A stretch of 58,204 nt of DNA from Nitrospinaceae bacterium (GTDB lineage Bacteria; Nitrospinota; Nitrospinia; Nitrospinales; VA-1): contig JAJDBG010000016.1 in assembly GCA_029261475.1 (NCBI GenBank), positions 1 through 58,204 of the forward strand, given 5' to 3'. Each line of letters starts with the position of its first letter. Position 1 is the stretch's first letter. Made by a program: the position numbers and the translations under genes. Under the pieces are notes generated by a model. The model ran no database searches, was not told where the DNA came from, and saw nothing but the letters and a program-made list of their open reading frames with translations. Shown piece after piece: positions 1 through 58,204 of the stretch.

Positions 1-563
1 CTCCAAAGTTCCAAGGCCTTGACCATTGCTTTATCCAGACTCATTTCAGCGAAAGGAGTTTTTTCAATTTCCTTTCCTATCCATTCAGTCACATCCGAGT
101 TTCCCGCAATCACCGTTCCCTTGTCAAAGGTTTCCCAGTAACCGTCGTAATTGAGGCGGTAAAAATTTGCTTTTCCGTCTCTATCAATTTCGGTCAAAAT
201 CAACTGGATGAGGTAAGGTGCGCGTTGGACTTCTTCAAAATTCTGCTTTAATACCGGGGCAATTCCAAATTGCAGGAGTCGAAGGAGATTCACGTCTGAG
301 GCCGACCTATTGAAGCCTTCCATATGAGCCATTTCCAACAGTGTCATACGCAATCGCTCAACATCGGCGGGGTGACCCAAACCACCCATAGCGATGCGGT
401 CGTAAATTTCAGCTATCTTCCCCGGTTGCGGAGCAAAACCCAATAATAGAACACCTTCTTTAAAAGGAACGCAAAGGACGGGCTGACCCTTTAGCAATTT
501 TTCCTGAACGTAACTATGACGGACAGCTACTTCTTCCATCAAACGAAAGGGTTCTTCATACAT
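1..563 (-). CDS. 20S proteasome alpha-type subunit (3' end outside window)
   Basis: This frame is missing from the ORF track because it runs off the left edge. I translated it from the minus strand starting at the ATG at 563 (MYEEPFRLMEEVAVRHSYVQ). It aligns along its length with actinobacterial PrcA. The block EIYDRIAMGGLGHPADVERLR matches the PrcA stretch around ELYDRVGFAAAGKFNEFDNL. It is followed by a helix-rich part, then FYRLNYDGYWE (PrcA ELYRITYDGS) and VIAGNSDVTEWI. Proteasome alpha rings gate access to the proteolytic beta ring, so a beta subunit and ARC/Mpa-like ATPase genes are expected just left of the window. About 187 codons are visible. The family call is firm; the ring role is inferred. 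Confidence 0.82.
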   Translation of the reverse strand, partial: MYEEPFRLMEEVAVRHSYVQEKLLKGQPVLCVPFKEGVLLLGFAPQPGKIAEIYDRIAMGGLGHPADVERLRMTLLEMAHMEGFNRSASDVNLLRLLQFGIAPVLKQNFEEVQRAPYLIQLILTEIDRDGKANFYRLNYDGYWETFDKGTVIAGNSDVTEWIGKEIEKTPFAEMSLDKAMVKALELW

Positions 564-671
564 AATGAGGTGTTTCCTTAAATATATCAGTTTAGGTCCC
601 AGACAAATCGTCGGGAACACGAAAAAGTAAAAACAATGCCAGCTCTGAATCTTCTCACTCGCCAGCTAGCA

Positions 672-686
672 TGTCGATGATCGACA
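672..686. promoter_or_regulatory. Perfect 7-bp inverted repeat between kinase and proteasome genes
   Basis: TGTCGATGATCGACA is a perfect dyad around a single central base. It lies in the 146-base gap between the stop of the histidine kinase and the start of the proteasome gene, both on the minus strand. It could be an operator for the proteasome operon or a short hairpin. No T-run follows on the minus strand, so it is not an obvious terminator. Confidence 0.35.
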
Positions 687-709
687 GCACTTCTTATAAA
701 ACAATCCGA

Positions 710-1840
710 CTAAAGTTCGGCTTCTTGATCTATTTTTAAGGGCAGTGTGAAACGGAAGGATGTTCCCTTTCCCGTTTCAGTATCGTACCAGAATCTACCT
801 TGATGTGACTCTTCAATAATATTTTTGCAGGACAGCAAACCCAGTCCATTGCCATCTTTTTTAGTCGTCAAACTTTCCTTCATTAAAAAGGGACGTATTT
901 CTTCCGGAATGCCGCCGCCGCGATCGATGACGCTGACTTCAAGCTCGTTCTCGTTATCGCGAAGGGAAACTCGAATCGATCCACCGTCTTCGGTAACACA
1001 ACCGGCGTTGATGATCAGGTTCTGCAAAACGCGTTTGATATCCAGCCCGTAACAATAAGGATGAGATAAACCCGCAGGTGCGTCAATATCGATGGTTTTT
1101 CCCGTCAAGTTTTTATGGCAGGAAAGCCCCAGAACTGTGTCCTGAACCACATCCTCTAAATCGGTTTTTGATTTAATATAGGGGGCTTTGATTTTTTTGA
1201 CCTGATTCAAACTGGCATCGAGCATGGACATAACCGTTTCTCGAACACCGATCACCACATCGTAACATTCTTCTGCCTCGTCCAGACCATCGCGAGCCAC
1301 TTGGTCAGGTTCAGTCCCCTTCAATTTATCAAATAATTCCGCTAACACTATTTCGGCTAAGCCCAGGGGAGTCATATTGTTTCTGACATCATGAGCGAAG
1401 ATACTCAGTTTTTGCATTTCCTGAACAGCATTGTCCAAGTCGCTTCGGATGCGGCCAGAAAGCGTCCGCATCATAGCCAATAGAGCTTTCGGCTCGGAAG
1501 CGAGAAACTCGTTGAATTGAGTCTCATCAATTTCCATTAGAGTGCTGTCTCGCAGAGCTTTGACCGAAGCCGAACGGGGTTTGGATTCGATCAGAGACAT
1601 CTCTCCCAAGTAATGCCCCGACGTCAACGTAGCTATTTGCTTGTTGCCTTTGGAGACAATCAACTCACCTGACATGATGAGGTACATTGCATTTTCAAGA
1701 GAGCCCTCCTCGAACAAAGTCTCGCCAGTTTCTAGAGAAATCTCTTTGCAATTGGCAACAACTTTTTCCAGAGTCGAACGATCGTAAAAATTCAAAAGAT
1801 CAATTTTTTTTAAAAGATCAATTTTTTCGTTTGAATCCAT
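710..1840 (-). CDS. Soluble histidine kinase with N-terminal cyclic-nucleotide-binding domain
   Basis: A Crp/cNMP-binding domain occupies roughly residues 15-125 (GETLFEEGSLENAMYLIMSG, then GHYLGEMSLIE and PRSASVKAL). A short linker leads to a HisKA-like phosphoacceptor box, FAHDVRNN. The HATPase_c domain shows an N box (LIINAG), G1 (DRGGGIP) and G2 (GNGLGLL). There are no membrane segments, so it should sense an intracellular ligand and phosphorylate a response regulator. None is adjacent; the nearest receivers in the window are at 6747 and 45044. The track start is a TTG three codons upstream; I prefer the ATG at 1840. Whether it binds cAMP, cGMP or nothing cannot be read from the sequence. 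Confidence 0.85.
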   Translation of the reverse strand: MDSNEKIDLLKKIDLLNFYDRSTLEKVVANCKEISLETGETLFEEGSLENAMYLIMSGELIVSKGNKQIATLTSGHYLGEMSLIESKPRSASVKALRDSTLMEIDETQFNEFLASEPKALLAMMRTLSGRIRSDLDNAVQEMQKLSIFAHDVRNNMTPLGLAEIVLAELFDKLKGTEPDQVARDGLDEAEECYDVVIGVRETVMSMLDASLNQVKKIKAPYIKSKTDLEDVVQDTVLGLSCHKNLTGKTIDIDAPAGLSHPYCYGLDIKRVLQNLIINAGCVTEDGGSIRVSLRDNENELEVSVIDRGGGIPEEIRPFLMKESLTTKKDGNGLGLLSCKNIIEESHQGRFWYDTETGKGTSFRFTLPLKIDQEAEL

Positions 1841-1887
1841 TTTCAACAAATAGCATAAGTCATAAAATCAGGCAATTTTTATATCTC

Positions 1888-3267
1888 TTAACAATCGGAA
1901 ATCCGTTGTAAACGTACTGCCGTTTCAATGTGCCGGGTATGTGGAAACATATCCGCCAAAACAACTTCTTCAACTCGGTACGCACTCAATAAATTCAAGT
2001 CACGAGCCAGAGTAGAAGGGTTGCAGGAAACGTAAATGATTTGTGCGGGTGCATTCTCTTCTATTGCTGTGAGGAATTCAGGACTGCAACCTTTACGCGG
2101 CGGGTCGAGAATCAGCGTTTGCAAATCTTTCAACTTTTTAAAAGATTCCACATAGCTCTCAACGGAACCTTCCCAAAATTCACAAGAGTCGGAACTGTTC
2201 AATTCCGCATTTTTTCTGGCGGCGTTCATGGAGTCACTCGATTCGTCGATACCAATGACACGCCGACCGTTTTGAGCCAACCAAAGGGAGATGCCGCCTG
2301 AACCACAATAAGCATCGACGACCAAACCTTTTCCCTCAGCCCATCCACCAATCAATTGATAGAGTTTTAGGGTGATGCCTGAATTGATTTGCGCAAAGGA
2401 ACCGAGCGATAAATGAAATTTCAGATCACCCAATTGATCGTATAAATAGTCTCGTCCCCAAAGGGTTTTGAATACAGAACCAAAAATCGCATTGCCGGGA
2501 TTGTTATTGATATTCTGAACGATCCCTTTGATATTGAATTTTTCGACGAATTCCCCCTCCGTCAATTTTTCAATGAAGCCCAGCGGAAAACTTCCTGACG
2601 TGGTCACAAATCCTAAAAGAGTTTCTCCCGTTGTTGGGGAACGACGAATGACGATGTGTTTTAGAAAGCCTCTTTTTTTCTTCTCGTTATATATTGTAAC
2701 GATGTATTGAAAGATGCGCTTGCGCAGACTTTCTTTGATCGCATTGATCGGTTCCACCATGACGTCGCATGAAGCAGAATTGATAACGAAGTGACTTTCC
2801 TTTTCATAAAAGCCAATGTTCAAATATTCTTTTCTCTGCTGAACGGGGAAAATACCCTTGTTGCGATAGCCAAAAGTTTCATCGGAAGGAATGACTTTTA
2901 TTTCAGGCAAAGAATCAAATTTCCCAATGCGCTTTAAGTTTTCCAGTAGTGTTTCTTTTTTGTATTCGATCTGCTTATCGTACTTCAGCCACAACAATTG
3001 GCATCCGCCACATTTAGGAAAAACTTCGCAAGGCGAATCGATGCGATCGGGAGAATTTGCCAGGCGTTCGATGGTCCTGACACTTCCCCAACGTGTCGTC
3101 GTTTTATTGACCTCTGCATACACACGGTCTCCCGGTAATCCTTCCGGAACAAATAGAGTGTAGCCTTCATGATGCGCAATGCCATCCCCCGAGGCCCCCA
3201 ACGTTTCAACTTTAAGTTCCAGTCGGGCACCGCATTTGACGGGAATTTGATATTTAATTTTTGCCAT
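1888..3267 (-). CDS. 23S rRNA (uracil-5-)-methyltransferase, RlmD/TrmA family
   Basis: This SAM-dependent enzyme should methylate C5 of a uridine in 23S rRNA (RlmD-like) or tRNA (TrmA-like). An N-terminal TRAM-type RNA-binding region is followed by a Cys-rich cluster (CEVFPKCGGC), expected to bind a 4Fe-4S centre as in RlmD. The methyltransferase domain has VDAYCGSGGISLWLA for SAM binding and ends with LDPPRKGCS and YVSCNPSTLARD, which carries the catalytic cysteine. I chose the ATG at 3267 (MAKIKYQIPVK), preceded by AAAGGA. The track start at 3324 would leave only 11 bases to the divergent gene at 3336. RlmD, RlmCD and TrmA cannot be separated without alignment. Confidence 0.88.
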   Translation of the reverse strand: MAKIKYQIPVKCGARLELKVETLGASGDGIAHHEGYTLFVPEGLPGDRVYAEVNKTTTRWGSVRTIERLANSPDRIDSPCEVFPKCGGCQLLWLKYDKQIEYKKETLLENLKRIGKFDSLPEIKVIPSDETFGYRNKGIFPVQQRKEYLNIGFYEKESHFVINSASCDVMVEPINAIKESLRKRIFQYIVTIYNEKKKRGFLKHIVIRRSPTTGETLLGFVTTSGSFPLGFIEKLTEGEFVEKFNIKGIVQNINNNPGNAIFGSVFKTLWGRDYLYDQLGDLKFHLSLGSFAQINSGITLKLYQLIGGWAEGKGLVVDAYCGSGGISLWLAQNGRRVIGIDESSDSMNAARKNAELNSSDSCEFWEGSVESYVESFKKLKDLQTLILDPPRKGCSPEFLTAIEENAPAQIIYVSCNPSTLARDLNLLSAYRVEEVVLADMFPHTRHIETAVRLQRISDC

Positions 3268-3335
3268 GTTTCCTTTATGAATGTTATAAATTCCATACCC
3301 AACACTTGAAGTAGCCTCAACCAAGGCGGAAAGGT

Positions 3336-4106
3336 ATGGAGTCAGTGATCTGTATTTCGGCGGCGGTCAAAGAAGAACTAGCCGGTGTTAAAAGAGAAAT
3401 GGAAATTGAAGAGCAGTTACGTCACAAATCTGCAGAAATCTGGAAAGGACGCTGGTTAGGAAAAGATATTGTCCTGCTAAAAACCGGAATCGGTGGCACT
3501 AAAGCGCGACAAGCTCTGACCTATCTCCTCGAAAAATATTCCCCTGAATTGATCCTCTCTATTGGTTTTGCCGGCGGAACGATAAAAACACTTCAGCCTT
3601 CCAACCTGGTTTTAGCAAACAAAGTGTTGGCCCTGTCTCCCGGAAACGAAATAAACTTCTCTCAATGCCAACCCGTTTCAGCGGTCGACCTCAACTCCGC
3701 AGTTTTTCAAAAAGCCAAAGAGATCCTTCTGCAGGGAAAAGACACTCTACAAGAAGGTACCATATTATCAGTAGATCAGATTGTCTACAATCCCGAAAAC
3801 AAGCAAGCCATCGGTCATTTGTACGATGTTGTCGCTCTGGAAATGGAAACCTTTCAACTCGCACAAGCCGCTCAGGAGAAATCCATCCCTTTTCTTTCTC
3901 TTCGTGCCATTTCTGATTCGGCGGAAGAGGAATTGCTGAATGTGTCTCCCATGCTCACCGAAGATGGTAACGTCTCTTTTCTCAAAGCGGGTTGGTTCGT
4001 CTTAAGCCACCCCGGTTCTATGAAAGACCTGCTCAATTTGAAAAAACGCGCCGACCTCACCACTCAAACTCTGACCAATGCGCTAAAAAAATTACTGCGG
4101 GCCTAG
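3336..4106 (+). CDS. MTA/SAH nucleosidase-like protein (phosphorylase superfamily)
   Basis: The fold and motifs are those of the purine-nucleoside phosphorylase / 5'-methylthioadenosine-S-adenosylhomocysteine nucleosidase superfamily: an early VLLKTGIGGTKA, SIGFAGGTIK at the central strand, VVALEMETFQLAQAA around the ribose-binding Met-Glu pair, and LRAISDSAEEE with the conserved Ser-Asp. It would cleave a glycosidic bond, probably of an adenosine derivative. Hopanoid-associated HpnG and futalosine hydrolase are related alternatives; no hopanoid or menaquinone genes are nearby to decide. The start has GGAAAGGT just upstream. It is divergent from the rRNA methyltransferase. Confidence 0.75.
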   Translation: MESVICISAAVKEELAGVKREMEIEEQLRHKSAEIWKGRWLGKDIVLLKTGIGGTKARQALTYLLEKYSPELILSIGFAGGTIKTLQPSNLVLANKVLALSPGNEINFSQCQPVSAVDLNSAVFQKAKEILLQGKDTLQEGTILSVDQIVYNPENKQAIGHLYDVVALEMETFQLAQAAQEKSIPFLSLRAISDSAEEELLNVSPMLTEDGNVSFLKAGWFVLSHPGSMKDLLNLKKRADLTTQTLTNALKKLLRA

Positions 4107-4551
4107 CCCGCTGTGAATAGAACCAGTCAAAATACCGTTCTATTAAACTGGATGATGTAGAGAGGACCCCGCTCCGACGGGCGTGTGTTAACGTCCTTGC
4201 GAGGAGGCGTAGCCAAAATGTAGGGCAAGCTTTAGCGAGCCCACTTAAATAAAACTTTCCTTACATTTCTAGGGATACACAGCTTGCTGTGATATTCCTG
4301 AACAGCGGCAATCCATTTTGACTTTAATTGCTTGCAGCGAACAGGCCAAGCCTGCTGACAATAGAGAATTTATGCTCGATAGGGAGGAAAAAAATTCCCT
4401 TTCCTTCCCGGCAAATTTTGACATCTTTCCTTCGAAAAGCGTTGTAATATTGACGAAAAGCCTCCCCAAAATCATCTCTCTGAAAAACATTAAAATAAAA
4501 AACCGTTTAAATATATGGGTTTACAATATTTACTATATTTAAATAACATTT

Positions 4552-4567
4552 TGGCACACTGATTGCT
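4552..4567 (+). promoter_or_regulatory. Sigma-54 (-24/-12) promoter
   Basis: TGGCACACTGATTGCT fits the RpoN consensus TGGCAC-N5-TTGCW exactly, with GG and GC twelve bases apart. An AT-rich tract lies directly upstream, as is common where IHF bends DNA between enhancer and promoter. The predicted start of transcription is near 4578, about 280 bases before the lipase gene. No enhancer sequence could be assigned. Confidence 0.8.
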
Positions 4568-4590
4568 TTAAGAAGGGTGAAGATTCGAAC

Positions 4591-4698
4591 TGGCACAGCC
4601 TCCTCCAACGGATTGGAAAACCTCCATGATCCAATCTGTGGCGTGCCAAATTTCGATGGGTCATTTTATCTCATTCCGGCTCCCCAATCTGGGGAGCC
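4591..4698 (+). ncRNA. Putative sigma-54-dependent structured RNA or leader
   Basis: Just after the predicted sigma-54 start, TGGCAC (4591-4596) pairs with GTGCCA (4643-4648), GCC (4598-4600) with GGC (4640-4642), and CGGATTGGA (4609-4617) with TCCAATCTG (4630-4638, one G-U). This gives a long bulged hairpin. A second perfect hairpin, GGCTCCCC-AATCT-GGGGAGCC, spans 4678-4698. The unpaired parts are C-rich (CCTCCTCC in the bulge, CCTCC in the loop, CCCTCCCCC after hairpin two), which could pair with Shine-Dalgarno sequences. It could be a trans-acting small RNA or the folded 5' leader of the lipase. There is no T-run right after hairpin two, so termination is uncertain. Confidence 0.45.
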
Positions 4699-4857
4699 AC
4701 CCTCCCCCTTCTCTTGATTTTTCCTCAAATTTAAATGATCTGCCGTTTCAAAAAATCCCACTTTTAAACACCCCATTTTTAGATCACAAGCCCAACCCGA
4801 TATCACTTCTCTGATATTGTTCAAACATCCCCCCTTTGTCCTTCCGGATACCCCATC

Positions 4858-5820
4858 ATGAGACCCAACGAAAACAGTCGAGAGCGTTACAAGGATTTAC
4901 AAATCCCTGCATTTCCATTTTTAGATATTTTTCAGGCTCAGGAAACAAACTTCAGTATGCAAAATGCATTCTGTTTGGCCTGTGCTTCACAATTGGCTTA
5001 TCAAGATCCCGAAGTTGTGGAAAATGTGGTTAGCTCGGAATGGGGCTTTAACGATTTTGAATTTTACGATCGTAGGGGAACACAAGCTTTTCTCGCCGCT
5101 AACGATGAAACCATCATTGTCTCGTTTCGAGGGACCGAGCCTGGAAATCTCGCCGATTGGATGACAGATTTTGATTTCAAACACACTCCCGGTCCCGCAG
5201 GAAAAATTCATGGAGGTTTTGCAAAAGCCCTCTCTTTTGTGTGGAAACAAATTGCAGATAAAATAAAGTCGCTTCGCAAACCCTACATAATTGATCTGCA
5301 AACCATGCCACGAGGGGATGAAAAAAAGGTCGTCACTGCGGGGAAAACCGTCCCCACTTTATGGATCACAGGTCATAGTCTGGGAGCGGCATTAGCAATG
5401 TTGGCAACAACCGAGTTGAAGTTGCGTGAAGATCGGCCCGTGCGTGGTCTCTACACCTTTGGGCAACCGCGTTCCGGCAATCGGGAGTTTGCCCGTGCCT
5501 TCAATTCTGTATTCAAACAAAGAACGTTTCGATTTGCGAACAACAACGATGTCGTCACCCGTGTTGCCCCTCGCGCTTTTGATTACAGCCACGCAGGCTC
5601 GGTCTATTACATTGAGCACGATGGGGAAATCCACCCCAATATCAATTTCTGGGAAAAATTTCTCGATAGATTGCAAGGCAGGTTCGAGGATTTCCTCGAT
5701 GTTTTACGCGGCAATTTGATGCCCGACGGCATTGAAGATCACAACATGGTGAAGGGCTACATCCCTGCGATCCAGAAAAACCTGAAGCCAGAGATACAAA
5801 AGTTGATAAAAAACCCTTAA
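4858..5820 (+). CDS. Class 3 lipase (alpha/beta hydrolase)
   Basis: A Lipase_3-type triacylglycerol lipase or esterase. FRGTEPGNLADWMTDF resembles the oxyanion and lid region, GHSLGAALA is the nucleophile elbow with the catalytic Ser, NNNDVVTRVAPR supplies the likely Asp, and EDHNMVKGY the likely His. There is no clear N-terminal signal peptide in the 320 residues, so it may be cytoplasmic or leave by another route. The start ATG at 4858 has a weak ribosome site; an in-frame ATG near 4957 (MQNAFCLAC) is an alternative and matches where the family homology begins. Expression probably starts at the sigma-54 promoter at 4552, which implies regulation by an enhancer-binding protein. Confidence 0.82.
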   Translation: MRPNENSRERYKDLQIPAFPFLDIFQAQETNFSMQNAFCLACASQLAYQDPEVVENVVSSEWGFNDFEFYDRRGTQAFLAANDETIIVSFRGTEPGNLADWMTDFDFKHTPGPAGKIHGGFAKALSFVWKQIADKIKSLRKPYIIDLQTMPRGDEKKVVTAGKTVPTLWITGHSLGAALAMLATTELKLREDRPVRGLYTFGQPRSGNREFARAFNSVFKQRTFRFANNNDVVTRVAPRAFDYSHAGSVYYIEHDGEIHPNINFWEKFLDRLQGRFEDFLDVLRGNLMPDGIEDHNMVKGYIPAIQKNLKPEIQKLIKNP

Positions 5821-5896
5821 TAAAAACAGCGGAGGAAATTAATTTTTTGCGGGTTAAATGAAATAGGGCAGGAGACTAAATTCTATATTCAAACTT

Positions 5897-6733
5897 TCAG
5901 CCTTTGACGATTTTGTCGATGGCTTTGATATGCTCCAAAAGCTTTGCCAATTGATCGAGAGGGAGCATATTGGGTCCGTCCGATAGAGCCTCAGCAGGAT
6001 TGGGGTGAATCTCCATGAACAAAGCATCACAACCCGTTGCAATTGCCGCACGTGTCATATCTGGAACCAGCTCACTTTGACCACCGCTTTTTGTTCCCTG
6101 GCCACCGGGCAATTGCAGGCTATGCGTTGCGTCATATACGATGGGGTAGCCGTATTCCCGCATGAAAATAAGAGAACGAAGATCGCTCACCATATTATTG
6201 TAACCAAACATGAACCCACGTTCGGTCAGCAATATTTTTTGTGTCCCACTCTGCTCCAGTTTTTCCACCACATTCTTCATATCCCAGGGAGCCATGAACT
6301 GACCCTTTTTGACGTTCACATGAACGCCGCTCTGCGCCGCCGCGATCAAAAGATCCGTCTGTCGACACAAAAATGCGGGGATCTGCAAAATATCGAGAAC
6401 CTTCGACGCTGGCTCAATTTGCTCGATGGAATGTACGTCGGACAAAATGGGGACATCGAGCTCGTCCTTTATTTTCTTCAGGACTTTCAAGCCCTCTTCA
6501 ATGCCGGGTCCACGGAAGGAGTCCAACGAAGAGCGATTGGCCTTGTCGTACGAAGCCTTGAAAATAAAAGGAACACCTTGTGCCGCTGTGATTTCCTTCA
6601 AACTTTTAGCCGTATCGTATGCGTGTTGAGCCGACTCAATCACACAGGGACCCGCGATGAGTGCGACAGGCAAGCCCCCGCCTAGAGCAACATTCCCAAT
6701 TTTCAATTCTCTGGTTTTTGAGATAAGAGACAT
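5897..6733 (-). CDS. kdsA: 3-deoxy-8-phosphooctulonate (KDO-8-P) synthase
   Basis: It condenses phosphoenolpyruvate with arabinose-5-phosphate to make KDO-8-phosphate for the LPS inner core. Family motifs are clear: AGPCVIES near the N terminus, FKASYDKANR, LSDVHSIEQ, and DATHSLQLPGGQG with the ligand-binding loop. With the start at the ATG at 6733 (MSLISKTREL) the protein has 278 residues, close to the 280-284 typical of the family; the longer track start adds 21 unrelated residues. The receiver-like gene upstream stops 13 bases before this start, so the two probably share a transcript. Confidence 0.95.
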   Translation of the reverse strand: MSLISKTRELKIGNVALGGGLPVALIAGPCVIESAQHAYDTAKSLKEITAAQGVPFIFKASYDKANRSSLDSFRGPGIEEGLKVLKKIKDELDVPILSDVHSIEQIEPASKVLDILQIPAFLCRQTDLLIAAAQSGVHVNVKKGQFMAPWDMKNVVEKLEQSGTQKILLTERGFMFGYNNMVSDLRSLIFMREYGYPIVYDATHSLQLPGGQGTKSGGQSELVPDMTRAAIATGCDALFMEIHPNPAEALSDGPNMLPLDQLAKLLEHIKAIDKIVKG

Positions 6734-6746
6734 AGTAAAATCGATT

Positions 6747-7172
6747 CTAAATATTAGCCAAAGGATCGCCCAATTCACGATTGGGTGGTTTATCACCAGG
6801 CCATAAAAGGTTGTAAGTTATCTCCCGCGTTTGTTCCAGATCATTAGATATCTGAACCGAAGGAAAACCCTCTTCGCGCAATACATTGAGATCGACCGGG
6901 GCCGAGTCCACCGTCGGCACAAGAATAAAATGTTTGCCCCGCATTTTTTTCTTGAGATTGGTGAGATGGACACTCTCCGTTTTTCCGTTTCTCAGCACAA
7001 AAATCATGAGATCGAAGGGCATGTATTTGATTTGTTTCAGACAATCCGCCATAGCGGAAAACGCCATGATGAAGATATACTCCTGTTTGATTTGCTTTGA
7101 CAGATGTATCCTCTCACCCTTTTGCGGATCGACGACATAAACGGTTTTGAATTTTTCATCTACAGTTTTCAT
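6747..7172 (-). CDS. Small protein resembling a degenerate response-regulator receiver
   Basis: I do not recognise this 141-residue protein with certainty. Its pattern (YVVDPQKGERIHL, a helix, MPFDLMIFVLRNGK, KHFILVPTVDSA, FPSVQIS) follows the alternating strand-helix order of a receiver domain. The usual DD pair and phospho-Asp are not evident, so if it is a receiver it is a pseudo-receiver. I place the start at ATG 7172 (MKTVDEKF) rather than the track start, which adds 18 residues of translated leader. It ends 13 bases before kdsA. Confidence 0.6.
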   Translation of the reverse strand: MKTVDEKFKTVYVVDPQKGERIHLSKQIKQEYIFIMAFSAMADCLKQIKYMPFDLMIFVLRNGKTESVHLTNLKKKMRGKHFILVPTVDSAPVDLNVLREEGFPSVQISNDLEQTREITYNLLWPGDKPPNRELGDPLANI

Positions 7173-7371
7173 AGTATTTGCTGGATTGCTACCACCCAAA
7201 ATAAAGCAAGAAAAGTATTGAACCACTCAAGAAGCAATGGTTTTTTCGACGTTTCATTAAACCTGGACACAAATAAAATCCCAGCTTACCATCAAAACAA
7301 CGGAGCCGAAACTGTAAAGGCGGGTGTTCCTTTCCTTTATAATGACTTTAAATCAACATCGGGATAACAGA

Positions 7372-8208
7372 ATGTCTTTTTTACAGATGTTTGCCTGTGC
7401 CGCTCTCGCACTTGTTTTATACACGGCGGTGCTCATAGGATTAGAAAACTCCATCATCTTCCATCCCAGCTCCTATCCCGAAGGCGATTGGGACGCATCG
7501 CGTTATGGGCTGACTCCAGAGGATGTTATTTTTCATGCCGAAGACGGCGTCGCATTGCATGGCTGGTTCTTCCCCACAGCCAACGCACGCGCAACTCTGT
7601 TGTGGTTTCACGGCAATGCCGGCAACATCAGCCATCGTTTGGATAACATACAAAGATTACAATCTCTGAAAATCAATATCTTCATTTTCGATTATCGAGG
7701 CTATGGCAAAAGTGAAGGCAAAGCCAACGAACAGGGCATCTATCTCGATTCACAATCCGCCTACAATTATTTGACCCAGACAAGAAAAATTGATCCGCGC
7801 CAGCTGATATTATTCGGTCGTTCGCTCGGCGGTGTCTGCGCAATTGAAACCGCCCGCACCCACCCATCAGCCGGGTTGATCGTGGAGTCCACCTTCACAT
7901 CTGCAAAGGACATGGCGAAGGAGATTTTTCCCTTCTTTCCTATAGGCTGGGCCTTGCGTTCAAAATTAAACGCTGAAGAAAACATTGCCCAATCAACCGT
8001 CCCAAAATTATTTTTTCACGGAAGCGAAGACGAAATCGTCCCTTTTCAACTAGGAGAAAAGTTATACTCCAAAGCGAAAGGACCCAAAGATTTTTATAGC
8101 ATCGAGGGAGCCGGACACAACGATACCTATATAGTCGGCGGCAAAGCCTACATCGACCGTCTCGACAGTTTCATCAACAGCGTGTTAAAATCCCAGAAAA
8201 AAGATTGA
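7372..8208 (+). CDS. Membrane-anchored alpha/beta hydrolase (BEM46/YfhR-like)
   Basis: A hydrophobic N-terminal helix (MFACAALALVLYTAVLIG) is followed by a serine hydrolase domain: LLWFHGNAGNISHR (oxyanion region), FDYRGYGKSEG, GRSLGGVCA (nucleophile elbow), FHGSEDEIVPF (acid) and GAGHNDTY (catalytic His). This is the usual set for BEM46-like hydrolases, whose substrates are mostly unknown. The start at ATG 7372 puts the helix at the N terminus as a signal anchor. The track start at 7324 is a GTG that adds 16 residues, and ATG 7342 is also possible. Confidence 0.8.
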   Translation: MSFLQMFACAALALVLYTAVLIGLENSIIFHPSSYPEGDWDASRYGLTPEDVIFHAEDGVALHGWFFPTANARATLLWFHGNAGNISHRLDNIQRLQSLKINIFIFDYRGYGKSEGKANEQGIYLDSQSAYNYLTQTRKIDPRQLILFGRSLGGVCAIETARTHPSAGLIVESTFTSAKDMAKEIFPFFPIGWALRSKLNAEENIAQSTVPKLFFHGSEDEIVPFQLGEKLYSKAKGPKDFYSIEGAGHNDTYIVGGKAYIDRLDSFINSVLKSQKKD

Positions 8209-8288
8209 GCAAAGAATCCCTATATTTGTTATAGATAACAAGTCTGTATCTGGGAAAAAATCATCAAAAAATAAAAATTATTATATAA

Positions 8289-9458
8289 ATGCCTTCCAAC
8301 GCCCGCAAAAACATTTTAAAAAATTTGAAGAGAGTCGTCATCAAGATCGGCAGTAGCGTGATCTCCCATCACGAACCCGGCAAAGGACTCACGCAGGGAT
8401 TGAATCCCGAGATGGTCCTTCATTACGCGAAGAAGATCAAAATGATCGTCGGTAAAAATTGCCAGCCCATCATCGTTTCCTCAGGAGCCATCATGGCCGG
8501 GCGAGCGCGCTTGGGAATCAATAGAGAGTTTCTTTCCATACCCGAAAAACAGGCTTGCGCATCCATCGGCCAAAGTTTTTTGATGCACACCTACGAAAAG
8601 AAACTGGACAAACAAGGCCTCAAAGCGGCGCAGATCTTATTGAGCCACGACGACCTCGGCAACCGAAAACGTTATCTCAATGCCAAACACACCATCGAAA
8701 CATTGATCGACTACGGTGTCATTCCCATCATCAATGAAAACGATACCGTGACTGTGGACGAAATAAAAATCGGCGACAACGACACCCTTTCAGCCACTGT
8801 CGCAAGTCTGGTCGATGCCCAGGCCCTCATCATCCTGTCCGATGTAAACGGACTCTACACCCGCGACCCCGGTCAGCGCGTTCCCAAAGGCGAAGCCCCC
8901 GCCGAGTTAATATCACAAGTCAACAGAATCACCCCCGAAATCGAAAAACTGGCAGGCAAGACCACCAACCGACTCGCCGTCGGAGGAATGTACACAAAAA
9001 TTCTTTCCGCCAAGAAAACCATGAACTCCGGCATACCCTGCCTGCTTCTGAACGGATTGGATAAAAAATCTCTCGATAGATTTTTTGACGGGGAAGAAGT
9101 CGGTACCTTATTTTGGTCCAACAAACGGAAATTTGGCAGTCGCAAACACTGGATTGCCCATACCTTGAAACCACAAGGAAGCCTGCTCCTAGACCCAGGT
9201 GCCTGCCGGGCCATCGCAAAAGGAGGGAAAAGCCTGCTTCCCGCCGGGATCAAAAATGTTGAAGGAAAATTTGAATTCGGCAACTGCGTCAGCCTGCTTA
9301 ACGAAAAAAGAAAAGAAATCGGACGCGGCCTGGTCAACTACAACTCAAGCAATTTAGATCAAATTAAAGGAATGAAAACACCCGCAGTTCGTACTCTGTT
9401 CAGCGACCATTTTTATGAAGAAGTCATCCACCGCGACGACCTGGCCCTGATAGAATGA
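8289..9458 (+). CDS. proB: Glutamate 5-kinase with PUA domain
   Basis: It catalyses the first step of proline synthesis, phosphorylation of glutamate to gamma-glutamyl phosphate. The amino-acid kinase domain shows VVIKIGSSVIS, PIIVSSGAIMAGR, INENDTVTVDEIKIGDND and ALIILSDVNGLYTRDP. The C-terminal part from about residue 290 is the PUA domain (LLDPGACRAIAKGGKSLLPAGI), present in full-length ProB and absent from short forms. Length 389 residues is slightly above the usual 365-375. Its stop overlaps the next gene's start (ATGA), so translation is coupled. proA is not adjacent. Confidence 0.95.
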   Translation: MPSNARKNILKNLKRVVIKIGSSVISHHEPGKGLTQGLNPEMVLHYAKKIKMIVGKNCQPIIVSSGAIMAGRARLGINREFLSIPEKQACASIGQSFLMHTYEKKLDKQGLKAAQILLSHDDLGNRKRYLNAKHTIETLIDYGVIPIINENDTVTVDEIKIGDNDTLSATVASLVDAQALIILSDVNGLYTRDPGQRVPKGEAPAELISQVNRITPEIEKLAGKTTNRLAVGGMYTKILSAKKTMNSGIPCLLLNGLDKKSLDRFFDGEEVGTLFWSNKRKFGSRKHWIAHTLKPQGSLLLDPGACRAIAKGGKSLLPAGIKNVEGKFEFGNCVSLLNEKRKEIGRGLVNYNSSNLDQIKGMKTPAVRTLFSDHFYEEVIHRDDLALIE

Positions 9459-9871
9459 TATTTAGCAAATGGTGGAAAAAAGAACCGCTTCGTTTTGAGT
9501 GCCAGCCCGACTGTTTCAAATGCTGTTGCAAGCCCGGCTTCGTGTATTTTGATAAAGACGATATCCAGCGCGCCGCTGAATACCTCGACATCAGCCCGCA
9601 AAAATTCAAACAAACATTTTTAACTCAAGACGGCCGTTACTGGATGTTGGAAGTTGAAGAGAATCAGGCCTGCCTCTTTTTGACTCCCGACGGATGCAAT
9701 ATCCACCCCGCCAAACCCAAGCAATGCCAGACCTACCCCTTCTGGCCCGAGATCATGGACTCCAAAAACACCTGGGAACTGACCTCTGCCTTTTGCCCCG
9801 GAATAAATAAAGGCCCCGTCATCCCCACCGACACCATCAGCAAACTCCTGAAAAATAAAACCGACCTGTAA
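9455..9871 (+). CDS. YkgJ-type cysteine-cluster protein
   Basis: A 138-residue protein with the CxxxC...CCC pattern near the N terminus (CQPDCFKCCCKPG) and later Cys (ACLFLTPDGCNIHPAKPKQCQTYPF). This is the zinc- or Fe-S-binding CxxCxxCC family (UPF0153/YkgJ), whose biochemical role is poorly defined. Translation is coupled to proB by a 4-base overlap, which may be positional rather than functional. It converges on cbiZ with a 6-base gap. Confidence 0.82.
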   Translation: MIFSKWWKKEPLRFECQPDCFKCCCKPGFVYFDKDDIQRAAEYLDISPQKFKQTFLTQDGRYWMLEVEENQACLFLTPDGCNIHPAKPKQCQTYPFWPEIMDSKNTWELTSAFCPGINKGPVIPTDTISKLLKNKTDL

Positions 9872-9877
9872 TAGAAA

Positions 9878-10573
9878 TTACCCATTCCTTTCGAGCCAGT
9901 TTTTCAGGGCGGAGTGGGTGCATTCGTAAACGGCTTTGCCGATCCATTCGCCCAACAGCGTGTGCATGCCACAATAATTTTCATCGACTTCGCCGCTACT
10001 GGCAACGACGATGCAATCGGTCCCGGTGCCCGGCGAGGGTTTTCCACTTTTCACGCTCACGATTCCCAAGTCAAAAAAAGCCGCCGCTTTGGCCAATCCG
10101 GCGATGTGCATGGCCTCGGCCCGACCGCTCAAATGGGGCAGGGCATTGCTCACAAGGATGAGGTTAACCGTCCCCAAGGGACCCGACTCATTTTTCCAAT
10201 CTTCGGGAGTATCCGCAAGGTCGCCGGGGGAACGAGCATTTTCAACGCCAACCGTGACCAGAGCCTGCACCCACATTTGACCGTCGCCAATGAAGGATTC
10301 CCGGTACTCATTGACCTCAGCCCCGGTCAGCATTCCCACTGCATTTTCTGGAAGACCCTGCGCCTCAATCAACTCCAGAAACATTTCTGGCATGATGATT
10401 TCTTTAGCGCGGGTGACCTGATGGTTGAAGATGCAGGAAGTCTTTCCCGCGCCACCGTTGAAGGGGGCCCAGCTAAGCACAGGCCAGGCAGTCGGCAACT
10501 CTACCAGCAGAGTGCTGTCGAGCAGTTTTACTCTGACAGGACTCGGATTGTTTGAATGTTGCAGATCGTTCAT
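9878..10573 (-). CDS. cbiZ: Adenosylcobinamide amidohydrolase
   Basis: CbiZ removes the aminopropanol tail of adenosylcobinamide so that cobyric acid can re-enter cobalamin synthesis; it is a salvage enzyme best known from archaea and some bacteria. Family signatures visible are GGAGKTSCIFNHQV-type N-terminal sequence, ALVTVGVENARSPGD, GTVNLILVSNALPHL, GRAEAMHIAGLAKAAAF and PSPGTGTDCIVVAS. I use ATG 10573 (MNDLQHSNN), which overlaps the stop of the aldo-keto reductase (ATGA), rather than the upstream track start. No other cobalamin genes are in the window, but the radical SAM gene at 54121 may bind B12. Confidence 0.88.
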   Translation of the reverse strand: MNDLQHSNNPSPVRVKLLDSTLLVELPTAWPVLSWAPFNGGAGKTSCIFNHQVTRAKEIIMPEMFLELIEAQGLPENAVGMLTGAEVNEYRESFIGDGQMWVQALVTVGVENARSPGDLADTPEDWKNESGPLGTVNLILVSNALPHLSGRAEAMHIAGLAKAAAFFDLGIVSVKSGKPSPGTGTDCIVVASSGEVDENYCGMHTLLGEWIGKAVYECTHSALKNWLERNG

Positions 10574-11511
10574 TCTGAAAAAATAGAGTCGATTTCTTGT
10601 GCATCCGCCGGGTCCATCTGCCAACCTAGGGCACTCAGGTTTTCTTCCACTTGCGTTTCATTTTTGAAACCCAGAAGTGCCGTCGCCATGGCGGGCTGAT
10701 TCACGATCCAGTTGATCGCCATTTGCGTACAGGTTTTTCCTGCTTTTTTCGCCAGCTTTTTGAGACCTTCTACCTTGTCGATGTTTTTATAATAGCCTTC
10801 GCCCTTGAAGGTTCCGATGATGCCTTTCCCTCGCCAGTCCTTGAACTGGGTGTTCTTGTTGTACTTCCCGGTCAGGACACCCGAAGCCAGTGGACTGTAA
10901 GCAACGATGCCGATTTTGTGTTGCAGGCAATAAGGCACGATCTCTTTTTCTATCGTACGATTGAGCAAGCTATAGTCGGGTTGCAGGGAAACGATCGGTC
11001 CAAATTTCATGATCTCTGTCATCTGCTCAACAGAATAATTGCTGACGCCGATGTGTCGAATCTTGCCCGACTCCTGAAGCTTGAGAAGTGCTTCCATCGT
11101 CTCCTCCTGCGCCGTGTCATTATCCGGCCAGTGTACCTGATACAGGTCGATCCAGTCGGTTTGCAAACGTTTCAAGCTTCTATCCGCCTCTTCCAGAATG
11201 GAATCTCTCGACGCATGATGTTTGATAGAACCCAGTTCCTCCTTGTCCCAAACCAGCCCGCACTTGGTCGCATAGATCACTTTGTCGCGAACCGATTTTA
11301 GAGTTTTCCCGATCAGTTCTTCCGAGTGACCAAAACCATAGACCGGTGCCGTGTCGAAAAAATTGATTCCCATTTCATAGGCCTTCAGCATGGCCCGGCT
11401 CGAAGTTTCATCGCCCTCGTTATCCCAAAAAGGCGGACCGCCAACGCCCCAGGCACCAAAGCCCGCAACGGAGACCTTCAAATCACTTTCGCCAAGATTT
11501 TTGTATTCCAT
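10570..11511 (-). CDS. Aldo/keto reductase
   Basis: An NADPH-dependent aldo/keto reductase of 313 residues. The catalytic tetrad is visible: Asp and Tyr in FDTAPVYGFGHSEE, Lys in IYATKCGLVW, His in YQVHWPDND. Late motifs for cofactor binding are LLGFKNETQVEENL. Substrate cannot be predicted. It is the first gene of a two-gene operon with cbiZ, joined by an ATGA overlap; a link between the two activities is not known to me. Confidence 0.9.
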   Translation of the reverse strand: MEYKNLGESDLKVSVAGFGAWGVGGPPFWDNEGDETSSRAMLKAYEMGINFFDTAPVYGFGHSEELIGKTLKSVRDKVIYATKCGLVWDKEELGSIKHHASRDSILEEADRSLKRLQTDWIDLYQVHWPDNDTAQEETMEALLKLQESGKIRHIGVSNYSVEQMTEIMKFGPIVSLQPDYSLLNRTIEKEIVPYCLQHKIGIVAYSPLASGVLTGKYNKNTQFKDWRGKGIIGTFKGEGYYKNIDKVEGLKKLAKKAGKTCTQMAINWIVNQPAMATALLGFKNETQVEENLSALGWQMDPADAQEIDSIFSE

Positions 11512-11619
11512 GTATGTCTTCCTTGTATAATATAAAAATTATATATTGAATGCCTTCGATGCTTTTGAAAATAACATTTCTTGACCGTTGCGACACGGTC
11601 ATTTTTTATTCAGGAACCT

Positions 11620-13344
11620 ATGAAAACCCTGCTTCGTGTATTGAGTTACCTCAAACCCTATCGCGGTCCCGTCAGCATCACCCTGGGACTCGCCGTCTTG
11701 ACCACCCTCCTCGACATGCTTCCGCCCTGGCTCATCAAAGTCATAGTCGACAGCCTGGTGGAAGGCGAAGTGGATAATAGCGTCCAATGGTTTGTCGTTG
11801 CGCTCGTTCTCGCTTACTTTGCGCGCCATTACTCCAATCACCGCAGGATTTTGCTGAACAACGAAGTCGAACAAAAAATCGTATTCGACATGAGATCGCA
11901 AGTCTACCGGGCATTGCAAGGACTGTCGCTGAACTTTTTTGAGAACCGTTCCACAGGCGAACTCATGTCCCGCGTCAACGACGATGTCAACTACGTCGAG
12001 CGCATCTTCATCGATGGTGTCGAGCAGGCACTCACAGCGATTTTGACTCTCGTCGGCATCACCATCATCCTGTTTGCCATGCATTGGAAGCTCGCAGTTT
12101 TGGCCCTGCTACCGATCCCATTGCTGGTATACGGTGCCTGGAAGTACACCCAGCGCGCGCATTCCCAATACACGGTCGTGCGACAATCGGCAGGACGCAT
12201 GAACTCAATTTTACAAGACACGCTCTCTGGCATCCGCGAAACTTTTTCCTTCAACAGACAATCCTACGAGATCAAACGTTTCGAAGAACGAAGCAAGGAC
12301 TACTGTGACGGAACCCTCGAAGTGATGCGCCTGTGGTCCTATTATTCACCCTCGATGATGTTTCTCGGATCGCTCGGCACCGTGTTTATTTTATGGTATG
12401 GAATCGGTCTTGTGCAAATGGGCACCATCACCATAGGAACCCTGGTCGCCTTCATCGGCTACCTTGCCCTGTTTTACACACCCATCAACCAACTGCATTC
12501 CGTCAACCACATGTTGCAACATGCACTCGCCTCCAGCGAACGCTTGTTCGACATCATCGACCAGAAGCCACAGGTTGAAGACGCTCCCGACGCTTATCTC
12601 CCTTCGACGAATTGTCAGGGAAGAATCGTCTTCCGCGACGTATCCTTCTCATACATTCCAGATGTTCCCGTACTGCAAAATATTTCTTTCGACGTACAGC
12701 CGGGAGAACAGATCGCCCTCGCGGGCCATACAGGAAGCGGAAAATCCACACTCGTGAAACTGCTTCTGCGATTTTACGACCCCGGTTCCGGGCAAGTCGA
12801 ACTGGACGGACATTCTGTTGAGAATTTAAAAATTTCATATATCAGAGAGCAGATAGGACTGGTCTCCCAGGATCCTTTTCTATTCAACGGGACCATTGCC
12901 GAAAATATTTTATACGGAAACATCGAAGCCGATCGCGCGGATGTCGAACGCTCGGCAATAGCCGCAGGAGCGGATGATTTCATCCAGAAATTGCCGCAGG
13001 GTTACGACACCAAAGTGGGCGAACGCGGCATCAAGCTATCCGGTGGCGAAAAACACCGCGTCGCCATTGCGCGCGTTTTCCTCAAAAATCCGCCCATCAT
13101 CGTACTCGATGAGGCCACCGCCTCAGTGGATACCCAGACCGAAGCAAAAATAAAAACCGCTCTGGACACTCTCATGAAAGGCAGAACAACCTTCATCATC
13201 GCCCACCGGCTTTCCACACTCGAAGGTTGCACACGCATCCTTGTACTCAAAGGCGGAGTTTTGATCGAAAGCGGAAGCCATGAGGAATTGATCGAAAAGG
13301 ATTCAGAGTACAGCCGCCTGTTCAAAGACCAGGTTTATTTATAA
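11620..13344 (+). CDS. ABC exporter half-transporter, MsbA/lipid-flippase type
   Basis: A fused exporter: six predicted membrane helices (for example AILTLVGITIILFAMHW and FLGSLGTVFILWYGIGL) followed by a nucleotide-binding domain with Walker A (GHTGSGKST), Q loop (LVSQDPFLF), signature (LSGGEKHRVAIARVF), Walker B (PIIVLDEATAS) and the switch His (IIAHRLS). It would act as a homodimer exporting a lipid or hydrophobic compound. I place the start at ATG 11620, preceded by AGGAACCT, giving 574 residues, near MsbA's 582. The track start adds 13 residues. MsbA identity is plausible but not provable here. Confidence 0.9.
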   Translation: MKTLLRVLSYLKPYRGPVSITLGLAVLTTLLDMLPPWLIKVIVDSLVEGEVDNSVQWFVVALVLAYFARHYSNHRRILLNNEVEQKIVFDMRSQVYRALQGLSLNFFENRSTGELMSRVNDDVNYVERIFIDGVEQALTAILTLVGITIILFAMHWKLAVLALLPIPLLVYGAWKYTQRAHSQYTVVRQSAGRMNSILQDTLSGIRETFSFNRQSYEIKRFEERSKDYCDGTLEVMRLWSYYSPSMMFLGSLGTVFILWYGIGLVQMGTITIGTLVAFIGYLALFYTPINQLHSVNHMLQHALASSERLFDIIDQKPQVEDAPDAYLPSTNCQGRIVFRDVSFSYIPDVPVLQNISFDVQPGEQIALAGHTGSGKSTLVKLLLRFYDPGSGQVELDGHSVENLKISYIREQIGLVSQDPFLFNGTIAENILYGNIEADRADVERSAIAAGADDFIQKLPQGYDTKVGERGIKLSGGEKHRVAIARVFLKNPPIIVLDEATASVDTQTEAKIKTALDTLMKGRTTFIIAHRLSTLEGCTRILVLKGGVLIESGSHEELIEKDSEYSRLFKDQVYL

Positions 13345-13516
13345 AGCAAACGGGCGGGACACACAGGCCAGACCTGCCCTAAGCCGAGCCTTCCAAAAAT
13401 ATTTAGCTTATTATTGGATGATCGCTCGCGTCTGCAATTATGGCAAACATTGAAATAAATAGTAATTCAAGATTTGACCCCCTATGACCTTTACGATGAT
13501 GTCGCGCGAAGAATAT

Positions 13517-14398
13517 TTACGACGTTCGGCCCATCATGATTTTTCTGAAGTCGTCTCCTTCCAATTCCAGAAACTGTGAGTTTTCGCTCAAACGCGAAAA
13601 AATCCTTTCTCCTACAACTTCTCCCAATGTTTCCTTTTCATAAGACTTCTGATACTCCCCGTCTGCCGTGTTCACGAAAGTAGTGTTCCCCATTTTAGAT
13701 TTTTTGCGCTTGGGCAGTTCGCTCTTGTAATTGGTCGTGTAGAGCGTGACCTTATTGCCAGCGTTGTAACGTGCGGAGATGAACTGATCCAGCATATCCA
13801 GTGCCCATTCTCCCTTTTTGCCTTTTCCCAATTCGTCAATGACTAGCACCCTGGATTCCACGAAAGGTTCTATGATCGACTTTTCCGCTTTCTCCTCGGA
13901 GTAACCCTGACGAATGTCAGACAATAAATGGAAAAAATCTACAAACTTGCAAGGGATGCCGAGCTTCATGACCAAATGTTTGACGACCCCAACGCAAAGA
14001 TGTGTTTTGCCTGTCCCGGGATTCCCCATATAAATCAAGCTTCCCATGAAATCCATGGGGCGGTTTTTAAAATCCGATAAAAAATCTTTCGTCCGCGACA
14101 AAGCAACTTTCTGCGTATTGTTCATAGGCTGATAGGTTTCAAGCGTCGCCCGAACGTATTTTCCCGGCAAGCCCGCTTCTGTCAGCATGTTGACACGTTT
14201 GCGTAAAGTCTGGCATTCACAATCGGCCATGAAAGACCGTCCTTGTTCATCTTCGCGAAATAATCTGCCTTCGTTATTGCAAAGTTCACATTTGAAACAG
14301 CCACAAACATCAGCCTTCAAATTGTTTTTTAAAATGGAAAGACGAACACCTTTACCGTGGCAATGCTCGCACGACTGATCGGCCTGAACAACGTTCAT
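13517..14398 (-). CDS. DnaC/IstB-like ATPase (helicase-loader type) with Cys-rich N terminus
   Basis: The AAA+ core has Walker A GNPGTGKTH, Walker B VLVIDELGKGKKG and the sensor stretch VTLYTTNYKSELP, matching DnaC/IstB-type ATPases that load replicative helicase. The first 70 residues carry CEHCHGKG, CGCFKCELCNNEG and CEC, likely two zinc-binding knuckles. No transposase is nearby, so the IstB alternative is unlikely. Its start overlaps the stop of the small gene upstream (ATGA), implying the two are made together. Confidence 0.82.
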   Translation of the reverse strand: MNVVQADQSCEHCHGKGVRLSILKNNLKADVCGCFKCELCNNEGRLFREDEQGRSFMADCECQTLRKRVNMLTEAGLPGKYVRATLETYQPMNNTQKVALSRTKDFLSDFKNRPMDFMGSLIYMGNPGTGKTHLCVGVVKHLVMKLGIPCKFVDFFHLLSDIRQGYSEEKAEKSIIEPFVESRVLVIDELGKGKKGEWALDMLDQFISARYNAGNKVTLYTTNYKSELPKRKKSKMGNTTFVNTADGEYQKSYEKETLGEVVGERIFSRLSENSQFLELEGDDFRKIMMGRTS

Positions 14399-14667
14399 CG
14401 CGTCGACCTCCCAATTTCATCTTCAATGAATCCTTCGATGCGTGAAAGGGAAAGACCCTGGGTGGCTGAGCCGTGTTTCTGTTTGAACTCAGCAACGCCG
14501 GTAGAAATGGCATGACACAATTGCCGCGCAGGAATTCCACGCTCTTCCCATTTCGAGATCAGGTCGTAATCCACTCCAGAGAGGGAAAGACCTGCGCCTT
14601 TGAGGGCGAGGAAAAACTGCTCCACCTCTGCCAGGTAACTGAGGTTATTTTGGTCGATCAAGCTCAT
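14395..14667 (-). CDS. Small partner of the DnaC-like ATPase, unknown
   Basis: A 90-residue, mostly helical protein (LSYLAEVEQFFLALKGAGLS, ISKWEERGIPARQLCHAI) that I cannot assign to a family. The arrangement of a short helical protein translated directly before a DnaC-like ATPase resembles primosome-component pairs such as DnaD-like/DnaI-like proteins. That is inference from position only. Confidence 0.6.
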   Translation of the reverse strand: MSLIDQNNLSYLAEVEQFFLALKGAGLSLSGVDYDLISKWEERGIPARQLCHAISTGVAEFKQKHGSATQGLSLSRIEGFIEDEIGRSTR

Positions 14668-14832
14668 AAGACAGACAGTAAAAAAGGGAATCTATAAAGG
14701 GCGCGTTGAATAAAGCTTCGAATGAATAAATTCAAAAATAGCATTGGCCCGCAAATCTATGCTTCTGTAGGTTTTAACTCAATGGGCGGGAAAACTCCAG
14801 TCAAATACACATCAAGAGAAGCTAAATTTGGA

Positions 14833-15549
14833 TCAAGCTTTGATGTCGAGGAGGGCACCGAGCATTTCGTCGGTGGCACGAATGATCTTGGTGTTGGCTT
14901 TGAAGGCGGCTTTGGACACCATTTGATCGACGATTTCTTCGGCAAGATCAACGTTGGAAGACTCCAGGAATCCTGAAACAATGCTTCCGAATCCGCCATC
15001 GCCGGGAGCACCCGCAACAGGCGCACCTGAAGCTGAAGACTCGCCAAGGGTGTTGCCGCCTTGCGCGCTAAGGCCTGAGGAGTTGTTGAAATTGGCCAAC
15101 TGAATTTGACCGAGGACTTCGTTGTTGCCGCCGACATTGGCACTGACCTGACCCTGTGAATCCACGTTTATCTGAGTTGCGTCACCGGGAACGTTGATTT
15201 CTGGAATCAATGCTTCACCGTTTGCAGTGGTCAGGCGACCGTCGCCTCCAACTTTGAAGCTACCAGACCGGGTGAAACTAGTCCCGCCGCCATTGGATTG
15301 CACTTGAAAAAAACCGTTGCCGCTGATGGCAAGGTCAAGCGGATTGGAGGTTGGGATCAACCCGCCGGGTGTGTTGGAACGGCTGATTGCCGTTACACTG
15401 GTCCCGCCAGATTTTAGGGAGGCACTGACGACATCGCTTTTTTTGAACCCGGGAGTTTGCAGATTGGCTACGTTATTGGCACTATTTTGCAAGCGTTTGG
15501 TCGCCGCATTCATTCCCGAAAGTGCATTAAACATTCCATTGATCAACAT
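14833..15549 (-). CDS. Flagellar basal-body rod protein (FlgF/FlgG/FlgC-type)
   Basis: The N terminus has the rod/hook signature NNVANLQTPGFKKSDV, and the middle shows LDLAISGNGFFQVQ and FTRSGSFKVGGDGRL, the FlgE/F/G core. The C terminus (VDLAEEIVDQMVSKAAFKANTKIIRATDEML) is the helix that packs with the N-terminal helix in the rod. At 238 residues it is close to FlgF (about 250). The glycine- and serine-rich stretch before the C-terminal helix is long for the family. It stands alone here, away from other flagellar genes. The ATG at 15549 follows GGGAGC. Confidence 0.87.
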   Translation of the reverse strand: MLINGMFNALSGMNAATKRLQNSANNVANLQTPGFKKSDVVSASLKSGGTSVTAISRSNTPGGLIPTSNPLDLAISGNGFFQVQSNGGGTSFTRSGSFKVGGDGRLTTANGEALIPEINVPGDATQINVDSQGQVSANVGGNNEVLGQIQLANFNNSSGLSAQGGNTLGESSASGAPVAGAPGDGGFGSIVSGFLESSNVDLAEEIVDQMVSKAAFKANTKIIRATDEMLGALLDIKA

Positions 15550-15710
15550 GACTGGCTCCCTATTTGTAAGCGAGGTCTACTATCAATAGGCTAGCACAAA
15601 AAAATCAAAATTCCAATTCTACGGAACGATTTGAAGTAACTGACGAGATTTCAGAGAAATATAAAGGCAGGGGATCTAAAAGGAAGTGGAAAAAGCTTAA
15701 AGAATCTTTT

Positions 15711-16238
15711 TCAACTGAGCTCTGCGGTGATTGCTGGTTCGATGCTATAACCCAAAGTCGCCACGGTCTTTTTGACAAGAGGGCGTACCATTGCCGTTTC
15801 ATCGCAATTATCACGATGCAGACAATCTTTGCAGTCGTTCCATACTTTCGCGGGGAGCGTCGACTTTTCCACAATCTGGAAACCAAGATTTTTAAAAAGA
15901 CCCACCACGTAGGTGAACACAAATATCTGTTGTTCGACTTGTCCGGTGCCCAAACCTGCTTCGGCCTGCTCAATGGCTTCCTGCACCAGCGCGGTCCCGA
16001 TCCCACGCCTGTAATATCGGGGGTCTACGGCAAGGGATCGAATTTCGATACTTCGATCTCCATCAGATTTCAAGCTACAGGCACCCACGATCTCATCACC
16101 CGACTCGTAAACGAGAAAGGTTGAGATATGGTCTTCGATCTCTTTCAAAGGACGGTACAGCATTTTCCCGTCTTCTGAGTAGAGACGAATCAAATTTTGT
16201 ATGGATTCGGCGTCGCCTGGTCCTGCTATGCGTATCAT
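15711..16238 (-). CDS. argA: Short N-acetylglutamate synthase-type GNAT acetyltransferase
   Basis: A single GNAT domain: SLAVDPRYYRRGIGTALVQEAI is the acetyl-CoA-binding motif A. The C-terminal CKDCLHRDNCDETAMV corresponds to the Cys-containing tail (C..C.....CDE.A) of the short ArgA enzymes of Geobacter-like bacteria, which lack the kinase-like domain of E. coli ArgA. It would make N-acetylglutamate, the first arginine intermediate. ATG 16238 (MIRIAGPGD) fits the family start better than the track start, giving 175 residues. No other arg gene is adjacent. Confidence 0.72.
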   Translation of the reverse strand: MIRIAGPGDAESIQNLIRLYSEDGKMLYRPLKEIEDHISTFLVYESGDEIVGACSLKSDGDRSIEIRSLAVDPRYYRRGIGTALVQEAIEQAEAGLGTGQVEQQIFVFTYVVGLFKNLGFQIVEKSTLPAKVWNDCKDCLHRDNCDETAMVRPLVKKTVATLGYSIEPAITAELS

Positions 16239-16383
16239 TTTATGAGTCAATGCCTTTAAACGAAAGATCATCTCTTAAAAAGATATGATCTAAAAATACC
16301 CGTTTCGGCAGACGGGTAAAAATTAATGCGATTTATAGCAATTTCCAGGAAACTTGCAAAATTTGCCCCGGCAGATTCGCCAA

Positions 16384-17610
16384 TCAACCTGTAGCGGCAA
16401 GAATCAAACGATTACCGCCTTCTTCCAGTGCCGATGCCAGTCCCTTGCCAGCGAGCTGAATCAGGTCGTTGGGGGTGGCCACACCTACTCCGGGATATAC
16501 TGAGATACCCACGCTGATGGTTGGGTATTCGTAGCCTTTTAAATGGGGGTAACGCAGTGGCCCGAGTGCAGAGCGTATCTTATCTGCAAATTTTTGGGCA
16601 GAATCCCCATCAGCATCAGGCAATAATACAATAAATTCGCCTATCTCTATACGAAAAATAGTAGCACAAGACCCACAAACATCGCTAAGTATTTTTGAAA
16701 AATCTTGCAGAATTTTTTCTCCCATTTCTTCGCCAAAGCTTTCCAACAAGCTCAGAAAATAGTCTATATGTATTTTCAAGCAGGAAAGCGACTGCTTGCT
16801 CTCCTGCGCGCGTGCAAATTCTTTTTCCAAAGCTGGCTCAAGCATGGAGGAGTTGTACACGCCTGTTTGCTTGTCTGTTACGGGTTGCTTCCGCAAGCGC
16901 TCTATCAACAGGATGTTGCCAATGGCCATGCCAATTTTCTCAGCCATCCGCTCCAGATAGTCGGTGCGCAAGCCTTCGTGGAAATGATTTTTCCGTGCAC
17001 TCCCCAAGCCGATCAGCCCAACCACGTCGCCCCGCACTGTGATGGGAATGAGTGCCTCGGATTGGATCATCAACCGGTCGCCTGGACCGTCGAATAGTTT
17101 GGAGTCGCCCACCACTTCGCCGCGTAAGATGGGTTTATTTTGATCGCAGAAAATATTCTCAACAACGTTTCGGCAAACAAAACGCAGGGTTCCATTGATG
17201 CCATTGGGGTAACTTTCTTTTAATTTGTATTCCATGAAATGGTCGGCACCGTCTGCCAGACAAATTCGTACCAGAGCAATATCAAATCGACTGGTGATCT
17301 CGGACTTCAACTGCTCCATCATCTCTTCCAGATTGACCGTAGACAATATGGAACGCTCAATTTCGTATAAATGTCCGTGGATTTTCTCATTTGTCTCTGC
17401 CACTTCAACCAGCCATTCCAGCTTGTTTTTCAAATGCGCTTTATCGTCATGGACTCTTTTTATGATGCGATCGGCAATGCTAAGGGTATTGAGAGGCTCG
17501 ATGGGAAGGTCCTCTTCGTCAATGCCTTTGATTTTATGCAAAAGCTCGGGGAATTCGTTGAAAAATTCAGGATGTTCGTTCAGGTAAATAGCGATTTGGT
17601 CTTTTTTCAT
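16384..17610 (-). CDS. DUF484/GAF-like sensor with degenerate GGDEF domain
   Basis: The N terminus (YLNEHPEFFNEFPELL) is the start of DUF484, followed by a predicted coiled coil and a GAF-like region (ALIPITVRGDVVGLIGLGS). From about residue 240 the sequence follows a diguanylate cyclase fold (TGVYNSSMLEPALEKEF, IHIDYFLSLLESFGEEMGE, SVGISVYPG). The active-site loop reads FRIEIGEFIVL where GGDEF is expected, so cyclase activity is unlikely; it may be a regulatory or GTP-binding relic. ATG 17610 is preceded by AAGGAAAG, better than the track start. Confidence 0.8.
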   Translation of the reverse strand: MKKDQIAIYLNEHPEFFNEFPELLHKIKGIDEEDLPIEPLNTLSIADRIIKRVHDDKAHLKNKLEWLVEVAETNEKIHGHLYEIERSILSTVNLEEMMEQLKSEITSRFDIALVRICLADGADHFMEYKLKESYPNGINGTLRFVCRNVVENIFCDQNKPILRGEVVGDSKLFDGPGDRLMIQSEALIPITVRGDVVGLIGLGSARKNHFHEGLRTDYLERMAEKIGMAIGNILLIERLRKQPVTDKQTGVYNSSMLEPALEKEFARAQESKQSLSCLKIHIDYFLSLLESFGEEMGEKILQDFSKILSDVCGSCATIFRIEIGEFIVLLPDADGDSAQKFADKIRSALGPLRYPHLKGYEYPTISVGISVYPGVGVATPNDLIQLAGKGLASALEEGGNRLILAATG

Positions 17611-17858
17611 CCGTCGGCTTTCCTTCAAAAAGGGAAAATTAAAAAACAAAGCTCTCCACGCAACAAAAAATGAAGAGGGCTGGTTTAGAATTCTCGCATT
17701 ATATCAAAAAGACTAAAAAAATCAATCACTTATGGCTTTATTATGTGTTTTTTGCCCTCGGTCGAGGGTCCTTCGGCAGAAAAGCCTGTGGGAAGGGGGC
17801 CTCTAGCCAGCTAAACCACCATCAAATTAAAAATTTGAGGATAGTTTGGTTTTTCTTC

Positions 17859-19136
17859 TTATATTTCAAATACTTCCCGGTTTTTTAAATAGGGGCGCAG
17901 GGCAGGGGGGATGGCAACGCTTCCGTCGGCGCGCTGGTAATTTTCCAACAAGGCGACGAAGAGACGTCCGGCGGCGAGGCCGGAGCCGTTCAAGGTGCAA
18001 ATCCATTCAGGCTTGCCTGTTTTGCGTTTGAAGCGAATATTCCCGCGTCGGGACTGATAATCACCAAAACTACTACAGGAGGATATCTCGCGAAAGCATC
18101 CCTGTGCCGGTAGCCACACTTCCAGATCGTAGGTCTTGGTGGCAGAAAATCCAATATCCCCTGCACACAAAACGACCACACGGTAATGCAGTCCCAGCTT
18201 CTTTAAAATAGACTCGGCATCGGCGACCAATAGTTCCAGCTCGGTATCCGCATTTTCTGGTTCGACAAATTTGACCAGTTCAACTTTGTCGAACTGATGT
18301 TGACGAATCAAGCCCTGGGTGTCCTTGCCGTAGGACCCGGCTTCGCGTCGAAAACAAGGGGTGTAAGCTGTGTATTTAATAGGAAGATCTCCATCGGCAA
18401 GGGTCTCGTTGCGATGGTAATTGGTGACCGGTACCTCTGCGGTGGGGATGAGGTACAAATCATCGTCCCGCATGACAAAAAGATCTTCTTCAAATTTTGG
18501 CAGTTGTCCTGTCGCCGTCATGCTTTCTTTATTGACGAGGAAAGGGGGATACAATTCCTGATATCCATTTTCGTCGCACTGCACATCCAGCATGAAGTTG
18601 ATGAGTGCGCGCAACAATCGTGCGCCGTCATTTTTGTAAACAGCGAATCGCGAGCCTGCTATCTTTGCGGCGCGCTTTAAGTCGAGCATATCCAATCCTT
18701 CGGCTAGCTCTACATGATTTTTTGGCTCAAAATCGAATGCCGGCCTTTCACCAATGACACGCAGTTCCTCGTTGCCTGATTCATCCAAACCGTCGGGAAT
18801 AGAGGGGTCTGGAATATTGGGAATGTGTAAAAGAATTTCCCTGATCTGTATTTCAGATTCGGCAACCTTTGCGTCCCATTCTACGATTTCCAAATTGATG
18901 GATTTTACTTCCTCCATCTGGCTCTCGGCATCTGCGCCTTCTTTTTTCAAGCGGCCGACTTCGGCGGAGAGTTTTTTCTTCCTGTTTTTTAGATTTTCTG
19001 AATGTTGCAAGGAATTTCTGCGTTCGTTATCCAGTGCATCCAGTTTTTTAAGATCGCTTAAAAAGTCAGTTCCCCTGCGCTTCAAAGCTTCGGCTACTTT
19101 ATCGGTATCTTCGCGAATGAGTTTTATATCGAGCAT
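17859..19136 (-). CDS. serS: Seryl-tRNA synthetase
   Basis: Charges tRNA-Ser. The N-terminal 100 residues form the tRNA-binding coiled coil (NERRNSLQHSENLKNRKKKL). The class II core has motif 2 CFRREAGSYGKDTQGLIRQHQF and motif 3 NGSGLAAGRLFVALLENYQ, the standard SerRS signatures. Length 425 residues is normal. The start ATG shares its A with the TAA stop of the TPR lipoprotein upstream, so the pair is translationally linked. Confidence 0.97.
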   Translation of the reverse strand: MLDIKLIREDTDKVAEALKRRGTDFLSDLKKLDALDNERRNSLQHSENLKNRKKKLSAEVGRLKKEGADAESQMEEVKSINLEIVEWDAKVAESEIQIREILLHIPNIPDPSIPDGLDESGNEELRVIGERPAFDFEPKNHVELAEGLDMLDLKRAAKIAGSRFAVYKNDGARLLRALINFMLDVQCDENGYQELYPPFLVNKESMTATGQLPKFEEDLFVMRDDDLYLIPTAEVPVTNYHRNETLADGDLPIKYTAYTPCFRREAGSYGKDTQGLIRQHQFDKVELVKFVEPENADTELELLVADAESILKKLGLHYRVVVLCAGDIGFSATKTYDLEVWLPAQGCFREISSCSSFGDYQSRRGNIRFKRKTGKPEWICTLNGSGLAAGRLFVALLENYQRADGSVAIPPALRPYLKNREVFEI

Positions 19137-19951
19137 TATTTTTTCTTTTTGATTCTTTTTTTAATTCCATCCAACTTCATTTGTATTAAGGCTGGATAAG
19201 GGTAATTGTCTTCAAGTTCTTTGAATTTATCAAACGCTTTTTGTAAATCGCCTCTTTCTTCGATACAAGAGGCAAGGACAAATTCCATCTCTGGTTTGAA
19301 TTTACTGGCTGAGTTTTTTTCAAGGATGTGATTGTAGCGCTCTTCTACTTCTGAGCATCTCCCCAGTCCGTACAAAATCTCTAGGATTTTGAAGTCTGAC
19401 TCATCGCTGGTAGGGCTCGGTGAAAATTGTTCCAGCAGGACTTCATGCTCTGCAAGAGCCTGCTCATAATTATGCATCTTATAATAAATGGACGCGATAC
19501 GAAACTGTCGCTCGGCTTTTTTCGCGACATCTGTGTAAATATTTATCAGGCGCTGATTTTCAATGATGGCTTGTTCGTAATTTTTGAAATCATATTCCAG
19601 CAGGTCGGCAATGGATTTTTGAGCGTCGATGGCAAATTCACCTTTCGGGTTCAGCTCAATCAATTCCATGAAATAACCAACGGCTTTGATGTTGTCGTCT
19701 AAGCTGAGGTGGTGAATCTCCCCCAGTCGGAACAATGCTTCTTCGGCAAAACGCCCTGAAGGATTTTGTTTCAACACCGACTTGAATAATTCTATGGAGG
19801 AACTGTTTTGACCTTTGATCCATTCCTGATTGGCTTTCTGGATCAAATCTTCTGCACGTTCATCCTGACAGGACAGGGTGAACAGCAAAATAATAGAGCA
19901 AAGGATTGCTCTTAAACGGGGCCGCGAACAAGCGGGATGAGGATTTTCCAT
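19136..19951 (-). CDS. TPR lipoprotein (BamD/YbgF-like)
   Basis: After a basic N terminus comes a hydrophobic stretch ending LLFTLSC, a plausible lipoprotein signal with Cys at about residue 34. The rest is tetratricopeptide-like (ELFKSVLKQNPSGRFAEEALFRLGEI, FMELIELNPKGEFAIDAQKSIADL, EHEVLLEQFSPSPTS), resembling BamD/YbgF periplasmic scaffolds. The track start at 19969 is a TTG; ATG 19951 is preferred. It lies between gyrA and serS in one minus-strand operon. Function beyond protein-protein contact is not readable. Confidence 0.75.
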   Translation of the reverse strand: MENPHPACSRPRLRAILCSIILLFTLSCQDERAEDLIQKANQEWIKGQNSSSIELFKSVLKQNPSGRFAEEALFRLGEIHHLSLDDNIKAVGYFMELIELNPKGEFAIDAQKSIADLLEYDFKNYEQAIIENQRLINIYTDVAKKAERQFRIASIYYKMHNYEQALAEHEVLLEQFSPSPTSDESDFKILEILYGLGRCSEVEERYNHILEKNSASKFKPEMEFVLASCIEERGDLQKAFDKFKELEDNYPYPALIQMKLDGIKKRIKKKK

Positions 19952-19969
19952 AGAACGAGAATCAATCAA

Positions 19970-22447
19970 TCATCCGTTTTCAACATCATTTTCATCGACC
20001 TCTACCTCACCGTCGACCTCATCAGCATCTTCACTTTCAACAAGTTTTTCGACACTAACAACTCGGTTGCCTTCATTCAAAGCCACCAAACGCACGCCTT
20101 GAGTGTTTCTTCCAATGATAGAAATTTCCTTCACGTTCATTCGAACGATGTTACCGAGTGTGGTGATAGCAAGCAATTGATCGGTCTCGGTGACCTGATG
20201 GACAGCAACGACGGAACCTATTTTGTCATTGCACTTGATGGTGATTATGCCCGACCCACCACGACCTTGAACTCGATACTCTTCCAGAGAAGTGCGTTTT
20301 CCGTAACCGTTTTCGGTGACCGTCAACAACTCATTTCCAGGCTCGACCACTTCAACGCCCACGACTTTGTCGTCGCCTTTGAGGCGGATACCACGCACAC
20401 CTCTTGCCGTTCGACCCATTGCCCGCGCTTCTTCTTCTGAAAACCGGATCGAACTTCCGTTCCGGGTCGCTAATAAAATATCTCTGCCGCTCTCGCACAA
20501 TTCCGCCGCTATAACGCGATCGTCGTCTTCAATCGTCAAGCCGATGATGCCTCCCTGCCGTGGCTTGCTATAAGCCATGAGCGCGGTCTTCTTAACAAAG
20601 CCTCTTTCGGTGACGGACACAACGAATTGGTCTTCGCGAAACTCTCGAACGTCGAGGATGCTGGCAATATTTTCGCCCGGCTTCAGGTCCAGCAAATTAG
20701 CAATCGCTTTGCCTTTTGAAATACGGGTGACTTCTGGAATATGAAATACCTTCAACCAATGGACCTTGCCTATATTGGTGAAGATGAGCAGATAACTGTG
20801 AGTCGATGCCACGAATAATTTTTCAACCACATCTTCGTCGCGCAAGTCCATACCTTTGATGCCCTTGCCGCCTCGCCTCTGGGACTTGTAATTGTCCATG
20901 TCCTGACGCTTGATATAACCGCTTCGGGAATAGCTGACCACAACATCTTGTTCTGCGATCATATCCTCTATATCGATGTCTTCAAGATCGCCTTCAACGA
21001 TTTCTGTGCGTCGTTCGTCTCCGTACTTTTCCTTGATGACATTGAACTCGTCGCGAATTATTTGCAACTTCACTTCGTCGTGGGAAAGGATATTCTCGCA
21101 CTCTTTGATTTTCTCAACAATCATCGCCAATTCGTCGATGATTTTTTGGCGCTCCAATCCTGTGAGTCTTTGCAAACGCATCTCAAGGATGGCTTTCGCC
21201 TGAATTTCAGAAAGTTGAAAACTTTCCATCAAACCATCTTTAGCCGCGTTTGGATTTTCTGCACTGCGGATCAGCTTTACGACCTCGTCCATATTGTCGA
21301 TGGCGACTTTCAAGCCTTCGAAGATATGTTCTCTTTCGCGTGCTTTTCTCAGGTCGAACTCTGTTCGCAAGGTAACGACTTCTTTGCGGAACAAAATAAA
21401 GGTGTGTAAAATTTCCTTTAGGTTCAATACCTGTGGCTGCTGATTGACAAGAGCAAGCAGGATGACACCAAAGGTCTCCTGCAACTGCGTATTTTTATAA
21501 AGAGTATTGATGACGACATCGGCGATGGTCCCCTTCTTCAACTCCATGACCACTCGCACGCCTTCGCGATCGGACTCGTCGCGTAAATCAGAAATACCTT
21601 CGAGCTTTTTCTCACGCACGAGAGCGGCGATTTTTTCAACCATGCGTGCCTTGTTCACCTGATAAGGCAATTCGCGGATGATGAGACGCTCGCGCTCTCC
21701 GTTTTTATAAGTTTCAATTTCGACCCGGCCTCGGATTTTGATGATCCCGCGTCCTGTGCGATAAGCGGAACGTATTCCACTGGAGCCGTAGATGATTCCT
21801 TTGGTCGGGAAATCAGGGCCTGGAACGATATCGATCAACTCTTCTATACTGCAGTCGGGATTATCGATCACATGTATAGCGGCTGTTAAAATTTCAGCAA
21901 GATTGTGCGGCGGGATATTGGTCGCCATCCCGACAGCAATTCCTGAGGAACCGTTGACCAGTAATTGCGGGAACACCGCAGGTAGAACAACCGGTTCTTC
22001 GAGAGATTCATCGTAGTTGGTCGCCCAGCGAACAGTGTCTTTTTCGAGATCACGCAATAATTCCTGGGTGATCTCCGCCATGCGTATTTCGGTGTATCTC
22101 ATGGCGGCGGCAGAGTCGCCGTCGATAGAACCAAAGTTTCCCTGACCATCTACGATAGGATAACGTTGTGAAAAATCCTGAGCCAGACGAACGATCGTAT
22201 CGTAAACAGCGGTGTCTCCATGCGGATGGTATTTACCGATCACGTCACCGACGATGCGAGCAGATTTTTTATAAGGTCTGTTGTACAGATTGCTCACTTC
22301 GTGCATGGCAAATAACACGCGGCGATGGACAGGTTTCAATCCATCTCGTACATCCGGCAAGGCTCTCCCAATGATCACGCTCATAGCGTAATCAAGATAG
22401 GAGGTTTTCATTTCCTCATCAATATTGATGGGTTCTATAGATGACAT
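19970..22447 (-). CDS. gyrA: DNA gyrase subunit A
   Basis: The breakage-reunion domain begins with [20 protein letters not shown] and contains the quinolone-resistance region ([10 protein letters not shown]) and the catalytic tyrosine in [10 protein letters not shown]. The C-terminal beta-pinwheel carries the GyrA box [11 protein letters not shown] that separates gyrase from topoisomerase IV. Length 825 residues. The acidic C-terminal tail is typical. It follows gyrB with a 133-base gap and precedes the TPR lipoprotein. Confidence 0.98.
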
Positions 22448-22580
22448 TCTTTCTTTATCCCTTTATTTTTCTTCTACTAAAAACCGTCGCAAACCTTAAT
22501 TTTAAGTGGAGCGGAAAAAACTATTTTCAAAACCGATGAAGCTCGTTTATTGCTCCCTGTCTCCTGTCGGCGAGGCCGAC

Positions 22581-25193
<2,613 letters not shown>

Positions 25194-25386
25194 TTAGTTT
25201 AATTGAGAAAATAGTAAATAAAACCCAGTAGAAACAGTAGGGCTTGTTAGCACTGTGCAAAAATTCTATAAATCATTGAATTATAATGAATAGTCTAACA
25301 GTGATCGTGTTTAAAAATCTGTTAGTAAAGCGGTATGGATGGGTACTACTTAATGTGGATTCCATTATACCTTAATTTTGAAGGTT

Positions 25387-25428
25387 TTATTCACATTTTT
25401 TATACAGCTTTTCTACAGTTTATCCACG
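25387..25428 (+). promoter_or_regulatory. DnaA-box-like cluster at the end of dnaA
   Basis: Four related 9-mers sit in 42 bases: TTATTCACA (25387, perfect to TTATNCACA), TTATACAGC (25400), TTCTACAGT (25411) and TTATCCACG (25420, one mismatch). All are in the same orientation with starts 13, 11 and 9 bases apart. The last overlaps the dnaA stop codon. The 200-base gap to gyrB is AT-rich and contains further weak matches. It may be an origin element or a DnaA-controlled regulatory site for gyrB. Confidence 0.5.
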
Positions 25429-26790
25429 TTCTATTTGTTTGATAATAGTTTCGATAGAATGAGATATTTCATTGTTTTCTTTGATCAAATTTGTGATCTG
25501 TCGGTAGGAGTAAAGCACGGTGGTGTGATCTTTACCGCCAAACTGTTTTCCTATCTCTGGAAGTGATGTGGGCGTGTATTCTCGAGAAAGGTACATGGCT
25601 ATTTGGCGTGGTAGAGAAATATTGCGAGAGCGTTTCTTGGATTTAAGGTCCGCTACTTTGAGATGAAAATGCGAAGCTACTTTTTTAAGAATCTTTGGAA
25701 CGGTGAACTGACGGTTCTTATCGTAGGTGAAATCCTTCAAGACTTCCTTTGCCAGTTCCAGTTTGATTTCTTTGTGTGTGAAAGAAGCGTAAGCGATGAT
25801 CCTCAATAACAGACCTTCCAATTCTCTGATGTTGGTCTTGATATTGTTTGCGATGAACAAATTCACATCATGTGGAATGATTTTTTTATGAAACTCAGCC
25901 TTACGTTCTAAAATAGCTACCTTGGTTTCAACATCAGGGAGCTTGATGTCAGTGATCAATCCCGACTCGAACCGGGAGCGCAACCGCTCTTCAATATCAT
26001 GCATATCCTTCGGATAACGATCGCTCGAAAGCACAACCTGCTTGTGCGACTCGTACAAAGCATTGAAAGTGAAAAAGAACTCTTCCTGTGTCCTTTCCTT
26101 ACCCGCAATGAATTGAATATCGTCCACCAGCAACACATCCAGAGGTCGGTATTTGGAACGAAACGCCGGCATACGGTCGTTGCGCAAAGATTCGATCAAA
26201 TCCACTGTAAATTCTTCAGCCGTTAGATACTGGACCCGAGCCGTTGGATTTTGCTGAAGTATTGCACCGCCAATGGCTTGTAACAAATGGGTTTTCCCCA
26301 AACCAACGCCGCTATATATGAACAAGGGATTGTAAGCCATGGCAGGATTTTTGGCCACAGCCTGGGCCGCCGCATGGGCAAATTGATTGCTGGAACCCAC
26401 GACGAAATTGGAAAATGTGAATTTCCCATCGGCGGAGGGGACCAAATTGTCCCTTTTTTCTTTCAATTCAACGGGAAAAGATTTTGCTTCGGCAGGTGTT
26501 TGTTTGACAACTTCGGGTTTGGTACTCAATTCTTCTTCGAACTGGCCTTCCAAAACGTATTTCAGGACCACACTCTTACCCAAAACTTCTTTTAGAGCCG
26601 ACTGGATCAACTCAGAATAATTGTCTTCGAGGCACTTTTTATAAAAATAGTTCGGAACTTCAATAATCAAGACCTCATTGTCCCACCCGCGGGCCTTTGT
26701 AGGGGCAAACCAGGTAGAAAAGTTATCGAAATGGATCTTGGTTTTTACGTAATCGAGACAACTGTTCCAGAGTGCTTCTTGGGACTTCAT
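25420..26790 (-). CDS. dnaA: Chromosomal replication initiator DnaA
   Basis: All four domains are visible: an N-terminal domain I (WNSCLDYVKTKIHFDNFSTWF), a variable linker, the AAA+ domain with Walker A GVGLGKTHLL, Walker B VLLVDDIQFIAGKE and sensor motifs, and domain IV with the DnaA signature SREYTPTSLPEIGKQFGGKDHTTVLYS (quoted in part). Length 456 residues is normal. It heads the dnaA-gyrB-gyrA group on the minus strand. A box-like TGTGGATAC at 26829, 39 bases upstream of the start, suggests autoregulation. Confidence 0.98.
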   Translation of the reverse strand: MKSQEALWNSCLDYVKTKIHFDNFSTWFAPTKARGWDNEVLIIEVPNYFYKKCLEDNYSELIQSALKEVLGKSVVLKYVLEGQFEEELSTKPEVVKQTPAEAKSFPVELKEKRDNLVPSADGKFTFSNFVVGSSNQFAHAAAQAVAKNPAMAYNPLFIYSGVGLGKTHLLQAIGGAILQQNPTARVQYLTAEEFTVDLIESLRNDRMPAFRSKYRPLDVLLVDDIQFIAGKERTQEEFFFTFNALYESHKQVVLSSDRYPKDMHDIEERLRSRFESGLITDIKLPDVETKVAILERKAEFHKKIIPHDVNLFIANNIKTNIRELEGLLLRIIAYASFTHKEIKLELAKEVLKDFTYDKNRQFTVPKILKKVASHFHLKVADLKSKKRSRNISLPRQIAMYLSREYTPTSLPEIGKQFGGKDHTTVLYSYRQITNLIKENNEISHSIETIIKQIERG

Positions 26791-27504
26791 TTAGGTTACC
26801 TGACAGCTGAATGTTGGGTGGGAGTTGATGTGGATACTATAAAACCCTTGCTGAAAAATCAACTCGAAAAGATGCCCTCATCTCTTTTTTAACGTAAACC
26901 CTGAAATTACAAATGCCTCTTTTTTGAAGATTCAGCCAACTCAAAATAAATTCACCCCTTGTTGGAAAAGATAGCCCCTTCCTTGTTTTTTTAAACAGAT
27001 AAATCTTTATATTTTAATATTTTAGCGAATTACTACCTTGATGATTCTGCTAAAGGGTAGGAAGCCTGGAGAGCCGATGCAGGCATTGGACTAATGTTTT
27101 CAAGAGATTTCATATGAGGTCCGGATTCAATTTTTTCAATCAACAGTGGGCCAGATTCGTTTTTGCTACGGACCCGGCTCGCACTGCCCGATCTTACCAA
27201 TCCACGATGCGCAGTGGATTTTTCCTACCTGGACGAGCGAGGGAGAAATCCCTCGCTTCCCGCCCTTATTATTGTTTCGACGAAAAATGGTCCTGTTTGC
27301 ATCGCTTGGATTTTTCTTAATAATTTTTTCTGTTGTCTTTAAAACCACATCGCGTTTCTTACAAAGGATAAAAAATGATGTTGGCGATGGGTGGAGATTC
27401 CCATCGTCTAAAGGGGACGTGGTTGTGGGAGCCGCGTCCCCTTTTTCATTCCTGCCATTTTCAAATAATCATTGGTTCCCTGCGCAATTGAAACAGAGTC
27501 TGAA
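26791..27504. other. Noncoding region between dnaA and the phage-like element, possible origin part
   Basis: About 700 bases without a convincing gene. It contains TGTGGATAC (26829-26837, one mismatch to a DnaA box), a strongly AT-rich stretch at about 26990-27035 that could act as an unwinding element, and tandem hairpins at 27385-27446. The track ORF at 27114-27320 lacks a ribosome site and a plausible composition. The left boundary of the phage-like element probably lies in this region, but no att repeat is clear. Confidence 0.45.
27385..27446 (+). terminator. Tandem hairpins with terminator form ahead of the terminase genes
   Basis: Hairpin one is CGATGGG (27385-27391) with CCCATCG (27400-27406). 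Hairpin two is AAAGGGGACG (27410-27419) with CGTCCCCTTT (27435-27444), ending in a run of five T. The second has the form of a rho-independent terminator reading rightward. It would end a transcript from the dnaA-side gap or act as an attenuator about 60 bases before the small terminase gene. Confidence 0.6.
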
Positions 27505-27945
27505 ATGAAAACCTCCTCCTTCAACAATGGGCTAGCCGGGTTGCATGAAGAGCTCGATCTCGCTCGCGAAGACATTCGCGAAATCATCCGCAGTTCGCCC
27601 GACGATCTGCAAGCCCATCGAGTGAATTGCCTGTATGCCGCAAAGATTCTTGAAGTCTATAAAACCGTATTGCAGGCCCGCTCCATCGACCCCGAAAAAA
27701 TTCTGATCGACGCTTTGATGAGCGTTGTCCTTGTGCTCAATGAAAAAGGCGAAACGCAATCCGCCGAGGCAGTGGGACGTCATCTGGAAATAATAGAAGA
27801 GAAAGCGAAAGAAAAATGGCGACTACAGGGAGAAGCAAATTGGCTAGCGGAAACGCAAGCATCCGAGCCGTCATCGAATCTTCCGTCGGGGCCTTCGGTG
27901 AATCGAGTGCCGAAGAAAAAGAAAAGCGCAAAGAAAAAGCCCTGA
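27505..27945 (+). CDS. Putative small terminase subunit
   Basis: A 146-residue helical protein (LHEELDLAREDIREIIRSS, YAAKILEVYKTVLQARS) with a Lys-rich tail (PKKKKSAKKKP) compatible with DNA contact. It directly precedes and overlaps the large terminase gene, the usual place of terS, but I do not recognise the family by motif. The start at ATG 27505 is the first good ATG; the track ORF begins 11 codons earlier in the leader. Confidence 0.6.
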   Translation: MKTSSFNNGLAGLHEELDLAREDIREIIRSSPDDLQAHRVNCLYAAKILEVYKTVLQARSIDPEKILIDALMSVVLVLNEKGETQSAEAVGRHLEIIEEKAKEKWRLQGEANWLAETQASEPSSNLPSGPSVNRVPKKKKSAKKKP

Positions 27946-29420
27946 CCGATCTTTTCTATTTTGCACGAACCTATTTTCCCCATCATATAACGGAGAAACC
28001 CTCCGTCATGCACCGGGAGTTGTACGCAAGCTACCAATCCATCATTTTACTGTCCGAAAAAACCGGGCAGGGCGCACGCGAAGTGAGAGCCGCACCGCGT
28101 GGCAACGCCAAGTCCACACTCAGCACTCTGATATTGCCCCTCTGGTGTGTCGTCGGAAAAAGGCGCCGGTTTATCGGTGTGCTTTCTGACACCACCGAAC
28201 AGGCCGAAGAATTTTTAGAATCCATCAAGGCCGAGCTGGAAGCCAACGAACGATTACGGGAAGACTTTCCCGACGCATGCACCAGAGGACGCACGTGGCA
28301 GGCCGGGCAAATCATCACCCAGTCCGGTGTGAAAATAAAATGCTGGGGCAAGCGCAAACGTCTGCGCGGCGCAAGACACGGCGCAAGGCGGCCCGATCTC
28401 ATCATCTGCGACGACCTTGAGGACGATGAGAACATCGACTCGCCGGAGCAAAGGGAAAAAGACCGCGCCTGGTTTTTCAAGGCCGTCATGAAAATCGGCG
28501 GACGTTACTCCGTTTATATTGTGATCGGCACCTTATTGCATTACGACTCTTTGCTCGCTCGCTTACTGAATCAGCCAGGCTGGCGCGGAAAAAAATGGCA
28601 GGCTGTCATCAAATGGTCCGCTTCGCCCTTATGGGAACGTTGGGAAAACATCTTCATTAAAGACGGAGAAGAAACAGCCGACGCATTTTTTAAAAAAAAC
28701 AAACGCGAAATGCTGAAAGGAACCCAGGAACTATGGCCTGAAGGGGAACCCTATTATTACCTGATGAAAATAAGGCTTGCCGACGGACCGGCCTATTTCG
28801 ATTCCGAAAAACAGAACGAGCCGATCCATCCCTCCGAACGATTGTTCAATGACGAATGGTTTCAGTATTGGAACGATGAAAACCTGTCTGTGAAAGGGGG
28901 GCTGGAAATATCATCCGATGAAACAATCATCGCCGCAGTTGACCCCTCCATGGGCGGAGCTTCCAGCAAGGCCGATCCATCAGCGATAGTCATCGCCATT
29001 GTCCGAAAAAACGGAGTCCTGGATATTCTCGAAGCAGACATTCAGAAGCGGCATCCCGATGGCATCATGGAAGACCTGTTCGTATGGCATCAAATGTATC
29101 GACTCGACCGGGTTGTCATCGAGGAAGTTCAATTTCAGGAATTGTTCAAAGAACATGTGACACGAGAAGGAGCCAAACGTGGATTGTACCTGCCCATAGA
29201 AGGCACGCGTCCGCACACCGACAAAACCCTTCGCATCTCAAAACTTCAACCCCATATAAAGAACGGCTTCATACGCTTCCGGCGCAAGCAGATAAGTCTG
29301 CTGAATCAATTGAAGTATTTCCCCAAAGCCGATCACGATGACGGACCCGACGCGCTTGAAATGGTATTCAGTCTGGCCCACGCGCAAAGCATCCAACCCC
29401 GCATCCGTCGCGTTCTCTAA
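27816..29420 (+). CDS. Phage terminase large subunit
   Basis: This packaging motor and nuclease carries a Walker A-like APRGNAKST (about residues 93-101), Walker B LIICDDLEDDEN, and RNase H-like nuclease acids in AAVDPSMGG, VVIEEVQF and the C-terminal DDGPDALEM. Length 534 residues. Its track start overlaps the upstream gene by 130 bases; a start slightly further in is possible, since family homology seems to begin near KALTDLFYFARTYF at residue 41. Confidence 0.9.
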   Translation: MATTGRSKLASGNASIRAVIESSVGAFGESSAEEKEKRKEKALTDLFYFARTYFPHHITEKPSVMHRELYASYQSIILLSEKTGQGAREVRAAPRGNAKSTLSTLILPLWCVVGKRRRFIGVLSDTTEQAEEFLESIKAELEANERLREDFPDACTRGRTWQAGQIITQSGVKIKCWGKRKRLRGARHGARRPDLIICDDLEDDENIDSPEQREKDRAWFFKAVMKIGGRYSVYIVIGTLLHYDSLLARLLNQPGWRGKKWQAVIKWSASPLWERWENIFIKDGEETADAFFKKNKREMLKGTQELWPEGEPYYYLMKIRLADGPAYFDSEKQNEPIHPSERLFNDEWFQYWNDENLSVKGGLEISSDETIIAAVDPSMGGASSKADPSAIVIAIVRKNGVLDILEADIQKRHPDGIMEDLFVWHQMYRLDRVVIEEVQFQELFKEHVTREGAKRGLYLPIEGTRPHTDKTLRISKLQPHIKNGFIRFRRKQISLLNQLKYFPKADHDDGPDALEMVFSLAHAQSIQPRIRRVL

Positions 29421-29627
29421 GTAAGTAGCAGAGCGACTCAACAAAACTCCCTTGCCTCCGGGGAGAAACCCGACTCGATGCTTGAGTCGGCGCAGGGTCC
29501 CGGTTTCGTTAAAGGCATGGCGGAACCGGGGCTCATATCAAAATCAAATATTAAGCGTATCCCATTCCAGCATTTCTGCATTTTTGTTAACCCCGTTTTT
29601 TTACTCTCATTCCAAAATGAAATTGCC

Positions 29628-30839
29628 ATGAAAATTTTTCCCTGGTTTCTAAACAAAGCGAGTGCAACGACACGCGCCATAACAATGGTCCTTCCCCTGG
29701 GTTCAAATCCGGTTCCGAGAACCAAGTACAAAGCATTGGCAGAGGAGGGCTACTCCGGCAACACCGTGGTCTTCGCCTGTATCCGGGAAATAGCCGAAGC
29801 CTGCGCAGGGGTCGAGTGGGGGATGTACCGAAAGTCCGCTTCAGGAGAAAGAGAGCGTGTGAGCGATCACCCCGCACTGGAACTGTTGCGCAAGCCCAAT
29901 CCTTTTCAGGGACGATTCGAGTTGTTTGAAAGTGCCATTTCCTACCTGTATCTCTCGGGCAATATTTATATGGAGTCTGTTGATAGCGGTACAGGTCAGG
30001 ACAAGACTTCGCCTCCCCGGGAACTTTATGTCCTGCGCCCCGACAGAGTGCGGATCATCCCACACCCCATTCATCGTATCGGCGGTTATGAATACGAAGT
30101 CGGTGGCAGAAAGCAAAAGTTCTCGGCCCGGCAAATTCTGCACTTGAAACTGTTCAACCCATTGGACGACTGGTACGGGCTTTCGCCAGTGCAAGTTGCC
30201 TCACTCGCGATTGACAAGTTGAATCAAGGCGATCGCTGGAACGCCTCGCTCCTGCAAAACTCAGCCGTCCCTTCTGGCGCACTGGTTTCCCGGCAAAGGT
30301 TGAGCGACGAACAATTTCGGCGTTTGCGGGATGAAATGCGCGAGCAGTTGCAAGGCGTTCGTCATGCTCGTGAGCCGCTTTTGCTGGAACAGGATCTGGA
30401 CTGGAAAGAGTTGGGTGTTTCTCCCAAAGACATGGATTGGATCGAAGGATTGAGACTCAGCGCGGCACAGATCGCGCAGGTGTTCAACGTACCGCCGGAG
30501 TTGGTCGGACTTCAGGAAGCGACCTATCAAAACCGCAAAGAAGCGCGCAAAGCTTTGTACAGCGAAGTGGTCTGCCCGGTGCTGAGTCGATTGCGGGATG
30601 GTTTGAACCAGTGGTTGAGTCCCCGCTACGGGCCGGAATGGACGCTGGAATACGACCGCGACTCGATACCCGCCTTAGCGGAAGACCAGGAGAGTCTCTG
30701 GAATCGAGCCAACCAGTCGGATTTCTTAACCGTCAATGAAAAGCGTCGCATGGTGGGTTATGGAGAACTCTCCGATGGCGACTCGTTAACTTTTTCCAGG
30801 ACAAAGAAAAAAAAGGAAGATCACACAAATGAAAAATAG
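29628..30839 (+). CDS. HK97-type phage portal protein
   Basis: The sequence shows the HK97 portal pattern: VFACIREIAEACAGVEWGMY, HPALELLRKPNPFQG, SYLYLSGNIYME, QILHLKLFNPLDDWYGLSP and FNVPPELVGLQE in the C-terminal half. Twelve copies would form the DNA channel of the capsid. I start it at ATG 29628 (MKIFPWFLNK), 403 residues; the 50 residues upstream in the track ORF look like translated leader. It overlaps the protease gene by 11 bases. Confidence 0.9.
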   Translation: MKIFPWFLNKASATTRAITMVLPLGSNPVPRTKYKALAEEGYSGNTVVFACIREIAEACAGVEWGMYRKSASGERERVSDHPALELLRKPNPFQGRFELFESAISYLYLSGNIYMESVDSGTGQDKTSPPRELYVLRPDRVRIIPHPIHRIGGYEYEVGGRKQKFSARQILHLKLFNPLDDWYGLSPVQVASLAIDKLNQGDRWNASLLQNSAVPSGALVSRQRLSDEQFRRLRDEMREQLQGVRHAREPLLLEQDLDWKELGVSPKDMDWIEGLRLSAAQIAQVFNVPPELVGLQEATYQNRKEARKALYSEVVCPVLSRLRDGLNQWLSPRYGPEWTLEYDRDSIPALAEDQESLWNRANQSDFLTVNEKRRMVGYGELSDGDSLTFSRTKKKKEDHTNEK

Positions 30840-31533
30840 AAAATATCCATCCGGCAACCACGAACAGGATATCAAATCGTTCCCATTCAAAATGGACTCG
30901 GTCAGCACCGAAGGCAGTTTCTCCGGCTACGCCGCCGTGTTTGGGAACATTGATTTGGGTGGCGACATCATCGAACGCGGTGCCTTCAAAAAAACGCTCA
31001 ATGACAATCAAGGCAAGGTTCCTTTACTGGACCATCACGATCCCCAAAAACAGATCGGATGGAACGTGTCTGCGATGGAAGACGGACGCGGATTGCTCGT
31101 GCAGGGAAAACTCAATTTGCAAGTGCAGGGCGCACGCGAGAAACACGCACTGATGAAGCAGGCACTGGAGATGGGGGCGCGGATGGGACTTTCGATAGGC
31201 TTCCGCGTTATACGCGAGGAGTTGGACAAAAAAGATCCGAACATTCGCAGACTCAAGGAAATACAGTTGCTGGAATACAGCATCGTCACCTTTCCAATGA
31301 ACCCGTCGGCACAAGTGACGGGTGTGAAAGGGCGCCGTGACTCGCTTCATCAATTTTTATCGCGTGAATTGGGACTGCCCGAAAGCCAGGCAGATCGCGC
31401 CTGTGAAACCCTCACTCCCTTCCTTCAATCCGCGCCGGCGAAGATCCACGCGGTCGATTCGGAATACGGTGCCGAGGATTTGGAACCGCTGAAACGGTCC
31501 CTGAACCATTTGATCGAACAATTAACGTCCTGA
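30829..31533 (+). CDS. HK97-type prohead protease
   Basis: It matures the capsid by cleaving the scaffold domain. Motifs: FSGYAAVFGNIDLGGDIIERGAF, then VPLLDHHDP with the catalytic His, and MGLSIGFRV with the catalytic Ser, as in the U35 family. The 234 residues include a C-terminal helical part that may bind the scaffold. It lies directly between portal and capsid genes. Confidence 0.92.
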   Translation: MKNRKYPSGNHEQDIKSFPFKMDSVSTEGSFSGYAAVFGNIDLGGDIIERGAFKKTLNDNQGKVPLLDHHDPQKQIGWNVSAMEDGRGLLVQGKLNLQVQGAREKHALMKQALEMGARMGLSIGFRVIREELDKKDPNIRRLKEIQLLEYSIVTFPMNPSAQVTGVKGRRDSLHQFLSRELGLPESQADRACETLTPFLQSAPAKIHAVDSEYGAEDLEPLKRSLNHLIEQLTS

Positions 31534-31572
31534 AAAAACACTGCGGACGAATTTTAACTCAAGGAGAATTCA

Positions 31573-32769
31573 ATGAACGAAGTGAAACAATTGGTCGAGG
31601 AAGTCAACCGCGCGTTCCTCGAGCACAAAAACAAAAACGACCAACGCCTCAAAGAACTGGAGGAAAAAGGACACGTCGATCCGCTCCTGGAGAAACAGGT
31701 GGAGCGCATCAGCGCAGAGATTCAGAATTTGAACGACATGAAGGGAAGGGTGGAAAAGCTCCACACCGCACTCAATCGACCGGGCATGGAATTCACAAAT
31801 GATGTGTCGGTCGATCCCGAGCGCAGTTCACAGCGCAAGGCAATGCTCCAATACATTCGCAAAGGTGAAGGCGCACTCAGCCCGCAAGAAGTCAAACTAC
31901 TCTCCTCCGACAGCGATCCCAATGGCGGCTACTGGGTAGCTTCTGCCATGTCCGATCAAGTTGTGCAGAAAGTTTTTGAAACATCAGCGATGCGCAAACT
32001 GATAGCGGTGGAAACCATTTCGGGAGACGCGCTGGAAGTTCCTGAAGATGTCAATGAAGCATCCGCAGGTTGGACCGCAGAGCAGGCGACGCGCCCGGAA
32101 ACGGCGACACCCGATATCGGCGTGCGGCGCATCCCGGTACACGAATTGTACGCTCAGCCAAAAGCCACACAGACATTGCTCGACGACGCACGAATCGACG
32201 TTGAGAATTGGCTGGCCAACAAGATCGCCGATAAAATTTCACGAATGGAGAACACAGCATTCATCAGCGGAGACGGCATTGGCAAGCCGCGCGGTATCCT
32301 CACGTACCCGGCTGGTACGAGCAATCCCGGCCAGGTACAACAAATCAATTCCGGTTCCGCCTCGGCCCTGACCGCAGATGGATTGCGCTCGGTGTATTAC
32401 GCACTGAAAAGTCCTTATGCAGACAATGCCAGCTGGCTACTGTCACGCAGTTCCGTGGAAGCCGTCTCCAAATTGAAAGACTCCAACGGTCAATACCTTT
32501 GGCAACCGGGCCTGCAAGCAGGCGAACCGCAAACGCTCATGGGCCGTCCCATCGAACGCATGGAAGACATGCCCAACGTCGCATCCAATTCCCTCTCCGT
32601 AGCATTCGGTGATTGGAAGCAAGCCTATACGGCAGTCGATCGAACGGGCGTGCGCATCTTGCGCGATCCCTTCAGCGCAAAACCTTTCGTCATGTTCTAC
32701 ACGACGAAGCGAACCGGAGGAGATGTTCTCAACTTCGAAGCGTTCGTACTCCAAAAGACAGCCGCATGA
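31573..32769 (+). CDS. HK97-fold major capsid protein
   Basis: An N-terminal coiled coil of about 90 residues (VKQLVEEVNRAFLEHKN, LLEKQVERISAEIQNLN) is the delta-like scaffold removed by the protease. The shell domain follows (GGYWVASAMSDQVVQKVFET, SAGWTAEQATRPET, ENTAFISGDGIGKPRGIL, WLLSRSSVEAVSKLKDS). Length 398 residues, normal for HK97-like capsids. Good ribosome site AAGGAG before ATG 31573. A hairpin terminator follows at 32819. Confidence 0.93.
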   Translation: MNEVKQLVEEVNRAFLEHKNKNDQRLKELEEKGHVDPLLEKQVERISAEIQNLNDMKGRVEKLHTALNRPGMEFTNDVSVDPERSSQRKAMLQYIRKGEGALSPQEVKLLSSDSDPNGGYWVASAMSDQVVQKVFETSAMRKLIAVETISGDALEVPEDVNEASAGWTAEQATRPETATPDIGVRRIPVHELYAQPKATQTLLDDARIDVENWLANKIADKISRMENTAFISGDGIGKPRGILTYPAGTSNPGQVQQINSGSASALTADGLRSVYYALKSPYADNASWLLSRSSVEAVSKLKDSNGQYLWQPGLQAGEPQTLMGRPIERMEDMPNVASNSLSVAFGDWKQAYTAVDRTGVRILRDPFSAKPFVMFYTTKRTGGDVLNFEAFVLQKTAA

Positions 32770-32818
32770 CAATGACGGGCTGATCCCGCGATTGCTGTCT
32801 CGACTTGATTGAAACAGA

Positions 32819-32860
32819 ATTCTTCACTGCCTGTCTTTTTGAAGCAGTGAAGAATTTATT
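32819..32860 (+). terminator. Hairpin terminator after the capsid gene
   Basis: ATTCTTCACTGC (32819-32830) pairs perfectly with GCAGTGAAGAAT (32844-32855) over a 13-base loop and is followed by TTATTTAACATTTT. It is placed to reduce read-through from the abundant capsid message into downstream genes. Confidence 0.65.
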
Positions 32861-32892
32861 TAACATTTTAAAAAATACATGGAGTCCAAAAT

Positions 32893-33276
32893 ATGAAAGA
32901 TGCAAAAAATAATTTATCCGCTTCGAAGAGTCTGGCACCGGCGATTTATTCCACCAATCAGGCGGAAAACGGAGCCAGTGTCGATCTACTGGGATTCGAC
33001 GGAGCGATTGCAGTGTTCACAGCCGGAACCTTGACCGATGGAACCTACGTCCCGAAATTGCAAGAGTCGGAAGACGATGCGACCTGGAGCGATGTGGCCT
33101 CTGCCGATATGGAGGGCAGTCTCGTTTCCATGACCGCCAACTCCATCCAGCGCGTGGGCTACAAAGGTGAGAAACGCTATCTGCGCCCGGTAGTCACCGT
33201 ATCGTCAGCGACCTCTGGCGGCGCACTTTGTGCCATGATGATCCGTAGCATCCCGCACCTTGCACCTGTGGCATAA
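32893..33276 (+). CDS. Putative capsid decoration or head protein
   Basis: A 127-residue protein rich in Ser, Ala, Thr and Gly with alternating beta-like sequence (GAIAVFTAGTLTDGTYVPKL, YLRPVVTVSSATSGGALCAM). It lies between two terminators directly after the capsid gene, where head decoration proteins are often found. This pattern is common in phages of proteobacteria, but the role is inferred from place. GGAG precedes the ATG. Confidence 0.65.
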   Translation: MKDAKNNLSASKSLAPAIYSTNQAENGASVDLLGFDGAIAVFTAGTLTDGTYVPKLQESEDDATWSDVASADMEGSLVSMTANSIQRVGYKGEKRYLRPVVTVSSATSGGALCAMMIRSIPHLAPVA

Positions 33277-33289
33277 AGAAAATATTTTC

Positions 33290-33330
33290 ATGTGGAGGAG
33301 GCGAATTTTTCCTCCTCCACATTTTAAATT
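33290..33330 (+). terminator. Hairpin terminator after the decoration gene
   Basis: ATGTGGAGGAGG (33290-33301) pairs perfectly with CCTCCTCCACAT (33311-33322) over a 9-base loop, followed by TTTAAATTAT. Together with the hairpin at 32819 it isolates the short decoration gene as its own transcript segment. Confidence 0.72.
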
Positions 33331-33375
33331 ATATTAAAACAAGATTTGACCCTAATTTTCGTAAAGGAGAGAGTG

Positions 33376-33765
33376 ATGCCATTCAATATCAGTCCCAATT
33401 TCCAGGAATTCAAGATTCCCATAGGTGACTACAAAATCGTGCTCAAGACAAGGCGTTACACAACAGAAGAATTCAACGCCTTTTTGAATTCGCGGCAGAC
33501 GGTTACAGAAAACGATGTAGAAAATCGAGAAGAGTCAGCCCATATAGATTTCATCAACGAACTTCTGGTTGGAATCTCGGCGACCGATGCGGAAGGCAAA
33601 GATGAAAAGGTGACCTATTCGGACCCGCAAAGCGGAGAGGAAAAGGATCTGAGTCCAGAGGTTCCTGATTGGAAATCGTTCATCGATCCACTTTTCAAAC
33701 TGAGAGCGGGAATTGAGTTACTCAGGGGACAGGGATTGCTGGAGAATCGCCAGCTAAAAAACTGA
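33376..33765 (+). CDS. Tail assembly chaperone, G-type product
   Basis: A 129-residue protein (KIPIGDYKIVLKTRRYTTEEFNAF; acidic middle; PLFKLRAGIELL) in front of the tape measure gene. The start ATG 33376 follows AAGGAGAGAGTG. Its last codons are CTA AAA AAC TGA and form a slippery site, so part of the ribosomes should continue into the -1 frame. Sequence alone would not name it; the frameshift design plus position before the tape measure identify it as the G member of a G/GT pair. Confidence 0.8.
   Translation: MPFNISPNFQEFKIPIGDYKIVLKTRRYTTEEFNAFLNSRQTVTENDVENREESAHIDFINELLVGISATDAEGKDEKVTYSDPQSGEEKDLSPEVPDWKSFIDPLFKLRAGIELLRGQGLLENRQLKN
33756..33762 (+). promoter_or_regulatory. Programmed -1 frameshift slippery site A AAA AAC
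   Basis: In the frame of the chaperone gene the heptamer reads A AAA AAC, an efficient -1 slippery sequence, directly followed by the TGA stop (33763-33765). After slipping, reading continues CTG ATC GCC and stays open for 103 codons to 34073. No strong downstream pseudoknot was identified by eye; stop codon proximity may help. Confidence 0.85.
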
Positions 33766-34073
33766 TCGCCTACCTACAGGACGATGCGGCGGGGCTGGAG
33801 GTAGAGTACAAAAATTTTCTTCAAAGGGTCGAGTTGGAATGTGAAGACCCGGAGTGGAATATAGAAAATCACCCGGCGCGCAACAAACTAAAACAGTACA
33901 GCCCAGCCTTCAAGGACTGGGTTGCAAATCTGGAACGAATCTATCAATGGAAAAGCATTGCTTATCCTTTCGACAAAAACGATTTATCGCCCCTTCAATG
34001 GTCGGGTCTTTCCATACTGGAACGTTTCAGAAAAACAAGTGAACAAAGTTCATGTGCGGGCAGGCCCCCGTGA
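33762..34073 (+). CDS. Tail assembly chaperone, T extension (reached by -1 frameshift)
   Basis: After the frameshift the added sequence begins LIAYLQDDAAGLEVEYKNF and continues into the track ORF at 33834. It ends at 34073, giving a GT fusion of about 232 residues. The extension has a WNIENHPARNKLKQYSPAF and LSPLQWSGLSILERF pattern. In lambda and relatives GT binds the tape measure protein while G coats it. The frame has no good internal start, so frameshift is the simplest way to express it. Confidence 0.78.
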   Translation: MIAYLQDDAAGLEVEYKNFLQRVELECEDPEWNIENHPARNKLKQYSPAFKDWVANLERIYQWKSIAYPFDKNDLSPLQWSGLSILERFRKTSEQSSCAGRPP

Positions 34074-34337
34074 CTGCCCGCAGTCGAGAAGCTGGAAAGA
34101 CACAGGCTGTTTGTTCGGCATGCCTTTAATAAAACCAATGGTTATACGACTTATAACATATCCGGCAGTTGCACCAAACACAAACATCATTCCAGGATAG
34201 GTGATGCCCTCAATCTATGTGGATTTCCTTATGGCATTCCGAGCAGGTGGCAATGGAGTCGCCGATGGGTTTGAAAAATAGTTCTTCGCAGAGTCGCTGA
34301 CTTGCTTTTTACAACCGTAGCATTCAATGAAGGCCAT
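34074..34337 (-). pseudogene. Decayed partial copy of the neighbouring zinc-ribbon gene
   Basis: The minus strand from ATG 34337 reads MAFIECYGCKKQVSDSAKN, nearly the start of the intact gene at 34759 (MALIECYGCKKKISDSAEN). A deletion of about 14 bases that removed the second CxxC knuckle then shifts the frame. DNA identity remains high over about 120 bases. Further left, another frame gives a hydrophobic stretch (GMMFVFGATAGYVISRITIGF) that may be the remnant of a membrane-bound C terminus. Confidence 0.7.
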
Positions 34338-34372
34338 TTATAATTTCTATTATTAGAGAATGAAGAGGCAGG

Positions 34373-34759
34373 CTATTTGGATCGCCCGTCTTTCAAAAGA
34401 TTGAAGATTAAGCCGCCCAAGGCTGAACCAATAAACAAACCCACTACAGTCCCAAGGTAAAGACCAGAATTTCCGCTCCACTTTTCACCCTTAAATGCAA
34501 AATAAAAGGAAAGAGCAATACCAGGCCCAAAGATAATCAGATCTCTAAAACGATACAAAACGGGATTTTTGGCTTTTTCGCCAAAGGGATCGTTCGATCC
34601 GCAGTTGTAGCATTCCTCGGAATCGCTGTGGATTTCCTTATGGCATTCCGCGCAGGTGGCAATGGAGTCCCCGATGGGTTTGAAAAATCGGCAATGCGGG
34701 CAGTTCTCCGCAGAGTCACTGATTTTCTTTTTGCATCCGTAGCATTCAATAAGAGCCAT
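34373..34759 (-). CDS. Zinc-ribbon membrane protein (cargo gene)
   Basis: A 128-residue protein with two double-CxxC zinc ribbons (CYGCKKKISDSAENCPHC and CAECHKEIHSDSEECYNC) followed by two hydrophobic segments (LIIFGPGIALSFYFAF and GTVVGLFIGSALGGLIFNL). It is on the minus strand inside the plus-strand tail operon, between chaperone and tape measure, and has a damaged copy beside it. This is the usual appearance of a moron gene. Function unknown; it could alter the host envelope. Confidence 0.78.
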   Translation of the reverse strand: MALIECYGCKKKISDSAENCPHCRFFKPIGDSIATCAECHKEIHSDSEECYNCGSNDPFGEKAKNPVLYRFRDLIIFGPGIALSFYFAFKGEKWSGNSGLYLGTVVGLFIGSALGGLIFNLLKDGRSK

Positions 34760-34820
34760 CTTTTCTCCAATAATTTCTATAAAGCAAACGTATTCATATC
34801 TTCATATCAAGGAGTATACT

Positions 34821-35990
34821 ATGTCGATTTCCGGAATGGCAACGGCCAGGATAAGGGTAGAATTTGAAGATAAATTCTCTAAAGAATCCAGCAAAGCATT
34901 GGCAGAATTCAAAAAAAAATATCTGGATATGTCAAAGGCTCTTGAAGAAAACGGGCTCTTTCAGATACCAAAAGTATCCAATGATTCAGGCAGTGAGAAA
35001 ACGGTTCTGGATACTGCTTTAAAATGGTTAGGTGCGGGCGGTAGTTTAGCTGGGATAGCGGGTTTTTTTGGGAAAGATTCAAAAAATCTGGGTGGTGTAG
35101 TTGAAAAATTCTCCGCTCAGAGGATGGCTGGAGCTGGTCTCGCTAATGCGGATAAATTTGTTCTCCCTGGATTAGCTTCGGCAACGCCCGTTGGTTTGGG
35201 GCTGACTACGATGGGGTGTTTGCTCTCTCAAACGCAGTGGTATGAGGACATGCAAGAGAAGGCCAAAGGTTTTTTCACTGAAGAAAAAAAGCAGGAAGAA
35301 ACTCAAAAAAAGAAGCAAGCGAATCTTGAAGCGGAAAAAAACATTCGCGAGGAGATCCTCACTAAAAAAAGGAGCGGTCTGGAGGTAGAGCAAAATATCG
35401 TTGCCAGGAATAATGAATCTCTGGTCACCCTTCAGGCTCTGAAAAATGAACAGGCTTCGGTCGAAGCGATGGATTTTAGCGTTCGTTTGAAAGACGGTGA
35501 CAAGTTGCTAAAGGAATCCGCCGACTTGAGAGCGGAAATAAATAAAATTTTTTCCAAACCGGTTTTTCAGGAAGTAAAAATTCGCCAGTCCGGCAGTGTA
35601 GCGGGCAGTTTGCTCGGCGATGGTTTTTCACTTCTGCAAGAGGAGACAGGCGGTTTGGGTCAATCTGTTTCAGAGCAGGCTGAAAGCAGTAACAAATCCA
35701 GTAAAGGTCTTCCGGGTCCTGCCGGGTCGGGTGGTCCGGTATCAAAACTGGCGAAGGGTGCGGACTTTATTCCCTACGACAATTTTCCCGCCAGTCTGCA
35801 CAAGGGCGAAGCGGTACTGCCTTCGGACGTGGCTGAGCAGTATCGGCGGGGGGCAAGCGGACGAACCATCAATATAGATAAATTCAACGTAGAAATCAGC
35901 GGGAATAACAAGCGACCCGAGGATTTGGCCCGCGAACTTTATTTCCACTTGAAAAGAATCGAGCAACATATTGATGAAAGCGTTTTTTAG
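34821..35990 (+). CDS. Short tail tape measure protein
   Basis: The C-terminal part KGADFIPYDNFPASLHKGEAV is the common ending of tape measure proteins. Hydrophobic segments at about residues 70-90 and 120-140 and a charged coiled coil (EEKKQEETQKKKQANLEAEK) also fit. It directly follows the frameshifted chaperone. At 389 residues it is very short; with the usual 0.15 nm per residue this would mean a tail of roughly 60 nm. Strong ribosome site AAGGAG-TATACT-ATG. Confidence 0.78.
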   Translation: MSISGMATARIRVEFEDKFSKESSKALAEFKKKYLDMSKALEENGLFQIPKVSNDSGSEKTVLDTALKWLGAGGSLAGIAGFFGKDSKNLGGVVEKFSAQRMAGAGLANADKFVLPGLASATPVGLGLTTMGCLLSQTQWYEDMQEKAKGFFTEEKKQEETQKKKQANLEAEKNIREEILTKKRSGLEVEQNIVARNNESLVTLQALKNEQASVEAMDFSVRLKDGDKLLKESADLRAEINKIFSKPVFQEVKIRQSGSVAGSLLGDGFSLLQEETGGLGQSVSEQAESSNKSSKGLPGPAGSGGPVSKLAKGADFIPYDNFPASLHKGEAVLPSDVAEQYRRGASGRTINIDKFNVEISGNNKRPEDLARELYFHLKRIEQHIDESVF

Positions 35991-36085
35991 ATTGAAAAGA
36001 GATCATTAAGATTTCTTTTGTCATTGGCTCAGTACAAAAATTTTATCTCCCCATTTTTCATCCACCTACCCATTCGGAAAAAATC

Positions 36086-36706
36086 ATGTCACTCAAATTG
36101 AAATCTGCTCCTGCTACAGGAGCAGTGACTTTGGCTGAGGCCAAGGATTATCTACGTATCGCGGATTCTCAAAACGATGCTGAAATCGCATCACTGGTGT
36201 TGGCTTTGACAGAACGGGCCGAGTTGTGGACGGGTCGATCTTTTGTCGATCAAAGTTGGACCTTCTGGCTGGACTCCTTGCCGATCACAAAAAGTTGTTA
36301 TGCACGCCAAATTGAAATCCCGCGTCCTCCCCTGCAATCGGTCACACATATCAAGACCTACGACGCAGTAGGGACGGGCGCGGTGTTTCCTGCCAGTTCC
36401 TATTTTGTTGATACCGTGAGCTCGCCGGGTCGCATTGTTTTGCAAGAAGGGCATAGCTGGCCTGCGGGTGGCTTGCGTTTGGCAAATGCGGTGGAGATCG
36501 AATTCATTGCGGGTTATGGCAGTGTGGGAGCGGTACCGCCGGCTCTGCGAGAGGGAATACTGTTGTGGATGAAGGTCTTGTTCTCTGGAAAAACAAAATT
36601 ATTTGAGTCGGATGAATCAACACCGGGTCTTGCAGATTTGCACCGGGGTGAAATACCACCACAGACTTTGACACTCTGGAAACCCTATCAACTCATGCGC
36701 TTGTGA
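36086..36706 (+). CDS. Head-tail connector (gp6-like adaptor)
   Basis: VTLAEAKDYLRIADSQNDAEI at the start and the helix TERAELWTGRSFVDQ are typical of the HK97 gp6 / phiE125 gp8 connector family, as is the C-terminal helix PPALREGILLWMKVLF. Between them lies a beta-rich insertion (PRPPLQSVTHIKTYD, VEIEFIAGYGS). 206 residues. It would bind the portal ring. It overlaps the next gene by 4 bases (GTGA). Confidence 0.88.
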   Translation: MSLKLKSAPATGAVTLAEAKDYLRIADSQNDAEIASLVLALTERAELWTGRSFVDQSWTFWLDSLPITKSCYARQIEIPRPPLQSVTHIKTYDAVGTGAVFPASSYFVDTVSSPGRIVLQEGHSWPAGGLRLANAVEIEFIAGYGSVGAVPPALREGILLWMKVLFSGKTKLFESDESTPGLADLHRGEIPPQTLTLWKPYQLMRL

Positions 36707-37161
36707 AAGGTCGGATCATTTTGAAAATCTCTGTAAAAAATTATGTTTTACTCAAAGCTCTATTCAAAAGTCTCAACCGAAAGATCGACGCTACGATTGA
36801 GGATACAGCGCAGGGACTGATAGCTGAAGCCGAGCGCAGAGCGAAAGTGAGGGTACTCGATCCCACACGCAAGCCAAACAATGTGAGTGGAAAATATTAC
36901 CGATCGATAAAAGGCTCGACTCAACAAAAATCGGGTTTTTATATCGCCGAACTTTCGAGCGATGTGCCTTATTCGGGCGCGATTGAGTTTGGACATTCGC
37001 GGAAGAAATCTGCTCGAAATAATAAAAAAAATGTTTCTTTCAAAATTCCCCAGGGCAATCGAAGCAGGAAAGGGTTCCGCGTTCTGGGTGATTCGGTTGA
37101 GGAAGCAGTTTTGGATACAGAGCGCATTTTAAAGGAAAGATTCAAGAAAAATTTTGAATGA
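36703..37161 (+). CDS. HK97 gp10-like tail completion protein
   Basis: 152 residues with the gp10 pattern: an N-terminal helix LIAEAERRAKVRVLDPT, the loop GKYYRSIKG, and PYSGAIEFGHSRKKSARN, followed by a basic C terminus. The start is a GTG overlapping the stop of the connector, implying coupling. Members of this family finish the head-tail joint. Confidence 0.82.
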   Translation: MKGRIILKISVKNYVLLKALFKSLNRKIDATIEDTAQGLIAEAERRAKVRVLDPTRKPNNVSGKYYRSIKGSTQQKSGFYIAELSSDVPYSGAIEFGHSRKKSARNNKKNVSFKIPQGNRSRKGFRVLGDSVEEAVLDTERILKERFKKNFE

Positions 37162-37210
37162 GAATCGGGCTTAGTGCATACGCATGATTTGTAAAAGAGG
37201 AGGTATTCGC

Positions 37211-37687
37211 ATGACAGATTACACGCAGTTGGCATCGGCCATAAAGACAACGTTCAATGCCGACGCTTATTTGGGGAACACGGCAAACATCAAAAAAATT
37301 GAAACGAATAAGCGTGGCTTTTCAATACAAGACAATCGAGACGCTTTGTTTTATGGAGAACTCGATTTACCGGCGATTGCAATCGTTCCCAATTCCGACC
37401 CCAAGGAATCTTCTTTGGGGGCGACCAACGAGCAGATAGATGCGGTCAAGGTCGAAGTCGTTGCTGTGAGCAGGCATCGCTCTGCTCAGGAAGGCCTGGA
37501 CGCGCATTACACGATTGTCAAAAATATTGAATCGCTATTAGAGAAGCAAAGGAGTTCCACGCAGGACTTGGGACTCGATGCTTTTGTGCGCCAGGTCTCA
37601 ACAAGGCATGAGCAATTCAAAAAAGGCGAGTTCTATTATTTTGTATCGACTAGCACGGCGGTGGTTGAACTGACTGCAAGTTTCTAA
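37211..37687 (+). CDS. Putative tail terminator protein
   Basis: A 158-residue alpha/beta protein (TQLASAIKTTFNADAYL, LPAIAIVPNSDPKES, VKVEVVAVSRHRSAQEGLDA, FYYFVSTSTAVVELTA) between gp10-like and tail tube genes, the place of the tail terminator in siphoviruses. GAGGAGG lies 8 bases before ATG 37211, so that start is preferred over the track start nine codons upstream. Role inferred from order and size. Confidence 0.7.
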   Translation: MTDYTQLASAIKTTFNADAYLGNTANIKKIETNKRGFSIQDNRDALFYGELDLPAIAIVPNSDPKESSLGATNEQIDAVKVEVVAVSRHRSAQEGLDAHYTIVKNIESLLEKQRSSTQDLGLDAFVRQVSTRHEQFKKGEFYYFVSTSTAVVELTASF

Positions 37688-37807
37688 ATTCCTTCAGTCG
37701 TCTAGTTCCTGCAAAGACAGTTCCTCATTGGATCATCCCGGTTTTACAATCCCCCCCAAAAATTATCAGTGCGAAATCATTCGCATCCATTTAAGGAGAT
37801 ATTTTTT

Positions 37808-38851
37808 ATGAGCACCAAACGTATATCCACTGGCTGGCGAGCCTTTTCGACCGCTAAAGAATCTGTCTATGGAAGCCCTGCGACGGTGACGACAGCCCTC
37901 AATTTTGAAGGTTCCCCGACAGACATTGAAGCCAATGAGACACAGAACGACGAAAAAGAGGTGACGGGTTTTGTCGAAGCGACAGAGCATGCAACCTTGA
38001 ATTGGAAATTGGATGGCAATCACAAGCAACGGGCAATGCCGCATAACCTGGCAATATTTTTTGGATTGGTGATGGGTAAGGTGAGCACCGATCAACCGGA
38101 CAATGTGAACGATCCCGATGTTTATCGTCATTACATAGAGCGGGATCTAACAGACGCTGTTATGAAGTCGGTGACACTTGTGGAATACGATGGGGTCGCA
38201 CAGAAACAGTTCCCGGGCGTGTTTGGCAAGTCGGTAAAAATTTCTGGAGAGCGCGGTCAGTTCCTGCAACTGGAAGCGGAATTCGGCGGCATGGGAAAAG
38301 AGCTTGCCAGTGCTGTTTCCAAACCATCGGCTGTTGCGGAATCGTATTTGCGCTATGGCGATGTGGAATTCACGCGTGGTGGCGCACTCAGTGGTTCCGT
38401 TGCAGGTGGAGACCTGGCGGTGGGTTCTGGCCCGACATCATTCAAGGGAGCATTGAAAAGTTTTGATTATTCCATCAATGCCGAGCCGACGACTTTGTAC
38501 GAGATGGGGGACAACAGTGGTTATGTGACCCGCGCCGAACGTGGAGAGCGCTGGAAACAGGAATTGTCAGCCGTGTTTGAAATGGCAGACGATGCGCATA
38601 AAACAGGACTGACATCGGGAGCAGAATACGTGCTGAATATTCCGATCCAGGGTGCTGTGATTGCTGGTGGTTCGGGCAATTTAAAATACGAAGTCGATCT
38701 CATTTTTCCCAAGGCGGTGTATCGGGAAGCGAAGAAAGATTTGGATGGCTCAATCGTGACGGTGAACGGGCGTTTTCAAGTTCTGGAAGATGCGACCTAT
38801 GGCTCCGTGATTGTGAAAATTCAGAACAAGCAATCTTCCTACCTCGCTTAA
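37808..38851 (+). CDS. Major tail tube protein
   Basis: A 347-residue, mainly beta protein. RISTGWRAFSTAKESVYGSPA at the N terminus and repeated blocks such as FEGSPTDIEANETQN and LKSFDYSINAEPTTLYEMGD resemble tail tube proteins made of two related beta domains. It follows the terminator gene and has AAGGAG before ATG 37808. The length suggests a tube with double-domain subunits, perhaps trimeric as in other long tail tube proteins. Confidence 0.75.
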   Translation: MSTKRISTGWRAFSTAKESVYGSPATVTTALNFEGSPTDIEANETQNDEKEVTGFVEATEHATLNWKLDGNHKQRAMPHNLAIFFGLVMGKVSTDQPDNVNDPDVYRHYIERDLTDAVMKSVTLVEYDGVAQKQFPGVFGKSVKISGERGQFLQLEAEFGGMGKELASAVSKPSAVAESYLRYGDVEFTRGGALSGSVAGGDLAVGSGPTSFKGALKSFDYSINAEPTTLYEMGDNSGYVTRAERGERWKQELSAVFEMADDAHKTGLTSGAEYVLNIPIQGAVIAGGSGNLKYEVDLIFPKAVYREAKKDLDGSIVTVNGRFQVLEDATYGSVIVKIQNKQSSYLA

Positions 38852-38872
38852 CCATAAACAGGGAGATCAAAC

Positions 38873-39250
38873 ATGGCGGTTGGATTTTATTACCCGAGCA
38901 AGGCAGAACCGACTTCGCAGTGGGTTCCTTCGACACAACCTGTTTTCCCATTGCAGGAGACAGTGGATTATCCCTATCAGCTAAGTGGGGAAACGGCAGG
39001 CGGCGCGCTTTATGTTCAGGAGAAGGGTCAACAGATGAAGACCTTCGAGCTGAATTTCGTTCGCATGTCTGTTGCAGACAGGGATTCGGCATTGGCATTT
39101 TTCACGGCAGTGAAAAAATCGTTTCATGCTTTTGAGTATGAAAATCCTTCGGGAGAACTGGAATCGGTGCGCTGGATGAATGCCTTCAATTTTCAGCATG
39201 TGGTGCAGGGGAAGTATTCGGCATCGATTCAATTGCGGAAAGAAGTGTGA
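38873..39250 (+). CDS. Phage tail protein, unknown role
   Basis: 125 residues. AVGFYYPSKAEPTSQWVPST and MKTFELNFVRMSVADRDSALAFF are typical of small minor tail proteins that couple tube and tip, where one face resembles a distal tail domain. It lies 21 bases after the tube gene. Exact role uncertain. Confidence 0.65.
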   Translation: MAVGFYYPSKAEPTSQWVPSTQPVFPLQETVDYPYQLSGETAGGALYVQEKGQQMKTFELNFVRMSVADRDSALAFFTAVKKSFHAFEYENPSGELESVRWMNAFNFQHVVQGKYSASIQLRKEV

Positions 39251-39311
39251 GTTTGGAGAGATCAACAATTTAGTAAGAACTGATTTGAAATTCATAGACT
39301 GGGAGAATTTT

Positions 39312-39632
39312 ATGATTGATTGGAAGCGGGCGGTGCCTGCTGATTTTGATTGCTCATTTGAGGGAGAGGACATTACGGAGTCGGGAACTCATATCCAGAT
39401 TCCTGTTCGTGTCATGCATAGATCGTCGGGGGCAACGGCGTTTACGAAGTCTGTTCCTATCCGATCTGATTTTTATCGGGACTTGAAAAAACGTCCAGAT
39501 TATTTGCAGGCCCTGGTCAAGATTGTCAATCGACGTTGCAGAGAAACAATTTTACAAAAAATCAGCCAGGACTCAATGGACACGGGAGACAAGGTGGACT
39601 TGATCAATCTGGGAACGCAGGCCATGGAGTAG
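39312..39632 (+). CDS. Hypothetical phage protein
   Basis: 106 residues starting at ATG 39312 (MIDWKRAVPADFDCSFEG), with GGGAGAATTTT before it. Contains SGTHIQIPVRVMHRSSGATAF and a basic helix. The larger track ORF begins upstream within another gene's frame. I do not recognise the family; its place between tail genes suggests a tail or tail-assembly role. Confidence 0.62.
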   Translation: MIDWKRAVPADFDCSFEGEDITESGTHIQIPVRVMHRSSGATAFTKSVPIRSDFYRDLKKRPDYLQALVKIVNRRCRETILQKISQDSMDTGDKVDLINLGTQAME

Positions 39633-39718
39633 CAAAGCTAGCAAGCGCGGTTTGCGTGGGATGAAACGATTGGGAAAATCGTTCACTTATAAATAATCAG
39701 ATCATCAGGAATGGAACT

Positions 39719-39946
39719 ATGTTGAAAATTATCATGTTACAAAATCAGAATGCGGCACCGGATGGTATAGACGTTCGCTCCTACAAAGAGGGAAGTGTGT
39801 ACTCAGTGCCGCGAGATTTGACAGAGGCATTAGCCCAAATATTTCTGCAAGAAAAATGGGCGCAAGAAGTTACAAAAAATTCAAAAGTCGTAAAACGTCG
39901 AAGCAGGAAAAGTCTGGCCTCTGCTCCCGAAAATAAATCTATCTGA
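39719..39946 (+). CDS. Small phage protein
   Basis: 75 residues: MLKIIMLQNQNAAPDGIDVR with SYKEGSVYSVPRDLTEAL, then FLQEKWAQEVTK and a basic tail. Short proteins with this layout are common near head-tail joining genes of many prophages; their role is not established. The start ATG follows GGAACT weakly. Confidence 0.6.
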   Translation: MLKIIMLQNQNAAPDGIDVRSYKEGSVYSVPRDLTEALAQIFLQEKWAQEVTKNSKVVKRRSRKSLASAPENKSI

Positions 39947-40078
39947 AAAAATGGAGCAGACCGCATCTGATTACAGCCCGTTCATGCACGCAGGTTATTC
40001 GGTCAAAAAAGCTTGCAGGTTCAGGACCTCCCGCCAAAGATTTTTCTTCTTTCTATAAATCCAAACAGAAAAAATATT

Positions 40079-43060
40079 ATGCGATCTGATTTTAGTTTGA
40101 CCAATGCAATGGTCATGGCTTCGGCTTCCAAGATACCTATCGCCTTGATAAAACTGGAGTGGCCCGCCCAACCTTTGGGTGCGCCTGCATTGAGTTTGTT
40201 TTTGAGTGACAAGCCGGGGATTGTCATTGATGGCAGGACCTGGTTTCATTTGATTGAATCTCAGGGGATGCTGGAACAACTGGTGGATGCTTCGAGTGGT
40301 GAATCTGGGTCCAACGGCAAGGTGACAGTGTCAGTCCTCAATCATCGGACAGACTTATTTTCGCCTTCTAAATCATTCTCTCATATCTTCCGTGAATACA
40401 GGCCGGAGGCAGGTCTGGCAACTGTTTATCAGTGGTTCGAAAATGAAGGAATGATATCAGAAGACTTGACCCCTATGTTCATCGGTCGCCCGGCGGACCC
40501 AATCACTTTTGATGAGAGTTCTTGCTCCTTTAGCATTGTCGATGTCGCAACGATTTATGGTGAGCAAAAACTTGGTGCCTTGGTAAATCATGATGTCTAT
40601 CCTCTGGCACCGGAAGCGTCTGTCGGCAGGATGAAGCCCATTGTATTTGGCAAAGTCCCCATGGCACCTGCTATCCCACTTCGCAAGACGCAGGAGACGC
40701 GGGTGAAGTCTGTGGTATTGAGTGGAGGATCGCTTGTGGACGTAGCGGATACTTCGGGGTTTGCGGATGCGGGTAGCATCATCATCAACGATGATGAGAT
40801 CGCTTACACAAGCAAGAATGCCACACAGTTTCTGGGTTGCACGGGCATCAATGAATTTCATTACGCCGACGATGTGGTGCTGGAGAAGGTGACGGGGCAT
40901 CGGTATTTGTTGAGCGATCCTGTTTATCCGATCCAAAGTATTGGCGCGGTCAGGGCGGGCGGTCACTTGGTGGATAGTGGCGATTACACCGTCGATCTTG
41001 TGAACGGGGAAGTTGTTTTTCCTGACAAGCCGAAGAAAACAGATTCCATCGACACCAAGTTTTTGCAGGCTCAAATGGACGCAGTCGCCTCGGCAAATAA
41101 CGCGACCGATCCGGGCAATGCCTTCATTCCAAACAGTCCGGCGACCTACGCCAAGCTCAGTCAGGGAGCGACCCCGCTTGCTTTGAAACAGACGGATGAT
41201 CTTGCGAATGTGGGTGAGATCGCAAGTGCTTTGGTGCGTGTGGAGCATTTCATGGAAGAAAAGTTGTCGTCCGATTCCTTGACTGTAGAGATACCGGGGA
41301 TCGGCGAGCTGGGCACACTTCCTCCCCCTTCCGTTGATGATCTGGCGGTGGTGACGGGCGATGTGGATATCACCCATGACACTTTGATCGGTACGCTTGA
41401 TTTTCCTGTCACCGACCCGCAACACGAGCATGCCTTACCGCAAAAAACAACCTTTACACAATTAGCAGTGGGCGGGATAGATCCAGAGAACTCATTTAAT
41501 TTGGGCAGTGGCACGAGCCATGCGATCACTTTCCCGTCTTTGCCAGCGGGAACAATAGATACGGGCGAATACAATTTCAATATTGTGGGACCAACGGGTT
41601 GGTCAACCACAACAGGTACTCTGGATGGGCATATCGGCACGTCCCCGGGAGCCAATACTCATAAATATTTCACCAATCCGCTCACAGGTAGCCCCAGTGT
41701 TTATACGCCCTACGGGACCATGAACAGTTTCACTGGAACGACGGTTTATTTGAGCACCAATGCAACCACCACGGCGACCGATATCACCGTGCGCTCGGCG
41801 GTGCGGATCATCACGATGACCCCGGTCGAAGATGTGGGAACACAGTCAACGGGCATCAGCACAAGCAATACCGGATCACTGGCTCAAACCACTGGCAACC
41901 CGGCCCTCAATACAAGCAGTGAGAAAGCCACCAAGACGGTGGTGAAGCATTTCGATATCACGAGCTACGTCAATGGCGATTGGGGCTGGTTCAAGGATAA
42001 AGAGATTCATGTGAAGTACAACGGCTCTGCGGATGGTCGGACGGCATTCATCATCCACACGGCTTTTGAGATCGAATACGCAAGAAGGCGTGTGAGTTTC
42101 ACCGATGAAGTCAGTGCCGATGTGAACGGAGTGATTGATGATGCGAGTGGGACGATTACGGGTACGCCATTGGCTTTGATCGAAAGGCCAGATCATATTT
42201 ATAAGTGGTCTGTTTTGAAGGGCCTTCAAAAAACGGTATCTGAAATCGACGGAGCGTCCTTCACCAGTGCGGGTTCGTTTTATGCGGCGCAAGCGAGTGG
42301 ATATAAGTTTGCCGGGATCGTCCAGGGTCAAAAATCATGGCGGGATTTATGGAAGGAATGGGGGCGTTCTTGCCGATCCTCATTTTACTGGGATTTGGGC
42401 AAAGCTAAAATTCTGATACGTCCGCTCAACCGCGTGGACTTGGGCACGACCTACGATAAGGCGATTCATCCCGACGATCTGCGTCTGGATGACAATTCAC
42501 GTTTGATATTCAAAACTCAGCGCGGGGCTTCGCGCAATATTGTCAATGCCATCGATTTGAAATATCAGAAAAACTGGAGCGGTGGCGAGAGCGAACCTTA
42601 TTCCGCCATTGAATCTGTCAGCGATGCCGATTCGATTTTGCGATATGAAAAACGCGAGGACGGGAGCCGATTCCAATTCGACTGGCTGCGCGATCAGGCG
42701 ATGGCTGGCGACCTTGCAGAATTTTATCTGGAGGAATACGCCGAGCCGTTGGATGTCTACGACTTCGATTTGTTCTTGCCCTACATGGCTTTGGAACGAG
42801 GCGATATCATTCGCATGAATCCGCCATCGCATGATTTGGACAACCTGCTTTGCGTGGTACTCGGCGTGGGCCGTGTCTTTGGATCGGGCAAGGAGGGTCG
42901 GATGGATTCTATCCCCATCACCGCGCGCGCGATGCGTGGTTTGTATATGCCAAAAGACGGATTTGGTTTTACAGGTTTTGGTTTCGATTTTGGTGACCCG
43001 TCGGGTTTTGGTTTGAGCGAATTTGGCGTGACCGGATTCGGCGGCGTAGAAAAAATATGA
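40079..43060 (+). CDS. Large tail hub or baseplate protein
   Basis: A 993-residue protein in the place of the tail tip complex. The first 200 residues (PGIVIDGRTWFHLIESQG, SVLNHRTDLFSPSKSF) look like a baseplate or hub domain. A middle part rich in Thr, Ser and Gly (about 470-640) is fibre-like, and a globular part follows (WSVLKGLQKTVSEIDG, SSFYWDLGKAKILIRPLN). The C terminus is a glycine-phenylalanine-rich tail (GFGFTGFGFDFGDPSGFG). The ATG at 40079 (MRSDFSLTN) is preferred over the TTG of the track. No peptidoglycan hydrolase motif was seen. Confidence 0.75.
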   Translation: MRSDFSLTNAMVMASASKIPIALIKLEWPAQPLGAPALSLFLSDKPGIVIDGRTWFHLIESQGMLEQLVDASSGESGSNGKVTVSVLNHRTDLFSPSKSFSHIFREYRPEAGLATVYQWFENEGMISEDLTPMFIGRPADPITFDESSCSFSIVDVATIYGEQKLGALVNHDVYPLAPEASVGRMKPIVFGKVPMAPAIPLRKTQETRVKSVVLSGGSLVDVADTSGFADAGSIIINDDEIAYTSKNATQFLGCTGINEFHYADDVVLEKVTGHRYLLSDPVYPIQSIGAVRAGGHLVDSGDYTVDLVNGEVVFPDKPKKTDSIDTKFLQAQMDAVASANNATDPGNAFIPNSPATYAKLSQGATPLALKQTDDLANVGEIASALVRVEHFMEEKLSSDSLTVEIPGIGELGTLPPPSVDDLAVVTGDVDITHDTLIGTLDFPVTDPQHEHALPQKTTFTQLAVGGIDPENSFNLGSGTSHAITFPSLPAGTIDTGEYNFNIVGPTGWSTTTGTLDGHIGTSPGANTHKYFTNPLTGSPSVYTPYGTMNSFTGTTVYLSTNATTTATDITVRSAVRIITMTPVEDVGTQSTGISTSNTGSLAQTTGNPALNTSSEKATKTVVKHFDITSYVNGDWGWFKDKEIHVKYNGSADGRTAFIIHTAFEIEYARRRVSFTDEVSADVNGVIDDASGTITGTPLALIERPDHIYKWSVLKGLQKTVSEIDGASFTSAGSFYAAQASGYKFAGIVQGQKSWRDLWKEWGRSCRSSFYWDLGKAKILIRPLNRVDLGTTYDKAIHPDDLRLDDNSRLIFKTQRGASRNIVNAIDLKYQKNWSGGESEPYSAIESVSDADSILRYEKREDGSRFQFDWLRDQAMAGDLAEFYLEEYAEPLDVYDFDLFLPYMALERGDIIRMNPPSHDLDNLLCVVLGVGRVFGSGKEGRMDSIPITARAMRGLYMPKDGFGFTGFGFDFGDPSGFGLSEFGVTGFGGVEKI

Positions 43061-43140
43061 CCGTCATTCTGAACGAAGTTAAGAATCTCTGTTTTTGAAT
43101 TTATATTTTGCCGTCATTGCGAGCGTCAGCGCGGCAATCA
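43061..43140. repeat. Two REP-like palindromic elements inside the phage region
   Basis: CCGTCATTCTGAACGAAGTTAAGAATCTCT (43061-43090, quoted as element only) and CGTCATTGCGAGCGTCAGCG...GGCAATC (43112-43139) lie in the gap between hub and fibre genes. The second forms a hairpin through ATTGC/GCAAT and matches the element at 57114 in host DNA. Confidence 0.7.
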
Positions 43141-43212
43141 ATTTTTAATTTTGTAAGCCCCCGGCGGCTCGCCGGATTTTGACTTTGAATTTTATTTAGA
43201 GGTTTAAAAAAT

Positions 43213-44277
43213 ATGACAGACACATACACAACCAATTTTAATATCACCAAACCGCAGGCGGGGAAGAACAATTGGGATGTCGATTACGCGGCCCTCTGCG
43301 ATCTGATCGATTCCCGCCTGGCTCTGCGCTTTCGCAATCTAATCGTCAACGGGGCTTTTGATATATGGCAACGTGGGACCAGCTTTGCCGCAATAGCGGC
43401 CGGATTGTACTCGGCAGATCGTTTTGAAATGTATCGGTCAGCGTTTGCTTTAGGCGCAACCTTGTCACGCCAGTCCAGCAGTGGGATTGTTCGCAGCGAA
43501 TACGTTGCTCGACTGCAACGCGACAGCGGTAATAGCACTACCGACGCACTGTGCTTATCGAGTGCCTTGAAATCGAGCAACAGTCGGCACTTGGCGGGGC
43601 AAAGTGTAACGCTTTCGCTGAAACTTCGTAAGGGCGCGAACTATTCAGGTGGCGACGTTTCTTTCAAGATCGTAAATGGTACGGGAACTGATGAGGGACT
43701 TGGAGGCGTAAATTTCACAGGACACAATGAACTTGCAACGGGGCTTGCCGCGACCACTACGGACTTCCAAATTTTTCAAGTTTCTGGAACGGTTCCCTCA
43801 AGTGCGACACAACTCGGAATTATCTTGTCCTACACGCCGACTGGGACAGCAGGGGCCGATGACTGGATTGAGATTGCAGAAATGCAATTAGAAGAAGGCA
43901 GTGTTGCGACTGCTTTTGAGTATCGTGACGATGGGTTGGAATTGTGGTTTTGCCAGTCTTATTACGAGAAATCATACAATCGTGATACCTCCCCGGGGAC
44001 AGTAACGAACCTGGGAAAAGAGAGTGTTGCCGCACATAGCCTGACTGGATATTTTCGTCACTCCTCTCAATTTAAAACGAGGAAAAGGGTGGTTCCGACG
44101 GTCACCACATACTCAACGGGAACCGGCCTGGCAGGAAAATTGTGGGTTGCTAATACACTTGATGTCGCGCCCTCGCTAGAGGATATAGGAGAAACAGGTT
44201 TTAGTTTCTATCACAACAGGACATGGGACCCCTCTGACTTTATCTGGTGGCATTGGACCGCTGACGCAGAACTTTAA
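43213..44277 (+). CDS. Tail fibre or receptor-binding protein
   Basis: 354 residues. The short N-terminal part (NFNITKPQAGKNNWDVDYAAL) probably joins the tail; then RNLIVNGAFDIWQRGTSF is the well-known start of a beta-sandwich carbohydrate-binding-like domain in phage fibres. LTLSLKLRKGANYSGG and IEIAEMQLEEGSVATAFEYR continue this domain. It should decide host or surface recognition. Confidence 0.82.
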   Translation: MTDTYTTNFNITKPQAGKNNWDVDYAALCDLIDSRLALRFRNLIVNGAFDIWQRGTSFAAIAAGLYSADRFEMYRSAFALGATLSRQSSSGIVRSEYVARLQRDSGNSTTDALCLSSALKSSNSRHLAGQSVTLSLKLRKGANYSGGDVSFKIVNGTGTDEGLGGVNFTGHNELATGLAATTTDFQIFQVSGTVPSSATQLGIILSYTPTGTAGADDWIEIAEMQLEEGSVATAFEYRDDGLELWFCQSYYEKSYNRDTSPGTVTNLGKESVAAHSLTGYFRHSSQFKTRKRVVPTVTTYSTGTGLAGKLWVANTLDVAPSLEDIGETGFSFYHNRTWDPSDFIWWHWTADAEL

Positions 44278-44291
44278 AAAGGAAAAAAGAA

Positions 44292-44714
44292 ATGTCTGAT
44301 TATAAATTAACTAGCAGTGATGATGTTATTGAGATTGGAACAGGGAGAGTGATCCCAAGTGACATGAGGAACCGTCATCGTATCAAATTCGATGCCTGGA
44401 TTGCGGCGGGCAATACCCCCGACCCGGTCGATCCTGTCATTGTCACGACCGATATGGTAAAGGCCGAAGCGCGTCGGCGTATTCTCGATAATTTCCCGGA
44501 ATGGAAACAGGCCAATATGACTGCGAGAATGGTCGAGTTGAATAAAATACGCGCCGATGCGGGTAGCTGGACGGCGAACGAGCAAACAGAAGTGGCCGCA
44601 ATTCAAAGCGCGTGGGATTGGGTTAAGTCGGTTCGCGCCGCATCAGACGGGCTTGAGCTGAGCTTGCCTGCCGATTATCTGGACGATGGGCATTGGCCAG
44701 CTCCTGTGGTTTAA
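44292..44714 (+). CDS. Tail fibre assembly or accessory protein
   Basis: 140 residues directly after the fibre gene. The first part (VIEIGTGRVIPSDMRNRHRIKFDAWIA) resembles proteins that cap or help fold fibres (the sequence names residue positions in a tail-fibre-assembly way), and the second part is helical (ARRRILDNFPEWKQANMTAR). Family not certain. Confidence 0.6.
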   Translation: MSDYKLTSSDDVIEIGTGRVIPSDMRNRHRIKFDAWIAAGNTPDPVDPVIVTTDMVKAEARRRILDNFPEWKQANMTARMVELNKIRADAGSWTANEQTEVAAIQSAWDWVKSVRAASDGLELSLPADYLDDGHWPAPVV

Positions 44715-44732
44715 ACAATGAAAGGGTAGAAG

Positions 44733-44990
44733 ATGACTATTTCCAGGGATGAATTGGACGCGGTTTTGGAGCGTCATGTGAAATCGATCAAGGAACATAT
44801 CAGCGATAAGCTGGAACCAATCACTGACAACCTTCAAGGCCACAGTGCGACATTGTATGGCAAAGATGGGCGCAATGGACTGGTGGGCGATGTGACGACG
44901 ATCAAAACGACAGGGCTGGCGTTCAAGTGGTTTGCTGGCTCTGGTTTTTTTGCGGGAATCTCAAAGTGGATTCACGAATTTTACAAGTAG
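44733..44990 (+). CDS. Small coiled-coil protein with weak C-terminal membrane segment
   Basis: 85 residues: an amphipathic helix (DELDAVLERHVKSIKEHI), GHSATLYGKDGRNGLVGDV, and a short hydrophobic end (AFKWFAGSGFFAGISKWI). The shape recalls XhlA-like or other membrane-associated phage proteins; it is the only candidate for a lysis-related gene in the element but too weak to name a holin. Last gene of the plus-strand late operon; it converges with the receiver gene. Confidence 0.55.
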   Translation: MTISRDELDAVLERHVKSIKEHISDKLEPITDNLQGHSATLYGKDGRNGLVGDVTTIKTTGLAFKWFAGSGFFAGISKWIHEFYK

Positions 44991-45043
44991 GGGTTTGATG
45001 AAAAGAGAAAAATCAGTGCGTGCGGGTAAGATGGTGTGTCGGT

Positions 45044-45439
45044 TTACTTATCGTAGGAATCGATAACGTCTTTGATATCCTGCACGATGGTTTTGATACT
45101 GAAGGGTTTGGTTATCACTGCGTTCATACCTGATGCGAGATAGAGTTGCTTGTCTTCTTCGGAATTATTGGCTGTCAGGGCAATGATGGGGATGGGCTTT
45201 TTTTCAGGATGTTCGCTTTCAAATGCGCGGATGTTTTTTGTGGATTCAATGCCACCCATGACAGGCATTTGTACGTCCATCAAAATGACATCAAAGACCT
45301 CTGCCTTGTAAGCCTCGAATGCTTGAAGTCCGTCTTCAGCTTCCGTCACCTTGTGACCGCGCCGAGTCAGGAGTTTCACGCCGAGGGAACGGTTCATTGG
45401 TGTATCGTCTGCAAGAAGAATGTTCATAGAATCAGTCAT
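45044..45439 (-). CDS. Stand-alone CheY-like response regulator receiver
   Basis: A complete receiver domain of 131 residues: ILLADDTPMNRSLG with the acidic pair, DVILMDVQMPVMGG with the phosphoacceptor Asp, PIIALTAN with the switch Thr, and AVITKPF with the conserved Lys. No output domain follows, so it would act by protein contact or as a phosphorelay shuttle. It lies 67 bases downstream of the repressor gene on the same strand and probably shares its transcript. No kinase is adjacent. ATG 45439 follows AAGG. Confidence 0.9.
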   Translation of the reverse strand: MTDSMNILLADDTPMNRSLGVKLLTRRGHKVTEAEDGLQAFEAYKAEVFDVILMDVQMPVMGGIESTKNIRAFESEHPEKKPIPIIALTANNSEEDKQLYLASGMNAVITKPFSIKTIVQDIKDVIDSYDK

Positions 45440-45506
45440 AACCTTATTATACAGTGTGTTGCAATGAAAGTGAATGAAAAGTTTTGAAACTGGAACTTAG
45501 AGTGAT

Positions 45507-46394
45507 CTACAGTTCCTTCCAGGCTCCTATGATTCTGCCGACGATGGGGTCGGGTTCTTCTGCCAGATTGATGATCTGTACTTCGGAAATAGGATTAATA
45601 GGGCGCAGGATGAGCAATTCCTTATGGACTTCTAAATATTTTGCGGTCAATCCGTCCTGATAGTAGATGGCGAAAATTTTGTTTTTCTGGATGCTTTTGT
45701 CATCGCGATCGATCACAACGATATCGCCCGAGTGCAACATGGGTTCCATGGATTGACCCTCGACCCGGCTGGCGACCAGGTTATTGCGTTTGCCAGCGGC
45801 TCGTATATGAAGCAGGACATAGTCTTCAATATTGTCTTCCTGAATGATGGGCTGGCCGGCGGCAATGAACGATTCGGTGAGTGGGATGGAGACATAGTCC
45901 TCGGCAGAAATTTTGGGTTCCTTGCGCGAACTTGAGGTTTTGAATACTTTGATCTCGGGCACCGGAGCGTGGTGTTGCTCGACGATGAAAAAGTAGTGCG
46001 GCAAAATATCGAGGGCCTTAGCGAGAGCCTCAATTTCTGCTGTTGTAGCAGGCCATTCCCCCTTTTCGATCAAGTCATAGACGGGTGTGCTCAACCCTAT
46101 TTTCGCGGCGAGTTCTTCGCGGCTCCAACCCTTGTTCCTCCTGAAAAACAAAATATTTTTTAAGACCGTTTTTTGAAGATCTGTTTTAGGGAGTTCCCCG
46201 GCGACAAGCCATTGCAGATTGACTTTGGAATGCTCGGCAATTTTTACCAAAGTTGCGGAACCAGGTGCTCTGCGCCGACTGGTGGATTTTTGCATGGCAG
46301 GATAATTCAAATCGTAATCTTTGCAAAAATCTGCCAGCGACTGCTTTCCCTTCAAATACTCAATTCTGGCAAGAATAGGTTCGTCTTCGTTCAA
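45507..46394 (-). CDS. Phage repressor with two HTH domains and S24 (LexA-like) peptidase
   Basis: Three domains. Residues 1-70 form a CI-like HTH (ILARIEYLKGKQSLADFCKD to LQWLVAGEL). Residues 76-138 are a second Xre-type HTH (FFRRNKGWSREELAAKIGL). From 165 follows the S24 domain with nucleophile Ser215 in VEGQSMEPML, general-base Lys252 in GLTAKYLE, and a likely self-cleavage site Ala-Gly in FIAAGQ (179-180). It should keep the element silent until RecA-triggered self-cleavage. The start is TTG 46394 with AAGGGG upstream; the next ATG would cut the first HTH. Divergent from the early operon. Confidence 0.88.
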   Translation of the reverse strand: MNEDEPILARIEYLKGKQSLADFCKDYDLNYPAMQKSTSRRRAPGSATLVKIAEHSKVNLQWLVAGELPKTDLQKTVLKNILFFRRNKGWSREELAAKIGLSTPVYDLIEKGEWPATTAEIEALAKALDILPHYFFIVEQHHAPVPEIKVFKTSSSRKEPKISAEDYVSIPLTESFIAAGQPIIQEDNIEDYVLLHIRAAGKRNNLVASRVEGQSMEPMLHSGDIVVIDRDDKSIQKNKIFAIYYQDGLTAKYLEVHKELLILRPINPISEVQIINLAEEPDPIVGRIIGAWKEL

Positions 46395-46411
46395 GGCAAT
46401 GATTCCCCTTT

Positions 46412-46433
46412 TATATTTTCGCTATATTTTCGC
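46412..46433. promoter_or_regulatory. Tandem 11-bp repeats, probable repressor operator
   Basis: TATATTTTCGC occurs twice head to tail at 46412-46422 and 46423-46433, between the repressor start and the early promoter. One helical turn spacing places both copies on the same DNA face, suiting cooperative binding by the repressor. Confidence 0.55.
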
Positions 46434-46440
46434 TTTTTGG

Positions 46441-46478
46441 TTGACATGATGAGAAAAGTGTCCGATATTGTTATTCGG
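46441..46478 (+). promoter_or_regulatory. Early promoter of the phage-like element
   Basis: TTGACA (46441-46446), a 17-base spacer, and GATATT (46464-46469) form a good sigma-70-type promoter reading toward the ATPase gene. An imperfect dyad CCGATATTGTTATTCGG (46462-46478) covers the -10 and start and could be another operator. The operator repeats at 46412 lie directly upstream of the -35 element. The leader to the first gene is about 210 bases. Confidence 0.6.
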
Positions 46479-46687
46479 AAAAAGACAGCAGTGTTAATTC
46501 TTTTGAATGGCTTGTTGTTGTCAAAAGGCATAGGGGTCGAGGGCGTATGGGATCGGTCTCATGAACAAAATCAAATGGTATCAACGGAGCAGTGGGGATG
46601 GATGGCCGAAATCACTTCAGGCCTGATGTGGCAAATCCAAACCGGGGGCTTCCGTTCCTTGTTAATTTTAAGAATAGGGGAAGGTTT

Positions 46688-48886
46688 ATGATCAAGCAAT
46701 TAAAAATTGAGGGATTCAAGGATCAATGGCGAGACATTCAGTTAACGGGTCTGGATTTGTTCACTTCGGATAATGTCAATGGTGTTGGCAAGTCGGCGGT
46801 TCTGGAATCGTTCAAACTTGCGGTTTTGGGGGAACTGCCGGGTCGGGCAAAAAATTTGGACGATATTATGAAATTCACTTCTATGGATGAAATGTCTGTA
46901 GGTGCTGAGTATGACGATGGGAATCGGTCGGTTTTTTTCAAACGAAAGTTTTGCCGGGATGGAAAGCAGGGCGAGAAGCGTCCGATTTGGATCGACCGTA
47001 TTTCTTTGAAGTACGAGGAAGGCAACCACTGGATTCGGCAGAACATCGGTGCGGCTTCTATAGGCTTTGATCCGAATGAATTTTTGAATTTGAATGGCCC
47101 GAAGAAACTTCAGTGGATCATTTCAAACTCTCCTGAATCCTGGGCGATGACTCGGGAGTGGGTGCATTTGGTCTTCCTGGCAAAGTTGACGGAAAAATAT
47201 TTGGGAGCGGGTCTGGTTGCTCATCTATTAGCTCCCTTCGATATCAAAGGCTCGGAGGAATTGTTCGATCCGAAATCCTCAAGGCCATTGTCTGCAATGA
47301 CGCGTGTTTTGGAGGAGGCCTTTAAGGGGCAGGAAACAGACTCATGGAAGATCATTGAAAAAGTTCTCACTGCTTGCTGGCAGGTTTGGTCGGAGTCGGC
47401 ATCGGGAGAAGAAAATCTGAAGTCGATCCAAAAATTTTTAAAATCGGTCATTGCAGAGCGTAAGGGTGCCATTCGCGAACAGAGCTCTGCGATTGCCTGC
47501 ATGAAAAAGGACAATACTCAGAATGCTTTAGGGTCTGCTGATACGGAACGCAATGAGGTTCGGCGTTTGGCAGAGGAGATAGAGAAAGTATGCATTTCTC
47601 TGGAGAGGGTGAAGGTCGAACATCAGTCGGCAAGGGAGCGTGAGGGGCGTAAAGACTGGTTGAGAGAGGAAATCTCTCGTCTTGCAGGGCAAATTCCTTC
47701 TGCCAATGATGATTTTGATGGAAGGGTCGCGGAATTGACCGGGGCCTTGGTGGATGTCCTTCCTATCGAGAAGGAATTGGAAGAGGTCGGAGAGGAATAC
47801 GATCATCTTTGCGAGAATTTAAAGTTGGCAAAGTTGGAGGGGGAGAAAATTTCGAATCTGGCACTATTGAAAAAGGAGAAATCCGAGGCTGTGGATTCGG
47901 CCCTCATTCGATGCCCGGTAGCGGAATCTATTGTCTGCGATACAAATATGGAACCTCACCGAATTGCTTTGCGTGCAGAATTGAAAGAGCTCGATTCACG
48001 TTTGCGTGAGGTTCAGGAATGGATTGATGAACTTCAACAGCAGAAGGAAGCTCAGGCTTTGAAAAAAAATGCTGTGGCGGAGCGGTTGAACTCGGCGAAG
48101 ACCTGGAACGAAAGTCTCAAAATCCAGTTGGAAGAATTGAAAGAGAAGCGTTCTTCTATTCAAAGAGAAGAGTCACGTTTGACAGGGATGTCGAACGCCT
48201 ACCGAAAGGAGTTGTTTGAACTGGAAAAAAATTTCCCGATTGAGGAAGAAAAATCTGAGCCGGAGAAAGAGCTGGAGGAGAGAAGAGAACGGCTTCTGAA
48301 AGAAAAAAAGAGCCACGAGGAAAGTTTGGAGTCGATCCTGCGCGAAGAGGGACAAAGGCGAAGTCTGATGGAGCTGAGTGCCAAAAAAAAGTTGTCAGAA
48401 AATGAATTGGAAGTTCTCCAAAGGCTTGAGTCCTTGGCTGGCCCGGGTGGGTTGAGTCGGGACATTGCGGTTTCTGCCGCTTTAGGACTGGAGAAGGATG
48501 TCGGCGATGCTTTGCGTTTGCTGGACGATCGATTGAAATTTGCGGTGGATTTGCGCGGTCGGGAATTGGTGATGGGTTGGAACTGTGAAGAAAAACTCAT
48601 TCCTTTTTTCACGATCAATTCGGGACACTTTGTATTATTCATCGTTCCCTTTCTGGCAACACTGGTTGCGCGTTTGGCACGGGTTCGGAAGAAGGGTCGT
48701 ACGCTGAGGGCTCTTTGTATTGAAGCGGAAGCTTTGACTCCTTCCAATCTAAAAATTTTACTGGAAGGTTTATCGAAAATGAAAGAAGCGGGTTACCTGG
48801 ACAACATATTGGTGGCGCATTACACCTCGGTCAAGGACCCGACAGCATTGCATGGTTTTTGTGAGCACATACTTACGGCGAACTGA
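46688..48886 (+). CDS. Rad50/RecF-like coiled-coil ATPase
   Basis: 732 residues from ATG 46688 (MIKQLKIEGFKDQWRDIQ), preceded by GGGGAAGG. Walker A is NVNGVGKS (about residues 29-36). A long coiled coil spans about 260-600 with a possible hook at CPVAESIVC (about 409-417). The C-terminal ATPase half has NSGHFVLFIVPFLA in place of the ABC signature and LRALCIEAEALTP as Walker B. It resembles SMC/Rad50/RecF proteins that act in DNA repair, recombination or defence. No Mre11/SbcD-type nuclease is next to it. First gene of the early operon. Confidence 0.82.
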   Translation: MIKQLKIEGFKDQWRDIQLTGLDLFTSDNVNGVGKSAVLESFKLAVLGELPGRAKNLDDIMKFTSMDEMSVGAEYDDGNRSVFFKRKFCRDGKQGEKRPIWIDRISLKYEEGNHWIRQNIGAASIGFDPNEFLNLNGPKKLQWIISNSPESWAMTREWVHLVFLAKLTEKYLGAGLVAHLLAPFDIKGSEELFDPKSSRPLSAMTRVLEEAFKGQETDSWKIIEKVLTACWQVWSESASGEENLKSIQKFLKSVIAERKGAIREQSSAIACMKKDNTQNALGSADTERNEVRRLAEEIEKVCISLERVKVEHQSAREREGRKDWLREEISRLAGQIPSANDDFDGRVAELTGALVDVLPIEKELEEVGEEYDHLCENLKLAKLEGEKISNLALLKKEKSEAVDSALIRCPVAESIVCDTNMEPHRIALRAELKELDSRLREVQEWIDELQQQKEAQALKKNAVAERLNSAKTWNESLKIQLEELKEKRSSIQREESRLTGMSNAYRKELFELEKNFPIEEEKSEPEKELEERRERLLKEKKSHEESLESILREEGQRRSLMELSAKKKLSENELEVLQRLESLAGPGGLSRDIAVSAALGLEKDVGDALRLLDDRLKFAVDLRGRELVMGWNCEEKLIPFFTINSGHFVLFIVPFLATLVARLARVRKKGRTLRALCIEAEALTPSNLKILLEGLSKMKEAGYLDNILVAHYTSVKDPTALHGFCEHILTAN

Positions 48887-48951
48887 ATGACAACGATCGT
48901 ACGATGGATAGAAATTCACGAAACTAATGAAGGGATTCCCGGTTGTACCTT

Positions 48952-49377
48952 ATGAAAAAACTCAGAGTTCGGAAATTGAATCAAAGGCGTTCGCGTGTAT
49001 TCAATCGATGCCCCATTGTCAATCGCGTTATGGAAACGGGGGAAAGGTTGACGCGCGGATGTGGCGGCCTCAGCATGGTCACCGATGAAATTGGAGGGCA
49101 TTGTTTGTATTGCGGCAATTTTTATTACAAAAAACAGGCTTCACTGGAGGTGCTTTGGTTCCATTTCAAAATATCGCGAGAATATTGGAGTGTCCGTCGT
49201 GGACCCGAGCAGGAGTATATCAACGGATTTCCTGTCGATGGGATAGCCGACTCGCTTCCGGGAATTTTGAAGTCTGATCTGGATGAGGCTCATCCACCAG
49301 AATGGTTCTCGTATTTTATGAATTCCGATGAAGAACAATTCAAAAAATATCTGCAAGAAAGATGGAAAGGAAATTAA
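48952..49377 (+). CDS. Cysteine-containing protein of the early operon, unknown
   Basis: 141 residues with a very basic N terminus (KKLRVRKLNQRRSRVFNR), then GHCLYCGNFYYKK, one CxxC knuckle, with other Cys at CPIVNRV and RGCGG. A single CxxC plus distant Cys may bind zinc. The second half has YWSVRRGPEQEYINGFPV and an acidic helix. Not recognised. ATG 48952 is preferred over TTG 48943. It may be a DNA-binding or packaging regulator by location. Confidence 0.62.
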   Translation: MKKLRVRKLNQRRSRVFNRCPIVNRVMETGERLTRGCGGLSMVTDEIGGHCLYCGNFYYKKQASLEVLWFHFKISREYWSVRRGPEQEYINGFPVDGIADSLPGILKSDLDEAHPPEWFSYFMNSDEEQFKKYLQERWKGN

Positions 49378-49379
49378 AA

Positions 49380-49736
49380 ATGGAACTCAAAGAAGCTGGC
49401 AAATGGGGCGATTCATTTTCATCGAGTATGGGTTTGGTGGAAGATCGGAACATGAGGTACTTTGCACCGAACCAATTAGAATATATTCAAAGTGGATGCA
49501 GGGATGAGCGTTGGGGTGGAGAATATTTTCCACGCGAAAAATACGATTATCTAAAAAAAGTGCGAGTGGACCTGGAAGGATTTCAATTGACCGACAAGCA
49601 ATTGATTGCCGTAAGCCTGGTATTTTATGGTGGCTTGAAAAAAAATCGGGCGGCGGGAGTTATGAAAATAAGTGCTCAGGCAGTGGACGAACACCTGAAA
49701 GCGGCTCTAAAAAAAATTGGTGCAGGTTTGGCCTGA
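49380..49736 (+). CDS. HTH regulator with sigma-70 region 4-like C terminus
   Basis: 118 residues. The C-terminal half (FQLTDKQLIAVSLVFYGGLK, then MKISAQAVDEHLKAALKKIG) has the helix-turn-helix pattern of sigma region 4 / LuxR-type domains found in phage late-gene activators such as the ArpU/RinA type. The N-terminal half (YFAPNQLEYIQSGCRDE) is unknown. AAAGGA lies 8 bases upstream of ATG 49380. Last gene of the early operon; on a circular form it would lie directly before terS. Late activator role is inferred. Confidence 0.68.
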   Translation: MELKEAGKWGDSFSSSMGLVEDRNMRYFAPNQLEYIQSGCRDERWGGEYFPREKYDYLKKVRVDLEGFQLTDKQLIAVSLVFYGGLKKNRAAGVMKISAQAVDEHLKAALKKIGAGLA

Positions 49737-49797
49737 CAATCGTCAGTGGATTTATGAGGAGTGAGTTGTGGGGGGTACCGCTGACTGCGCGTAGGGA

Positions 49798-51654
49798 TTA
49801 AGAACTGGAAAACATTTTTTCCAAATAGGCTTTGCAATTTTGATTTTGTGACATTTGCAGAATGACGCTTTCATTGACGGCAACATTGGGCAATGCATTT
49901 TTTCTTACGTAATAAGAGAAGGCACCCCACAAGGCGTTGATATCATGAAATTTATTATAGGTGGAGAGTATGTCGGTCATATTGGTAATGGTTTTCCCTT
50001 CTACACCATCAAACAATATAAAAGTTTGCATTGCAAGGTCATACAATAATTGATTGAGTTCTTCAGAGGCCGATTTCAAAAAAGAAAATTTGTTGACGTT
50101 CTTTTTTAGAGAGGCACTCCCCGAAGAGAGTATGGACAGGTTACTGGAGACGCTCTTGAGTAGAGGATGTATAAAATCCCATATCTCCTTGTTCTCCAAT
50201 CGCCGTTCCAGACGCTGTCTGTCTAGCTTGCCGCCGAATGTTTTCTGAAAGGTCATCAATACGTTGTTCAGTTCGCGGGCTTTTTCTGGATAAGATTTTC
50301 GAATATTGGTTTCGATCTCTTTATCGTATTTTTTCATCAAAGTCAGAAACTCATTTTTATCAATGGGCTCGTCGTTTTGAATTTTCTTTGTTACTTTTGA
50401 AAGATTTTTAAAAAGGTTTTCTTTTGTATCGTCAGGATACCAGAAGTCAATTTCTTGAATGATGAGGTTGATACGTTCAAGAATATCTCGTCCGAATTTT
50501 CTTTCGTGATGAGGGGTGATAGTGATGGTTATATCATCCTCCTCTTTTTCTTTAACGATGATATTAAAATTTTTCGATTCGAGTTTCTTGAAAATCATTT
50601 CCAGTCTTGCAAAGGAAATTTGTCTGTCTGCAATGCATTCCCTGGTTTCTTGAAGAATTGTCTTCAGGCGACTTTTTTCTGCTTCGTTGGTCGATTGGGC
50701 GTACAGGGTGGTTTCCAAGTTATCGATTTTGTCATCATTATATACGATGAGTTCTTTTTGGAATTTTTCAAAGTCGATCAGCATAGCGCAAATACTTTTT
50801 ACTGCTTTTCTGTAGCAATACCGTTTGCCAGTTTTTTTGACCAGTTGTTTTAAAAATTCATGGGTCTTGAAAATATCGTTCATCTTAATGATTGAAAAAT
50901 CTTTATCACGAACGCGGTGTAAAAACTTTTGTAAATCCGGTTCGGATTTTCTCTCATTCAACAGAGGTTCGATAGTTTTGCAAATTTGTTGGTACTTTGT
51001 GTTGATTGGCCAGTAAGCTTCGGGAGAATTTTCGTAAAACTGGAAGCTGGAAAACTGCCCATTGAGCGTTCTTAATTCGTTATAGCCGCGTATGGTTTCT
51101 TTGTCGTCGATGTAACCATTGAGGAATTGCCTGATTGTGATTTCTCGATCTTCGACCTTTTCAACAATACTGCGGATTTCGGGAAGAAGAGAAATTTCTG
51201 AATTGGAGGGGCGGGAATAAAATTTTTCCAAGTGTACGAGCTCATAGCGAATCGAGGGTATCAACATATCGATCGGGTCGAGAATGATATCGATCGATTT
51301 GAAAATTTCCTGGCGGTACATATCCAGCTTGGCTTCGTATTGCTCTTCTACAATCTGGGCTATGACTTGCTTCATATTCGTGAACAACTGACCCAGATCA
51401 TTGAGGTGGTTCAGTTCCATCTTGGAACTCAAGCCGGGTTTGGCTAGAGTTTGTTCCACGAGTTTTAGCACACCAATGAGTTTTGGCTTTTGCTCATTGA
51501 TAACGGAGATCAGGCGCGCCCTCTCCTGTTCAGGAGTATTGCCTTTGGGCTCTATAACAGGAACGGATGTTATTTTTTCTACGCAGAGAGAAAACTGTCC
51601 ATCCAGAATTTCAGCCTGATTCTTTATTATTTTAATTTGCTCAGGGTTCAGCAT
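49798..51654 (-). CDS. Large helical protein, unknown family
   Basis: 618 residues with no family I recognise. Nearly all predicted helical with long heptad-like parts (NEAEKSRLKTILQETRECIA, VTKKIQNDEPIDKNEFLTLMKK) and no signal peptide, membrane helix or nucleotide-binding motif. It has few cysteines and many Lys, Glu and Ile. It converges on the phage early operon and is preceded by a 0.76 kb AT-rich gap, which hints at its own promoter there. Whether it belongs to the host or to the element is open. Confidence 0.7.
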   Translation of the reverse strand: MLNPEQIKIIKNQAEILDGQFSLCVEKITSVPVIEPKGNTPEQERARLISVINEQKPKLIGVLKLVEQTLAKPGLSSKMELNHLNDLGQLFTNMKQVIAQIVEEQYEAKLDMYRQEIFKSIDIILDPIDMLIPSIRYELVHLEKFYSRPSNSEISLLPEIRSIVEKVEDREITIRQFLNGYIDDKETIRGYNELRTLNGQFSSFQFYENSPEAYWPINTKYQQICKTIEPLLNERKSEPDLQKFLHRVRDKDFSIIKMNDIFKTHEFLKQLVKKTGKRYCYRKAVKSICAMLIDFEKFQKELIVYNDDKIDNLETTLYAQSTNEAEKSRLKTILQETRECIADRQISFARLEMIFKKLESKNFNIIVKEKEEDDITITITPHHERKFGRDILERINLIIQEIDFWYPDDTKENLFKNLSKVTKKIQNDEPIDKNEFLTLMKKYDKEIETNIRKSYPEKARELNNVLMTFQKTFGGKLDRQRLERRLENKEIWDFIHPLLKSVSSNLSILSSGSASLKKNVNKFSFLKSASEELNQLLYDLAMQTFILFDGVEGKTITNMTDILSTYNKFHDINALWGAFSYYVRKNALPNVAVNESVILQMSQNQNCKAYLEKMFSSS

Positions 51655-52422
51655 TATTAGTTTACGGAAATACTTAAAGGACGTTTCTATAAATTTCTTA
51701 ATTTACCCTAGGGCAACTTTTGGGCCTTATTCTACGAAGGACCGTTCGTGACTAAAACACTTTAAATAGATACTTTGAATTTTAGATACTCTCCTAAACT
51801 ATTAAGAGATGACACGATTTAGTTGCAAATACGAACTAGCGGGAAAAACTGAATCTTTTCTTTTAGAGAATCTCGCAGGTTCGCCTTATAATCATTTTTG
51901 TAAACAGTGTTTGAATAATGAATCACTTATAAGATTTACCATGATAATTTAAATCCCAATGGCTTGGCAAGAAAAAAATTTTGTAAGTAACTCAAAAAGC
52001 AAGCGTTTTGCTTTTTTAAATTTTAACTATTAATGTTTATCTAATCTAGATTTTATAGCTAATCGAATGGTATTTTTTGGCGGATAAATTATCGGATGCT
52101 TTTTATGATAAATATTTTATAAAAATAGAAAGCGGCTTTCAGCAAAATATATTTTGAATCGGAGACTTTTTTCCCTTTGGATGATTCAAGAAGAACACAC
52201 TATGAAATCACATTGTTCAATTTTTTGACGATTTGGAGCGCATTTTTTTTAAAAATTAGGATATATATGAAAATATTCAATGATTCTGGTGTAAAAGTTG
52301 TAAATATAGCCTAAAAACTAAAGGTATTTATCTGATTCTAATGATTTTACAGTATGGCACCAGAATTGCTTATTACTTTGAAAGACTTTAACTTTCATTA
52401 AGATTGACTGGGATTGAATGTT
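51655..52422. other. AT-rich intergenic region with sigma-54 promoter at its right end
   Basis: About 770 bases, markedly richer in A and T than the surroundings, with no ORF of note. The left part probably carries the promoter of the minus-strand helical gene. The right end has the sigma-54 promoter at 52355. The AT-rich stretch may include binding sites for an enhancer protein and IHF, which I cannot assign. Confidence 0.65.
52355..52370 (+). promoter_or_regulatory. Sigma-54 (-24/-12) promoter of the FlgO-like gene
   Basis: TGGCACCAGAATTGCT again matches TGGCAC-N5-TTGCW exactly. The predicted start is near 52381, about 40 bases before the lipoprotein ATG. Upstream DNA is AT-rich. Confidence 0.82.
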
Positions 52423-52980
52423 ATGAATGCTATGAAAATGATGTACTTGGTTTTCCTTTTGTTATTTTTAACCGCTTGTGAGGTAAAACTTGGACCTTCG
52501 GACTATTGGTCCAAAATGTTTCGAACGCAATCGGACTCTAGTTATTACAAAGAGAAAATGGAAAACCTTGTCGAGGCCTTGTCAAAAAATATTTCAGATT
52601 ATGAAATCAACAAGGTTGCAGTTTTGGATTTGACGGACGAAGTAGGCGAAGCTCCTATCTTGGGAGAGTATCTGGCTACCAGAATTGTCGAAGCGGTTAC
52701 CAATGAAAAAGTATTCCGAGTCGCTCAAAAAGGGGAAGTCAACCAGGCTTTAACGCAGTTAAATTTGAAGCCTTCTTTTGTTTTTTCAAAAGGGGAGTTG
52801 GCAAGTTTGGGAAAAGTTCTTAATTCTCAGGCTGTATTGACGGGAAAAATTACAGATTTGGGAACGAATATTGATGTGCATTTGGCTTTGACAGATGTGG
52901 CTACGGGCGAAGTGATTTCCTCTGCTACGGAAAACTTGAACCGTACTAAATTTGCCGTTGAAATGTTGCGTCATCATTAA
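52423..52980 (+). CDS. FlgO-like outer-membrane lipoprotein
   Basis: A lipoprotein signal (MMYLVFLLLFLTAC) with a perfect L-T-A-C lipobox. The rest has the FlgO/CsgG-type fold: KVAVLDLTDEVGEAPILGEYLATRIVEAV, a helix, VFRVAQKGEVNQALTQL, and LGKVLNSQAVLTGKITDLGT, ending in VHLALTDVATGEVISSATENL (quoted in part). FlgO belongs to the flagellar outer-membrane collar in Vibrio-type flagella. Control by sigma-54 fits a flagellar or envelope role. ATG 52423 is preferred over TTG 52414. Confidence 0.75.
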   Translation: MNAMKMMYLVFLLLFLTACEVKLGPSDYWSKMFRTQSDSSYYKEKMENLVEALSKNISDYEINKVAVLDLTDEVGEAPILGEYLATRIVEAVTNEKVFRVAQKGEVNQALTQLNLKPSFVFSKGELASLGKVLNSQAVLTGKITDLGTNIDVHLALTDVATGEVISSATENLNRTKFAVEMLRHH

Positions 52981-53111
52981 ACAGAAGATAGCTCTTGATT
53001 GATTCCTGCGGGAAAGGCTAAAGGAACTTGGCATTTTTTTCTGTTTTGCTTTATTCTGATGCCTGTTTTTATCATCGTTATAATTTGGCTTGATTAGGAA
53101 GGAGTAAATCA

Positions 53112-53438
53112 ATGTCTTCGCTTCGCTATTTCTTTCTGGTTCTATTGGTTCTCATGACCACAGCTTGTGGTTCCGTCGGTAGGGATTTTGATCCTCAACT
53201 TGTCAGCGGAATCGTGAAAGGTGGAACTACCCAAACGGAAGTTTTGGATATGTTTGGTCTTCCCTTCAAAGAGGGCGTTGAAGATGGTCGAACGATGTGG
53301 ACTTATCAATGGGATTACTGGACCATGATTGGTGATAATAAATCCAAAGGTTTGGTGATATTGTTTGACGATAAAAACCGCGTCTTGGCTTACCGTTACA
53401 CTTCTACCAATTTTGAACAGGAAACTCCAAAAGATTGA
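53112..53438 (+). CDS. BamE/SmpA-like lipoprotein
   Basis: 108 residues. Lipoprotein signal FLVLLVLMTTAC, then LVSGIVKGGTTQTEVLDMFGLPF and MWTYQWDYWTMIG, the pattern of the SmpA/OmlA (BamE) fold, and VILFDDKNRVLAYRY. It may assist outer-membrane protein assembly or be a general small lipoprotein of this fold. It overlaps the next gene by 4 bases. AGGAAGGAG precedes the ATG region. Confidence 0.78.
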   Translation: MSSLRYFFLVLLVLMTTACGSVGRDFDPQLVSGIVKGGTTQTEVLDMFGLPFKEGVEDGRTMWTYQWDYWTMIGDNKSKGLVILFDDKNRVLAYRYTSTNFEQETPKD

Positions 53439-54100
53439 CGGCCTCGAACAAATGCCAGGTATCTTTACTGATATACGATTTTGACGGCACCTTAGTAGAT
53501 ACTCTGGAAGACATTGCATGGTCGGTCAACCGGGTTCTTCAAGACCTTCAACTTCAGACCCTGCCTGTGGAAACCATCCGCAGTTTTGTCGGCAAAGGGG
53601 TTGTCCCTTTGATGACTCATTCCCTGAAAGCGGCGGGTGGCGAGGGGGTGGGAGCAGAACGCGCTGTCGATCTATTCAAATCCTGTTATGCCGGGCATTT
53701 GCTGGACCGAACTTGTTTTTATCCTCACTGTCGGGAAACCGTCGACGCTTTCTCTGAAAAATTTCAAGCCATTCTTTCCAACAAACCGGAACAGTTCATA
53801 GAACAGATTTTGACAGGCCTGAACTTTCGTTACCCTTTTCAGGCCATTGTGGGTGGAGACACTTACGCGACTAGAAAACCAGACCCGGAAGGATTGCTCA
53901 AACTCATCGAAAAATTTCAGGTAGCCCCTGAAAATGTTGCGCTCGTTGGCGACAGTGCCGTAGATGTGGAAGCAGGGAAAAGAGCAGGGGTGTTGACGGT
54001 GGGAGTGAGTTACGGGTTTTGTGATCCTTACTCTAATGCAGACTATGCGCCGGATCATGTGATCGACGATCTTTCCAAACTAAAGGACCTGATTCAGTAG
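53435..54100 (+). CDS. HAD-family phosphatase, phosphoglycolate phosphatase-like
   Basis: 221 residues. Motif I LIYDFDGTLVDTLED, motif II LSNKPEQF, motif III around GDTYATRKPDPEGL, and motif IV ALVGDSAVDVEAGKRAG, the Gph layout. It would hydrolyse 2-phosphoglycolate or a similar small phosphate ester. The start is TTG at 53435 overlapping the stop of the lipoprotein (TTGA); no ATG lies in frame before motif I. Translation is therefore coupled. Confidence 0.88.
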   Translation: MTASNKCQVSLLIYDFDGTLVDTLEDIAWSVNRVLQDLQLQTLPVETIRSFVGKGVVPLMTHSLKAAGGEGVGAERAVDLFKSCYAGHLLDRTCFYPHCRETVDAFSEKFQAILSNKPEQFIEQILTGLNFRYPFQAIVGGDTYATRKPDPEGLLKLIEKFQVAPENVALVGDSAVDVEAGKRAGVLTVGVSYGFCDPYSNADYAPDHVIDDLSKLKDLIQ

Positions 54101-54120
54101 AGAATTGTTGATTTCCTCAA

Positions 54121-55782
54121 TCAACAGATGCCGCAGATTTTACAAACCGCCGTGTCGCAGACAGGCGTTCGACCTGCCTTGAGTCCGCGCTGATAATCTT
54201 CCCAGAGAAAATTGTTCCGATAGCCGTGATCGATGATGTCCCAAGGCAGAACGCTGTCCTTTTCGTATTGCCTGTAGACAAAGGACTCGACCAAAGGGTG
54301 AAAGCGTTTGAGAGCTTGTTTGTCATCGTAACCGTTGTCGAGATATTCCAGGAAAAAATCCAGAAGACGCCGATCGCCACGCGACAAACAGGTCTGCAAA
54401 TAGGCTTCGTTGGGAGATCCAAAACTCATCTTTAAATTTTTCATACGCCCCAGAGCCTTGCGAATCTTCATGAATTTTTTCTTAAGAGACGCAACCGGTT
54501 CCATCGTATGCCACTGAAAGGGAGTGCCGGGTTTGGGAACCAAAGGACTCAAACCGATCGTCACGCGACCGATTTTCCCATTCTTTTTAGACTCATCAAT
54601 GTATGCGTCCATCACCCGTTCTGTCAGGCGAATGAATTGGTCGATGTCTTCATCCGTTTCCCCTGGCAAGCCGATGATGGAATAGATCTTCAAATGCAAG
54701 ATGCCCTTCTGTGTGAGGAAGCGACATTTTTCGACGATGAAGTCATCCGTCGCGGCCTTGTTGATAACGTCCCGCATCCGTTCAGAAGGTCCGTCCACAG
54801 CTACCGTGAGCGTTTTTTGTCCGCTTTGCAAAATCAAATCCACCAACTCGTCGGTCAAAGTTTCCATACGCAGTGAGGAAAAAGACAAAGTCTTGCCCTC
54901 TTTGATGATGCGCTTGGCAAGGCCCATCAAGTCGGGATGATCCGTCACAGAAGGCCCGATGAGGCCGATGGTTTTTGTTTCTGCTCCCGCGCTTTTGAGA
55001 GATTCGGATAATGAGTCGTAAGTCCGGTCTAGGTCGGGAACACGAGGCGGGCGATAAATAAAACCAGCGGTGCAAAATCGGCAAGCCCAAATACAGCCCC
55101 GAGTAGCCTCTAATAAGGCCATGTCCTTGAAAGTTGAGTCCCCGTCATGAATGACGGAATGCGAGCAGAGGTCTTCCTGCTTGGGTGTCCAATAGCGAAT
55201 CACCCGTTCGGGTGCTTTTTCGGCAACATCAAAACCTGAAAAATTGAAACCGTCGTATTTTGGCTCGTAAAGCTGAGGAACGTAAACGCCGGGAATTTGA
55301 ACGCTGTTTTCTACGGCTTCTTTGATGGTTTGATTTCCGCGTGCGCTCAATGCCTGAAAAAACGATTCAGCCATTTGCTCTGCTTCCCCTACGAGGAAAG
55401 CATCCATACAATCGGCCAAAGGTTCGGGGTTGATGAAAATCGCCGAACCGCCAGCGAGTACCAAGGGCTGGTCTGCGCTCCGTACCCGCCGCTCCAAAGG
55501 CAAGCCCATATACTTCATGATGCGAACGACATTCAAATAATCGGGTTCAAAGGAAATCGAAAAAGCGATGATGTCGAAATCTTCCAGAGCCAAACCTTCT
55601 TCGTGGGAACGTATATCGCAGGGGAGAATATCTTCTGAATCGGGTGTCCATTCTTTGGGCAGACTGTAACGATCGCAGGCCACACCTTCAATCGTATTCA
55701 GTAAACCGTAAACTCTTTGAAAGCCCAGGTTGTCGAGAGCAACGTCGGCGGTATTTGGATAAACCAGTAAAACTTTTAACAT
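54121..55782 (-). CDS. B12-binding-domain radical SAM protein
   Basis: 553 residues. Residues 1-150 resemble a cobalamin-binding Rossmann domain (VLLVYPNTADVALDNLGFQR, LAGGSAIFINPEPLADC, VGEAEQM). The radical SAM core has CIWACRFC (Cys230, 234, 237) for the 4Fe-4S cluster, GLIGPSVTDHPDL and IYSIIGLPGETDEDI. The C terminus ends CDTAVCKICGIC, a further Cys cluster. This order matches the TIGR03960-type proteins, often found with DUF2344 proteins; none is visible here. Substrate unknown. Confidence 0.85.
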   Translation of the reverse strand: MLKVLLVYPNTADVALDNLGFQRVYGLLNTIEGVACDRYSLPKEWTPDSEDILPCDIRSHEEGLALEDFDIIAFSISFEPDYLNVVRIMKYMGLPLERRVRSADQPLVLAGGSAIFINPEPLADCMDAFLVGEAEQMAESFFQALSARGNQTIKEAVENSVQIPGVYVPQLYEPKYDGFNFSGFDVAEKAPERVIRYWTPKQEDLCSHSVIHDGDSTFKDMALLEATRGCIWACRFCTAGFIYRPPRVPDLDRTYDSLSESLKSAGAETKTIGLIGPSVTDHPDLMGLAKRIIKEGKTLSFSSLRMETLTDELVDLILQSGQKTLTVAVDGPSERMRDVINKAATDDFIVEKCRFLTQKGILHLKIYSIIGLPGETDEDIDQFIRLTERVMDAYIDESKKNGKIGRVTIGLSPLVPKPGTPFQWHTMEPVASLKKKFMKIRKALGRMKNLKMSFGSPNEAYLQTCLSRGDRRLLDFFLEYLDNGYDDKQALKRFHPLVESFVYRQYEKDSVLPWDIIDHGYRNNFLWEDYQRGLKAGRTPVCDTAVCKICGIC

Positions 55783-55874
55783 TCAATACTCAAATATATT
55801 AAGGGGATAGCGGTTGTCAGATGATAGAAACAAGGCTAACATGAATCGACCTCAAACTGCCATAAACTAAAACG

Positions 55875-56984
55875 ATGCGAGAAAAAATTTCAAAAACTGC
55901 AGGTCCCGAAGAGCGCATGAAAAGCTATATTGAACTCATCGCCGCCGGACCTCGCCTGAGCAAAGACCTCTCCACAGAAGAATCCGAAGATGCCTTGGAG
56001 ATGATCTTGAATGGCGGTGTCTCAGACATCCGCGCCGCAGTATTTTTGATCGCGCAACGCATGAAGCACGAAACCCTGGAAGAAAATATCGGTGCCTGGA
56101 AAGCTCTGGCTAAAACCGCAACGAGCTTCCCACTTCCATTTGAGAAAGTCTTGCAAATTGCCGATGCATTTGATGGCGTCTCCCGTGTTCCCTATTTTGG
56201 TTTTTACGCCATCCCGCTCATTGCAGAACTGGGTTTGCCGACCTACGGATTTTCTGCGCAATCCTTACCGCCCAAGTTTGGCGTTACCTTCGAAGATCTG
56301 CTCATCAAACATTATGGCTGTCCTCTCCCTGAAGAAGGTGACCGGTCACGAATCTCGGCACTGGAAAAATTTAAATGGGGTTATATTCCCCTGAGCTTGG
56401 CACATCCAAAATTGAATCGACTGGCTCCGCTGAGAAAAGAAATCGTCAAACGCACTTTGCTGTCCACCCTGGAAAAACTGCTTCAGCCTGTGAGAGTTGA
56501 ATCCGGCGGAAATTTTCTTGCCTCAAGCTATTTCCACAAAGGTTACGAAGAATCCATGCTCAGCGTTTCCGAGTTGGGCGAATTCGACCGAGTCGTTTTT
56601 GGCAACGGACAAGAAGGAACCACGCTTTACGGCATCCACAAACCCGCAAAAATTTTTCGCAGGAAAGACAAATCAGATGCTGAAGAAATTGGCATCACCT
56701 GCGAGAAAATTTTTTCAGCAGAAATTGCAAAAAATATCAGCGAAGCACACGAGGCAGTGAAAAAAATAGAAGCCACATCCGCAAACATCGCCCAAATGGG
56801 AGAAGAAGCCCTCAAGCAAGGGAGCGGCCCCGCAGTTCCCCTCATCGCGAGTCAAACCGCGACCCTCTGCACCCTGTTCGAGCAATGCAACGACTACTCA
56901 TCGACTTACGATAAAGCCCTCGACTTGATGAAAAAAGGCCGTCTCCATCAATCGCTCATGGACTACCTGTCCTTCCTTTGTTGA
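55875..56984 (+). CDS. Divergent anthranilate phosphoribosyltransferase-like protein (TrpD2/YbiB-like)
   Basis: 369 residues. The N-terminal helical domain (LSTEESEDALEMILNGGVSDIRAAVFLIAQRMK, quoted in part) is that of glycosyltransferase family 3, as in TrpD. The catalytic GTGGD motif is replaced by IADAFDGVSRVPYFGFYAIP, and further signature residues are also altered. This makes anthranilate phosphoribosyl transfer unlikely. YbiB-type relatives bind nucleic acid. It is divergent from the radical SAM gene. Confidence 0.78.
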   Translation: MREKISKTAGPEERMKSYIELIAAGPRLSKDLSTEESEDALEMILNGGVSDIRAAVFLIAQRMKHETLEENIGAWKALAKTATSFPLPFEKVLQIADAFDGVSRVPYFGFYAIPLIAELGLPTYGFSAQSLPPKFGVTFEDLLIKHYGCPLPEEGDRSRISALEKFKWGYIPLSLAHPKLNRLAPLRKEIVKRTLLSTLEKLLQPVRVESGGNFLASSYFHKGYEESMLSVSELGEFDRVVFGNGQEGTTLYGIHKPAKIFRRKDKSDAEEIGITCEKIFSAEIAKNISEAHEAVKKIEATSANIAQMGEEALKQGSGPAVPLIASQTATLCTLFEQCNDYSSTYDKALDLMKKGRLHQSLMDYLSFLC

Positions 56985-57369
56985 TTTAGGGTCCAGCGTC
57001 AGGCGGCCCTGCTCTGGAGGACGTGTGTTGAAAAATAAAACCCCACCCAACCGTCATTCAGCTCAATGGGCTAGAAATATAAGGAGGGTTATGAATGTGT
57101 GCGTTGAACATTTGTCATTGCGAGCCGCCAAAGGCGGCGCGGCAATCCATTTTAAGGGTGTCTGTTTATAGAGGAAGAATATCGTATGAAATGGATTTAA
57201 ACGCCATTTTAAGTTCTAGCGATTTGGCGGAAGATAATGCGGTAGAAAATCGTTTTTGTGAAGGAATATCGATGTAGACAGAAAAAAATACAGTTTGGTT
57301 TTGTAGAGGGAACCCCCCTAGGTTGCCCACATTTGATTGGAGAACCAAGGGGCCTGCCCCTACGAAACA
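56985..57369. other. Intergenic region with a REP-like hairpin
   Basis: About 385 bases without a convincing gene; the short ORFs at 57095 and 57258 are shadows. It contains the hairpin element at 57114 and, near 57300-57360, a stretch of G/C-rich inverted pieces (CCCCCCTAGG, AAGGGGCCTGCCCCTA), the latter able to form a small hairpin after the TPR gene's stop. Confidence 0.65.
57114..57149. repeat. REP-like palindromic element
   Basis: GTCATTGCGAGCCGCC-AAA-GGCGGCGCGGCAATCC folds into a perfect GCCGCC/GGCGGC hairpin flanked by ATTGC/GCAAT. It matches the element at 43112-43139 in outer arms and ends. Confidence 0.75.
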
Positions 57370-58204
57370 CTACTCCATATTCATTTTCTTTTTTGTATCT
57401 GCAATCGATTTATCGACATCAAGGACTTTATGTTTCAAACCAATGTTGTAAAAAATCGATCGTGCCTTTTCAAAGTACTCCAAAGCACGAGCATAATCTC
57501 TCTTTGAATAAAACGCGGCTCCCAGATTATTTCGATCTCTGGCGACAGAAGGATGTTCGGAACCGAAGGTTTTGATGTCGCTGGCAATAGCTAGCTCGAT
57601 ATATTTGATGGCCTTATTGTATTCGCCTTTAGCACGCCAAGATTTTCCCAGATTGTTCCAACGGCTAGCTACTTTAGGATGTTCGGAACCAAAAGTTTTG
57701 ATGCCGTTGGCAAGGGCTAGTTCGAAATATTCGATGGCCTTGTCGTATTCGCCTTTAGCATGACAAGCCTCTCCCAGATTGTTCCAACGACCCGCTACTT
57801 TAGGATGTTCGGAACCGAAGGTTTTGATGTCGCTGGCGATAGCTAGTTCTAAATATTCGATGGCCTTGTCGTATTCGCCTTTCGAGAGCCAAGCTCCTCC
57901 CAGATTGTTCCAAAGGTTAGCCACGTTAGGATGTTCGGAACCAAAAGTTTTGATGTCGCTGGCGAGGGCTAGTTCGAAATATTCGATGGCCTTGTCGTAT
58001 TCGCCTTTAGCATGCCAAGCCACTCCCAGATTGTTCCAACGGCTAGCTACTTTAGGATGTTCGGAACCAAAGGTTTTGATGCCGTTGGCGATAGCTAGTT
58101 CTAAATATTCGATGGCCTTGTCGTATTCGCCTTTCGAGAGCCAAGCTCCTCCCAGATTGTTCCAACAACTCGCTACGTTAGGATGTTCGGAACCAAAGGT
58201 TTTT
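57370..58204 (-). CDS. TPR repeat protein (5' end outside window)
   Basis: The frame stays open past the right edge, so the track start at 58023 is only an internal GTG. At least six 42-residue units are seen, each of the form KTFGSEHPxVAxxWNNLGxA, KGEYDKAIEYxELAxA; this is the kinesin-light-chain / TPR_12 type. At DNA level the unit is 126 bp and nearly identical from copy to copy except at a few codons. Units alternate between two kinds, and the last ends in a capping helix (VLDVDKSIADTKKKMNME). It would be a protein-binding scaffold; partner unknown. Confidence 0.88.
   Translation of the reverse strand, partial: KTFGSEHPNVASCWNNLGGAWLSKGEYDKAIEYLELAIANGIKTFGSEHPKVASRWNNLGVAWHAKGEYDKAIEYFELALASDIKTFGSEHPNVANLWNNLGGAWLSKGEYDKAIEYLELAIASDIKTFGSEHPKVAGRWNNLGEACHAKGEYDKAIEYFELALANGIKTFGSEHPKVASRWNNLGKSWRAKGEYNKAIKYIELAIASDIKTFGSEHPSVARDRNNLGAAFYSKRDYARALEYFEKARSIFYNIGLKHKVLDVDKSIADTKKKMNME

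Follow-up and report, generated by a model that had tools for sequence, protein, structure and literature searches.

The window, a stretch of 58,204 bases that is one entire contig of a draft genome (2.9 Mb in 154 contigs), carries at positions 27505–49736 a 22-kb tailed-phage particle cluster encoding a terminase, portal, protease, HK97 capsid, connectors, tail tube, short tape measure, tail tip, and fibre. The particle genes run rightward from 27505 on the plus strand, to which the coordinates below refer unless stated. To their left, on the minus strand, lie dnaA (25420–26790; Pfam PF00308, E 6e-71), gyrB, and gyrA, which confirms the location directly beside dnaA claimed in the original prediction. 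Its claim that all structural modules are present and intact is likewise borne out by Pfam and phrog matches and by intact reading frames in every structural module.

The head module opens with a small conserved gene (27505–27945) that precedes the terminase large subunit (TerL) and is a candidate small terminase by position only (34–87% in relatives; dN/dS 0.07–0.22). TerL itself (27816–29420; phrog_38, E 2.6e-112) is followed by the portal (29478–30839; PF04860, E 9e-82), an S78 prohead protease (30829–31533; PF04586, E 5e-25), and an HK97-fold major capsid protein (31573–32769; PF05065, E 1e-84), whose best match among solved structures is the RcGTA capsid (6tba/6tb9, E 1.8e-90). The next conserved head gene (32893–33276; phrog_5707, E 1e-20) also occurs in phages, with 54 viral loci versus only 4 alphaproteobacterial loci. 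Connector functions are assigned to a head-tail adaptor (36086–36706; phrog_442, E 5e-22) and a neck or tail completion protein (36703–37161; phrog_5, E 2e-8).

Between these head genes, the window holds two putative tail assembly chaperones (33346–33765, family F16; 33765–34061, retrieved by tblastn of family F24 at 47–64% identity) and the tape measure (34821–35990, family F13), whereas in relatives all three follow the tube; for the first chaperone this applies to G009, G014, G026, G064, and G065. In G009, G026, G064, and G065, the tube is followed by two small genes, F13, the distal tail protein, F12, and the hub, as is customary in siphovirus tails. At 389 amino acids, the F13 product of the window agrees with the short tape measure predicted earlier, and it bears the C-terminal motif IPYDNFPASLHKGEAVLP. 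F13 proteins measure 315–389 amino acids in most genomes and share a tape-measure-like C-terminal motif, IPYDxFPAxLHxGEAVLP; a homologue in a relative matches the phrog_2854 tape measure (E 0.004).

The remaining tail genes comprise a conserved gene before the tube (37184–37687, family F15), the tube (37769–38851; PF18906, above cut-off), a distal tail protein (38873–39250), a small conserved tail-tip gene found by tblastn (39312–39632, family F12), a large tail hub or tail-tip protein (40013–43060), a fast-evolving fibre (43213–44277; phrog_4492, E 7e-48; dN/dS 0.36), and a fibre-associated small protein (44292–44714, family F30). The AlphaFold2 model of the 38873 product (pLDDT 79) has Foldseek matches to tail-tip and tube proteins, including lambda 8iyk_E (TMt 0.73) and RcGTA 6tba_50, and thus models as a Dit/gpM-like tail-tip protein. 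A model of the 1,015-residue hub was left out (pLDDT 35). The hub is present in all full clusters and has a homologue at the equivalent place in the tail of a prophage in the relative G040 (E 3.5e-235), where an F15 gene precedes the tube as well. Clusters of family f2 are without tube, tape measure, and chaperones; a tube occurs in only one of seven f2 genomes (G040), within this integrase-bearing prophage at another locus. Particles of f2 may therefore be short-tailed or may not deliver DNA.

No integrase or transposase was found among the cluster proteins scanned, and no replication gene or recognisable lysis gene within 27505–49736. No tRNA was detected, nor any direct repeat of at least 13 bases shared by the two ends of the cluster. 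These results agree with the gene inventory and the lack of att repeats reported at the outset.

Distribution, inheritance, and selection across Nitrospinales

Across 64 genomes of the order, TerL was retrieved from 30 and portal and capsid from 28 each, in one copy apart from broken frames, whereas the capsid is absent from all 13 genomes of other families in the phylum. A second portal/capsid pair resides elsewhere in the genome of the window (G000:C97); at 28% identity, it was rejected as a copy of the window element. Comparing gene order beside dnaA, as had been proposed, placed the cluster at a constant position. In every one of the ~22 related genomes with a checkable contig, representing three families (f1, f2, and f4), it adjoins dnaA, its order-wide left neighbour, in constant gene order and orientation, with 0.5–2.2 kb between dnaA and the cluster start wherever the contig allows measurement. 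In G039, one contig carries the dnaA-TerL part and another the cluster from the portal onward. On its right, the cluster is flanked by etfB-etfA in most of the order, whereas the genus of the window differs there. This distribution differs from that of an element confined to a single strain with att sites and an integrase, which had been named as the outcome contradicting a domesticated particle.

In genomes that lack the cluster, dnaA adjoins etfB, often with cluster fragments left between. The gap is ~0.1–0.4 kb in G015, G017, G029, G021, G068, and G060, and ~2.8 kb in G008, where an unrelated gene lies inside. Debris in the interval consists of the receiver gene, discussed below, and the 49362 gene in G019, the receiver gene in G030 and G027, a 49362 fragment in G066, the small upstream gene and 49362 in G023, a TerL fragment with a stop plus 49362 in G003, TerL with a broken S24 gene and the receiver gene in G048, and four regulators in G049 and G038. 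The presence pattern requires at least 11 changes on the host tree (43 genomes). The cluster is one ancestral locus, inherited vertically and lost in place at least ~10 times; it is dispensable, given how many genomes have lost it. Viral-contig matches at 64% identity or above are pieces of this very cluster; genuine phages go no higher than 48%.

Vertical descent was examined with a cluster tree built from TerL, portal, protease, capsid, the 32893 gene, and adaptor of 22 genomes. Host trees were derived from DnaA, GyrB, and GyrA, which are linked to the cluster, and from rpoB, which is unlinked (G045 omitted), and the comparison used the 15 genomes common to all three. The cluster tree shares 12/12 splits with rpoB (path-length r 0.96) and 11/12 with DnaA/GyrAB (r 0.98); in neither case did any of 2,000 permutations score as high. 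Cluster genes evolve ~1.3 times as fast as DnaA/GyrAB. Pairwise Nei-Gojobori dN/dS values, which are rough because dS is often >1, are 0.04–0.12 for TerL, 0.03–0.11 for portal, and 0.02–0.10 for capsid, compared with 0.025–0.07 for dnaA and gyrase and 0.1–0.36 for fibres, tail tip, and fast head genes. The dN/dS test suggested for the structural genes thus yields 0.02–0.12 for TerL, portal, and capsid, and the structural genes are under strong purifying selection. Frames remain intact even where proteins diverge by up to 40%; in draft assemblies, a few are interrupted by single stops or splits. Together, these data show that an ancestral phage head-tail operon already lay next to dnaA in the last common ancestor of the Nitrospinales sampled and has stayed there, with etfB on its other side in most of the order. 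Within the window, no exact DnaA box was found, one-mismatch boxes lie at 25387 and 25420, and an oriC near the GC-skew turn at ~28–33 kb is only suggested.

Regulators and operators within the cluster

The earlier reading of the locus missed two minus-strand genes, one for a single-domain response-regulator receiver protein (45044–45439; PF00072, E 2e-26) and one for an HTH plus S24 (CI/LexA-like) repressor (45507–46394; PF00717, E 1e-16; PF01381). Both lie inside the cluster, and its last gene encodes a sigma-region-4-like protein, so the cluster does carry regulators. An alignment of 13 loci shows that the S24 protein has an invariant AAG cleavage site, SMEP serine, and TAK lysine, and the phospho-acceptor Asp and the Lys of the receiver are invariant in 13 loci; these residues are also intact in loci without structural genes. 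Rightward of the repressor, an SbcC/SMC-like ATPase gene (46592–48886, likely start 46688; family F22) occurs in 6 of 13 full clusters. Its product has a P-loop read from the sequence and no Pfam match. The cluster ends in a gene pair that encodes a conserved zinc-ribbon-like protein (48943–49377), with Cys residues invariant in the alignment, and an aligned sigma-region-4-like HTH protein (49362–49736; phrog_3512 sigma factor, E 5e-5; weak Sigma70_r4), a candidate activator of the particle operon.

Two sites of the GGGACA-N2-TGTCCC type are positioned ~31 bp apart near the S24 start in at least 12 of 15 loci; the first falls within the spacer of a TTGACA promoter reading towards the 48943–49362 pair. 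The corresponding rightward promoter of the window (46441–46475, TTGACA-17-GATATT) holds a degenerate operator in its spacer, with TTGACA at 46441 followed by GTGTCC and then GATATT; full operator pairs are found in relatives. Exact GGGACANNTGTCCC sites number nine in the 64 whole genomes, of which five are directly upstream of the S24 gene and four elsewhere. A reversed control pattern is about as frequent genome-wide as the operator pattern, so the evidence for the operator is its position, not its number. The canonical host LexA was rejected as the binder, as the hosts carry a separate lexA gene and the two readable lexA upstream regions contain no such site. Comparison of the TerL upstream region with the S24 region revealed no operator at the structural operon, the shared 9-mers being A+T-rich chance matches. 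Weak sigma-region-4 similarity and gene position lead us to infer that the 49362 product may activate the structural operon.

A domesticated particle and its possible functions

The locus is, with near certainty, a domesticated, vertically inherited particle cluster that co-diversifies with its hosts. We favour its interpretation as a domesticated siphovirus particle cluster that is quite probably a gene transfer agent (GTA) of the order Nitrospinales; that it is a functional GTA in the strict sense is, judged from the genes, a probable but slightly more guarded proposition. We propose that in uninduced cells the S24 repressor would bind the two operators over the promoter of the 48943–49362 pair. 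DNA damage, or a signal via the neighbouring receiver protein, would remove the repressor, and the sigma-like 49362 product could then activate the operon starting beside dnaA. Headful packaging by the terminase would load small heads with any chromosomal DNA at hand, which a short tail, built with the 315–389 residue tape measure, would deliver to related cells. As in RcGTA, genes unlinked to the cluster would provide lysis. Packaging of random host DNA and its transfer by the particle are thereby presumed.

The principal competing explanation, which we regard as doubtful but worth serious attention, is a host-exapted and selected particle that performs no random gene transfer and might instead serve in killing, as a container for DNA, or as a store of repair templates within the clone. 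Such a particle would be just as likely to show vertical inheritance, selection, and host-type regulation, the f2 clusters without tube and tape measure would suit it, and the fast-evolving fibres resemble those of particles recognising competitors. However, terminase, portal, protease, and capsid are retained and are among the most constrained genes, which is sensible only if the particles package DNA. Such genes would be gone from a tailocin, and the intact, constrained TerL, portal, and capsid rule out a tailocin or phage tail-like bacteriocin. Counted against a GTA are the lack of a recognised lysis gene, the tubeless f2 clusters, the lack of a low-carbon bias (described below), the many losses, and the degenerate operator of the window.

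The simpler alternative offered at the outset, an ordinary or defective prophage, would have to integrate repeatedly next to dnaA and is very improbable. All structural genes are indeed caudoviricete-derived, real prophages are present in these hosts, and the S24 repressor with its operators looks like a lysogeny switch; ordinary temperate phages, too, have a damage-responsive repressor. Nonetheless, the cluster carries none of the hallmarks of a temperate prophage (integrase or transposase, attachment sites, replication genes), is single copy at one site, reproduces the unlinked rpoB tree in every split, keeps its frames intact at dN/dS <0.12 despite up to 40% protein divergence, leaves in-place remnants in cluster-less relatives, and has its closest viral-contig matches in pieces of itself, with true phages at only 48%. 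One ancestral locus, vertically inherited and lost in place, contradicts a recent or defective prophage, and a recent prophage is rejected by tree congruence and synteny. The comparative evidence strongly favours a domesticated particle, and the order-wide locus, congruent trees, purifying selection, and in-place loss with remnants uphold the domesticated or GTA-like particle first proposed. Equally improbable is that the locus is kept only for host-serving regulators (S24, receiver, 48943, and 49362) while the structural genes ride along. These four regulators persist without structural genes in G049 and G038, but the structural genes are themselves under strong purifying selection, and the losses in G023, G066, G008, and G015 take nearly all regulators too.

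As a domesticated particle and candidate GTA, the cluster is set apart from prophages by comparative evidence alone, namely vertical inheritance at a fixed locus throughout an order, selection, and loss in place, and it offers a regulator and operator pair that is directly testable. If the GTA assignment is true, GTAs would extend to Nitrospinota, a phylum that includes major marine nitrite oxidisers and whose nitrite-oxidiser order Nitrospinales is mostly marine; if the proposed switch operates too, DNA damage would set off the exchange of genes among these ocean bacteria.

Comparison with known gene transfer agents

Kogay et al. 2022 set out six GTA criteria (PMC9662315). With regard to these, the particle proteins of the cluster are caudoviricete-derived, inheritance is mostly vertical with co-diversification supported by tree congruence, and the genome is fully endogenised in the host chromosome at a fixed place between dnaA and etfB, with no integrase or att repeats and with in-place decay. 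The other three criteria concern packaging of mostly random host DNA, a head that cannot hold the entire locus, and DNA delivery to other cells; relevant to head size are the 22-kb length of the locus and a capsid resembling that of RcGTA, and relevant to delivery is the lack of tube and tape measure in f2 clusters. Our literature search found no paper linking Nitrospina to gene transfer agents and none on this locus. The cluster shares with RcGTA and CcGTA a homologous HK97-type head (portal, protease, capsid, and adaptor), a short tape measure, and vertical co-diversification with the host, but its TerL match is marginal and its tail is non-homologous. Profiles of its portal, protease, capsid, and adaptor recover most of the RcGTA-type loci in Alphaproteobacteria, the TerL profile gives only marginal matches, and no tail gene matches.

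In a quick tree of portal, protease, and capsid, the Nitrospinales sequences form one clade (SH-aLRT 100) whose sister is a pair of viral contigs (L143/L146), not RcGTA; nearly all alphaproteobacterial loci group in a second clade, which has a viral sister of its own. Direct descent from RcGTA is rejected by this clade structure and the non-homologous tail. Likewise, the homologous terminase and tail and the common clade that define the RcGTA family, Rhodogtaviriformidae, are not found here. Since terminase and tail are non-homologous to those of RcGTA and the head forms a separate clade, domestication was independent. A low-carbon amino-acid bias is reported for RcGTA-like GTAs; relative to viral homologues, none was found in the cluster and the alphaproteobacterial control shows it, a comparison confounded by differing host GC.

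The integrase-bearing G040 prophage (contig C12) has a homologous tube, chaperones, distal tail protein, hub, and F19, but differs in its integrase, GpA-type terminase, lambda-type portal, 572-residue tape measure, and locus. BaGTA (Bartogtaviriformidae) and VSH-1/BhGTA (Brachygtaviriformidae) are likewise independently domesticated, vertically inherited caudoviricete clusters (PMC9662315), in other hosts and likened here by description, not by sequence. We lean modestly towards a new, independently evolved Nitrospinota GTA family, ancestral to Nitrospinales, that would join an RcGTA-like head to an unrelated terminase and tail, lie beside the origin region, and use an S24 and receiver switch through which DNA damage would trigger gene exchange. 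RogA, a LexA-like repressor that lacks catalytic residues, governs the Caulobacter GTA by acting on the activators gafYZ (PMC9632790, PMC11150451). The predicted layout of repressor, operators, and regulator pair resembles this control, but the Nitrospinales S24 protein keeps the autocleavage residues that RogA lost (PMC9632790) and is encoded inside the cluster. The parallel suggests that LexA-like repressor control of GTA activators evolved more than once.

Accessory genes and insertions within the cluster

A gene for an SbcC/SMC-like ATPase (window 46592-48886) lies between the rightward promoter beside the S24 repressor gene (46441..46475, plus strand) and the zinc-ribbon-like gene at 48943, and is found in 6 of the 13 full clusters. 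Most relatives encode, between dnaA and the terminase gene, a small protein with one transmembrane segment and a coiled coil (family F18; e.g., L248:2206-2568 and L036:8289-8639, among others), although the gene is missing from the window's genus; this protein is a possible holin. The terminase-portal interval carries insertions of ~5-8 kb in genomes G044 (L040:8522-13017), G016, and G046, and among the products encoded in the G044 insertion is a 740-aa protein whose C-terminus resembles dCTP deaminase.

Synonymous divergence and genome size

In the cluster pairs G064/G065 and G024/G028, head-gene dS (0.3-0.7) falls below that of dnaA (0.9-1.0); in G064/G065 it is also below that of the S24 repressor and response-regulator receiver genes (0.8-1.0). 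This pattern could reflect either codon bias or recombination between lineages. Across the order, among genomes with completeness of 85% or more, cluster-bearing genomes are larger than cluster-less ones (median 3.2 vs 2.6 Mb; p 0.005, uncorrected for phylogeny).

Phage genes away from the cluster

An orphan capsid gene on contig G018:C1 (L325:14872-16071; 399 aa, 58% identity to the window capsid) is surrounded by host polysaccharide-synthesis genes, with no further phage gene nearby; it may represent either a remnant that has been displaced or an independent use of the shell. The genome carrying the window also harbors a second phage head module on an 8.9-kb contig (G000:C97, L327); this module is unrelated, and its capsid is 28% identical. 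In a relative, contig G040:C12 (L323-L324) bears an integrase-encoding prophage with a tail of the same family as that of the cluster; unlike in the cluster, the prophage terminase is GpA-type and the portal lambda-type, and the tape measure is 572 aa long.
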